A DNA stretch of 39,585 nucleotides from Pseudofrankia coriaricola (GTDB taxonomy: Bacteria; Actinomycetota; Actinomycetes; Frankiales; Frankiaceae), in NCBI RefSeq assembly GCF_001854805.1, contig NZ_MBLO01000053.1:1-39585 (forward strand), in the 5' to 3' direction. The notes under the pieces were generated by a model. That model ran no database searches and was not told where the DNA came from. It saw only the letters and a program-made list of their open reading frames with translations. Both the position numbers and the translations under genes were made by a program. Shown one piece after another: positions 1 through 39,585 of this stretch (position 1 is the stretch's first letter; every line of letters begins with the position of its first letter).

Positions 1-71
1 CTCGAGCAGGTCGCTGCCAACCGCGACCGGGTGCTCCCACTCCTCGTCACAGCCTGCGACAGACCAACGCG

Positions 72-668
72 GTGAGCTACCTCGCCGAAGCCCTGACGGT
101 GGCCCGTCTCATGCGCCACGCCGGCCTGCGGGGCGTCTCCCGGCTGCGGGCGCCGCGGACGACGGTGCGTGCCCAGGGGCCGGACACCCGGCCTGACCTG
201 GTCAGACGGAAGTTCGTTGCCCCGGCGCCGAACAGGCTGTGGGTCGCTGACATCACCTACATCCGCACGTTTTCCGGCTGGGTCTACGCGGCGTTCGTCC
301 TCGACGTCTTCTCCCGAAGAATCGTCGGCTGGCAGCTTTCCAGAAACCTCTACAAGGAGTTGGCGATCGACGCGCTGAACATGGCGGTCTGGACCCGCCG
401 GCGCGCCGGCGCCGACCTGGCGAAGCTCATCCACCATTCTGACAGGGGCTCGCAATATATCTCGATCAAGTACACCGAGACGCTCGGCGAGGTCGACGCG
501 GTCGCTTCGGTCGGTTCCGCCGGTGATTCCTACGACAACGCGATGGCCGAGGCGTTCAACTCGCTGTTCAAGGCCGAACTGATCCGTAGCAGAGGGCCGT
601 GGACCGGCCACTCCGATCTCGAGATCGCGGTCGCGGAGTACATCGACTGGTACAACCACCGCCGGCTT
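72..668 (+). pseudogene. IS3-family transposase OrfB, interrupted 5' part
   Basis: This is the DDE integrase core of an IS3-family OrfB, which cuts and joins IS ends. The catalytic Asp residues are in WVADITYI (near residue 59) and HHSDRGSQY (near residue 122), and the Glu is in DNAMAEAFNSLFKAE. The C-terminal signature DWYNHRRL is reached at 651-668, and the family sequence then stops; the frame runs into unrelated residues until a stop at 707. The missing tail HGEIGLVPP is found at 5137. The 5' side is also damaged: IS3-like sequence starts only near base 98 (TVARLMRHAGLRG) and no OrfA is visible upstream, although the window edge limits this view. Not functional as it stands. Confidence 0.9.
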
Positions 669-808
669 TCTCTGGGGGTCGGGGACCTGTCGTGTGACGT
701 TGCATAGGCGGGACAGGCCACGCGGCGGCGCGACGCTTCTGTGTGGGTGTGGCTCTCGTGGCTGGTAGTCGTTTATGACGTCCAGCGGGAGAGAGTCGGT
801 GGTGGTGG

Positions 809-1987
809 ATGCGGGCGTTTCTGGTGAGGTTGCCGTCGGGTGTCCGGTATTGGACGGTGCTCGACGACGAGCTGGTTGTGGTGGGTGATGCGGACGCGTT
901 TCTGCGTCAGGTCCGGTTCGGTCGCGACGGGGCGGAGCTGACGACACGTTCGTATGCCGGCGCGATCGCGCTGTTCCTGCGCTGGTGTGGTCGGACGGGG
1001 CGGGACTGGCGGGTCGGGGTTGAGCAGCTCGGGTTGTTCATGACGTGGCTGCGGCACGCGGGACCGGAGGCGTCCGGTGCGGAGGCCCCGTCCGGCGGCG
1101 GTGAGCTGCTGGTAGGTCCGGGCCGTGCGCCGGTGCGCGGGGCGCGGCGGATCAATGCCGTGCTGACGGCGGTGCGCGGGTTCGTCGTGCACGCGGTGAC
1201 GTCGGGCCGGGCGTCGGGGAGCCTGCTACCGCTGATCTACGAGCTGGCGGATGACCGTGACCTGCCCGAGCAGGCGCGGGGTGAGAACCCGTCGATGGCG
1301 TGGCGGATGCGGGCGCGGCACCGGCTGCACGAGCCGGAGTCGGAGGTGGACCGGGCCTCGGACGAGGAGATCGTCGCGCTGCTCGGTGGGTGCCGCAGCG
1401 CGCGGGACCGGCTGATCGTGCTGCTGATGGCCAGGGCGGGGCTGCGCCGCGGTGAGCTGTGCGGGCTGCGGCGCGGCGACGTGCACCTGCTCGCGGACTC
1501 GCGGGTGCTGGGCTGCGCGGTGACGCGGGCGCACCTGCACGTGGTCCGGCGGGACAACCCCAACGGTGCGTGGGCGAAGTCGCGGCGCCAGCGGGTGGTG
1601 CCGCTGGACTTCCTGGTCGTGCAGGCGTTCGACGCCTATGAGTTCGAGCGCGTCGGCGTTCCAGCGGCGGCGGGCGGTGACTTCCTGCTGGTGAACCTGT
1701 TCCGCGGCTCGATCGGCGCGCCGGTGCCGCCGGGGGCGGTCAACATGCTGCTGGCCGCAGCGGGCCGGAGGGCGGGGCTGGGCCGGGCGGTGACGCCGCA
1801 CCAGTTGCGGCATGCGTTCGGGAGCAACCTCGCCGACGCGGGTGGGAGTCTCGACGAGGTCGCTGAGCTGCTTGGGCATGTGTCGATGAGCTCCTCGCAG
1901 GTCTACCTGCATCCCGATCCGGGGCGGCTGCGGGACGCGGTCGAACGCGTGCCGAGTCCCCGGCCGGACGGCGGGGCGGGCCGGTGA
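809..1987 (+). CDS. tnpA: Tyrosine recombinase, Tn554 TnpA-like
   Basis: A 392-residue site-specific recombinase that would cut and religate DNA through a phosphotyrosine. An N-terminal SAM-like DNA-binding domain spans roughly residues 40-150. The catalytic set is complete: R213 in ARAGLRRGEL, K257 in AWAKSRRQR, H331 and R334 in HQLRHAF, H357 in LLGHVSM, and the nucleophile Y366 in SQVYLHP. The ATG at 809 is the first good start and follows a GGTGGTGG purine-rich stretch rather than a clear ribosome-binding site. Its stop overlaps the start of the next recombinase (GTGA), which implies translational coupling. The gene order fits TnpA of Tn554-type elements; a phage integrase is less likely, as no phage genes are near. 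Confidence 0.9.
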   Translation: MRAFLVRLPSGVRYWTVLDDELVVVGDADAFLRQVRFGRDGAELTTRSYAGAIALFLRWCGRTGRDWRVGVEQLGLFMTWLRHAGPEASGAEAPSGGGELLVGPGRAPVRGARRINAVLTAVRGFVVHAVTSGRASGSLLPLIYELADDRDLPEQARGENPSMAWRMRARHRLHEPESEVDRASDEEIVALLGGCRSARDRLIVLLMARAGLRRGELCGLRRGDVHLLADSRVLGCAVTRAHLHVVRRDNPNGAWAKSRRQRVVPLDFLVVQAFDAYEFERVGVPAAAGGDFLLVNLFRGSIGAPVPPGAVNMLLAAAGRRAGLGRAVTPHQLRHAFGSNLADAGGSLDEVAELLGHVSMSSSQVYLHPDPGRLRDAVERVPSPRPDGGAGR

Positions 1988-4464
1988 GCGCCGTGCTGCG
2001 CGCAGTGGCCGAGCCGGCCGGCGCGACCGGAAGCGGGATTTGCCCGGTGTTCGGGGTGCCGCGCCACGGCGAGCACGCCGCGGCGCGGGTCGCGGCCCTG
2101 CTCGACGCGGGGTTCCTGGCCGAGGTCGGCTGGGATGCGGCGCGTCGGCTGCTGTCCCCGCCGCCGGGACATCGACTGCTGGTCCGGCTGGTCTGCCGGG
2201 CCGCCGGTTGCACGGCGACCGCGGCCGGCGGAGGTGTCTGTGTCTCCTGCCGGCGCCGGCTCGCCGAGCATGGCTTCGGCGCCGACGAGGTCGCGCTGCT
2301 TCCCGTCCGCGACCTCCCGTCCCGGGGCACGGGTGGGTGTCGTCTGGCGGGCTGCGCCCGCGAGTGGGACACGGCGGCGCAGGGGCTGTGTCGTGCGCAT
2401 GCCGACCAGCGCCGCGCGCTGGGCCTGGGCATGGCCGAGTTCCTCGGCCACCGGCAGGCCCGGCCGCTGCCACCCTGCCCGCCGTGCGGGGTCACGGCCT
2501 GCCCGCGCCAGCAGCGCCACCGCGGTGGCGCCTACTGCGCGGGCCACCAGATCCGGCTGCGCGTCGCCCGGCGGGCCGACCCCGCCCTGGACGAGGGCCG
2601 CTGGCGGATGGTCGAGCCGGCGATCGGCCGGGGCGGCGAGGTCAGCCTGCGCGGGCTGGCGCCGCTCGTTGTCGCGCAGGTCCTGTTCGGATTGCAGCAG
2701 CGCTGCCGTGTCGACGGGGTCAAGACCAAGGAGGCCGACCTGCGCCGGGTCTGCGACGACCTGCGCCGCCAGCAGGTGACCATGATCGCCAACTACCAGG
2801 TCCCCGACGACCGGGAAGCGAACTTCCACGCGCTGGCCACGACCCTGGCCGGCCACGTCCGCCGGGCGCTGGCCACCCCGCAGACCGAGATCTGCAAGGA
2901 CGAGTGGGACCTGGCGGTCTTCGGGCACGGCGGCACGCTGTCGTTCACCGCCATCAGCCAGCGCTGGCTGCGCGAGGCCGCGAAACGCTGGGCCTCCGAC
3001 GACCTGCCGCGGCGCCGGTCGAAGGCCGGCAAGCCCGGCCTCGTGGTGCGCCACCACCTGGGCTGCCTGGCCAGGCTGTCCGAGAGCCTGCGGATGCGCG
3101 ACGACCGCGGCGAAACACCCGCGGCGCTCGGCCGCGCCGACATCGAGGCCTTCCTGCACCGGCTGGCCTACCTGGAATCGACCGGGACGATCACCGGCGA
3201 CGCGCGGCTCCGCGCCTGCCGCGAGGTCCGCACCGTGCTCACCCGGATCCGCGCGCTCGGCCTGACCCGCCCTGGCGGGATCGCTGGCGGGCTCGGGGAG
3301 GACTTCGCCGTCCACCGCGACGACATCCCGGCCGAGCCGGAGCCCGCCGAGCCGAACCGCGACCTCCCACCGGAGATCATGCGGCAGGTCTGCGACCAGT
3401 TCGGCGTCTTGACCTCGCCGGAGATGCGCACCGCGTTCTCGCTGGCGATCGACACCGGCCGCCGGCCCGAGGAGATCGCCGCGCTCGGCTTCGACTGCCT
3501 GGCCCGCGACGCCGACGGCGCGCCGCTGCTCGTCTACACCAACCACAAGGCCAACCGGCTCGGCCGGCGGCTCCCGATCGGCGAGAACACCGCGCAGCTG
3601 ATCGTCACCCAGCAGCAGCGGGTCCGCGGCCTCTTCCCGGACACCCCGATCGCCGAGCTCGCGCTGCTGCCCACCGACCGGCGCAACCCCGACGGCCGCC
3701 GCCCGGTCACCTCCTTCACCCTGTCGTTCCACCACCGCACCTGGCTCGGCCGGATGCCGGCCCTGACCACCACCGACGGGGTCGAGTTCGACAAGAGCAG
3801 GATCGTGCTCTACGCCTACCGGCACACCTACGCCCAGCGGCACGCCGACGCCGGCGTCGGCATCGACGTGCTGCGCGAGCTGATGGACCATCGCAAGCTC
3901 GACACCACCCGGCAGTACTACCGCGTCGGCGAGCAGCGCCGCCGCGAGGCCGTCGACCGGCTCACCGCCCTGCAGTTCGACCGGCACGGCAACCGCGTCT
4001 GGCAGCAGGCCCAAGCCCTCCTCGACGCCGCGCACACCCACCGGGCGATCGGCGAGGTCGCCGTCCCGTTCGGGATCTGCGCCGAGCCGTCCAACGTCAA
4101 GGCCGGCGGCCAGGCCTGCCCCTACCGGTTCCGCTGCGCCGGCTGCGACCACTTCCGCACCGACGTCTCCTACCTGCCCGAACTGACCAGCTACCTCGAC
4201 GACCTGCTGCGCACCCGCGAACGGCTCCTCGCCACCGCGGACGTCGACGACTGGGCCAGAGCCGAGGCCATGCCCTCCGACGAGGAGATCACCCGCATCC
4301 GCAGGCTGATCGGCCGCGTCAGCGCCGGCCTCGACCAACTCACCGGCCCCGAACGCGCCCAGATCGACGACGCCGTCGCGACCGTCCGACGCCACCGCGC
4401 CGCGATGCTCGGCATGCCCCGGCTGCGCGCCGGAGCCCTCCCCGCCGGCCAGGCGACGCCATGA
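1984..4464 (+). CDS. tnpB: Large tyrosine recombinase, Tn554 TnpB-like, Cys-rich N-terminus
   Basis: An 826-residue partner recombinase. The C-terminal half holds the catalytic domain: R in DTGRRPEEIAALGF, K in HKANRLGRR, H-x-x-R in AYRHTYAQRH, H in LMDHRKLDTT, and Tyr in TRQYYRVGE. Behind it is a Cys cluster (GICAEPSN, CPYRFRCAGCDHF), a usual trait of this TnpB group. The N-terminal ~190 residues are unusual: three successive Cys/His groups (C71, C76, C86, C89; then C119, C124, C136, H139; then CPPCGVTAC with CAGHQ) look like tandem zinc-binding modules. The GTG start overlaps the tnpA stop by four bases. It is longer than Staphylococcus TnpB, and the extra length is mostly this Cys-rich head. 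Confidence 0.88.
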   Translation: MSAVLRAVAEPAGATGSGICPVFGVPRHGEHAAARVAALLDAGFLAEVGWDAARRLLSPPPGHRLLVRLVCRAAGCTATAAGGGVCVSCRRRLAEHGFGADEVALLPVRDLPSRGTGGCRLAGCAREWDTAAQGLCRAHADQRRALGLGMAEFLGHRQARPLPPCPPCGVTACPRQQRHRGGAYCAGHQIRLRVARRADPALDEGRWRMVEPAIGRGGEVSLRGLAPLVVAQVLFGLQQRCRVDGVKTKEADLRRVCDDLRRQQVTMIANYQVPDDREANFHALATTLAGHVRRALATPQTEICKDEWDLAVFGHGGTLSFTAISQRWLREAAKRWASDDLPRRRSKAGKPGLVVRHHLGCLARLSESLRMRDDRGETPAALGRADIEAFLHRLAYLESTGTITGDARLRACREVRTVLTRIRALGLTRPGGIAGGLGEDFAVHRDDIPAEPEPAEPNRDLPPEIMRQVCDQFGVLTSPEMRTAFSLAIDTGRRPEEIAALGFDCLARDADGAPLLVYTNHKANRLGRRLPIGENTAQLIVTQQQRVRGLFPDTPIAELALLPTDRRNPDGRRPVTSFTLSFHHRTWLGRMPALTTTDGVEFDKSRIVLYAYRHTYAQRHADAGVGIDVLRELMDHRKLDTTRQYYRVGEQRRREAVDRLTALQFDRHGNRVWQQAQALLDAAHTHRAIGEVAVPFGICAEPSNVKAGGQACPYRFRCAGCDHFRTDVSYLPELTSYLDDLLRTRERLLATADVDDWARAEAMPSDEEITRIRRLIGRVSAGLDQLTGPERAQIDDAVATVRRHRAAMLGMPRLRAGALPAGQATP

Positions 4465-5009
4465 CCACTTCCTCCTCCCGCACCGCCGCGATGGCGAAGG
4501 GCCGGCGCGCCGACACCGACCGGCGCCGCGGGCGCGTCCAGACCGCCCTCACCAGCGCCCACGCCGCCGGCGAGGAGATCACCATCAGCGGTATCGCCCG
4601 CGCCGCCGGCGTCGACCGGACATTTCTCTACCGGCACCGTGACCTGCTCGAGCAGGCCCACGCCCTCGAAGCCCAGCCCGCTCCCACCCCCGGCGTCGGA
4701 CCCGCCGTCACCCGGGCGTCCCTACAGGCCGACCTGCTCGCTGCCCAGGAACGCGCCGTCCGCCTGGCCGCCCGCATCCACCAACTCGAAAACCGCCTGT
4801 CCGACACCCTCGGTGAACAGGCCTGGCGCGAGTCCGGACTCGGCGCCCCGGCCGACATCGACAAACTCAACACGCGCATCGTCAACCTCGAGCAGCAGGT
4901 CGTCGACCTACGCCTCCAACTCGAGGAACGCGACCAGGACCTCGCCGCCGCCCGGCAGGCAAACCGCGAACTGATGACCCGCATCAACGCCCCGACGACG
5001 AGCCGATAA
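4461..5009 (+). CDS. tnpC: Tn554 TnpC-like accessory protein (DUF6262 type)
   Basis: A 182-residue basic protein. Residues about 34-60 form a helix-turn-helix like that of TetR N-termini (ITISGIARAAGVDRTFLYRH). Residues about 85-175 form a long Leu/Glu/Arg-rich coiled coil (for example LEQQVVDLRLQLEERDQDL). The third gene of Tn554-like trios encodes such a small protein, thought to influence the frequency or orientation of transposition. The ATG overlaps the tnpB stop as ATGA, so all three genes form one coupled unit. An independent TetR repressor is unlikely because the ligand-binding domain is replaced by coiled coil. Confidence 0.8.
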   Translation: MTTSSSRTAAMAKGRRADTDRRRGRVQTALTSAHAAGEEITISGIARAAGVDRTFLYRHRDLLEQAHALEAQPAPTPGVGPAVTRASLQADLLAAQERAVRLAARIHQLENRLSDTLGEQAWRESGLGAPADIDKLNTRIVNLEQQVVDLRLQLEERDQDLAAARQANRELMTRINAPTTSR

Positions 5010-5136
5010 AAACCCGGCGCGTCGCCCTTGCACCACACCTGTTGCAGACAATACCTTCAAGTCAAACAGCCCCTGAGCTGCACAAACGCAGAAATCAGGC
5101 GCCCGGACCAGCGTCCGACCCCCAGAGAAGCACCGA

Positions 5137-5235
5137 CACGGCGAGATCGGTCTGGTCCCACCCACCGAGCACGAGGCTGCCTGGGCGGCCAGCCAGACAG
5201 ACCAGCAGGACGCCCGGCAGCTCGCCGGCGCGTGA
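5137..5235 (+). pseudogene. IS3-family OrfB, displaced C-terminal 32 residues and IS right end
   Basis: The frame reads HGEIGLVPPTEHEAAWAA and ends at a TGA at 5233. This is the family continuation of the NHRRL signature that stops at 668, so the Tn554-like element separates the two. Just downstream (about 5236-5270) the stop-spanning text agtctccaccaaacccgg reads SLHQTR in frame, as commonly seen close to the right end of actinobacterial IS3 copies, so the IS probably ends near 5270. The exact inverted repeat was not identified because the left IS end lies outside the window. Confidence 0.85.
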
Positions 5236-5744
5236 CAACTCAGTCTCCACCAAACCCGGCGCTTGACAACCTTGTGGGGGTCCAAGTCCGGGGGAGACTC
5301 GGACACTACGCACACGCCTTGCGGCGCCAACATCAACTTCTTCTCAACTGATGATGCTGGGGTTGAGCAGTCCGCCATGAGCGTTGAACCGCTGCCCGCG
5401 GAACCCGTCTCCTGGGACCAGTAGGAAAGCGGAACAGAGCCCGCGATCAGACAGTCCCCTGACTGGCCAACGCCGGGGCAGCTCCTGAGCATCAGGTCCC
5501 GCCGGTCCACCAGCCGCCGGAGCGCCATATCGAAATTGGGCATCCCGCCATCATCCCGATCCTCAGGTTGGCCTCATGCTGCCTTCAGGAATACCTGCGA
5601 ATCACCATACCACAGAGTGGAGCACTCAACGGAAATCAAGTACGGTCTCTCGCAGCGGTATTGTAGCTCTGCGCGGCACGTGGTTGAGCGCGTTCACATC
5701 GCCGCCGACGGCGGGGAGATCTATCCGCGCCAAACGCTTTCCTG
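5236..5744. other. Stretch without a confident gene
   Basis: The first ~35 bases belong to the IS3 right end. A minus-strand open frame from an ATG at 5543 (MPNFDMALRRLVDRRDL) has a purine-rich leader but runs straight through the IS end into the transposon. If it was ever a gene, its 3' part was lost when the IS landed, and I do not recognise it. The rest (5544-5744) shows nothing I can name. Confidence 0.4.
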
Positions 5745-6233
5745 CTACTCCCGATAGTGCTGTCGCTGTTCCTCGACGGTCGCCAACTGGTCCGGCTCCG
5801 CTTCAGCAAAGATATCGACACGGTCCTCCCGAGTGCGTATGTCTCGCCCCAGCGCCAGCACATACACGTGCCGAGCACCGATCATGTCTCGGAGCATTCC
5901 GGATGCCCACGTATTTCTGCGAGCCCCCTGCACCGCGATAAACCAGCCCTGAGCCTCAAGCAATCTTCTGATCACATTCAACGCCCCGAAGAGATCACTT
6001 CCCGCGCCTTCTATCGTTCCGAATGGCCCGCTCACCGTTATCGAGTGTGACTTGTCCTTGTGGAACCTCCAGGTCAACGTACAGGGTGTCCGTTCGCCGG
6101 CGCGTACGACGGAAACCTCAAATTGTCCGTTCTCATACAGGTCTAGCATCGCGTCAACTACCCAGGGGGATGTAGTTCGGATTGGGTGCGATGCGTCGTA
6201 GACCGGCCGGCTCCCGTCAGCGTCCTCAGCCAT
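5745..6233 (-). CDS. Hypothetical protein, 162 residues
   Basis: I do not recognise the family. The frame opens farther upstream, but the most sensible start is the ATG at 6233 (MAEDADGSRPVYDASHP), because upstream residues are antisense-like and overlap the preceding gene. The middle has a mixed alpha/beta character (TLTWRFHKDKSHSITVSGPFG), followed by a helix (SDLFGALNVIRRLLEAQGW) and a charged, Gln-rich tail. There is no signal peptide or membrane segment. It overlaps the end of the upstream hypothetical gene by about 75 bases in another frame. That suggests the upstream gene is damaged, or that the pair is coupled. Confidence 0.55.
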   Translation of the reverse strand: MAEDADGSRPVYDASHPIRTTSPWVVDAMLDLYENGQFEVSVVRAGERTPCTLTWRFHKDKSHSITVSGPFGTIEGAGSDLFGALNVIRRLLEAQGWFIAVQGARRNTWASGMLRDMIGARHVYVLALGRDIRTREDRVDIFAEAEPDQLATVEEQRQHYRE

Positions 6234-6826
6234 GGTTGAGACGCGTGCCGCTGCCAACGCCACGTCTTCGTCCGCATCGTCACCCCGACAAACCGCAGCC
6301 TGCGCCGGACCACCGCCCACGAACCCCGCTCGTCGGCAACCCAGCCACGCACCAGCTCGAAGACGTAGGTGAACGTCGATCCCTCCCAGACCATATCCAC
6401 AAAAGTGACGGGCCGGCTGCGCCGGGCCAACGAGTCCGGCGTGACCCCGAGCACGGACAGAAAACCCCGGGCCCGGGCCAGGTCATCGGCCGTCAGCGCA
6501 CGCGTCACCCACCGGCCACCGGCCCACGAGGTCCGCGCGAACGACAACGGCAACCGGCCCAGCCATCGCGGCTCCGGCAGGCCGGCGAACGCCCCACCGA
6601 GAAAGTCGAACATCGAGTCGAACGACCGGCCGACGAACACCAGATCCCCGCCGCCGCTACGTGCCACCACCTTCCCCGCGCACCCGACCAGCGCGTCGAG
6701 GAACCACAGATCCGGCGCCGCCACCCCGGCCAGCAACGAACCAAGCTGGTCCGGCGTCACCAGGTCCCACCGAAACGGCCCCGCCACCTCACTCGAAAGA
6801 TCCACGACACCGACTCTGCCACGCAC
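6158..6826 (-). pseudogene. Conserved actinobacterial hypothetical protein, probably 3'-truncated
   Basis: The N-terminal 190 residues look like a folded, conserved actinobacterial protein of unknown function (LVTPDQLGSLL, FLDALVGCAGKVVARSG, GDLVFVGRSFDSMFDFLGG). The GTG at 6826 is the likely start. From memory of related sequences, the motif near RFVGVTMRTKT normally continues for about 100 more residues. Here, from TWRWQRHASQPW onward, the sequence turns into basic, repeat-poor residues and overlaps the next gene. I read this as loss of the C-terminus by frameshift or deletion around 6230-6260. A short natural variant cannot be excluded. It lies between two decayed mobile-element tracts, which fits damage. 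Confidence 0.5.
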
Positions 6827-6891
6827 GATTCCGGCAGGATGATGATCACTGCGCGCCCTAGCCGATGGCAGATCACCTGGCTACGCGGTCG

Positions 6892-7080
6892 CCACCGGTC
6901 ACCTGTTCGAGCCACGGAACAACGCCCAGAGCGGGCGGCGTCGATCAGCAGCGATGTGAACCGCTGCACCCGATGGAAGATCCTCACATGGCCGACGTCA
7001 AGGCCGCGTTCGGCCAGCAGCTCCTCGACATCCCGGGACAACAACGCGAACCGCAGGGTAGGGTCGACCGCGCGGCGAGG
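6892..7080 (-). pseudogene. IS6-family transposase N-terminal remnant
   Basis: The minus strand reads LRFALLSRDVEELLAERGLD, then VQRFTSLLIDAAR and GDRW. This is the N-terminal helix-turn-helix region that precedes the DDE core in IS6-family transposases. The usual continuation (FVDETY) is absent after GDRW; instead the frame enters unrelated residues. No start codon, inverted repeats or C-terminal part were found. It is a dead fragment marking an old insertion. Confidence 0.75.
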
Positions 7081-7239
7081 TGCCCGCTGGTGGCGGGTCC
7101 TTTTCCGCGTGGCCTCCCTGGGCTGAATTCCGTGTACAGGCGAATCGGACCACGAAAACTGCGCCTTTCCCGACGCGCGTTCACAGGAATGGGTACGCCG
7201 CGCGAGTCGGCCGTCGTGGGCGTCAGTTCCCGAATCTGG

Positions 7240-7324
7240 GATATGGACGCGACGCGACTTCGGTCAGGGTTCTCGGGGGCGCGGTTGCCGACGACTCGGT
7301 CGGACCTCGGAGTGGCGTTCGCAC
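7240..7324 (+). repeat. Dispersed repeat, copy 1
   Basis: This 85-base stretch aligns with 22894-22976 at about four identical bases in five, with a two-base gap. The best blocks are gatatggacgc, gcggttgccgacga and ggacctcggagtgg. It lies 70 bases past the stop of the alpha/beta hydrolase, in the otherwise gene-free 7081-7394 stretch. No coding function is apparent in either copy; the matching phase differs between frames. Confidence 0.7.
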
Positions 7325-7394
7325 GGCGCGGCCGCTCCGAGTTGTCCGCCGGTCCTGCTGGCGCCACGATCCACGCGGCGGACCCGATGAACTG

Positions 7395-8168
7395 TCAAGG
7401 TACAGGACGTAGCGACCCGACTGGCTTGGTCGTCGTGGCGTGGACCAGGAGCTCCGCCAACTCCGCTGGCCGGCTGAGGAACGGCGAGTGCGACGCGTCG
7501 ATCGTCAGCGGCTCCACACCGAGGCGCCTCGCCACGAGGTCCGCCAGCCACCGTGGCTGGGAGCGGTCCTGGAGACAGAGGATGAAGCTTCGCGGCAACC
7601 CGGCCGCCCAGAACGTCGGGACCGACATCGGGACCGAGGAGATGTCACCGAGCTTCTCGGGCGTGAGACGTTCGAATGCCCATCGGGCCGTTTCCTCGTC
7701 GCAGTCGTGGTAGAAGAAGTCCCACGCTCCCTGGAAGTCCGCGAACGACATCGAACCGTCGTCGTCGAAACGTAGATGCCCGAGCATTCCGGTCACATCC
7801 AGATCTCGTTGTACCGTCCCGTCCTCCTTCATCGCGTTGGAGTCCGGCCCGGATCGTCCTTCGACCGGCAGCGCCGCCGCCAGGTAGATGACGTGGCTCA
7901 CGAGCTCCGGTCTGGCATCGGCGGCACGCGTGATCTCGAAGCCGCCACCGGAGTGGCCCACGAGCACGTCGTTCGGCTCGAGAACGGAGACGACGGCTTC
8001 GAGCCGGTTTTCCATCGTTGCTTCTTCGTGCACGCGCTCGCCATGACCCGGGACGTCGACCGCGATCGCCCCGTGTCCGAGACGCTCGAGCTCGGGAATC
8101 GTACGTCCCCAGCACCAGGCACCATGGAACCCGCCGTGAACCAACACAAACCGCAAGTGTGCCTCCAT
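7395..8168 (-). CDS. Alpha/beta hydrolase
   Basis: A 257-residue soluble hydrolase of the plant-esterase/hydroxynitrile-lyase-like group (AB_hydrolase_6). It starts at ATG 8168 with RFVLVHGGFHGAWCW, the typical HGG oxyanion segment. The nucleophile elbow is VGHSGGG and the catalytic His is in IDASHSPFLSRP, with the usual PAELAELL end. The reaction is probably hydrolysis of an ester or C-C bond in a pathway intermediate. It is the last gene of the minus-strand block that begins at 12234, 85 bases after the VOC-like gene. A longer upstream extension of the frame is antisense to that gene and was not used. A scrap of a related hydrolase survives at 27596-27670. Confidence 0.88.
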   Translation of the reverse strand: MEAHLRFVLVHGGFHGAWCWGRTIPELERLGHGAIAVDVPGHGERVHEEATMENRLEAVVSVLEPNDVLVGHSGGGFEITRAADARPELVSHVIYLAAALPVEGRSGPDSNAMKEDGTVQRDLDVTGMLGHLRFDDDGSMSFADFQGAWDFFYHDCDEETARWAFERLTPEKLGDISSVPMSVPTFWAAGLPRSFILCLQDRSQPRWLADLVARRLGVEPLTIDASHSPFLSRPAELAELLVHATTTKPVGSLRPVP

Positions 8169-8253
8169 TGTGAGACGGAATAGGCTCAGCGAACGCTCCC
8201 GCCGGACACCCGGCCGCGGCCTGTCGTGAAGCGTCGCGGCCGGGCGCACCGCT

Positions 8254-8829
8254 TCAGTCGAGCAGCGGGCGGTGCGCCTGGAGCTCGATGAGCTGGCCGA
8301 ACGGGAAGAAGCCGGGGCCGATGACGTCGGTGAAGACGAAGACCTGACGGACCTCTGTGTCAAGCGCCCGCAGACCGACCTCGAAGGGTGGATACAGGGT
8401 GACGCGGCCGGCGAGCTCGGCGGGAAGCTGGTTCTGCAGGCGGTCGACCACCGCGTCGAGCTCCTCGTAGCTGGCATAGCGCAGGCCGAAGTGCGCGGTG
8501 GCGCCGGGCCGCTGGCGATCGGCGTCGTTCTGCTTGAGTTCGGCGCGTAGCTCGTCGTCGTCGCGCGCCCGGCTCTCGAGGAGCTCGCCGAGTCGCGAGC
8601 GCTGCCCACGCATCTCGGACAGGTAGAGGACGTTGTTGAGCGAGTCCCGCTCCCCCGTTGGCCCGAAGACGCCCAGGTAGGTGGAGCTTGCCCCGAAGTC
8701 CTTGGTGATGTCGAGGACGGCGCAGCCGAGCGTCTCGAAAAGCAGGACGGCGAGCTCGCGTTCGCCGGGCCGGTGCAGCAGTTCGGCGTGGTTGAGGAAG
8801 TAGCTGATGCTCGGGGCGGTGGCTTCCAT
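8254..8829 (-). CDS. VOC/glyoxalase-like protein
   Basis: A 191-residue protein starting at ATG 8829 (MEATAPSISYFLNHAELLHR), preceded by a GGAAGG purine tract. The pattern fits two beta-alpha-beta-beta-beta modules of the vicinal oxygen chelate fold. An early metal-type His is in NHAELLHR, a second module starts at TAHFGLRYASYEELDAVVD, and a terminal acidic residue is in GQLIELQAH. VOC enzymes include lactoylglutathione lyases, extradiol dioxygenases and epimerases; the sequence alone does not say which. An insertion rich in Asp/Glu/Arg (ESRARDDDELRAELKQND) separates the halves. It sits between an SDR and the hydrolase in block A. Confidence 0.6.
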   Translation of the reverse strand: MEATAPSISYFLNHAELLHRPGERELAVLLFETLGCAVLDITKDFGASSTYLGVFGPTGERDSLNNVLYLSEMRGQRSRLGELLESRARDDDELRAELKQNDADRQRPGATAHFGLRYASYEELDAVVDRLQNQLPAELAGRVTLYPPFEVGLRALDTEVRQVFVFTDVIGPGFFPFGQLIELQAHRPLLD

Positions 8830-8966
8830 GGTCTTGTGGCCTTCCCGGGGTACGGAGCGATCAGGATGTGAGATGGCGGCCCGTCTCACGGACCACCGTC
8901 CTAGCGTGCTGGGCCGGTCTGGGCCGGATCCGACCCTGGCGCCGTCCTGGCGGGACGATGCCGCCG

Positions 8967-9710
8967 TCACGGAATGGCGCCGCCATTGACGCCGAACACC
9001 TGCCCGGTGATGTAGTCGGCCTCGTCGGAAACCAGGTACAGGCAGGAAGCGGCGATGTCGTCACCGTTACCGAGCCGGCCCAGCGGGATGCGGCTAGCGC
9101 CGCCGTCGCCCGTCGGGTCGCCGACCTCGGCGCGGGACTGGCGGAACATCGGCGTGTCGATCATATGGGGCGCGATGACGTTGGCTGTGATTCCCTGCCG
9201 CGCGTATTCGAGGGCGACCGCCCGGGTCAGCGTGACGACGCCGCCCTTGGACGCGGCGTAGTGCGCGTGGTTCGGGGTGGCGATCTGCGCGGCAGATGAC
9301 GCGATTGTGACGAGGCGGCCCCAGCCGGCGGCGGCCATGTCGGGGATGGCGGCCTGTAAGCAGTGGAACGTGCCGGTGAGGTTCACGGCGAGCACCCGCT
9401 CCCACGCCTGCAGCGTGAGCTCGGCGAACGGAGCGAACGGAGCGATCGCCGCGGAGGTGACCATGATCTCGAGAGGCCCAAGTTCATTGCGCACCTGAGC
9501 CAGGGCCTTGTCGACCGATGCCCGGTCGGCCACGTCCACGGCGCATGCCGTGGCGGCGGCGCCGGTTGCCCTCAGCTTCTCGGCGGCGCGGGCCGCCGCG
9601 TCCTCGTTCACGTCGAGCACGGCCACGCGGTCTCCGCGTCGCGCGAGCTGCTCGCAGATCGACAGGCCCATCCCGGAGGCGCCACCCGTCACGACCGCGA
9701 CTCGGCTCAT
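8967..9710 (-). CDS. SDR-family NAD(P)-dependent oxidoreductase
   Basis: A 247-residue classical short-chain dehydrogenase. The cofactor motif is TGGASGMG near residues 8-15, and Asp in AVLDVNED after beta-2 points to NAD(H). The usual NNAG is changed to TSAA. The catalytic Ser is in IASSAAQ and Tyr/Lys in YAASKGG, and the family C-terminal GQVFGVNGG is present. It would oxidise a secondary alcohol or reduce a ketone of the pathway substrate. It is 13 bases downstream of the cupin gene on the same strand, so it is cotranscribed in block A. It belongs to a different SDR subgroup from the one at 10606. Confidence 0.9.
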   Translation of the reverse strand: MSRVAVVTGGASGMGLSICEQLARRGDRVAVLDVNEDAAARAAEKLRATGAAATACAVDVADRASVDKALAQVRNELGPLEIMVTSAAIAPFAPFAELTLQAWERVLAVNLTGTFHCLQAAIPDMAAAGWGRLVTIASSAAQIATPNHAHYAASKGGVVTLTRAVALEYARQGITANVIAPHMIDTPMFRQSRAEVGDPTGDGGASRIPLGRLGNGDDIAASCLYLVSDEADYITGQVFGVNGGAIP

Positions 9711-9723
9711 GGATATCCCTCGC

Positions 9724-10572
9724 TTACCGAGCCAGCGCGGCGGCGGTGCGCGCGAGCTCTAGCAGGTGGACGCCGCCAGGCCCGGCGGTGAGGTCGGGAA
9801 GCTTGGCGTCCGGCTCGACGAGCAGCACGTCGCCCGTGGCCAGCTCCGTGTCGCCGACGGTCGCGGAGCCGTCGAAGACGAGCACGCCTCGCCAGTCACC
9901 GACCGATATACCGGGACGGGTCGCGCCAGCGGCCAGCTTCACGTCGAAGGCGACCCCGCGCTCCGGGTTGTCCCGGTCGCCGAGGTCCCAGTAGGCCTTA
10001 CCGTCCAGACGTCCCTTCCACAGGCCGGTCGTCTCGTCAATCGGGACGACCTGGCGACGCCCGTTCTCCACCAACCTCGGCGGCCGTGAGAAGAAGGCCG
10101 TGGTCTCCAGACCCTTCACGTACTTCAGGGTGGGATGGTCGCGGTACTCCTCGCCATAGCCACCGGGCGACAGGACGTCCTGAGCGAAGATCTCCAACAG
10201 CTCGCTGCCGCGTGGCCCGTTCACCAGTGGCCCGTACTCGACGCCCGGCGCGGCGAGGAGCACGTCACCGCGTTCCATCCACCAGTCGCCCATGAGCAGG
10301 CCGCCGTCAAGCACGACAACGACGGTCCAGCAGTCGTGCCAGTGCAGCGGCCAGATCTGGTTGGCCGCCATCCGGATGTCGGGGATCAGCATGCGCCACG
10401 GGTCCTCCGGACGGCCGAGCGACCACATCTGGCTCCACGCGCCGCCGCCGATCTGGTCCGAGTCGCGCACGACGCCGCCAGGGCCGGCCGCGCCGCCCGG
10501 CTCGAGCCGCGAGCGCGTGACCCCCGGCGCCACGGTGTCCGACGGGGCGCCGGCAAAGACGGTCACTGGCAT
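9724..10572 (-). CDS. Cupin-domain protein
   Basis: A 282-residue protein with two cupin-like barrels. The first has IWPLHWHDCWTVVVVLDG with a likely metal-binding His pair, then MERGDVLLAAPGVEYGPL. The second, near the C-terminus, has WRGVLVFDGSATVGDTELATGDVLLVEPDA but lacks an obvious His pair and is probably structural. Cupins of this kind are metal-dependent dioxygenases, isomerases or ligand-binding proteins. The position between two SDRs in block A argues for a catabolic enzyme. The start ATG at 10572 follows an AGGGAAGT-like tract. The substrate is unknown. Confidence 0.75.
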   Translation of the reverse strand: MPVTVFAGAPSDTVAPGVTRSRLEPGGAAGPGGVVRDSDQIGGGAWSQMWSLGRPEDPWRMLIPDIRMAANQIWPLHWHDCWTVVVVLDGGLLMGDWWMERGDVLLAAPGVEYGPLVNGPRGSELLEIFAQDVLSPGGYGEEYRDHPTLKYVKGLETTAFFSRPPRLVENGRRQVVPIDETTGLWKGRLDGKAYWDLGDRDNPERGVAFDVKLAAGATRPGISVGDWRGVLVFDGSATVGDTELATGDVLLVEPDAKLPDLTAGPGGVHLLELARTAAALAR

Positions 10573-10605
10573 GAGAGGACTTCCCTTCTTCGATGCGAAC
10601 GCGCG

Positions 10606-11352
10606 TCAGACCATGCGGGCGGACCAGCCGCCGTCGACAGGGATGAGCACGCCATTGACGAACGCGGCACGGTCAGAGGAAAGGAACGCGATCATTTCGG
10701 CCTGGTCGACGGCGGTGGCCGCCCGGCCGAGCGTCGCCTTGGCCGACATCGCCGCGATCGTCTCCGCCGGCGCCCGGCCCGTCGTCTCCGTGAGCGTGAA
10801 CCCCGGCGCGACCGTGTTCGCCCGGATGCCCTTCGGCCCGTACTCGACGGCGACCGACTTCGTGATCACGTGGGCACCGGCCTTCGCCGCCATGTACACG
10901 ACAGGGGTGCGCGCCTCGATGTTCATCGTGCCGGCGACGGACGCGACGGTGACGATCGAGCCGCCGCCCGTGGTGAGCATGGCCCGGACCGCGTGCCTGG
11001 TGGCGAGGAGCACGCCGCGCAGGTTGACCGAGGTCATCGCCTCGTAGTGGTCGGCGTCGAGGTACTCAACCGGCCGGCTGCCGGGAGTGCCGGCCACGTT
11101 CACCAACGCGTCCACCCGGCCGAACGCCATCGCCGCGGTGTCGAACGCGGCGACGACGTCGTCCTCGCGGGTCAGGTCCGCGTGAAAGGGCACCACCGCC
11201 GGGCCCAACGCGGCGGCGACGTCCTTCTCCTCGCCGCTGACGTCGACGGCCAGCACCTTGGCCCCCTCGCGTACGAAAACCTCGACGCAGGCCTTGCCGA
11301 TGCCGCGGCCGGCGCCCGTGATCACAGCGGCCTTGCCGTCCAGGGATCCCAT
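10606..11352 (-). CDS. SDR-family oxidoreductase, island paralogue 1
   Basis: A 248-residue classical SDR with TGAGRGIG near residues 12-19, LVNVAG, Ser in VASVAGT, Tyr/Lys in YMAAKAGAH, and the ending PVDGGWSARMV. Asp after beta-2 (LAVDVSGEEKD) favours NAD. It closely resembles the SDRs at 17883 and 25900: all three share the text GIGKAC/S, VFVREGA and SG(A/E)EKD, so they are recent paralogues, one per operon. Its ATG overlaps the stop of the broken CMD gene (ATGA), so translation was originally coupled to that gene. It is followed by the cupin gene after a 33-base gap. Confidence 0.9.
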   Translation of the reverse strand: MGSLDGKAAVITGAGRGIGKACVEVFVREGAKVLAVDVSGEEKDVAAALGPAVVPFHADLTREDDVVAAFDTAAMAFGRVDALVNVAGTPGSRPVEYLDADHYEAMTSVNLRGVLLATRHAVRAMLTTGGGSIVTVASVAGTMNIEARTPVVYMAAKAGAHVITKSVAVEYGPKGIRANTVAPGFTLTETTGRAPAETIAAMSAKATLGRAATAVDQAEMIAFLSSDRAAFVNGVLIPVDGGWSARMV

Positions 11353-11647
11353 CAGTTACCTCCGATGACACCGTGTTGGAGCAACACGTACCGGGCGACG
11401 TTCATGGCGTTGTGCCAGCCCGACCCGCCGGCATAGATACCGGCGGGTGATCGCCTCGGCGACCTGCTCGGACGTGCCCCCAGGCTCAGGGCGTTATTGA
11501 CGTGAATGTCCGGTTCGTCGTTCTGCGACTGGGTCTGCAGAACGGCCATGTGATGACGCTTCTGATGCGCAGCTCAAGCCCCGGGCGGCCCCAGGGCTCG
11601 CGGCGCACCCGCTCATGGGCGGTCTCTCGCTGCGCCTGCGTCATCAT
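11352..11647 (-). pseudogene. Carboxymuconolactone decarboxylase-like gene, broken
   Basis: Pieces of a CMD-family protein appear in order but in different frames. The N-terminus is MMTQAQRETAHERVR, directly joined to WGRPGLELRIRSV; then, in another frame, MAVLQTQ and IHVNNALSLG; then a third-frame piece TSEQVAEAI; then back to IYAGGSGWHNAMNVARYVLL. The intact island paralogue at 24879 has the same beginning (MMTQAEREMAYERVR) and the same ending region. A middle part is thus deleted and at least two frameshifts follow. The ATG overlaps the upstream stop (ATGA) and its stop overlaps the next start, showing it was once a coupled operon member. No functional product is expected. Confidence 0.85.
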
Positions 11648-12234
11648 GCGAGCGTGCCTCTCTGGGCATGCGCACTGATGGACGGTGTGGCCGGCGTTCC
11701 CGCCACGCCGTCCGGGTGCAGCGCGGCGATCTCGGCGGCCGGTGCCACGGTGGCGATCCGCCACAGTCCGACCCAGCTGGACGGGAAGACGCTCGCGTCG
11801 ACGAGCGCGGCGTGGGCGTCGGGATCCGGGTCGTCGCAGGCGTCGGAGCAGACGGTTACCTGGTAGCCGACGTCGAAGGCCCACCGGGAGGTGGACAGCA
11901 CCGTCCCGGAGGTCGCGATGCCCGCGACGATGAGCTGGCCGACCCCCGCGTCCTGGAGCCGGTCACGCAGGTCGGTGGTACCGAAGGCCCCGATGGTCGT
12001 CTTCCCCAGGACCGGCTCCCCCGCGGCGGGCGCCAGCGCCGGGTGGATGTCGTCGCGCATCGGCGCCGGCACCACGTGGAAGACGGGCACGCCCGCCCGG
12101 CGGGCCAGCCCGACCGCGTACGCCGCCCGGTCGACGACGGCTGGGTTGCGGCTGAAGCGCTCGACGATGAAGTTCACGAAGTCCAGGGCAACGAACGCGG
12201 TCGAGGGCGCCGTCGGAACGCTGGCCAGCGTCAT
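11644..12234 (-). CDS. Isochorismatase-like hydrolase family protein
   Basis: A 196-residue cysteine-hydrolase-fold protein. The first acidic catalytic position is in VALDFVNF and the catalytic Lys in LGKTTIGAF. The usual nucleophile Cys of the GIAT-x-x-C segment is missing: here it reads AGIATSGTVLST. Such Cys-less members are known as a side branch of the family, so the activity may differ from simple amide hydrolysis. It is the first gene of block A, with a good ribosome-binding site (gggaaggga) and the operator pair 12254-12290 directly in front of the start. This makes it the promoter-proximal gene of a seven-gene minus-strand operon. Confidence 0.82.
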   Translation of the reverse strand: MTLASVPTAPSTAFVALDFVNFIVERFSRNPAVVDRAAYAVGLARRAGVPVFHVVPAPMRDDIHPALAPAAGEPVLGKTTIGAFGTTDLRDRLQDAGVGQLIVAGIATSGTVLSTSRWAFDVGYQVTVCSDACDDPDPDAHAALVDASVFPSSWVGLWRIATVAPAAEIAALHPDGVAGTPATPSISAHAQRGTLA

Positions 12235-12253
12235 GAGCTCCCTTCCCGAGCAG

Positions 12254-12290
12254 TTGTATACAAGCCATGACTTGCATCATTTGTATACAC
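12254..12290 (-). promoter_or_regulatory. Operator pair in front of block A
   Basis: Two palindromic boxes, TTGTATACAA at 12254-12263 (perfect) and TTGTATACAC at 12281-12290, have centres 27 bases apart. The nearer box ends 20 bases upstream of the isochorismatase-like start at 12234. TTGTATACAA-type palindromes are typical of GntR/FCD repressors. The same boxes recur at 15235-15263, 21076-21108 and 34701-34755. Confidence 0.8.
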
Positions 12291-12341
12291 GATGGTTGAG
12301 ATGCGCAAGAGCCCGCCGCGCGGCACTACGCGGCCGGCGGG

Positions 12342-12869
12342 TCAGGGCGAAAGCAGGGCGTAGGACGGGTCGGTCCGGTCGCGCCGGCCGAGCGGAGGCC
12401 TCGATGACAGCGCCGGGCCCGCCGGCGGGAGCAGATGGGTCAGGTCGACGACCACCAGCCGGTGGGCGATGCGCCATTCGCCCGCGCGGCGCTCGAAGCG
12501 GTCGAGGTAGCGGCCCGCGGCCACGAGCACGCCTTCCTCGCCGGCGACCTCGACGGTGCGCCAGACGGTGTAGTACGTCTCGCAGGCCGCCGTGCCATCG
12601 CCGTGCAGGGTGATCAGCTGATTGGTGAGCTGGTTCGACGAGACCCGTGCCGAGCTCGCCAGGTCGGCGATGCCCTGGCCGACCGTCTCGCCGGTGAACC
12701 GGGCCTCGCCGTGTTCGTCGACCGCGTCCGGGTGGTATGCCGAGCTGATGAGCTCGGGGTCGGCCCGGTCCACGCCTCTGCAGTAGCGCAGGGTCGCCTC
12801 GCGGATCGCCTGCTTGTCCAGCAGCTGCTGGACGGCGGTCGCCTCGATGTCGGCCCGGGACGTCGTCAT
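12342..12869 (-). CDS. NTF2-like/SnoaL-like protein
   Basis: A 175-residue protein of the NTF2 fold (SnoaL_4 type). Typical landmarks are the opening helix QQLLDKQAIREATLRYCRGV, the acidic segment SAYHPDAVDEHG, then WRTVEVAGEEGVLVAAGRYL, and the core strand RAGEWRIAHRLVVVD. The last 30 residues are Pro/Arg-rich and probably disordered. Relatives act as small lyases, isomerases or dehydratases; the beta subunit of ring-hydroxylating oxygenases shares this fold, but the sequence is closer to free-standing SnoaL-like proteins. It lies between the block A operator and the lipoprotein gene, on the same strand as both. A 254-base gap separates it from the lipoprotein gene. Confidence 0.75.
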   Translation of the reverse strand: MTTSRADIEATAVQQLLDKQAIREATLRYCRGVDRADPELISSAYHPDAVDEHGEARFTGETVGQGIADLASSARVSSNQLTNQLITLHGDGTAACETYYTVWRTVEVAGEEGVLVAAGRYLDRFERRAGEWRIAHRLVVVDLTHLLPPAGPALSSRPPLGRRDRTDPSYALLSP

Positions 12870-13123
12870 GGATGGGTGGCCTCCGATCAGCTAGAGGCGA
12901 ACCAGGGCTGGTGAGGGCGCGCGCTGGCACCCCGCAAGGGGTCGCGCGGCGGCCGCACCGCTCCAGAGCGGAACGCTGAGAGGTGAGCACTTACTTTTGA
13001 ACTGAATGAGGGTCACATGTGCCGTTCAATCGCCCGGCGTGCTGGCCCGAGCCGGGGGCTGGCCGGCCCACCCCGCGCCGAGACGATGCCGGGCGGGGCG
13101 GGCTGGGCAGTTGCCTTGGCCCA

Positions 13124-14425
13124 TCAGTCCTCGATCGGGGTGTCCTCCGTTGTCTCGTAGGTGGTCGGCTGGCCCTTGTCGTCGAGCTTGGTGACCAGGC
13201 CGCCGCGCACACAGACCGCCGGGGACAACGTGCTCGCCTTGCCGTTGCACCGGAAGTGCAGTCCGCCGGTGCCGGGTAGCTCCGTCAGCGGCATCGACTT
13301 GATCTTCGCCGCGACCGTCTGGGGCGTGATGTCTCCGGTGATTCCCTCGAGCGCGGTCCGGAGACCCATGACCACCGTGAACATGCCCATCCCGAAGGTC
13401 GGGTTCTCGGTGCCCACCGATCCCTTGTGGTACTTGTCGAGAATGGCGGTGTAAAGCTGGAAGCCGGGGTCCTTCTCGGCACCGATGGGTGCGGTCGCCG
13501 ACACGCTGACCCCCTTGATGTCCTTACCAGAAAGCGCCTTGCGCATGGCGTCCGTGACGCACGCGCTGATGACCGAGATCGGCCCGGTGAAGCCCAGGAG
13601 ATGCAGGTTCTTGATCGCCGGGATGCACGTCATGTCGTTGCCGAGGATTTGCACCTCGGTGGAGCCGCCGGACACGATCTGCTGCATCTGTGGCGCGATG
13701 TCCGGAGCGCCGAGGGGAACCTTGACGACGTCGAGCTTGATCCCCTCCTTCTCGAAGATTCCCGGCGCCACGGTGGTGTAGAAAGCCGTCGCGGCCGGAA
13801 CGTCCACGACCACCACGGTAACCTTGGAAAGGTTGTTCTTCTTGGCCACGCTGATGGGCAGGGAGGCGAGCTGCGCCACCGGGTTGATGAGAGTGAAGGC
13901 GGTATCGTGGTCGCTTAGCACGTTCGGGTCGCTGGAGCCGTAGAGCACCATCGGGATGCCGGCGTCGTGGAGCGGCTTCCAGATGTTCGCGATGACCGCG
14001 GACTGGCCGATGGCGGTGGCCACGACGTTGTTCTGGACCATCTGGTTGGCGCAGTCGGTGCCCGTTCCCGGGTCGCCCTTGGCCTGGCATACGAAGAGCT
14101 TGATGGGCCGGCCGCCGATCCCACCCTTATGCTCGTCAACATAGGTCGCGACCGCCTTGGCCACGTCCAGTTCGAAGGTGTTGTCGTCGGCGGCGGTAGC
14201 ACCGTCGCTGATGACGCCGATGTTGACCGGCGCGCCAGTCGCCTGCCGCTCCGGGCCGAGGATGTTCGCGGCCGGGGCGGTGCCCGCCGAAGGTTTTTCG
14301 TCGGAGTCGTCACCGCCGCCGCACGCGGCGGAGGTGACGACCAGGGCCGTCAGCGCGGCGACAAACGCCAATCGCCGAGGCGGGCGGCCCCGGCCCGAGC
14401 CTGGGCGGCGTGTCGTCTGTTCCAT
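13124..14425 (-). CDS. ABC-transporter substrate-binding lipoprotein (branched-chain amino acid type)
   Basis: A 433-residue extracellular solute-binding protein. An Arg-rich N-region is followed by the hydrophobic run LAFVAALTALVV and a lipobox TSAAC with Cys35 as the lipidation site, then a Gly/Asp linker. The Leu/Ile/Val-binding-protein fold follows (NIGVISDG, TAIGQSAVIANIWKPLHDAG, TVVVVDVPAA). The ATG at 14425 has a strong ribosome-binding site (AAGGAGATCTG), which decides the start against an upstream ATG. It would capture the pathway substrate outside the cell. No permease or ATPase gene is in the window, so it must work with a distant transporter or act as a sensor. Confidence 0.88.
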   Translation of the reverse strand: MEQTTRRPGSGRGRPPRRLAFVAALTALVVTSAACGGGDDSDEKPSAGTAPAANILGPERQATGAPVNIGVISDGATAADDNTFELDVAKAVATYVDEHKGGIGGRPIKLFVCQAKGDPGTGTDCANQMVQNNVVATAIGQSAVIANIWKPLHDAGIPMVLYGSSDPNVLSDHDTAFTLINPVAQLASLPISVAKKNNLSKVTVVVVDVPAATAFYTTVAPGIFEKEGIKLDVVKVPLGAPDIAPQMQQIVSGGSTEVQILGNDMTCIPAIKNLHLLGFTGPISVISACVTDAMRKALSGKDIKGVSVSATAPIGAEKDPGFQLYTAILDKYHKGSVGTENPTFGMGMFTVVMGLRTALEGITGDITPQTVAAKIKSMPLTELPGTGGLHFRCNGKASTLSPAVCVRGGLVTKLDDKGQPTTYETTEDTPIED

Positions 14426-14562
14426 CAGATCTCCTTCTTGAGGAATGTGCAATGCCGGGAGAAGCCCCGGCGGGCGTGAGGCATGGCTCGCCGAAGGTGG
14501 GCCGCGGCAGGCAGTATCGAGGTACGGATGATTCCGGCGACGACCGGTCAGACGCCTCCGCG

Positions 14563-14578
14563 CGCCGGTCGACCGGCG
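14563..14578. promoter_or_regulatory. Perfect 16-base palindrome upstream of lipoprotein gene
   Basis: CGCCGGTCGACCGGCG is perfectly self-complementary and sits in the 219-base gap between the MarR stop (14645) and the lipoprotein start (14425), both on the minus strand. It could be a MarR-type operator or only a GC-rich chance palindrome. Nothing else in the gap stands out. Confidence 0.3.
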
Positions 14579-14644
14579 GATCCGTCCCCGTGGCGGTCAT
14601 AGTGGCCCGCGCCCGTGTCATCCTTGCCGCGGGTGCGTCGTGAC

Positions 14645-15154
14645 CTACTCGTCGGCGGGCGGTGAGTCGCACATGTAACGCAGGAGAAAGTCGGTGAAGG
14701 CCTTTCGCTCGTCGGCGTCGAGGACGCCGAGGAGCCGCTGCTCGACCTCGAGGGCGTCGGCGCGGCATCCGGTCGCGACCTCTAGGCCGCGCGTCGTCAG
14801 GACGGCACGGAGGATTCGGGCGTTGTTCGGGTCGGCGCTTCGCTCGACGAGACCCAGGCCTTCCAGCGCGGTGAGCGTCTGCTGGGCCGCCTGCGGCGTG
14901 ATGAACATCAGGCGGGCAAGGTCGGCGGCCGAGAGCCCTGGGCGTTGGGCGAGCCGGATCAGGACGCCACCCTGGGCAGAGGTGACGCCGTGGGCGCGCA
15001 TCGCCTCGTCGGCGGCGCGCCGGGTGTAGTGGAAGGCCTGCTTGATGAGCCACGAGATGTGCTCTCGCGGTTCGAACTCCGCTCCCGTCGCGCACCCCCG
15101 ATCTGGCCCGCTGGCCCGCCGCGCCGGTGCGGGGTGGTCGAGCCGCCCTCGCAC
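14645..15154 (-). CDS. MarR-family transcriptional regulator
   Basis: A winged-helix regulator of up to 169 residues. Recognisable parts are the first helix HISWLIKQAFHYTRRAADEAM, the recognition region LSAADLARLMFITPQAAQQT, and the wing ADPNNARILRAVLTTRG. MarR proteins usually bind small aromatic ligands and release an operator. The first ~25 residues after the GTG at 15154 are Arg/Pro-rich and may not be translated; the true start could lie nearer EHISW, but no better start codon with a ribosome-binding site was found. It is divergent from block B across the 117-base operator-containing gap, so it may also touch that promoter. Confidence 0.85.
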   Translation of the reverse strand: MRGRLDHPAPARRASGPDRGCATGAEFEPREHISWLIKQAFHYTRRAADEAMRAHGVTSAQGGVLIRLAQRPGLSAADLARLMFITPQAAQQTLTALEGLGLVERSADPNNARILRAVLTTRGLEVATGCRADALEVEQRLLGVLDADERKAFTDFLLRYMCDSPPADE

Positions 15155-15234
15155 CGGCTTCCAATCACAAGTTCTTGCGAAGCGCAGCGAGCGTATGCTG
15201 GCTCACCGGGACCGTCAAGGGCTCAGGCTCGGAC

Positions 15235-15263
15235 TTGTATACGAGGCACTTCCTTGTATACAA
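15235..15263 (+). promoter_or_regulatory. Operator pair in front of block B
   Basis: Boxes TTGTATACGA (15235-15244) and TTGTATACAA (15254-15263, perfect) have centres 19 bases apart. The second box ends only 7 bases before the DUF35 start at 15271, so it occupies the place of the ribosome-binding site. A bound protein would block both transcription start and leader. Confidence 0.8.
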
Positions 15264-15270
15264 ATGCGGC

Positions 15271-15726
15271 ATGGCGTTGGACCGAGTGACGCAGCCGACG
15301 GAACAGTCACGCCCTCCGGTGGCCGGCGAGAGCCGGCCTGTGCCGTTGGTCGACGACGGCAGCAGGGACTTCTGGCGGGGCGGTGCGGACGGACGGCTCC
15401 TGATCCGCGCCTGCGCTGCCTGCCACCGGCTGTTCCACCCGCCGGGGCCGGTCTGCCCGCACTGCTACTCGCGGTCGGTCACGTCCCGGGCCGTCTCGGG
15501 CCGGGCCACGGTCGCGTCGTACACGGTGACGCACCGCGGCTGGGTGCCCGGCTATGAGCCGCCCTACGTCGTGGCCCGGGTGGTGCTCGCCGAGCAGCCC
15601 GACCTGCATCTGCTGACCAACGTGGTGGGCTGCGACCCCGAGGCGGTCCACACCGGCATGGAGGTCGAAGTGATCTTCGAACAGCGAACAGACGTGTTCG
15701 TGCCCCTGTTCCAGCCGGTCGCATGA
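15271..15726 (+). CDS. Zn-ribbon/OB-fold protein (DUF35 family)
   Basis: A 151-residue DUF35 protein. The rubredoxin-like zinc ribbon is formed by C48, C51, C62 and C65 (RACAACHRLFHPPGPVCPHC). The OB-fold follows (GRATVASYTVTHRG, ARVVLAEQPDLHLLTNVVG). DUF35 proteins pair with thiolase-like partners, and in steroid side-chain degradation such pairs act as retro-aldolases or thiolases on acyl-CoA. The partner overlaps here by four bases (ATGA). The ATG at 15271 has no visible ribosome-binding site because an operator box occupies the leader, so a leaderless transcript is possible. Confidence 0.88.
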   Translation: MALDRVTQPTEQSRPPVAGESRPVPLVDDGSRDFWRGGADGRLLIRACAACHRLFHPPGPVCPHCYSRSVTSRAVSGRATVASYTVTHRGWVPGYEPPYVVARVVLAEQPDLHLLTNVVGCDPEAVHTGMEVEVIFEQRTDVFVPLFQPVA

Positions 15727-16895
15727 CCATCGACCGTCAGGCCGTCGAGCGCCAGGCCATCGTCTCCGGCATCGGACGGTCGGCGACCGGCCGGCGACTG
15801 AACCGACCGGCCCTCGACCTCACCCTCGACGCCTGCCTCGCCGCCATCGCCGACGCCGGCCTGACCCCGCGCGACATCGACGGACTGACCTCCTGGCCAG
15901 ACCAGGCCGTCCCGTTCGGCTTCAGCGGCCCCCGCGTCAGCGACCTGCACAGCCTCCTACGCCTCGACCTGTCATGGATCCTGGGCTGCGGCGACGGCGC
16001 CAACGTCACCGGCATCCTCGGCATCGCCGCCCACGCCGTCGCCACCGGGCTCGCCCGCCATGTACTCGTCTACCGCACGGTCACCGAGTCCACCGCCCAG
16101 GGCACCGGCCGCCGCCCGGCAGTGATGTCCCAGATGCCCGCGCCGTGGCGGACGACCTACGGGGTCGGCTCGCCGGCACAACTCGCCGCCCTCTGGGCGC
16201 GCCACCACTTCGACCGCTACGGCACCACCCGGGAGCAGCTGGCCTGGGTAGCCCTCAACGACCGCCGCAACGCCGCCGACAACCCCGACGCGATCTTCCG
16301 CGACCCGATGACCCTGGACGACTACCTCACGACCCGAATGATCAGCAACCCGCTATGCCTTCTCGACTGCGACGTCCCCGCGGACGGCGCGTTCGCCTTC
16401 GTCATCTCCCACGCCGACCACCGACACGACACCGAGCGACCTGTCTTCTTCGAGGCCGTCGGCGGCGGCCGGCCAATGACATCCAGCTGGGAGTTCTGGC
16501 CCGACCTCGACGTCATGGCCGCCATGAAGGCCGCCGACCAGCTATGGTCACGCACCACACTGCGGCCCACCGACGTCGACCTCGCCTACCTCTACGACGG
16601 CTTCAGCATCTTCGTCCTCTACTGGCTCGAAGCGCTCGGCTTCTGCGCCCGAGGCGAGTCAGGACCATTCATCGAAGGCGGCACACGCATCGCCCGCGAC
16701 GGCGACCTGCCCCTCAACACCTCCGGCGGCCAGCTCTCCGAAGGCCGCTACCTCGGCTTCGGCCACGCCTACGAAGCCTTCCTACAACTACGCAACCAAG
16801 CAGGCCCCCGCCAGGTCACCGACACCCAGATCGCCCTCGTGACCGGCGGCGGCGGGCCGCTCGCCCAGGCATTCCTCTTCACCAACGACAGGTAG
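15723..16895 (+). CDS. Thiolase-like (SCP2/lipid-transfer type) protein
   Basis: A 390-residue thiolase-fold protein. Start ATG 15723 overlaps the DUF35 stop. The N-half contains GIGRSATGRRL and the dimer-core region LDLSWILGCGDGANVTG, where classical thiolases would place the nucleophile Cys in a CATG-like context; no clear equivalent is present. The C-half has DVDLAYLYDGFSIF and LNTSGGQLSEGRYLGFGHAY. This matches the lipid-transfer branch, whose steroid-degradation members (Ltp2 type) cleave beta-hydroxyacyl-CoA by retro-aldol chemistry with their DUF35 partner. Retro-aldolase is therefore my preferred inference over thiolysis, but not proven. Confidence 0.85.
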   Translation: MTIDRQAVERQAIVSGIGRSATGRRLNRPALDLTLDACLAAIADAGLTPRDIDGLTSWPDQAVPFGFSGPRVSDLHSLLRLDLSWILGCGDGANVTGILGIAAHAVATGLARHVLVYRTVTESTAQGTGRRPAVMSQMPAPWRTTYGVGSPAQLAALWARHHFDRYGTTREQLAWVALNDRRNAADNPDAIFRDPMTLDDYLTTRMISNPLCLLDCDVPADGAFAFVISHADHRHDTERPVFFEAVGGGRPMTSSWEFWPDLDVMAAMKAADQLWSRTTLRPTDVDLAYLYDGFSIFVLYWLEALGFCARGESGPFIEGGTRIARDGDLPLNTSGGQLSEGRYLGFGHAYEAFLQLRNQAGPRQVTDTQIALVTGGGGPLAQAFLFTNDR

Positions 16896-16905
16896 GGCGG
16901 TACAC

Positions 16906-17751
16906 ATGGACTTACTGGACCGGCTCGGCGCGGTGGTTGTCGGCGGCGGGAGCGGAATCGGGCGCGGGACCGCCTTAGCGCTCGCCGCGGAGGGAATGCG
17001 AGTCCTCGTCGCCGACATCGACGTCGAGACTGCGGAGGCGACCCGCGACGAGATCATCCGCCGCGGCGGTGACGCGACCGCCGCATACGTCGACGCGACC
17101 GACGAGGCCTCGTTGGCGAAGCTCACGGCGCGCGCGGAGGACCTGGGTGGCGTACGCGTGCTCATTCACACCGTCGGCGTCCATACCAATGCTCCGCTGA
17201 CAACCGCCGACGAGAACCTGTGGGCCTGGTTCATCGAGTTCCACCTCATGTCGGCGGTGCGCGTGGTCAGGGCCTTCCTGCCGCTGCTGCGCGGGCACGA
17301 CGGCGGGTCGCACATCGTCGTCACCTCATCGATGTCCGGCCTGTTGGCGCTGCCCGCGGCGGAGACGGGGGGCACGGACACCGGCGTGTACACCGCTCTG
17401 AAGCACGCCATCGTCGGGTACGGCGAAATGCTGCGGATGGAGGTGGCGCCCGAGGGCATCGGGGTGTCGGTGCTCTGCCCCGGCGCGGTGGTCACCAACC
17501 TGGGTTCGACCACTGCTCGGCATCGCCCGGCGCGTTTCGGTGGGCCGCTGCCCGACCCGATGGCCGGGCGCACTATGTCACCCGACATGATCCCCTCGGG
17601 CATGCTGCAGCATGAGGCCGTCGGGCCCTACGTCGTGCGGGGCATCCGCGCGAACCGCGCCTACATCATCACGCACACCGAGATGGCGGACCAAGTGCTC
17701 GCCCGCCAGCAGCGCCTGCTGGACGACATCGCATTCTTCGCAACGCCCTAG
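16906..17751 (+). CDS. SDR-family oxidoreductase
   Basis: A 281-residue SDR, longer than the classical ~250. The cofactor motif is GGGSGIG near residues 13-19, and Asp in VLVADIDVE suggests NAD. The catalytic Ser is in VVTSSMSG, and the Tyr/Lys pair is in VYTALKHA. The NNAG position reads HTVG, a departure from consensus. The C-terminal extension (RANRAYIITHTEMADQVLAR) is typical of the subgroup acting on bulky alcohols. It starts 10 bases after the thiolase-like gene and is part of block B. Confidence 0.87.
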   Translation: MDLLDRLGAVVVGGGSGIGRGTALALAAEGMRVLVADIDVETAEATRDEIIRRGGDATAAYVDATDEASLAKLTARAEDLGGVRVLIHTVGVHTNAPLTTADENLWAWFIEFHLMSAVRVVRAFLPLLRGHDGGSHIVVTSSMSGLLALPAAETGGTDTGVYTALKHAIVGYGEMLRMEVAPEGIGVSVLCPGAVVTNLGSTTARHRPARFGGPLPDPMAGRTMSPDMIPSGMLQHEAVGPYVVRGIRANRAYIITHTEMADQVLARQQRLLDDIAFFATP

Positions 17752-17882
17752 CGCCGCCACCACCGGCGACGGAAAGCGCCCCGCATGCCGGGGTGTCCTG
17801 CTCGATAGCGCTCGAAACCACTCTGGCTGGCGCAACGCCAGCAATGCCGCCAGGAAGTGTTCAGACAGCGAGGATTTTTCTG

Positions 17883-18635
17883 ATGACGGGTCTGCTCGAG
17901 GGCAAGGTAGCGATCATCACCGGGGCGGGCCGTGGCATCGGCAAGGCCTGCGCGGAGGTGTTTGTCCGCGAAGGCGCGCTCGTTGCCGCGGTGGACATCA
18001 CCGGCGCGGAGAAGGACGTGGCATCCGAATTAGGGGATCGTGTCCTGCCCATTCACGCCGATGTCGCGTCGGAGAACGACGTCACGCGCATGATCGACGC
18101 CACCGTGGCACGGTTCGGACGCATCGACGTCCTCGTGAACAATGCGGCGACCGTCGCCGGCCGCAAATGGGACGTCGACTACCTCAGCAGCGAGGAGTAC
18201 GCGGTCCACACGGAGGTCAACTTCTTCGGTGTCCTGCTCTGCATGCAGAAGACCATTCCCGTGATGATCGAGAACGGCGGCGGCTCCATCGTCAACATCT
18301 CCTCGGTCGGTTCGTTCAACGCGGAGGAGCGGGCCCCCGCCGCATACGGGGCGTCGAAGGCGGCCGTGAACCACCTGACGAAGTCGGTCGCGGTCGAATA
18401 CGGCGCCCGTGGCATCCGTGCGAACGTCGTCGCGCCGGGCTTCAACTACACGGAACAGACGAGACGCATCCCCGCGGAGAAGCTCGAGCCTCTGGCCCGG
18501 AAGGCTGCTCTGGGCCGCCCGGGCGAGTCCGCGGAGCAGGCCGAGGTGGTGGCCTTCTTCGCCTCCGATCGCGCCTCCTTCGTAAGTGGCGCGATCCTCC
18601 CGGTCGACGGCGGCTGGTCAGCACGGCTCGCCTGA
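17883..18635 (+). CDS. SDR-family oxidoreductase, island paralogue 2
   Basis: A 250-residue classical SDR: TGAGRGIG near residues 12-19, VNNAAT, Ser in ISSVGS, Tyr/Lys in YGASKAAVN, ending PVDGGWSARLA. VDITGAEKD after beta-2 indicates NAD preference. It is the block B member of the trio of near-identical-pattern SDRs (10606, 17883, 25900). The start is ATG 17883, preceded by GCGAGGA; an upstream in-frame ATG at 17793 has no ribosome-binding site and would add antisense-like residues. A 131-base gap follows the previous SDR, so a secondary promoter is possible. Confidence 0.9.
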   Translation: MTGLLEGKVAIITGAGRGIGKACAEVFVREGALVAAVDITGAEKDVASELGDRVLPIHADVASENDVTRMIDATVARFGRIDVLVNNAATVAGRKWDVDYLSSEEYAVHTEVNFFGVLLCMQKTIPVMIENGGGSIVNISSVGSFNAEERAPAAYGASKAAVNHLTKSVAVEYGARGIRANVVAPGFNYTEQTRRIPAEKLEPLARKAALGRPGESAEQAEVVAFFASDRASFVSGAILPVDGGWSARLA

Positions 18636-18820
18636 TCACACGAAAAGAGTTGCGGCGGTGCCCGTGACCCGTATGCTCGGCCGTCGCGTCCACGTGGTTC
18701 CCAGCAACGCTGCCGGGGCTGCCTGGACCCGACGGCCGAGCTAAACGTTGTCTGACGTGGCACCAGCGACCAGCCGCGGCAGGAATCGGAGCGGTCGCGC
18801 CATCAGAAGGAGAGAGTGCG

Positions 18821-19600
18821 TTGGAGCTGGCGGGCAAGGTCGTGATAGTCACTGGCGGCGCCGGGAATCTCGGGTCGGTGTGCGCGCGCCGCCTTGCGGA
18901 GGCGGGTGCTGCCGTCGTCGTCTCCGATCTTCCGGAGGCCGATGTCGAGAGCGTCGTCGACGGGATAGTGAAAGCGGGGGGAACGGCTGTCGGCCACGGC
19001 GGCGACGTCAGCGAGGAGGACGACATCGTCGCCATGGTCGGGACCAGTGTGCGCGAATATGGCCGCCTGGACGCACTCGTGAACGTCGCCGGCGCCATCG
19101 GTCTCGTCCGGCTGGATCGCGATCTCACCGAGATGCCCGTGGAGACCTGGGACGCGATCATGGCCGTCAACGCGCGCGGCCCGATGCTTGGCTGCAAGCA
19201 CGCGATCCCGGCGATGCTGGCAACCGGCGGCGGCTCGATCATCAACTTCACGTCGCCCGCCGCCTTTCGCGGCGACGATCGGCTCTTCGCGTACTCCGCC
19301 TCCAAGGCGGCGGTCATCGGGCTGACCCTCACGGTGGCGACCGCCTACGGCAAACAGGGAATCCGGTGTAACGCGATCGCGCCCGGCTGCGTCTGGTCCG
19401 AGCGCTACCGGGAGCACATCCCGGCCGACATGCTCGACCTCATGGAGCGTGTCGCACTCACGCCGCGCCTCGGGCTGCCCGACGATATCGCCCACATGAC
19501 GGTCTATCTGGCGTCGGACAAGGCCGGCTACGTGACCGGCCAGACGCTGGTCGTCGACGGGGGCCTCGGCTCCCACCAGCCATGGGTCGGCGCGCGGTAG
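18821..19600 (+). CDS. SDR-family oxidoreductase
   Basis: A 259-residue SDR starting at TTG 18821, supported by the ribosome-binding site agaaggagag eight or so bases upstream. The cofactor loop is altered to TGGAGNLG. VSDLPEAD after beta-2 fits NAD, and LVNVAG, Ser in NFTSPAAF, and Tyr/Lys in YSASKAAV are present. The tail GQTLVVDGGLGSHQPW is that of enzymes acting on cyclic or sugar-like diols. It is separated from the previous SDR by 185 bases and from the epimerase by 13, so it probably forms a tight pair with the latter. Confidence 0.87.
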   Translation: MELAGKVVIVTGGAGNLGSVCARRLAEAGAAVVVSDLPEADVESVVDGIVKAGGTAVGHGGDVSEEDDIVAMVGTSVREYGRLDALVNVAGAIGLVRLDRDLTEMPVETWDAIMAVNARGPMLGCKHAIPAMLATGGGSIINFTSPAAFRGDDRLFAYSASKAAVIGLTLTVATAYGKQGIRCNAIAPGCVWSERYREHIPADMLDLMERVALTPRLGLPDDIAHMTVYLASDKAGYVTGQTLVVDGGLGSHQPWVGAR

Positions 19601-19613
19601 GGGCTGCGTCCAC

Positions 19614-20615
19614 ATGGCGACTCTGATCACGGGCGGGACGGGCTTCCTCGGTTCCTACCTCACCAGACACATCGTTCAGGCACAGCCTTCGGAGCGCGTC
19701 GTCGTCCTCGACAACCGCGTCGATCGAGGACGGATCGCCGATGTCCTCGACCGGGTGAACGTGATCGAGGGCGACGTCACCGACCTGAACACCGTGCGCA
19801 CCGCGATCGAGAGCTACGACGTAAGCCACGTTGCGCACTTCGCGTTCGTTCTCGGCGGCCCCGCTCCCGGCAAGGCGGTGCCATGGGTCGCCGTCCAGAG
19901 CCTCGGCATGGCGAACGTGCTGGAAGCCGCCCGCGCCGCCGGCGTGAAACGGGTCCTCTTCGGCAGCTCCGTAGCGGCCTACGGCAGGCCGAACGTGGAC
20001 ATCCTCACGGAGGACCTCGTCCCGGAGCCGGCCGACATCTACGGCGACTCGAAGGTCTGGGGAGAATCGCTCGCGCGGCACTTCACACGGTTCCTCGGTC
20101 TCGACACGGTCGTCCTCCGGTTCGGATCCACCTACGGACTCGGGCGAGCATGGCGGGGGTCGTACGACTCCGGCCTCATGACACCGCCACCCGACGTGCA
20201 CTACATGGCACGCGTCGAGGACGCGGCCCGGGGCAAACCGATCGTGCTCCCCCACGAGGACGCCATGGCCGACTGGCTCTACGCGGCAGACGCGGCACGG
20301 GCGACCTGGCTCGCGCTCACCGCGGAACACCCGCCGCACCACCTGTACAACGTCGGTTCCGAACGCCGATCGGTCGGCGACTTCGCCCGCGCTCTACGGA
20401 AAGTCCTGCCCGATGTACCGATCACGTTGTCCGCGACCGAGATGCCCGGACACGCGCACCTCGCGATGAGCACTCGGCGGCTCAGGGAGGACCTCGGATT
20501 CGCGCCGGCGTACACCCTCGAAGACGGCCTGCGCGACTACATCGACCGCATCCGCGCATACGACCAGTTCAACCACGCACAGACAGTTCAGATCACCCGG
20601 GGAGCGAGCCGATGA
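19614..20615 (+). CDS. NAD-dependent epimerase/dehydratase (extended SDR)
   Basis: A 333-residue extended SDR. The Rossmann motif is GGTGFLG near residues 7-13, the adenine-ribose region reads VVVLDN, Ser is in LFGSSVAAYG, and the Tyr-x-x-x-Lys pair is in IYGDSKVWGE. The C-terminal domain shows LEDGLRDYIDRIR, typical of sugar epimerases. In catabolic clusters such proteins often act as 3-beta-hydroxysteroid dehydrogenase-like or hydroxyacyl oxidoreductases rather than sugar enzymes; the surroundings favour that. It is the last gene of block B, with 659 bases of apparently gene-free DNA behind it. Confidence 0.87.
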   Translation: MATLITGGTGFLGSYLTRHIVQAQPSERVVVLDNRVDRGRIADVLDRVNVIEGDVTDLNTVRTAIESYDVSHVAHFAFVLGGPAPGKAVPWVAVQSLGMANVLEAARAAGVKRVLFGSSVAAYGRPNVDILTEDLVPEPADIYGDSKVWGESLARHFTRFLGLDTVVLRFGSTYGLGRAWRGSYDSGLMTPPPDVHYMARVEDAARGKPIVLPHEDAMADWLYAADAARATWLALTAEHPPHHLYNVGSERRSVGDFARALRKVLPDVPITLSATEMPGHAHLAMSTRRLREDLGFAPAYTLEDGLRDYIDRIRAYDQFNHAQTVQITRGASR

Positions 20616-21274
20616 GGCCAGCTCCAGAATCATGTCCAGCGGCGAACCGCGCGTCGCCCACCGACGGCTCGGCGAACGGAATGCCCGAAACATCCCGATT
20701 CGACCCTGCTGACGGCCAAGGACCGTGGCCGGGGCCGCACGGACCTGCGGTTCGGCGACCTCAGGGGACTCGGCTGTGATACCGAGAGCTCCTTCGTGGC
20801 TCGTCAATGCAGTCGTCGGCCGACGCTGGCCGGGCCGAACGGCCCATGACTCCTGGCTCGGCATGCTGCTCGGGACCGGGCCCTCGTAAGCCTCGGCGAA
20901 CTCGTCACGATCAGCGCCCAGCTGGCCAACGCGAATCGCCGCCGCGGATGACTGCGCCTGCCCGCGACGTCACCGACGGTGCGTCCGGCGCCGTAGTGGC
21001 GTCCACCGCCGCTTGGCCTGCCGCCCTGATCGTGGGTCTACGCGAGTCCGTGTGCCGCGACCCAGAACGACCCCGGTGTATACGAGAGCTGGCTAGTGTT
21101 GTATACACCGGGGTCAGCAGGAAGAACCAGCCGCATCCAGGACGACGCACCGTCCGGCCGTACTCGCCATCTTCGGCACGGGACGACGCCGCGTCGGCAT
21201 GCGGCCCTCCCCGCGCGATGGACGCTCACCCAGCCGGGCAGGCGCCGTCACGATGACGCCAAAGGAGCCGTGGC
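20616..21274. other. Gene-free stretch before second lipoprotein gene
   Basis: No convincing protein was found in either direction. A short plus-strand piece near 20870-20940 reads SLGELVTISAQLANANRRRG before a stop and looks like the C-terminus of a lost protein that I cannot name. The main visible structure is the long inverted repeat with operator boxes at 21069-21115. The rest is probably decayed coding DNA plus the promoter of the lipoprotein gene. Confidence 0.5.
21069..21115 (+). promoter_or_regulatory. Operator pair inside a 15-base perfect inverted repeat
   Basis: GACCCCGGTGTATAC (21069-21083) is exactly complementary to GTATACACCGGGGTC (21101-21115), with a 17-base spacer. Each arm carries a GTATAC core (boxes GTGTATACGA at 21076 and TTGTATACAC at 21099, centres 23 bases apart), matching the island operator. 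It lies 160 bases before the lipoprotein start at 21275. A cruciform or terminator reading is possible, but the box match favours a regulator site. Confidence 0.75.
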
Positions 21275-22564
21275 ATGACGTCGCCAACCAGCAAGCGATT
21301 ACTGAGAGCGGCAGCGCTCGCGGTCAGCACCAGCAGCTTGGCCGCATCCCTCGCCGCCTGCGGCGGACAGGGAGACACCAGCGCCGGCGGGGCGTGCTCG
21401 ACGACGGTGCCCGGCGTCACGCCCACCGAGGTCAAGGCCGGCATGGTCTGGAGTGACACCGGCCCGGTGGCGCCCGCATTGCGCGCCTTCCGGGCCGGCG
21501 TGGACGCCCGTCTCCACGTCCTCAACGAGCAGGAAGGCGGCGTCTACGGGCGCAAGGTCACCTATGCCTGGCGGGACGACCAAGCCGACCCGACGCTCAA
21601 CATGAGCATGGTCCAGGAACTCCTGGACCAGGAGAAAGTGTTCGGGCTCATCTACGCGCCCGGCGGCGGCAAGGGCTCTGCCGAGCTCCTACAGGAGCGC
21701 AACATCCCGGTCACGGGCGTCGCCAGCGACAGGGTCTGGCTGGGGATGAACAACATGTTCTCGTGGTTCTACCTCGGGGATGGCTCCAGCACCACCTGGG
21801 GCGAGTACGTCCACGAGCAGGGCGGGACCCGTGCGGCCGTCTTCGCCCTCGACGGGAACGCCACCAACGGGGACTTCACCCAGCAGGTCGTCGCGAGTCT
21901 GAAAGCCAGCAACGTCAAGATCGTCAAAACGTTCTACACCAGCCAGATCACAAACTTCCAGGCCGTCGCGCAACAGATCAAGGAAAACAACATCGACGCC
22001 CTCACGGGCGTGCTAATACCGGACGCGGTCGCGCAGTTGCTCCCCGAACTCACCAAGCTTGGCGTAACCCTAGGCGGTACCCTCAAGGTCGTTCTGCTGC
22101 CCCTGGGCTACGACAACAGCAGCCTCGCCAAGTACGGCCCCGCGCTCGCCGGCGCGTCGATCTTCACCGGCATCCAGCCTTTCGAGCTCGATACCGCCGG
22201 GCAGCGGAAGTTCAAGCAGGCGATGAGCGACTACGCCCCCGAGATCCAGCCGGCAACCCAGGACATGGCGGTGAACGGATGGATCTCGGCCGACCTGTTC
22301 ATCCGCGGCCTGCAGGCCGCCGGACAATGCCCGACCAGAGAGTCCTTCATCACCGACCTACGCGCCGTCAAGAACTACAACGGCGCCGGCATGACCCCCG
22401 ACACCCACATCGACCTGTCCACCAACTACCGCCAGACCTCCACCTGCTACTACATCGTCAAGGTCAGCCCGGACGGATCGAGGTTCCAGCCGACCAGCAC
22501 CGCGGCCACCTGCGGAGACGTCATCACCCCGCAGCAGATGGCCGCCCTCAACCAACAGTCTTAA
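21275..22564 (+). CDS. ABC-transporter substrate-binding lipoprotein
   Basis: A 429-residue solute-binding lipoprotein. The signal segment LLRAAALAVSTSSLAASLAAC has its lipobox Cys at 29. A periplasmic-binding type 1 fold follows (GMVWSDTGPVAP, GLIYAPGGGKGSAELLQER, AAVFALDGNATNGDF). It has four Cys in the mature part (for example GACST, GQCPT, TSTCYYI, ATCGD), perhaps two disulfides. The start has the ribosome-binding site AAAGGAG. Like the lipoprotein at 13124, it lacks neighbouring permease and ATPase genes. It is controlled by its own operator pair, so it belongs to the same regulon. Confidence 0.88.
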   Translation: MTSPTSKRLLRAAALAVSTSSLAASLAACGGQGDTSAGGACSTTVPGVTPTEVKAGMVWSDTGPVAPALRAFRAGVDARLHVLNEQEGGVYGRKVTYAWRDDQADPTLNMSMVQELLDQEKVFGLIYAPGGGKGSAELLQERNIPVTGVASDRVWLGMNNMFSWFYLGDGSSTTWGEYVHEQGGTRAAVFALDGNATNGDFTQQVVASLKASNVKIVKTFYTSQITNFQAVAQQIKENNIDALTGVLIPDAVAQLLPELTKLGVTLGGTLKVVLLPLGYDNSSLAKYGPALAGASIFTGIQPFELDTAGQRKFKQAMSDYAPEIQPATQDMAVNGWISADLFIRGLQAAGQCPTRESFITDLRAVKNYNGAGMTPDTHIDLSTNYRQTSTCYYIVKVSPDGSRFQPTSTAATCGDVITPQQMAALNQQS

Positions 22565-22616
22565 CCGGAGGCTTGCATGCCGATGATCGTCTGGGTGGGG
22601 CGGAAGCGGATGCTGC

Positions 22617-22841
22617 CTCGCACGATCTCGGTGCGGTGGCGGGTGAGGTCGGGCAGTTGGCGGATCGGCTCGGGCGGGACGAAAACTGGACCGCACTAGG
22701 CCGTGCTCGACCAGTCGACAGATCTACTCCGCAGCCATCACGTTGGTCTTGCGGACCAGCGCCGTCTTCATATGAGGAGCACTGAGCGGCCAGAAGATCG
22801 GCTTCCGGTAGGAACCCGGTCGCCTCCATCCCGACCACCCG
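22617..22841 (-). pseudogene. IS110-family transposase remnant
   Basis: On the minus strand VVGMEATG (one frame) continues after a frameshift as SYRKPIFWPLSAPHMKTALV, then RKTNVMAAE, an in-frame stop, ICRLVEHGLVRSS and, after another shift, FVPPEPIRQLPDLTRHRTEI. This order matches the N-terminal RuvC-like domain of IS110 transposases (MEATG, KPI-W-L, RKTD-DA, LVEHGLL, SFVPP-IR-LRDLTRYR). The second half, with the transposase_20 domain, is absent. It abuts the 3' end of the lipoprotein gene. Confidence 0.8.
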
Positions 22842-22893
22842 CCGGGCTGCGGCGGGCCGGGGCAGATGTTCCGGCGGGAGTGCCCGAGCCGCA

Positions 22894-22976
22894 GATATGG
22901 ACGCGGTACGACTTCCATGAGGGCCTCGGATGGCGGTTGCCGACGATACCGTTGGACCTCGGAGTGGCCCTCACAC
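22894..22976 (+). repeat. Dispersed repeat, copy 2
   Basis: Counterpart of 7240-7324, with about four in five bases identical. It lies between the IS110 remnant and the SDR remnant and overlaps the last codons of the latter, so its right edge marks a recombination joint. Confidence 0.7.
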
Positions 22977-23147
22977 AAAGTAGACGTGCTCGACGGCAAT
23001 GCAGACGAGCCAGGCGCGCTCGTCTGCGTTCCCGAGCCAGGCCGGGAACAATACCAGCTCGGCCAGCCTCACACGGTACTCTTCAGAGACGGTGGCAAGC
23101 AGGGGCGTCTCAACGACTCCAGGCGCGATGATCACCACCCGGATCCC
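22971..23147 (-). pseudogene. SDR C-terminal remnant
   Basis: The minus strand reads GIRVVIIAPGVVETPLL, then SEEYRVRLAEL, FPAWLGNADERAWLV and VEHVYFV before a stop. This is the C-terminal third of a 17-beta-HSD10/3-hydroxyacyl-CoA dehydrogenase-like SDR, whose family form is IAPG-x-x-x-TPLL followed by FP-RLG-P-EYA-LV. The catalytic half is missing and the last strand is lost at the junction with the dispersed repeat. It is distinct from all six intact SDRs in the window. Confidence 0.8.
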
Positions 23148-23160
23148 ATGCCAGGCCAGG

Positions 23161-23328
23161 TCACCCGTCGTGGGAAGCGTCGGGCCAAAGACACCGCCTC
23201 ACCAGCGACGAGTTCGCGAACACGGCGTGGAACATGCGCGGTCACGTCACGGCGTCGACGAACCTTCCCTGGCCCGTCAACAGCCGGTGGTCCTCGATCC
23301 TCGCCATCCGTTCCCCGACGAACCCCAT
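23161..23328 (-). pseudogene. Molybdopterin-dependent oxidoreductase large-subunit N-terminal remnant
   Basis: From ATG 23328, with a preserved ribosome-binding site (GGAGG), the frame reads MGFVGERMARIEDHRLLTGQ, GRFVDAVT, then an in-frame TGA, then PRMFHAVFANSSLVRR. This is the start of CoxL/xanthine-dehydrogenase-type subunits (VG--V-R-ED-RLLTG-G-FVDD, PGM-HA-FVRS). Only about 50 residues of a normal ~780 survive. It indicates that an aldehyde- or CO-dehydrogenase-type operon once lay here. Confidence 0.82.
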
Positions 23329-23539
23329 AGGTCGGCCTCCTCTCTGCGCCTGGCCAGACGGACCTGCCGCCGAACTCGTCGAAACGCATGTCATACGCGC
23401 CGCCAGCGACCGTGGCGTGGGTCGCGTCGATGTCGACCGCCGCAGGGCGTCGCCGTCAGGGGACGGCGCCAGGTCGCCGATGCGAGACGGCGCTGGTCAC
23501 CGGCCGGGCGAACCGCTCGCCCTGCCTTTCTCGTCGCCA

Positions 23540-23581
23540 ACGTCCGCTGAGCCGCCGGGTCCCGGGCAGCTCAGCGGACGT
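23540..23581 (-). terminator. Likely factor-independent terminator of block C
   Basis: ACGTCCGCTGAGC (23540-23552) and GCTCAGCGGACGT (23569-23581) form a perfect 13-base stem with a 16-base loop that can itself pair (cgggtcccg). It lies 25 bases after the P450 stop, at the end of the long minus-strand operon. No T-run follows, as is common for actinomycete terminators. Confidence 0.7.
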
Positions 23582-23605
23582 GACCTCACCAGCGCACCTG
23601 TGAGT

Positions 23606-24838
23606 TCAGGGGGACGAGACGTGTGCTGGAGCACCGGGAGTGAAAGAAATCGGCACGGACAGCGGCGCGCGGTTGAAGGTCGAGTGGAAGTCGATATCTG
23701 TTCCCGTCCGTAGCCTGATGTCGTGGAGCCGTCGGACGATCTCGTCCAGAGCGATGCGCAGGTTCATACGGGCAAGGTTGGAGCCGGCGCAGCGGTGTGG
23801 CCCGGCGCCGAAGGCGATGTGGCGGTTTCGCGCGCGGTCGAGGTCGAAGTCGTCAGGGTCGTCGAATTCGGCCTCGTCGCGGTTGGCCGAGGCCCAGTAG
23901 AGCAGGACCCGTTCGCCCGCCTTGATCTGGTGGCCGGCCAGCTCAGTGTCGTGCCTGGCGGTGCGGGCGATGCAGATGAACGAGCCGTCGAGGCGCAGCA
24001 GCTCCTCGACGGCTGTCGGGATCAGCTCTGGCCGGGCGCGGAGCAATGCCGGGATCTCGGGATGCTTGCAGAACCGGAGCATCGCCATCCCGAGCACGCC
24101 GGCCGTTGTCTCGAGACCGCCGAGGATCAGCAGTTGGATGGTCCCGATGGCCTCCTCCTCGGTGATCGGCCGCCCCTCGATCTCGGCGTTGATCACGGCG
24201 TCCACCACGTCGCCGCGGGCCGGCTGCCCGCGCCGCCGGGCGATGAACCTGCCGATCCAGGCGGACAGTTTGCCCAGGCACTCCCTCGACTCCGGCAGGT
24301 GGGGCAGCGACGCCATGGTCGCGTAGTGGTTGACCTCCTCGAGGTCCTCGGTGGGCGCGTGCAGCGCCAGGTCGAAGAACGCCAGCCCCGGAAGCGGCCG
24401 GGCGAACTCCGTCATGAAGTCACACTCGCCGGCGGCGATGAAGCCGTCGATGAGCCCGTTCACCAGCTCACGGGTCCGCTGCTCCCACTCGCTGACCACC
24501 GAGGGCCGGAAATAGGGGTTGATCACGCGGCGGAACGTGCGCTGCAGCGGCGGGTCGATCCCGACCGGGAGGCTCTTCATCGGCGCGGCGACGTGCGGCA
24601 CGGTGATGCCGAGCTCCGAGCTGAACGTCTGCCAGTCCTGGGCGATGCGCAGCACATCCTCGTACTGGGTGGCGACCCAGAAACCACCATACTGGTCGCT
24701 GTGCGCGACCGGGCACAGCGACCGGGCCCGGGCAAGCGTGGGGTGTAACTCACGGGCGAGCGCCGGGGACAGGTGGTCGAAATGCCGCTCCACCCACTCG
24801 TCGTCAATCGGGCCGGGATCCGATGTCGTTGTGTCCAT
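23606..24838 (-). CDS. Cytochrome P450
   Basis: A 410-residue class I bacterial P450. The heme loop is FGAGPHRCAG with Cys350 as the iron ligand, the I-helix oxygen-activation motif is GGLETT (240-245), and the ExxR pair is E279/R282 in EELLR. The N-terminal region has no membrane anchor. It would hydroxylate the pathway substrate at an unactivated carbon, using ferredoxin-delivered electrons; the ferredoxin at 27727 is a candidate, though P450 partners are more often 3Fe-4S proteins. It is the last gene of block C, 40 bases after the CMD gene, and is followed by a strong hairpin. Confidence 0.95.
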   Translation of the reverse strand: MDTTTSDPGPIDDEWVERHFDHLSPALARELHPTLARARSLCPVAHSDQYGGFWVATQYEDVLRIAQDWQTFSSELGITVPHVAAPMKSLPVGIDPPLQRTFRRVINPYFRPSVVSEWEQRTRELVNGLIDGFIAAGECDFMTEFARPLPGLAFFDLALHAPTEDLEEVNHYATMASLPHLPESRECLGKLSAWIGRFIARRRGQPARGDVVDAVINAEIEGRPITEEEAIGTIQLLILGGLETTAGVLGMAMLRFCKHPEIPALLRARPELIPTAVEELLRLDGSFICIARTARHDTELAGHQIKAGERVLLYWASANRDEAEFDDPDDFDLDRARNRHIAFGAGPHRCAGSNLARMNLRIALDEIVRRLHDIRLRTGTDIDFHSTFNRAPLSVPISFTPGAPAHVSSP

Positions 24839-24878
24839 GTCACCTCGCGTTCGTCGAACGTGTTGCCGTCGGGGATGA

Positions 24879-25775
24879 CTACTGGCCCGCGAGCCTGCGT
24901 TGCTGGAAGACGTACCGAGCGACGTTCGCGGCGAGGTTCCAGCCGGAGGTGCCGCCGTAGAGGCCCGCCTGGACGAGCGCCTCCTGCACCTCGTCCTGCG
25001 TGATCCCGAGGTTCAGCGCGTTGTTCACGTGGAACTGCAGCTGGTCGTTCTCGTGCATCACCTGGAGGATCGCCATGGTGAGGAAGCTCCTCGTCCGCAG
25101 CTCCAGTCCGGGCCGTCCCCACACCTCGCCGTAGCCGTAGTGGCCGCCGATCCACGCGAGCTCCTGGCTGATGGCCGTGGTGTCGGTCCGCATCCCCACC
25201 GCCCCCGGCAATGCCTCGAGCGGGGGCGCATCAGGCGTCAGTCCAAGGCGGCCGGCGCCTACCGCGGCCATCATTCGCCCGGCGGCGGCCTTGCGGTCGT
25301 CGTGGTCCATCGGGGCCTTCAGCTCGACGGTGACACCGTCGCCGGGCGAAAGGATGCCGCGGGCGACGAACACCTCGTTGGCGACACCGACCCCCTGCTC
25401 CCATGCGGAGATGCCGCCGTAGACGCTGACCTGGATCAACGCCTCGTGGACCTCCTCGGGCGTCATCCCGACGTTCAGGGCGCTGTTGATCTGGCGGTAC
25501 AGCTGGTCCTCGTGGCCCATGGCGGCCACGGCGGCGATGCTGATAAAGCACCGCGTCCGCAGGTCCAGCCCGGGACGGCCCCAGATCTCGCCGTACTCGT
25601 ACAGCTTGACGGCGGCGTAGACCTCGGACTCGATCGGTAACGCCGACCCGCGCCGCGGTTCACGCCCGAGCCGCGGCGGCAACGGCGCGGCATCCTGCCC
25701 CGTGCCCATCATGTCGAGGCCGAGCTGCTCTCGGACCCGTTCGTATGCCATCTCCCGCTCTGCCTGAGTCATCAT
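24879..25775 (-). CDS. Two-domain carboxymuconolactone decarboxylase-family protein
   Basis: A 298-residue protein with a duplicated CMD domain. The first copy is about residues 45-140 (EIWGRPGLDLRTR, INSALNVGMTPEEVHEAL) and the second about 200-295 (EVWGRPGLELRTR, VNNALNLGITQDEVQEAL). Classical gamma-CMD acts in the protocatechuate branch of the beta-ketoadipate pathway. These two-domain actinobacterial relatives have no assigned substrate, and neither domain carries the CxxC of AhpD-type members. The start ATG 25775 is supported by GGAGGG ten bases upstream. The frame is open farther upstream, but that part is not needed. The broken gene at 11352 is its paralogue. Confidence 0.85.
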   Translation of the reverse strand: MMTQAEREMAYERVREQLGLDMMGTGQDAAPLPPRLGREPRRGSALPIESEVYAAVKLYEYGEIWGRPGLDLRTRCFISIAAVAAMGHEDQLYRQINSALNVGMTPEEVHEALIQVSVYGGISAWEQGVGVANEVFVARGILSPGDGVTVELKAPMDHDDRKAAAGRMMAAVGAGRLGLTPDAPPLEALPGAVGMRTDTTAISQELAWIGGHYGYGEVWGRPGLELRTRSFLTMAILQVMHENDQLQFHVNNALNLGITQDEVQEALVQAGLYGGTSGWNLAANVARYVFQQRRLAGQ

Positions 25776-25899
25776 GTGAGCGTTCCCTCCTCGGCGAGAA
25801 CCGTGCGTGAATTCGTCTTTCCGGCCGCCGGTCCGGGCCTCGACGATGGGTCTTCGCGCCATCGTCTTTCTCGTTTCCGATCACCCGGACGCGGCTGTG

Positions 25900-26634
25900 T
25901 CAGGCGAGCCTTGCTGTCCAGCCGCCATCGACAGGGATCACGACGCCAGTTACGAACGAGGCTCGATCGGAGGCGAGGAAGGCCGCGACCTCGGCGAGTT
26001 CCTCCGGTCTGCCGGCCCGGTTGAGGGCGGCTTTCGGGCCCATCTCGGCCAGGAGACGTTCGGGCATGATGTCGGTGAAGGTGAAGCCGGGCGCGATGGC
26101 GTTTGCGCGGATGCCTCGCGGGCCGTACTCGACGGCGACGGACTTGGTCAGCGCGTGGACACCGGACTTGGCGGCGGCGTACATGAAAGACGTCCGGTTC
26201 TGGACGTTGATCGCGGAGACCGAGGAGACGTTGACGAACGCCCCGCCGCCGCCCGCGAGCATCAGGGGAAGCGCGTGCTGCATGACCGACAGGACGCCAC
26301 GCAGGTTCACCGCGGTCATCCTGTCGAACTCGTCGACGCTCAGCACGTCCGGGTGCCGGGTGCCGTGCGTGCCGGCCACGTTGATCACGGCATCGACCCG
26401 GCCGAACTCCTTGAGCGTGGCAGCGAACAGCGCGGCCACGTCGGTGTCGTTCGATACGTCGCAGTGGACGGGAAGCACGGCCTGGCCGACCTCGGCCGCG
26501 GTGTCCTTTTCGGCGCCGCTGATGTCGGCGGCCACCATCCTGGCGCCCTCGCGCACGAAGACCTTCGCTGAGGCCTTCCCGATCCCCGACCCCGCGCCGG
26601 TGATCACGGCTACCTTGCCGTCGAGGATGCCCAT
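25900..26634 (-). CDS. SDR-family oxidoreductase, island paralogue 3
   Basis: A 244-residue classical SDR: TGAGSGIG near 12-19, VINVAG, Ser in VSSVSAI, Tyr/Lys in YAAAKSGVH, ending PVDGGWTARLA. ADISGAEKD after beta-2 favours NAD. This is the block C member of the paralogue trio. It begins two bases after the BKACE stop, so it is cotranscribed and probably coupled to it. The following CMD gene is 124 bases away with its own ribosome-binding site. Confidence 0.9.
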   Translation of the reverse strand: MGILDGKVAVITGAGSGIGKASAKVFVREGARMVAADISGAEKDTAAEVGQAVLPVHCDVSNDTDVAALFAATLKEFGRVDAVINVAGTHGTRHPDVLSVDEFDRMTAVNLRGVLSVMQHALPLMLAGGGGAFVNVSSVSAINVQNRTSFMYAAAKSGVHALTKSVAVEYGPRGIRANAIAPGFTFTDIMPERLLAEMGPKAALNRAGRPEELAEVAAFLASDRASFVTGVVIPVDGGWTARLA

Positions 26635-26636
26635 GG

Positions 26637-27536
26637 CTAGCCCTCACCTCCGGTCAGGCCGAGCATCTCGCGGGCCTCGGCCGCGGTGGCGACCTCCCGG
26701 CCCATGCTGCGAGCCAGCTCGACCACGCGGGCGACGAGCTCGGCATTGGTGGGGTAGCCGAGCTCCTTGAATGGGTGATCGGCGACGCCGATGGCGACGT
26801 GGCCGCCGGCCTCGATCGCGCCCGCGAGCGCCGGGAACGGGTTGCCGCCGATCACGCTCGTGAGCCACTGCCAGTCCGCCTGCTTCGGGAAGAAGTCAAG
26901 CAGCGCGTGTAGACCTCTGATCGTCGCCGGGTGCCCGAAGCTGACGAACCTGTCGCCGAACAGCGTGACCTCGCAGAACAGCGGATCCTTATAGAGCCCC
27001 ATCTCGAGGAACGCCTCGGAGAGCCGCACTCCGGAAACGTCCCAGATCATCGACACCGGCCGCACCCCGATGGCGGCCGTCGTCTCGCAGAGGTACGTGA
27101 GCATCTGCGTCGTGTTCAGGTAGACCCGGTCAACACTGTTGAACGCCTTGCGCTCCGAGTCGTACCAGTCGAGGTTCGTCGTCAGCATGTCGACCGGGAT
27201 GCAGTCGGGCCGTGTTGCCGGGTCCTTCGCCATCTCGACGATGTGTGCCAGCCGCTCCTGCGCGGTCGGCAGCATGCTCGCGCCCAGCGTCGGGAAGGTG
27301 ATGAGATCGCTCTCCCGCCTGATCCGGCGCACCACGTCCGCGTAGAGCTCCACGTCCGAGGACGGCGCACCGGTCTCGGGGTCCCGGGCGTGGTAATGCA
27401 CCACCGACGCGCCCTGTCGCCAGCAGTCGACCGCCTGGCCCGCGATCTCCTCCGGGCTGTAGGGGACATGTGGGCTGTTCTGTCTCATCGCCCCCTCGTT
27501 GACCCGGACCTCGATAATGAGCTTCTGCTTTGCCAT
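26637..27536 (-). CDS. BKACE-family (DUF849) beta-keto acid cleavage enzyme
   Basis: A 299-residue TIM-barrel enzyme of the 3-keto-5-aminohexanoate cleavage family, which condenses a beta-keto acid with acetyl-CoA to give a CoA ester and acetoacetate. Conserved elements are E14 in VNEGAM, the metal pair H47/H49 in VVHYHARDPETG, and PFPALAGAIEAGGHVAIGV near the end. In characterised members a third metal ligand is a Glu in VGLEDN; here the corresponding stretch is IGVADH, so that Glu appears replaced. ATG 27536 is chosen over GTG 27542 because GAGG lies five bases before it. It points to a beta-keto acid intermediate in this pathway. Confidence 0.88.
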   Translation of the reverse strand: MAKQKLIIEVRVNEGAMRQNSPHVPYSPEEIAGQAVDCWRQGASVVHYHARDPETGAPSSDVELYADVVRRIRRESDLITFPTLGASMLPTAQERLAHIVEMAKDPATRPDCIPVDMLTTNLDWYDSERKAFNSVDRVYLNTTQMLTYLCETTAAIGVRPVSMIWDVSGVRLSEAFLEMGLYKDPLFCEVTLFGDRFVSFGHPATIRGLHALLDFFPKQADWQWLTSVIGGNPFPALAGAIEAGGHVAIGVADHPFKELGYPTNAELVARVVELARSMGREVATAAEAREMLGLTGGEG

Positions 27537-27595
27537 GTGCACCTCGAGTTCGCGGTACTACAGTGCGATTTCAGCCGGCGGACGGCCGGCCAGCC

Positions 27596-27670
27596 TTGGC
27601 TCAGGAACGGCGAATGCGAGGTGCTCACCCACAGCAGCTCGACCCCCAGCCTGCTCATCGTCCGGTTCAG
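27596..27670 (-). pseudogene. Alpha/beta hydrolase C-terminal scrap
   Basis: The minus strand reads MSRLGVELLWVSTSHSPFLS. It matches the catalytic-His end of the intact hydrolase at 7395 (ARRLGVEPLTIDASHSPFLS) but then runs into unrelated residues. Nothing of the nucleophile half remains. It lies in the 190-base gap between the ferredoxin and BKACE genes, so block C once had its own hydrolase gene here. Confidence 0.75.
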
Positions 27671-27726
27671 AGAAGCCAACGGATTCAGCAGAGGACCCCG
27701 ACGTCGCCGACGTCACCGGGCCAGTT

Positions 27727-28101
27727 TCAGAGCGGGCCCGTTGGAGGGATGGGCACCGTCTGGGTGGGTCGTACGCCTTTCTTGCGTACGACGGCGTCGC
27801 CGGTCGCCCGCGCCCGGCAGGCCAGCCGGATTCTGGTGAGGTCACGGCGCTGCGCGCCGGGCAGCCGGGTCTCGAGCGCGTCCCGCTCCTCGTCGTCAGG
27901 CGGCACCAGGTGCTCGGCGCCGCTGAGCACCTCGACGTGGCAGACCGTGCAGGTCGCCTGGCCGTGGCAGGTCGTGGGCCAGTGGTAGCCGAGCCGCCAG
28001 GCGGCTTCGATGATCGTCTCGTCCGGTTCGAGTTCGAGCTCGGCGTCGACGGGGTCGACGTGGACCACCGGCCCCCGCCGTCCGGCCTGCTCCACCGTCA
28101 T
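27727..28101 (-). CDS. Plant-type [2Fe-2S] ferredoxin
   Basis: A 124-residue soluble electron carrier. The cluster ligands are C45, C51, C54 and C95 (TTCHGQATCTVCHVEV, RLACRA), in the spacing of plant-type or adrenodoxin-like ferredoxins. DETIIEAAWRLGYHWPTTC is the usual entry helix. A Pro/Lys-rich tail of ~20 residues after C95 is extra. It should feed electrons to the Rieske oxygenase three genes upstream or to the P450. No ferredoxin reductase gene is in the window. The ATG at 28101 lies 70 bases after the FAD enzyme stop. Confidence 0.9.
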   Translation of the reverse strand: MTVEQAGRRGPVVHVDPVDAELELEPDETIIEAAWRLGYHWPTTCHGQATCTVCHVEVLSGAEHLVPPDDEERDALETRLPGAQRRDLTRIRLACRARATGDAVVRKKGVRPTQTVPIPPTGPL

Positions 28102-28171
28102 GAGGCCACCCGCGGGGCAGGCATCGGGCGCGGCGGAGGAGCAGGAGGGACGGGTTTGGGGGGCCAGCCGG

Positions 28172-29887
28172 TCACGTGGCGACGGTTTGTTCGGCGGCGA
28201 CGCGCGCGGCGTGCTTCATCCCGATGTAGGAGAACACGAAGCTCGCGCCGATGCTCGCACCCGCGCCGGGGTAGCTGCGGCCCATCACTGACGCGGTGCA
28301 GTTGCCCGCGGCGTACAGGCCGGGGATGGGCTGGCCGTTGGTGTCGAGCACGCGGGCGTACTCGTCGGACAGGAGGCCGCCGCTGGTGCCGACGTCGCCG
28401 GGGTAGAGCTCGACGGCGTAGAACGGCGGCTTGGCGACCGGGCCAAGCGACGCGTTCGGCTTGTTGCCATAGTCGCCCTGGTAACGCTCGTGCCCGCCCT
28501 CACCGCGGTGGAAGTCCGGGTCGGTGCCCTGCACGGCGAAGCTGTTGAACCGCGCCACCGTCTCGACCAGCCCGGCGGGGTCGATGCCGCAGGCCCTGGC
28601 GAGCTCCTCCAGAGTGTCGGCCTTCTTCATGTAGCCGCTGGTGAGCCACTCGTCGGGAGTGTTGGTCCTGAACGCGAACAGGTAGCGGGCGCGGTGGCGG
28701 GAGTCGATGACGAGCCAGCTCGGGATGGAGCCGCCGTCGGTGTTGTGCGCGTACATCGCCCGGCCGGCAGCCATGTAGGAGTCGGCCTCGTTGAAGTACC
28801 GCTTGCCGGCCTTGTCGACGACAATCGAGCCGGGTTCGCTCCGCTCGCTGTTGTGCATGCTCGGCCGGCCGTTCGGCTGCACCGAGGCCGGCAGCCACCA
28901 GGCCTCGTCCATGAGGTCGACGGCGGCGCCCAGCTTCATGGCGACCTCGATCGCCTCGCCGGTGTCGCCCGGGTTCGCGATGGTCCAGGACCCGTCGTTG
29001 GGCTGCTTTCCGTACCGCTTGCGCATCTCCGGGTTGCGGGCGAACCCGCCCGAGGCCAGCAGCACGGCGTGGCGGGCGCGGATCCGCACCGTCTCGCCGT
29101 CGCGGGTGGCGACGACACCGACGACCCGGCCATCCTCGACGATCAGGTCGACCAGCGGGGTACCGGTCCAGACCGTCACGCCTGCGTCGAGGACCGCCTT
29201 GAGGGTCTGGGCGACCAGCGCCCCGCCGTTGGCGAGCCGCTTCTGGCGCCGCACCCTGCCGGCGGCCGTGCGGGCCCCGACGCGGACCGCCGCGGCCATC
29301 GACCTCGGCCGCCGCTTGACGGCCTGCAGGATGGAGGCCTCGCGGGTCTTCACCACGATCCCGAGCGCGATCGTCATGCCCGGCATGAGCTTGGCGAACC
29401 AGTCCCCGAGCGTCCTGCCATCGGTGACCACGGGCTCGATGGACCGCCCACGCGCCTTTCCGCCGCGGATGCCGGGCTGGCCCTCGTGATAGTCGCTGTA
29501 ACCCTCGCAGCGCTCGAACCGCAGCCCTCGCTCCTGCAGGAAGCGGACCATGTTCGAGCCCTCGGTGAGATAGGCCAGCCGGCGCTGCGGCGAGGACGCC
29601 GGGCCGACGTCTCCGACCACGGCGTCGAAGTACTCGAGGGCCTCCTCCAGGGAGTCCTGAACGCCTTCGGCCTGCATGAGCGGGTTGTTCGGCAGCCACA
29701 GGATGCCGCCCGACATGGCGGTCGCACCCCCGATCATCGGCAGTTTCTCGATGACCAGGGTTTCCAAGCCGCTGGTCGCCGCGGTGAGCGCGCCGCACAG
29801 GCCGCCGCCCGACCCCACCACGACGACGTCGGTGGTGTACTCCGATTCCGACACGGTCGCCCCCTCTGATAAGCGGTCTTGTGTCAT
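28172..29887 (-). CDS. FAD-dependent dehydrogenase, 3-ketosteroid delta1-dehydrogenase/fumarate reductase-like
   Basis: A 571-residue flavoprotein. The Rossmann motif VVVVGSGGGLCGALTAA is at 21-37 with the ribose-binding Glu in VIEKLP, then GGATAMSGGILWLP, and a second FAD site near the C-terminus (GLYAAGNCTASVMGRSYPGA). The architecture (FAD domain, inserted substrate domain, FAD end) is that of KstD and flavocytochrome-c-type enzymes, which introduce or remove a C=C bond next to a carbonyl. No heme or covalent flavin motif is seen. The start is the ATG at 29887, 11 bases after the Rieske stop; a GTG at residue 12 (SESEYTT) is an alternative. A desaturation step on a cyclic ketone is the likely job. 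Confidence 0.9.
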   Translation of the reverse strand: MTQDRLSEGATVSESEYTTDVVVVGSGGGLCGALTAATSGLETLVIEKLPMIGGATAMSGGILWLPNNPLMQAEGVQDSLEEALEYFDAVVGDVGPASSPQRRLAYLTEGSNMVRFLQERGLRFERCEGYSDYHEGQPGIRGGKARGRSIEPVVTDGRTLGDWFAKLMPGMTIALGIVVKTREASILQAVKRRPRSMAAAVRVGARTAAGRVRRQKRLANGGALVAQTLKAVLDAGVTVWTGTPLVDLIVEDGRVVGVVATRDGETVRIRARHAVLLASGGFARNPEMRKRYGKQPNDGSWTIANPGDTGEAIEVAMKLGAAVDLMDEAWWLPASVQPNGRPSMHNSERSEPGSIVVDKAGKRYFNEADSYMAAGRAMYAHNTDGGSIPSWLVIDSRHRARYLFAFRTNTPDEWLTSGYMKKADTLEELARACGIDPAGLVETVARFNSFAVQGTDPDFHRGEGGHERYQGDYGNKPNASLGPVAKPPFYAVELYPGDVGTSGGLLSDEYARVLDTNGQPIPGLYAAGNCTASVMGRSYPGAGASIGASFVFSYIGMKHAARVAAEQTVAT

Positions 29888-29897
29888 TGGGATGCCT

Positions 29898-31247
29898 TCA
29901 GCCGGCGAGGTACCGGTCGAGCTCGGCGTGCATGTTGCTGATGATCTGCTCCATCTCGGTGGCGAGCCGGTGCTGCTCGTAGCTGCGCGAGTGGAGGCCG
30001 CGTTGCATGCGCTCGATGTTGGAGAAGTCCTGGCGCGGGATCAGGCCCCAGTTCTCGTGGTCGTCGGGGGCGAACCGCCCCTTCAGCTTCGCCCGACCAG
30101 GCTCGTCGCCTTCGGGATACATGGTCAGCGACCACACCTCGAAGCGGCACCACTCGGGGTCGTCGTTGTGGGGGCGGATCCGATAGGACAGGGCGTTACC
30201 GAACTGGGGAAGCACCATGAAGTTCGGGAACAGGAACACCTCACCGCCCCACAGCCGCATGCCCTCCGGCGTCGGGTGGAACGGAATCCCGGCACCCTGC
30301 GCGTAGTCGGACAACGCCTTGATCGCCGCGGTGGGGAAGTCCTCGCTGGGCGGGACCCGGTTGCGCATGCCCCGGAAGACGTGCAGGTCGCGCTCGAGCG
30401 TCATCGCGTCCTGGCCTTCCCACAAGGTCCGGGACCGGTCGAGGAACGCCTGCGCGGGGCGGCCCTGGGAGACCCCACCCGCGGACGGGTCGAACCGGCC
30501 CTGGAACCGGCCGTGGCCGTTCTCGAACGCGGTGTACTCGGTGTTCGCGTACGGGTAGTCCTCGCCGAGGCCGGAGGTGAGCTGCGGATGGGTGGCCATC
30601 ACGTGGTAGCCCTCGTGGAACGCCTCCTGAGCGGTCTTCCAGTTCGCGTTGAGGATGGTCTCCTTCCACCACCACACCCGCATGTTCTCGACGCCGACCG
30701 TGTCCAGCACGTCCGCCGCCGGCGCGAGGGCCTCCCGCAACGGGCGGGCGTCCGGGTCCAGGTTGATCCAGGCACAGGCGCCCCAGGTGTCGACCTGGCA
30801 CTCCCGAAGGCGGATGTCGTCCGGCCGCAGGCACTCGGGCGCGAATCCGTCGGCGCCGTACACGAAGGAGCTGGTGCCGTCGAGGTTCCAGCGCCAGCCG
30901 TGGAACGGGCACACGATCTGCCCCCCGGGCAGCCGCCCGGAACCCTTGCACAGCTGGGTCGCCCGATGACGGCACGCGTTGTGGAACGCCTTCACCGACC
31001 CGTCCGGCTGGCGCACTACCAGGACCGACTGGTCACAGATCTCGTACTCGACGAAGTCCCCCGGGCGAGGAATCTCCTCCAGCCGGCAGGCCATCTGCCA
31101 GACCCGCGGCCAGAGATGCTCCTTTTCGAGCTCGAAGAACTCCCGGTCGTAGTAACGCTCCTTCGGCACGCGCAACCGGTCACGCATCCCGAACGGCACA
31201 GGACGAGCAGCGGCCTTTCGGCGCTCGTCGGTGACGGACATCGGCAT
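29898..31247 (-). CDS. Rieske non-heme iron oxygenase, alpha subunit
   Basis: A 449-residue ring-hydroxylating oxygenase large subunit. The Rieske [2Fe-2S] ligands are C92, H94, C113 and H116 (CRHRATQLC, VCPFHGWRW). The mononuclear iron ligands are H215 and H220 in EGYHVMATH. The acidic residue three before H215, which links electron flow from the Rieske centre, is Glu212 rather than the Asp of naphthalene dioxygenase; Glu also occurs in carnitine-oxygenase-like members. No beta-subunit gene is adjacent, so an alpha-only oligomer is probable. It would hydroxylate or demethylate the substrate with electrons from the 27727 ferredoxin. Confidence 0.93.
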   Translation of the reverse strand: MPMSVTDERRKAAARPVPFGMRDRLRVPKERYYDREFFELEKEHLWPRVWQMACRLEEIPRPGDFVEYEICDQSVLVVRQPDGSVKAFHNACRHRATQLCKGSGRLPGGQIVCPFHGWRWNLDGTSSFVYGADGFAPECLRPDDIRLRECQVDTWGACAWINLDPDARPLREALAPAADVLDTVGVENMRVWWWKETILNANWKTAQEAFHEGYHVMATHPQLTSGLGEDYPYANTEYTAFENGHGRFQGRFDPSAGGVSQGRPAQAFLDRSRTLWEGQDAMTLERDLHVFRGMRNRVPPSEDFPTAAIKALSDYAQGAGIPFHPTPEGMRLWGGEVFLFPNFMVLPQFGNALSYRIRPHNDDPEWCRFEVWSLTMYPEGDEPGRAKLKGRFAPDDHENWGLIPRQDFSNIERMQRGLHSRSYEQHRLATEMEQIISNMHAELDRYLAG

Positions 31248-31289
31248 CAGCCTTCTTCCATGCGGTCTTCGCGTCGGTTCCGGACGGCG

Positions 31290-31532
31290 TCAGTCCGCTG
31301 TGCGGATCACTCCGATCACGGCCCCGATGTCGTAGACCGTCTCGATCTCGCCGCTCCAGTGGACGGTGCCGGACGCGCCGGCGGCGATCTCGGACTCGAC
31401 CTTGTCCGTCGCGACCAGGAAGAGCGGATCACCTTCGCTGACCTGCGCTCCTTCCTCCACGAGCAGGTCGAGGAGCTCCGCCTCCGAGATGGCGACGGAC
31501 ATCCGCGGAATACGGATCTCGAATTCAGCCAT
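31290..31532 (-). CDS. Free-standing lipoyl-domain carrier protein
   Basis: An 80-residue protein consisting only of a biotinyl/lipoyl domain. The lipoylated Lys is K44 in the hairpin ATDKVESEI, and flanking strands FEIRIPRMSVAISEAELLDL and GTVHWSGEIETVYDIGAVIG complete the flattened barrel. In ordinary complexes this domain is fused to the E2 acyltransferase; here there is no E2 core. The start ATG at 31532 overlaps the E1 beta stop by eight bases, so the two are coupled. It probably carries the acyl group formed by E1 to a partner encoded elsewhere. Confidence 0.92.
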   Translation of the reverse strand: MAEFEIRIPRMSVAISEAELLDLLVEEGAQVSEGDPLFLVATDKVESEIAAGASGTVHWSGEIETVYDIGAVIGVIRTAD

Positions 31533-32535
31533 GAGCCCCTGCCCTGACAGTTGCCGGCGCCAGCGTGCGCTGGACGGCCGCGATGACACGGTCTGCGCTC
31601 GGGTACACCTGTGATTCGAGCGCCGACGGCCCTGGATTCGGGACGAACCGGGCACCCAGCCGCTCTACCGGTGCCTCCAGCACGCCGAAAAGCTCGCTGT
31701 GCAGAATGGAAGCGATCTCCGCTCCGGGCCCAGCGAACCGCACCGCGTCGTGTACGACGACGGCCCGCCTCGTGCGGCGCACGGACTCGACGATCGCCTC
31801 CACGTCAAGCGGGACCAGGGTGCGCAGGTCGAGTACCTCGGCGCTGATTCCCTCCTGCTCGAGGGTCGCGGCCGCGCCAAGCGCGTCGAGCACCGCGCGG
31901 CCGTAGCTGATCAGTGTGACGTCGGTACCCGGTCGCTTCACGTCAGCCTGGCCGAGCGGGATCGCGAAGGCGGGGTCGGTCGGGACCAGCCCGCGCTGCC
32001 CCCGCAGCCGGATCGTCTCCACGAAGATGCACGGGTCGTCGTCGAAGATCGCCGACGTGAGCAGGCCCTTGCCGTCGCGTGGTGTCGAGGGAACGATCAC
32101 CTTCAGTCCGGGGACGTGCATGAACCAGGCTTCCAGCGACTGGGAGTGGGTCGCGCCGGTGCCCAGGCCGCCGTAGACCTGCACCCTGACCGTGATGGGC
32201 GCGGTTGTCCGGCCCCCGGTCATGAATCGCAGCTTCGCCGCGTGATTGACGATCTGGTCGGCGGCGATACCGATAAAGTCCATGATCATGATTTCGGCGA
32301 CCGGGCGGAACCCCTCCATCGCCGCGCCAATCGCGGCGCCCACGATCGCCGCCTCGGAGATCGGCGTGTCCAGCACCCGGTCGACGCCGTACTTGGTGGA
32401 AAGCTTGGCGGTCGGCCCGGAGGCGCCTGGATCGGCGATGTCCTCGCCCAGGAGAAAGACGCGCTCGTCATGAGCCAGCGCCTGATCCAACGCCAGGTTC
32501 AGCGCCTGGGTCATTGTCATTCGTTGTTCGTCCAC
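31525..32535 (-). CDS. 2-oxo acid dehydrogenase E1 beta subunit (transketolase-like)
   Basis: A protein of about 336 residues, the second half of a ThDP-dependent E1. Family landmarks are LGEDIADPG, TPISEAAIVGAAIGAAMEGF, PVAEIMIMDFIGIAADQIVN and PSTPRDGKGLL. With E1 alpha it would decarboxylate a 2-oxo acid and acylate the lipoyl carrier; branched-chain, pyruvate and acetoin types cannot be told apart here. I prefer the GTG at 32535 because AGAGG sits five bases before it; the ATG at 32520 is the alternative. The open frame extends upstream only through the tandem repeat 32545-32618, which is not coding. Confidence 0.92.
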   Translation of the reverse strand: MDEQRMTMTQALNLALDQALAHDERVFLLGEDIADPGASGPTAKLSTKYGVDRVLDTPISEAAIVGAAIGAAMEGFRPVAEIMIMDFIGIAADQIVNHAAKLRFMTGGRTTAPITVRVQVYGGLGTGATHSQSLEAWFMHVPGLKVIVPSTPRDGKGLLTSAIFDDDPCIFVETIRLRGQRGLVPTDPAFAIPLGQADVKRPGTDVTLISYGRAVLDALGAAATLEQEGISAEVLDLRTLVPLDVEAIVESVRRTRRAVVVHDAVRFAGPGAEIASILHSELFGVLEAPVERLGARFVPNPGPSALESQVYPSADRVIAAVQRTLAPATVRAGAHG

Positions 32536-32544
32536 GTCCGCCTC

Positions 32545-32618
32545 TACACGGAACAGGTACCGGTACACGGAGCAGGTGCCGGTACGCCGAGCAGGTGGGT
32601 ACACAAAGCAGGTAGGGG
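32545..32618 (+). repeat. Four-copy tandem repeat, ~19-base unit
   Basis: Units start at 32545 (tacacggaacaggtaccgg), 32564 (tacacggagcaggtgccgg), 32583 (tacgccgagcaggtggg, 17 bases) and 32600 (tacacaaagcaggtagggg). They fill the whole gap between the E1 alpha stop and the E1 beta leader. The common core is TACRC-GARCAGGT. No palindrome is obvious in the unit. Confidence 0.85.
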
Positions 32619-32629
32619 CCGCGTCGGCC

Positions 32630-33628
32630 CTATGCTGGGCAGTTGCGCGGGTCGGCGTACACGTCGCGGTCCAGCTCGTCGAGCGCCGTCGCCGGCGCCG
32701 CCAGCACCGTCGCGAGCGCCTCCTCCACAGCCGCGGCCGACGCCCGCTCGATCTCGTCGAGATCGAGCTCGCCAAAGTTCCCGGCCTCCAGCAGACGGGC
32801 CCGGAAGCGCGGGACAGGATCGGCCGCCGAAGCGGCGGCCAGTTGCCCTTCGGGCATGTAGGCCATGGGGTCGCCGAAGTAGTGGCCGCGCAGCCGGAAC
32901 GTCACGCACTCCAGCAGCGTCGGGCCGCCGCCGCTCCTGGCCCGCTCGACCGCGTCCGTCAGCGCCACGACGAGAGCTATGGGGTCGTTGCCGTCGACGC
33001 GGACGCCGGGCATCCCGTACCCGGCCGCCCGGTCGGCGACGTGGGCAATCTTCATGGTGTGCTCGGTCGGCGTCATCTCGCCGTACTGGTTGTTCTGACA
33101 CACCAGCACCACCGGCAGGTCCCACAACGCGGCCATGTTCGCCGCCTCGTGGAACGAGCCGGTGTTCGTGGCCCCGTCGCCGAAACTCGCGACGGTCACC
33201 CGGTCGAGACCCAAGCGCCGGGCGGCCATGGCCAGCCCGACCGCGACCGGCGGCCCCGATCCCACGATCCCGGTCGAGAGCATGACGCCGGACTCCGGGC
33301 GAGCGATGTGCATCGTCCCGCCCTTGCCCCGGGCGGCCCCCACCTGCCGGCCCAGCATCTCGCCATAGATCTCCACCAGCGGCACGCCCTTGCCGATGAG
33401 GTCGTGCAGCCCCCGGTAAGTCGTGACCAGCCGGTCGTCCTCACGAAGGCACACACCCGCCGCCGCGGCGATCGCCTCCTGTCCGCGCGACGGCCAGTAC
33501 ACGCAGACCAACTCGCCCGACGCGATCCCCTTGCTTAACCGATCGTCAGCCGCCTTCATCAGCGTCATCAGCTCGTAGAGCCGGCGCTGGACCTCGGGTG
33601 ACACATCGACGGTCAGGTCCGTCGTCAC
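32630..33628 (-). CDS. 2-oxo acid dehydrogenase E1 alpha subunit
   Basis: A 332-residue ThDP-binding subunit. The ThDP/Mg motif opens with GDGATNTGSFHEAANMAA at 150 and closes with NN at 179-180, the family spacing of about 30. Other landmarks are SRGQEAIAAAAGV, KGGTMHI and GHYFGDPMAYMP, typical of acetoin/pyruvate-type E1 alpha. The GTG at 33628 is chosen because GGAAGGA precedes it; the open frame upstream overlaps the TauD gene end and is not used. It starts 44 bases after the TauD stop and is separated from E1 beta by a tandem-repeat spacer. No E3 (dihydrolipoamide dehydrogenase) is present. Confidence 0.92.
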   Translation of the reverse strand: MTTDLTVDVSPEVQRRLYELMTLMKAADDRLSKGIASGELVCVYWPSRGQEAIAAAAGVCLREDDRLVTTYRGLHDLIGKGVPLVEIYGEMLGRQVGAARGKGGTMHIARPESGVMLSTGIVGSGPPVAVGLAMAARRLGLDRVTVASFGDGATNTGSFHEAANMAALWDLPVVLVCQNNQYGEMTPTEHTMKIAHVADRAAGYGMPGVRVDGNDPIALVVALTDAVERARSGGGPTLLECVTFRLRGHYFGDPMAYMPEGQLAAASAADPVPRFRARLLEAGNFGELDLDEIERASAAAVEEALATVLAAPATALDELDRDVYADPRNCPA

Positions 33629-33672
33629 ATCTGATCCTTCCTTTCCGAATCCGAATCGGCCACAAGGGCGGC

Positions 33673-34509
33673 TCAGCTGGGGCCGTAGGGCCGGTCGCCC
33701 GCGAGGACGACGCGCTGCATCACCCGGGTGCTGCCGTAGTCGGGCACCGCGTAGTGCTGGACGGCGCGGTTGTCCCACATCGCCACATCGTTCGGCGCCC
33801 ACCGGTGCCGCATGGTGAAGTCCGGCGACTTCACGTGCTCGAACAGCAGCGCGAGCAGGTGGGCGCTCTCGGCCGGCGTCAGCTCGACGATGCGGGTGGT
33901 CCACCCCTCGCTGACGAACAGGGCCTTACGCCCGGTCTCGGGATGCACCCGGATCACCGGATGAACGTGCTCCAGGCCGTGAGACGACGCGGAGTGGTTG
34001 GCATGCTCCGTGCCGGACTGGCCCATACGCTCGATCACCGGGAACACCGAATGCACCGCGGTCAGGCCGTCGAGCATGCCCCGCAGCGGCGCTGAGAGGG
34101 CGTCGTAGGCCGCGTACATACTGCCCCAGCAGGTGTCCCCACCGACCGGCGGCAGGCTGACCGCCCGCAGCGCCGTCAGGCTCGGCGGCTCGGTGACGTA
34201 CGTCGTGTCCGAGTGCCACACCGACGTCGCCCGCCGGGCACCCAGGAGATCGTTCTCACTCACCACCTCGGATTTGCCGCCGGAGGAGAACGGCTCCGGG
34301 ATCGGCGTGCCGAAGTTCGTCACGAACGCGTGCATCTGGTCCCGGGTCAGCTCCTGGCCGTGAAAAAAGATCACACCGTGCTCGAGGAGCGCCTGGCGCA
34401 GCGCACGCACAACGTCAGGGCCGAGCGGCTCACGGAGATCGACTCCGCCGATGACCGCACCGACCGCCGATGTCACTGGCTGTATGTCAAGCGCCGTTGT
34501 TGTTGGCAT
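33673..34509 (-). CDS. TauD/TfdA-family 2-oxoglutarate-dependent dioxygenase
   Basis: A 278-residue Fe(II)/2-oxoglutarate dioxygenase. The iron triad is H99 and D101 in SVWHSDTTY and H252 in AVQHYAVPDY; the 2-oxoglutarate Arg is in GSTRVMQR (262-266). Length and layout match taurine- or 2,4-D-type enzymes, which hydroxylate a carbon next to a heteroatom and release aldehyde plus leaving group. ATG 34509 is supported by GGGAGG eight bases upstream, deciding against the long open extension to 34755. First gene of block C, divergent from the CoA-transferase gene, with three operator boxes in the shared 299-base control region. Confidence 0.93.
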   Translation of the reverse strand: MPTTTALDIQPVTSAVGAVIGGVDLREPLGPDVVRALRQALLEHGVIFFHGQELTRDQMHAFVTNFGTPIPEPFSSGGKSEVVSENDLLGARRATSVWHSDTTYVTEPPSLTALRAVSLPPVGGDTCWGSMYAAYDALSAPLRGMLDGLTAVHSVFPVIERMGQSGTEHANHSASSHGLEHVHPVIRVHPETGRKALFVSEGWTTRIVELTPAESAHLLALLFEHVKSPDFTMRHRWAPNDVAMWDNRAVQHYAVPDYGSTRVMQRVVLAGDRPYGPS

Positions 34510-34700
34510 TTCGTCTGCCTCCCTGGCCTTGGAGATGTGCCGACCCGCGCCATCGCCCAAGCGGTGACGCACCGCCGCGCGGGCGGCGGGGTCACCCGCG
34601 CGCCGGCCAGAGCCGCCGTCTCGAGCACCTGAGCGGGGTCGTCGTCGGGCTGTCGGGCGGAGCGGGTCAGCGTGAACAGGTGGCCGAGTTTCAACTACCG

Positions 34701-34755
34701 ATGTATACAACCATAGGGCGGTGCATACAACCACCGCGCCGCCTGTTGTATACAA
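34701..34755. promoter_or_regulatory. Triple operator in the divergent block C/D control region
   Basis: Boxes are ATGTATACAA (34701-34710), GTGCATACAA (34721-34730, degenerate) and TTGTATACAA (34746-34755, perfect), with centres 20 and 25 bases apart. The last lies 53 bases before the CoA-transferase start and the first about 190 bases before the TauD start, so one cluster can govern both directions. Confidence 0.8.
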
Positions 34756-34808
34756 GTCATGCGCAGAAGTCGCTGCTGGGGCGACATCGAGGACCGGGAG
34801 GATGACTC

Positions 34809-36029
34809 GTGCCGGATCAGCTCAGCTACGACCTGTTAGCGGGCGTCAAGGTGGTGGAGGTGGCGGCGTGGCTGTTCGCGCCGACGTGCGGCGCGGTCCT
34901 CGGGGACTGGGGCGCCGACGTCATCAAGATCGAGCCGACGACCGGCGGCGGTGACCCTTACCGCGGGTTCTTCCGCACCAGCGCGGTGAGCCCGACCATC
35001 GAACTCGCCAACCGAGGTAAGCGCAGCGTGGCCCTCGACCTGTCCACCACCGCGGGCCACGAGGCGCTGCTACGCCTCGTCGCGGACGCGGACGTGTTCG
35101 TCACCAGCCTGCAGCCCAGCTCGCGCTTCCGGCTTCGCATCGAGGCCGACGACATCCGCGCGGCCAACCCCTCGATCATCTATATCCGGGCCAGCGGCTA
35201 CGGGACCCGCGGCCCGGACGCCGAGACCCCCGGCTTCGACGCGGCGGCCGCATGGGCACGCACCGGCATCGCCCAGTTCCTCACGGCCCCGGACGCGCCG
35301 GCTCCGACTGGACCGCCCGGCGGCATCGGCGACTGCGTCGGCGGGCTCTCGGGCGCGGGCGCGGTCGCCGCCGCGCTGTTCAAGCGGGAACGCACGGGCA
35401 CGCCCTCGGAGATCGACGTCTCGCTGCTCGCCGGCGGGCTGTGGATGAACGCCACCATCCTGATGATGGAGGCGAACGCCGGGCCGGAGGGCTCGCTGAT
35501 GCGCGGCCAGGACCGCCGGGCGCCGCGCAACCCGCTGTCGAACCCCTACCGCTGCAAGGACGGCCGCTGGCTGCACCTCGTCGTCATCCAGCCAGACCCG
35601 TACTGGCGAAGCTTCTGCGAGCACATCGGCCGGCCCGAGCTGATCGACGACCCACGCTTCGTGGACTTCCACGCCCGCATGGCCAACAACGTCGAGCTCG
35701 TCGATCTTCTCGACGAGGTGTTCGCGGTACGCACCCTCGACGAGTGGCGCGACGCGCTGGCCACGTTCGACGGGGTGTGGGACGCGCTGCAGACCCCGGC
35801 CGAGGTCGTGCGCGACCCGCAGGTCCTCGCCAACGGATACCTCCTGCCGGGCGAGGAGCCCGGCCCGCCGCTGTCGACCATCGCCTCGCCGGCACAGTTC
35901 GACGGCCACGCGCTCACCGCGTTGCGGCGGGCACCCGAGCACGGACAGCACACCGAGGAGGTTCTCTTGGAGTACGGCTACTCGTGGGACGACCTCGCGG
36001 CCCTCAAAGACCAAGGCGCCATCATCTGA
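34809..36029 (+). CDS. Class III (CaiB/BaiF-type) CoA-transferase
   Basis: A 406-residue family III CoA-transferase, which moves CoA between carboxylic acids through an aspartyl-CoA anhydride. The catalytic Asp is D175 in GGIGDCVGG. Other family features are VKVVEVAAWLFAPTCG at the start, LGDWGADVIKIE, NRGKRSVALDL, and YGTRGPDAETPGFD. The GTG start follows GGGAGG. First gene of block D; it is likely to activate the incoming acid substrate, or an intermediate, as CoA thioester. The amidohydrolase follows after 14 bases. Confidence 0.93.
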   Translation: MPDQLSYDLLAGVKVVEVAAWLFAPTCGAVLGDWGADVIKIEPTTGGGDPYRGFFRTSAVSPTIELANRGKRSVALDLSTTAGHEALLRLVADADVFVTSLQPSSRFRLRIEADDIRAANPSIIYIRASGYGTRGPDAETPGFDAAAAWARTGIAQFLTAPDAPAPTGPPGGIGDCVGGLSGAGAVAAALFKRERTGTPSEIDVSLLAGGLWMNATILMMEANAGPEGSLMRGQDRRAPRNPLSNPYRCKDGRWLHLVVIQPDPYWRSFCEHIGRPELIDDPRFVDFHARMANNVELVDLLDEVFAVRTLDEWRDALATFDGVWDALQTPAEVVRDPQVLANGYLLPGEEPGPPLSTIASPAQFDGHALTALRRAPEHGQHTEEVLLEYGYSWDDLAALKDQGAII

Positions 36030-36043
36030 GAGGAGTTCCCGTC

Positions 36044-37375
36044 GTGGAACACAGGACCCCAACGTCGGACAGCCTCGTTCTCGAACCCGCGGTCCGCAAG
36101 GACGACCTGATTCTCGTCAGCGTCGACGACCACGTCATCGAGCCGGCCGACATGTTCAAGGACTTCATCCCCGCCAAGTACGCCGACCGGGCTCCCCGCG
36201 TCGTCTCCGACGCCATCAGCGACAAGTGGGTGTTCGGCGAGGGCGAGGCCCGCAACTCCGGGCTCAACGCCGTCGCCGGCCGCCCGCCGGAGGAGTACGG
36301 ACTGGAACCCCAGCGCTTCGACGAGATGCGCCGGGCCTGCTGGGACGTCCACGAGCGCGTGAAGGACATGAGCGCGAACGGCGTGCTGGCCTCGCTGAAC
36401 TTCCCGTCGATGGCCCGGTTCTGCGGCCAGTTCTTCGCCACCCGCGCCGACCAGGACCCGGAGCTGGCGTTGGCGGTCGTGCGCGCCTACAACGACTGGC
36501 ACATCGAGGCCTGGTGCGGGTCCTACCCCGACCGGTTCATCCCCTGCACCATCCCGCCCATCTGGGACACGCAGCTGATGGCCGACGAGATCCGCCGCAC
36601 CGCGGCCAAAGGCTCCCACTGCGTGTCGTTCTCGATGAACCCGCACGCGCTGGGCTACCCGTCCCTGCACAGCGAGCACTGGGACCCGTTCTGGGCCGCC
36701 TGCGCCGAGACCGAGACCGTCGTGACCATGCACATCGGCTCGGGCACCACCGGCATCGTCACCGCGCCCGACGCCCCGATGAACGTCGAGATCACCTGCT
36801 CAGCCATCAAGCTCTACCCCACCGCCGCCGACCTCGTCTGGTCGCCGATCTTCCAGAAGTTCCCCACCCTGAAGATCGCGCTGGCCGAGGGCGGCATCGG
36901 CTGGATCCCCTACTTCCTCGAGCGCGCCGACTACGTCTACAAGCGCCACAAGGCCTGGACCCGGCCGAACCTCGGCGGCCACCTACCCAGCGAGATCTTC
37001 AAGGAGCACCTCATCACGTGCTTCGTCGTCGACGACTTCGGCGCCGCCAACCTCGACAAGCTGAACGAGGACCTGGTGACCTGGGAGTGCGACTACCCCC
37101 ACTCCGACAGCACCTGGCCCGAATCGCCCGAGGTCATGGAACAGGCCATCCACGGCCTGAGCGCCGACCAGATCAACAAGATCAGCCATCTCAACGCCAT
37201 GCGGCTGTTCTCGTTCGACCCCTTCGGGATCCGCCCCCGGGAGAACAGCACCGTCGGCGCCCTGCGCGCCGAGGCCGCCGGCCACGACATCTCGATCGTC
37301 TCCTACGGCCCGCGGGAGCGCACCCTCACCTCCCTCGCCGACTTCACCGCGAACGCGGCAGTGAAGACGGCCTAA
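36044..37375 (+). CDS. Amidohydrolase_2-family (ACMSD-like) metal enzyme
   Basis: A 443-residue TIM-barrel protein. The metal-site landmarks are VDDHVIEP near residue 30, H230 in VTMHIGSG, and D350 in CDYPHSDSTWP. The family includes decarboxylases (ACMSD, 5-carboxyvanillate, gamma-resorcylate) as well as hydrolases. The first segment reads DDH, not the HxH of classical amidohydrolases, as in many uncharacterised actinobacterial members. The GTG at 36044 has GAGAGGAG seven bases upstream. It is close-packed behind the CoA-transferase. Two hairpins follow its stop. Confidence 0.9.
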   Translation: MEHRTPTSDSLVLEPAVRKDDLILVSVDDHVIEPADMFKDFIPAKYADRAPRVVSDAISDKWVFGEGEARNSGLNAVAGRPPEEYGLEPQRFDEMRRACWDVHERVKDMSANGVLASLNFPSMARFCGQFFATRADQDPELALAVVRAYNDWHIEAWCGSYPDRFIPCTIPPIWDTQLMADEIRRTAAKGSHCVSFSMNPHALGYPSLHSEHWDPFWAACAETETVVTMHIGSGTTGIVTAPDAPMNVEITCSAIKLYPTAADLVWSPIFQKFPTLKIALAEGGIGWIPYFLERADYVYKRHKAWTRPNLGGHLPSEIFKEHLITCFVVDDFGAANLDKLNEDLVTWECDYPHSDSTWPESPEVMEQAIHGLSADQINKISHLNAMRLFSFDPFGIRPRENSTVGALRAEAAGHDISIVSYGPRERTLTSLADFTANAAVKTA

Positions 37376-37383
37376 GAGCCCCG

Positions 37384-37405
37384 GGCGTCCCGCCGGTGGG
37401 ACGCC
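37384..37405 (+). terminator. Small hairpin right after amidohydrolase stop
   Basis: GGCGTCCC (37384-37391) pairs with GGGACGCC (37398-37405) around a six-base loop, eight bases after the TAA. It may be a weak terminator or an RNA-stability element acting with the larger hairpin at 37440. Confidence 0.5.
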
Positions 37406-37439
37406 GCCCACTCCCCGAAGCCCGAGGTAGTCCCAGATT

Positions 37440-37484
37440 CCGCGGCCGTCGCCGAACGCTCGCAGCGTTCGGCGACGGCCGCGG
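37440..37484. terminator. Very long perfect hairpin between amidohydrolase and VOC genes
   Basis: A 21-base perfect stem (37440-37460 with 37464-37484) closes on a three-base loop, cgc. It is centred 87 bases after the amidohydrolase stop and 65 before the VOC start. No T-run follows on either side. Termination or attenuation inside block D, separating the enzymes from the VOC/GntR pair, is the likeliest role. Confidence 0.7.
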
Positions 37485-37526
37485 CGGCCACTGCTGACGC
37501 CGCCCACACGTGAAGGTGCGACAGAT

Positions 37527-37967
37527 ATGATCAACCCGAACCTCGACCACGTCGGCATCGTCGTGGCAGACCTCGAGACCGCGATGGAGGCCCTCTCGGG
37601 CAACCTCGGCGTGGAGTGGATGGGAGTATTCGATCGAACCCTGGCGATGCACGACGCCGAACACGGCACCCGGGACATCCAGCTTAAGATCGCGGTGACG
37701 ACGCAGTACCCACGCCTAGAGGTGATCCAGACGATTCCCGACACACCGTGGGCACTCGGCGACGACCGGATGCTGCTGCACCACCTCGCCTACTACGCGG
37801 GCGACCTCGGCGAGGACAGCAGCCGGATCGCCGGGCCATGCCCCATCGAGATCGCCGGTGTCGGCGACGGCGGGGAGATCCCCAGGACGTTCACCTACCA
37901 CGTACACGCCGGGCTGCGGTTCGAGCTGCTGGAACCGCGCCCCGGTGTGACGGTACCCGGACAGTGA
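37527..37967 (+). CDS. VOC/glyoxalase-superfamily protein
   Basis: A 146-residue single-chain VOC protein. The first module opens LDHVGIVVADLETAMEALSG with the metal-type His and carries PRLEVIQTIPD (metal Glu). The second has LLHHLAYYAGDLGED (metal His) and ends FELLEPRPG (Glu). This His-Glu-His-Glu pattern resembles methylmalonyl-CoA epimerase and related enzymes. After the CoA-transferase, a CoA-ester epimerase is a reasonable guess. Its stop overlaps the GntR start (GTGA). Confidence 0.85.
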   Translation: MINPNLDHVGIVVADLETAMEALSGNLGVEWMGVFDRTLAMHDAEHGTRDIQLKIAVTTQYPRLEVIQTIPDTPWALGDDRMLLHHLAYYAGDLGEDSSRIAGPCPIEIAGVGDGGEIPRTFTYHVHAGLRFELLEPRPGVTVPGQ

Positions 37968-38674
37968 CCGAGCCGGCACCGACGAACGGGCCGCTGCCCC
38001 GGCGCAGCTTGAGCGAGCTTGTCGAGGCGATCCGCGAGCGGATCACCCGCGGCGAACTCGCGCCCGGTGAACGCCTCTGGGAGGAACGGCTCGCCGCCGA
38101 GCTCGGCGTGTCGCGCATCCCGATGCGGGAGGCGCTGCGGGCGCTCGCGTCCGAGGGATTCGTCCGATCCGAACGCTACGGCGGCACCTTCGTCGCCGCC
38201 CTCGACGCCGACGCCGCCCACGACCTCCTCGACGTACGGGCGGTCCTCGAACCGCTCGCCGCGGCGCAGGCGGCGACACGGCGCACACCCGACCAGCTCG
38301 CGGAGCTGCGCAGGCTCCTCGACAACGGCATCTGGGCGAGACGGGACCAGCGGTACGAGGACATGCGCACCCTGAAAGGGCAGTTCTTCGAGCAACTGGC
38401 CATCGCGTCCGGGAACAGCACGCTGGTCGCGCTCATGCACGTAGTGCGCTTCAAGATCGAGTGGGCGACCTCGATCGAGCTCATCAAGCGTGCTCCGCGC
38501 GAGACACGGACCCTAAGGGCAAACATCCTTCGCGAGATCGTCGATGCCGTCGCCGACGGCGACCCCGCTCGGGCAGCAACGGCAGCGGCGGCCAACGTCG
38601 ACGCGGCATACGCATCCCAGGGCTGGCGGCGGGTCGTCGACACACGGTTCGAACCCGCCACCAAGTCCGTCTAG
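37964..38674 (+). CDS. GntR-family regulator, FCD (FadR/VanR) subfamily
   Basis: A 236-residue regulator. The winged helix occupies 14-78 (LVEAIRERITRGELAPGERL, ELGVSRIPMREALRALASEG), and the all-helical FCD effector domain is about 84-215 (LLDVRAVLEPLAA, LAIASGN). The metal-binding histidines usual in FCD domains are not where expected: F-H-x-x-L is FFEQL, and the last helix has Asn/Ala instead of His. The effector is probably bound without metal. The GTG overlaps the VOC stop. GntR/FCD proteins commonly bind TTGTATACAA-like palindromes, so this is the candidate master regulator of the operators at 12254, 15235, 21076 and 34701. Confidence 0.92.
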   Translation: MTEPAPTNGPLPRRSLSELVEAIRERITRGELAPGERLWEERLAAELGVSRIPMREALRALASEGFVRSERYGGTFVAALDADAAHDLLDVRAVLEPLAAAQAATRRTPDQLAELRRLLDNGIWARRDQRYEDMRTLKGQFFEQLAIASGNSTLVALMHVVRFKIEWATSIELIKRAPRETRTLRANILREIVDAVADGDPARAATAAAANVDAAYASQGWRRVVDTRFEPATKSV

Positions 38675-38982
38675 CAAGCACGGGCGCCCTATGCGCCGGC
38701 CGCTCCGCCACGTCAACAGGACAGAGCGGTACCTCGCGGCGTCGACGCCCGAGCATCCATCCGGTCATGCTGCCCGCGAGCGAGTCACGCTGCTCCGCAG
38801 CCCCCGGTTGTGATGCCGTGGGACCGCATCCGTCATCCGATCACGCGGGGTTTGTCGCCGACGGGCTCGTACCGTGATCAGGAACCCTTGATGACACTCA
38901 CCTACGCACAAGTGAGAATTATTTAGAGAGATCTCGCTCGCTTCCCCGGAGAACCGAGAAGGCCGGGCAGGCTCACCCTACG
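38675..38982. other. Gene-free stretch after the regulator
   Basis: No protein could be recognised. An AT-rich patch (gagaattatttagaga, 38914-38929), unusual for this DNA, lies about 55-70 bases before the aldehyde dehydrogenase frame and may be promoter-like. The left part looks like decayed coding sequence. Confidence 0.4.
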
Positions 38983-39585
38983 TTGGTAGCGAGCGTTCGC
39001 TCATTGTTCGCGAGCTACCGGCGCACGACCTTCGCCGAGCGCGCCCGCCTGCTGCGCGCCGCGGCGGACCTGCTCGACGCCGAACGCCGCGACATCGCCG
39101 TGACGATGACGACCGAGATGGGCAAGACGCTCACCTCCGCCGAGGCCGAGGCCGCCAAGTGCGCCAAGGGCATGCGCTTCTACGCCGAGCACGCCGAGGC
39201 GTTCCTCGCCGACGAGCCACTCGACGACCCGTCCGCCATCGGCGCCAGCCGGGCATACGCCCGCTACCAGCCGATCGGCGTCGTGCTCGCCGTGATGCCA
39301 TGGAACTTCCCGCTGTGGCAGGTCACCCGGTTCGCCGCACCCGCGCTCATGGCCGGCAACGTCGGCCTGCTCAAGCACGCCTCCAACGTGCCGCAGTGCG
39401 CCCTCTACCTGGAGGACCTGTTCACCAGAGCCGGCTTCCCGCCCGGCGCCTTCCAGACCCTGCTGATCGGCGCCCGCCAGGTCGAGGGAGTGCTACGCGA
39501 CCCCCGGGTCGCCGGGGCCGCGGTCACCGGGAGCGAGCCCGCCGGCCAGTCGGTCGCGTCCATCTGCGGCGACGAGATCAAGAAG
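38983..39585 (+). CDS. Aldehyde dehydrogenase (succinate-semialdehyde type), 5'-abnormal, runs off window
   Basis: The frame gives an NAD(P)-dependent aldehyde dehydrogenase: FASYRRTTFAERARLLRAAA, TEMGKTLTSAEAEAAKCAKG, the Rossmann-entry segment VVLAVMPWNFPLWQVTRFAA, then LLKHASNVPQCALY and TGSEPAGQSVA. It is closest in pattern to GabD1-type succinate-semialdehyde dehydrogenases. Homology starts abruptly at about residue 37 of the usual protein (base 39007). The normal head, with its NPATGE-like strand, is absent; only TTG codons at 38983 or 39004 could start it. The catalytic Cys and Glu lie beyond the window. It is either truncated by rearrangement or a variant with an unusual start. Confidence 0.8.
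   Translation, partial: MVASVRSLFASYRRTTFAERARLLRAAADLLDAERRDIAVTMTTEMGKTLTSAEAEAAKCAKGMRFYAEHAEAFLADEPLDDPSAIGASRAYARYQPIGVVLAVMPWNFPLWQVTRFAAPALMAGNVGLLKHASNVPQCALYLEDLFTRAGFPPGAFQTLLIGARQVEGVLRDPRVAGAAVTGSEPAGQSVASICGDEIKK
38991..39002. promoter_or_regulatory. Palindrome GAGCGTTCGCTC at the aldehyde dehydrogenase start
   Basis: This perfect 12-base palindrome resembles TetR-type operators. It overlaps the extreme 5' end of the aldehyde dehydrogenase frame, which is odd for an operator unless true translation starts downstream or the promoter of another gene was joined here. Confidence 0.45.

Follow-up and report, generated by a model that had tools for sequence, protein, structure and literature searches.

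What controls the gene blocks of the 39,585-nt stretch of Pseudofrankia coriaricola DNA analysed here (the window), in which a short palindrome recurs ahead of one block after another? As judged from sequence comparison, a repressor encoded in the same gene cluster very probably docks at this ten-letter palindrome. The genes of the window are arranged as follows.

7395 to 12234, minus strand: gene block for an alpha/beta hydrolase, an SDR, an unknown product (9724), an SDR and an isochorismatase-type hydrolase
12342 to 15154, minus strand: gene block for a SnoaL-like protein, a substrate-binding protein (Peripla_BP_6) and a MarR regulator
14645 to 15154, minus strand: the MarR-family regulator of this block, its ORF beginning some 80 bp from box 15235
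15271 to 20615, plus strand: gene block for a ChsH2-like OB/zinc-ribbon protein (start at 15271 inferred from the reading frame), a thiolase (Ltp2-like), three SDRs and an epimerase
21275 to 22564, plus strand: second substrate-binding protein (Peripla_BP_6)
23606 to 34755, minus strand, ORF bounds: TauD-type dioxygenase (true start probably inside these bounds), E1 alpha, E1 beta, lipoyl domain, Rieske oxygenase, KstD-like flavoprotein, ferredoxin, BKACE, SDR, CMD and P450
34809 to 38674, plus strand: gene block behind the triple box, for a CoA-transferase III, an amidohydrolase, a glyoxalase-like protein and a GntR/FCD regulator
37964 to 38674, plus strand: the GntR/FCD regulator, last gene of the triple-box operon and proposed reader of the boxes

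The putative operator boxes, to which no strand is assigned, are these.

12254 to 12263: TTGTATACAA, proximal, 19 bp from the isochorismatase-type ORF start at 12234 (minus strand)
12281 to 12290: TTGTATACAC, distal partner of 12254, spacing 27
15235 to 15244: TTGTATACGA, paired with 15254
15254 to 15263: TTGTATACAA, spacing 19 to 15235
21076 to 21085: GTGTATACGA, paired with 21099
21099 to 21108: TTGTATACAC, spacing 23, upstream of the second substrate-binding lipoprotein gene
34701 to 34710: ATGTATACAA, between divergent operons
34721 to 34730: GTGCATACAA, degenerate ninth box, lacking a complete GTATAC
34746 to 34755: TTGTATACAA, 53 bp upstream of the CoA-transferase ORF

All nine boxes were located where a preliminary description of this DNA had placed them, as pairs or a triple, and its statement that complete GTATAC occurs nowhere else in the window was borne out, with all eight copies at 12254/12281, 15235/15254, 21076/21099 and 34701/34746. 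Rarity and clustering were computed directly, and the two or three copies per 40 kb that had been assumed by chance proved too many: the 11.2-Mb genome contains 225 GTATAC, i.e. about 0.8 per 40 kb, and dinucleotide shuffles of the window gave a mean of 0.93 and a maximum of 4. Palindromic hexamers turn up in any genome, and the bare hexamer shows no genome-wide enrichment (225 vs 339 for the reversed control). That the boxes are nothing but chance, coding or repeat DNA has nevertheless a negligible probability, as none of the 100 shuffles reached eight copies, and the same operons are preceded by boxes even in rearranged clusters. Within pairs, the spacing of 18–27 bp varies by close to one helical turn, which makes a rigid two-dimer complex unlikely.

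The longer motif was far from frequent in the genome-wide scan that the preliminary description had suggested. Exact TTGTATACAA was found six times, three in the window and three on another contig, C266 (reversed control, two), and the 14 matches to the strong form KTGTATACAM, five in the window and nine on C266, all fall on these two contigs. The cluster on C266 is a paralogue of that in the window and includes a second GntR/FCD regulator (C266:55538-56446), 59–60% identical to that of the window. The compact regulon proposed for 7395-38674 is supported as a predicted local regulon, but not as one limited to the window. A carboxylesterase has a weaker pair upstream, at C97:1824/1848, and a further pair lies at C276:14499. 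We do not count the pair at C271:61180 as an operator; inspected by eye, it looks coding, because similar pairs in several members of the genus vary yet keep a VYxxGYExVY-like reading.

In order to relate the boxes to a reader, we compared 35 genomes of the family. A close homologue of the window regulator occurs in four of them, and exact TTGTATACAA was present in all four but in none of the remaining 31 (Fisher p = 1.9e-5 assuming independent genomes, which they are not, because G018 and G020 represent one genus with near-identical layouts). The three other genomes, G018, G020 and G031, each have one close homologue, 69–72% identical to the window protein, and in all of them a box pair is followed by CoA-transferase, amidohydrolase and GntR in conserved order. 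Among more distant relatives of the regulator (35–48% identity), 14 of 15 have GTATAC within 300 bp, whereas none of the 28 other FCD loci in the P. coriaricola genome does. Together with the co-occurrence, this supports the earlier proposal that the protein encoded at 37964 would read the boxes. A contig search with narrow peptide patterns yielded, besides four remote relatives, a single close one (Parafrankia soli, 72%).

The comparison of upstream regions that the preliminary description had suggested, likewise computed directly, again placed boxes before orthologous operons in G018, G020 and G031. Boxes precede the CoA-transferase...GntR operon in all four genomes, at 50–55 bp from the CoA-transferase, and box 34746 is the core of a 15-bp block, TGTTGTATACAAGTC, that is identical in 4/4 aligned promoters. 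They also precede the isochorismatase in all four (the G020 match is partial, 88 of 196 residues), where the ORF or match lies 19 bp from the proximal box in the window and in G018. The ChsH2-thiolase and E1-Rieske-KstD blocks are preceded by boxes in the window and G031, and BKACE in G018 and G020; G031 even has a pair identical to 15235/15254 in both box sequences and in the spacing of 19. For the pair 21076/21099 before the lipoprotein gene, the support is from sequence alone, because no counterpart was found in the clusters of G018, G020 and G031. Two weak members of the 47 boxes counted, at 3644 in a G031 stretch and at C266:35324, do not clearly fit the scheme.

The obvious rival reader, the MarR-family regulator at 14645-15154, had gone unmentioned in the preliminary description. 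Its gene is divergent from and adjoins the pair 15235/15254, about 80 bp away, and a 97% identical fragment of it adjoins the pair 6239/6258 on C266. However, of the genomes with six strong boxes, G018 offers as its best MarR match a protein of 36% identity (E 2e-12), of the kind that numerous other genomes also yield, and G020 has no match at 1e-10; the best MarR of G031 (49%) is encoded 2.2 Mb away from the boxes. Since two box-bearing genomes are without a close MarR match, we rejected this protein as the reader, a role we regard as very improbable for it. Scarcely more credible is the idea that the C266 paralogue reads the boxes and the window regulator has another target or none: the C266 gene is flanked by boxes (55141, 56564) and its product has a recognition region almost identical to that of the window protein, but the single close homologues in the three other genomes lie inside the boxed operon and are nearer to the window protein (69–72%) than the C266 protein is (59%).

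The GntR/FCD regulator thus remains our candidate, and its sequence fits the role. It has an N-terminal GntR winged helix (PF00392, E 3.6e-17, 62.2 bits, cut-off 27) and a C-terminal FCD domain (PF07729, E 6.6e-18, 65.8 bits, cut-off 24.3). Direct alignment places its E40, R51 and R55 on the DNA-contact residues E34, R45 and R49 (helices 2 and 3) of Atu1419; all three are invariant in the five aligned regulator sequences, and Thr46 of Atu1419 corresponds to Ile52. As aligned with 12 further FCD rows, which represent 10 distinct ORFs of the genome, the window regulator lacks the metal-ligand set of Asp/Asn and three His and has K138, F142, L189 and N211 there; one row, L025, has the full canonical set and the remaining ones have parts. 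Off-canonical His occurs in some regulator homologues, at 144 in 3/5 and at 190 in 1/5. Because the window regulator is without the four ligands, the effector chemistry of metal-binding FCD proteins is not transferable to it. A structure model built on two aligned sequences had a mean pLDDT of 48.6, too low for counting the C-terminal helices, six or seven in the VanR or FadR group.

MatR of rhizobia, likewise a repressor of the FCD family, has an operator similar to TTGTATACAA and belongs to a different pathway (malonate). A literature search on TTGTATACAA gave no GntR operator among the titles of the matches listed, and nothing was found joining Pseudofrankia with GntR. Several described systems, all drawn here from excerpts of the papers, resemble the present one. 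Atu1419 of Agrobacterium fabrum, a VanR-type FCD GntR protein, binds the 10-mer ATGTATACAT, likewise a 10-bp palindrome with a GTATAC core, and has several sites, some overlapping the -10; its paired sites, in contrast, lie 109 or 190 bp apart, with a looping tetramer proposed, vs 18–27 bp in the window, and its zinc ligands N137, H141, H192 and H214 are all replaced here (PMC7797058). FadR-subfamily regulons share palindromic GT..AC operators, divergent promoters and double sites, and comparative genomics assigned a 2-nt GT-AC spacing to the GntR, HpxS, HypR, MdcY, PrpR and UxuR groups; the orthologous group of the window regulator was not found among the regulons in the excerpt (PMC4494728). 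DgoR of E. coli is also an FCD repressor with two inverted repeats over a catabolic operon promoter, but has a metal-containing effector pocket and serves another pathway (PMC7674646). Three dimers of the GntR-type repressor NanR of E. coli occupy closely spaced repeats, reminiscent of the triple box, whereas its operator is a (GGTATA)3 repeat and not separate 10-bp palindromes (PMC8012715).

How the boxes relate to promoters was suggested by one further element.

12303 to 12308, minus strand: TTGCGC, resembling a -35 element, 12 bp ahead of box 12281

It was first noticed in the isochorismatase upstream alignment, in which the G031 row is poorly aligned and one of two G020 rows is the wrong stretch. 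TTGCGC is present at one of the four window sites, and the composite with a box also precedes boxes in C266, G031, G018 and G020. The conserved TTGCGC 12 bp before some distal boxes is possibly a -35 element; the -10-like TACAAN at composite sites never has the final T. A sigma-70 promoter scan found nothing at the four window sites, a result weakly informative in a GC-rich genome. That the pair 15235/15254, with its spacing of 19 bp, itself provides -35 and -10 for an almost leaderless start at 15271 is not claimed, because G031 does not keep the start distance. The poor sigma-70 match is frequent in activated promoters, and some FCD proteins do activate, such as CitO, which induces with citrate present (excerpt of PMC4746285). 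An activator or dual regulator is nonetheless unlikely here: the proximal boxes lie closer to start codons (19 bp for the isochorismatase, 50–55 bp for the CoA-transferase) than expected of an activator site, and TTGCGC stands before the boxes, not after them.

Taken together, we consider it highly probable on this comparative evidence that the GntR/FCD regulator at 37964-38674 uses the nine boxes as its operators, in a local, autoregulated repressor regulon in which most operators are paired. As for binding, repression over activation, promoter geometry, effector and cross-talk, we infer the following. One dimer would be expected on each 10-bp palindrome TTGTATACAA, and paired boxes would span the promoter, such that the distal box would contain the -10 region, because TTGCGC, where conserved, sits 12 bp before it; transcription would start just ahead of the proximal box. 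The bound regulator would stop RNA polymerase at the pathway operons and at its own operon, until freed from the DNA by an intermediate of the pathway, which may be a CoA thioester. The C266 paralogue probably acts on the same operator at the sister cluster, and therefore the two clusters may be co-induced. A fuller version is rather doubtful in our estimate: one operator code would serve two paralogous FCD repressors that lost the usual metal site, over two parallel clusters, TTGCGC-N12-TTGTATACAA would be -35 plus -10 with the second operator downstream as a roadblock, and the effector would then not be a small metal-chelated carboxylate but, for example, a steroid- or terpenoid-like substrate linked to CoA as a thioester.

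In summary, the switch proposed for the breakdown pathway of this Frankia-family soil bacterium would be of an ordinary type, but it is an exceptionally clear case that lends itself to testing. What was a set of generic oxidoreductase names becomes one testable regulon, for which a regulator, an operator and target operons are predicted across four genomes of the Frankia family. As a label, the boxes may lead to more pathway genes, e.g. on C266 or at C97:1824/1848, and deleting the regulator, with the derepression that would follow, would offer a route to the substrate.

The preliminary description had confined complete GTATAC sites in the window to four places, and a scan of its 39,585 nt, which make up the complete contig C53, found eight, all of them there. 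As a comparison, shuffled versions (n = 100) held 0.93 on average and 4 at most. Among 40 window ORFs scanned, Pfam identified two regulators, which lie as follows relative to the nine boxes, the predicted 10-bp palindromic operators.

12254/12281, pair of boxes
14645-15154, MarR regulator
15235/15254, pair of boxes
21076/21099, pair of boxes
34701/34721/34746, triple of boxes before the CoA-transferase...GntR operon
37964-38674 (+), GntR/FCD regulator, proposed reader of the boxes

These boxes differ from TTGTATACAA by 0-2 mismatches in the window scan, and the only other window match with at most two is TTGCAGACAA at 5042. The 34721 box, GTGCATACAA, lacks the full GTATAC core. When up to three mismatches were allowed, 26 matches to TTGTATACAA were found in the window (shuffles: mean 13.5, largest 22).

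In the 11.2-Mb genome, GTATAC occurred 225 times and its reversed control 339 times, and thus the hexamer alone is not enriched. Exact TTGTATACAA occurred six times (control 2), half of them in the window and half on C266, a contig with a paralogous cluster. The genome-wide motif scan proposed earlier placed all 14 copies of KTGTATACAM (control 2) on these two contigs: nine are on C266, and the other five are in the window. Under random placement, a single 116.5-kb contig would receive all nine copies from outside the window with a probability of about 1e-16. Close GTATAC pairs numbered nine (control 1): the window and C266 have three each, and contigs C97, C271 and C276 one each. The pair at C97:1824-1857 is weaker (ATGTATACAA/TCGTATACAA); a carboxylesterase ORF follows about 80 bp downstream, and the pair possibly marks a further regulon member. 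A predicted regulon of one operator, as first described, is retained, and it extends beyond the window to C266.

Relatives of window proteins on C266 include the amidohydrolase (79%), SDR1 (79%), CoA-transferase (71%), TauD (67%), KstD-like protein (67%) and BKACE (66%). A GntR/FCD protein (C266:55538-56446), 60% identical to the window regulator, has boxes on both sides of its gene. The pair 6239/6258 is flanked by fragments of MarR and SDR4, with 97% and 96% protein identity to their window counterparts; these truncated, near-identical copies (C266:5951-6680) point to recent exchange or duplication between the clusters.

In order to relate boxes to regulators we searched 35 family genomes (an order-level search gave the identical 35). 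Close GntR homologues (E < 1e-80) were found in four: the own genome, with two copies, G031, G018 and G020, the last two belonging to one genus and not independent of each other. The remaining ten matches at E 1e-20 or better showed 35-41% identity. Exact TTGTATACAA was present in the same four genomes and in 0 of the 31 others. KTGTATACAM gave 23 scattered matches over 16 of these 31, so only exact TTGTATACAA separates the genomes cleanly; two of the 23, at G006:C426:7578 and G010:C406:1822, each precede a distant regulator relative (36-39% identical) by about 160 bp. MarR was rejected as box reader: with six strong boxes each, G018 has nothing closer than a 36% match, and G020 lacks any at 1e-10. 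G031 has a different MarR-type gene (G031:C1 3198067-3198840), about 0.6 kb past the final box pair of its cluster and without a match to the window MarR at 1e-10.

The comparison of upstream regions in related genomes, also proposed earlier, found boxes kept before orthologous operons, except for 21076/21099, which has no counterpart among the boxed operons of G031, G018 and G020. In G031, pairs precede ChsH2-thiolase, E1-Rieske-KstD-ferredoxin, CoA-transferase-amidohydrolase-GntR and isochorismatase; in G018 and G020 they precede isochorismatase, CoA-transferase...GntR and BKACE-TauD, with one weaker single box, TTGTATACGC, before E1 alpha. Boxes thus stay with their operons despite a gene order unlike that of the window. 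All four genomes share an identical 15-base block, TGTTGTATACAAGTC, in the CoA-transferase promoter, where 50-55 bases separate the end of the proximal box, the one nearer to the gene, from the ORF in each. Information in a logo of 47 boxes is almost confined to the 10-bp core, which was itself a selection criterion. Two weak boxes among the 47 (G031 stretch 3644 and C266:35324) have no clear fit to the scheme.

TTGCGC, first spotted by eye in the same data later counted, stood exactly at -18 in 7 of 94 upstream stretches (47 boxes in both directions; expected 0.017), and in 9 of 94 with at most one mismatch (expected 0.46). All nine exact matches of the composite CTTGCG-N14-TGTATACAA in the 35 genomes came from the four with a close homologue, several of the matches not being independent (G018/G020; C266 3229/7630, inside a 241-bp stretch with one box and TTGCGC, duplicated at 87% identity at C266:3159-3396 and 7560-7799). 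At two mismatches the composite was no commoner than the reversed control (own genome 4 vs 8), hence support comes from exact matches only. TTGCGC may be a -35 promoter element, in which case the -10 would fall within the distal box, and the proximal box would lie just past the start. However, the putative -10, TACAAN, is without the final T, a sigma-70 scan was negative, and among window boxes the element occurs at 12281 only. Alternatively, it may be the site of a second factor.

In Atu1419, Glu34, Arg45 and Arg49 are described as contacting DNA, and N137, H141, H192 and H214 as zinc ligands (PMC7797058). The former align with E40, R51 and R55 of the regulator, which do not vary among five sequences from four genomes; Thr46 is replaced by Ile in the window regulator. 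At the zinc-ligand positions stand K138, F142, L189 and N211, in an alignment with 12 other FCD rows of the own genome (10 distinct ORFs), among which L025 has the complete set. All five regulator sequences lack the usual Asp/His3 metal ligands at the canonical positions. With these ligands replaced, a metal-chelated carboxylate is less likely as effector; from the pathway, our guess would be a CoA thioester.

In a class sample of 393 genomes, at least nine had a regulator match at E 1e-35 or better, with the best few candidates per genome scored; five of these lie outside the family (44-48% identity). For the five, flanking DNA of 14-20 kb was taken, and for the ten family relatives with 35-41% identity short loci were used. 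GTATAC lay within 300 bp of 14 of the 15 and at 427 bp from the fifteenth. For comparison, the own genome has 28 further FCD loci, none with GTATAC within 300 bp and 4 with it within 1.5 kb. Base composition is unmatched in this comparison, since a single genome supplied the controls and other genomes the relatives. The 28 are the 30 of 35 FCD matches having a locus, minus two clade members, and four of them are two pairs, each from one ORF. A box stood on the 5' side of the regulator gene in nine of ten family relatives and only 3' in three of the five non-family ones (L108-L110); autoregulation is therefore not general among relatives. Box flanks vary (CTGTATACTG, CGGTATACCA, TTGTATACGG), as expected for a diverging clade.

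As for the pathway, the flavoprotein scored above the NCBIfam cut-off for 3-ketosteroid-delta-1-dehydrogenase (NF009478), and its nearest PDB entry is 7p18, a 3-oxosteroid 1-dehydrogenase. The thiolase resembles lipid-transfer-type thiolases (6ok1), and its partner is ChsH2-like. Nearest to the Rieske protein are carnitine monooxygenase and ring-hydroxylating dioxygenases; 3-ketosteroid 9-alpha-hydroxylases were weak matches only. A steroid- or terpenoid-like polycycle is a plausible candidate substrate. The window encodes two Peripla_BP_6 substrate-binding proteins (13124-14452 and 21275-22564) and C266 at least two more; no permease or ATPase was matched among the 40 window ORFs scanned. At the left contig end (72-4464), an rve-type integrase and two tyrosine recombinases adjoin the catabolic cluster, possibly as an island boundary.

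In summary, the earlier observation and its main interpretation hold: the boxes are predicted operators, mostly paired, of a local, autoregulated GntR/FCD regulon. This kind of system is already known. Our results extend the regulon to C266 and three further genomes, and all parts of the predicted regulon are now named.
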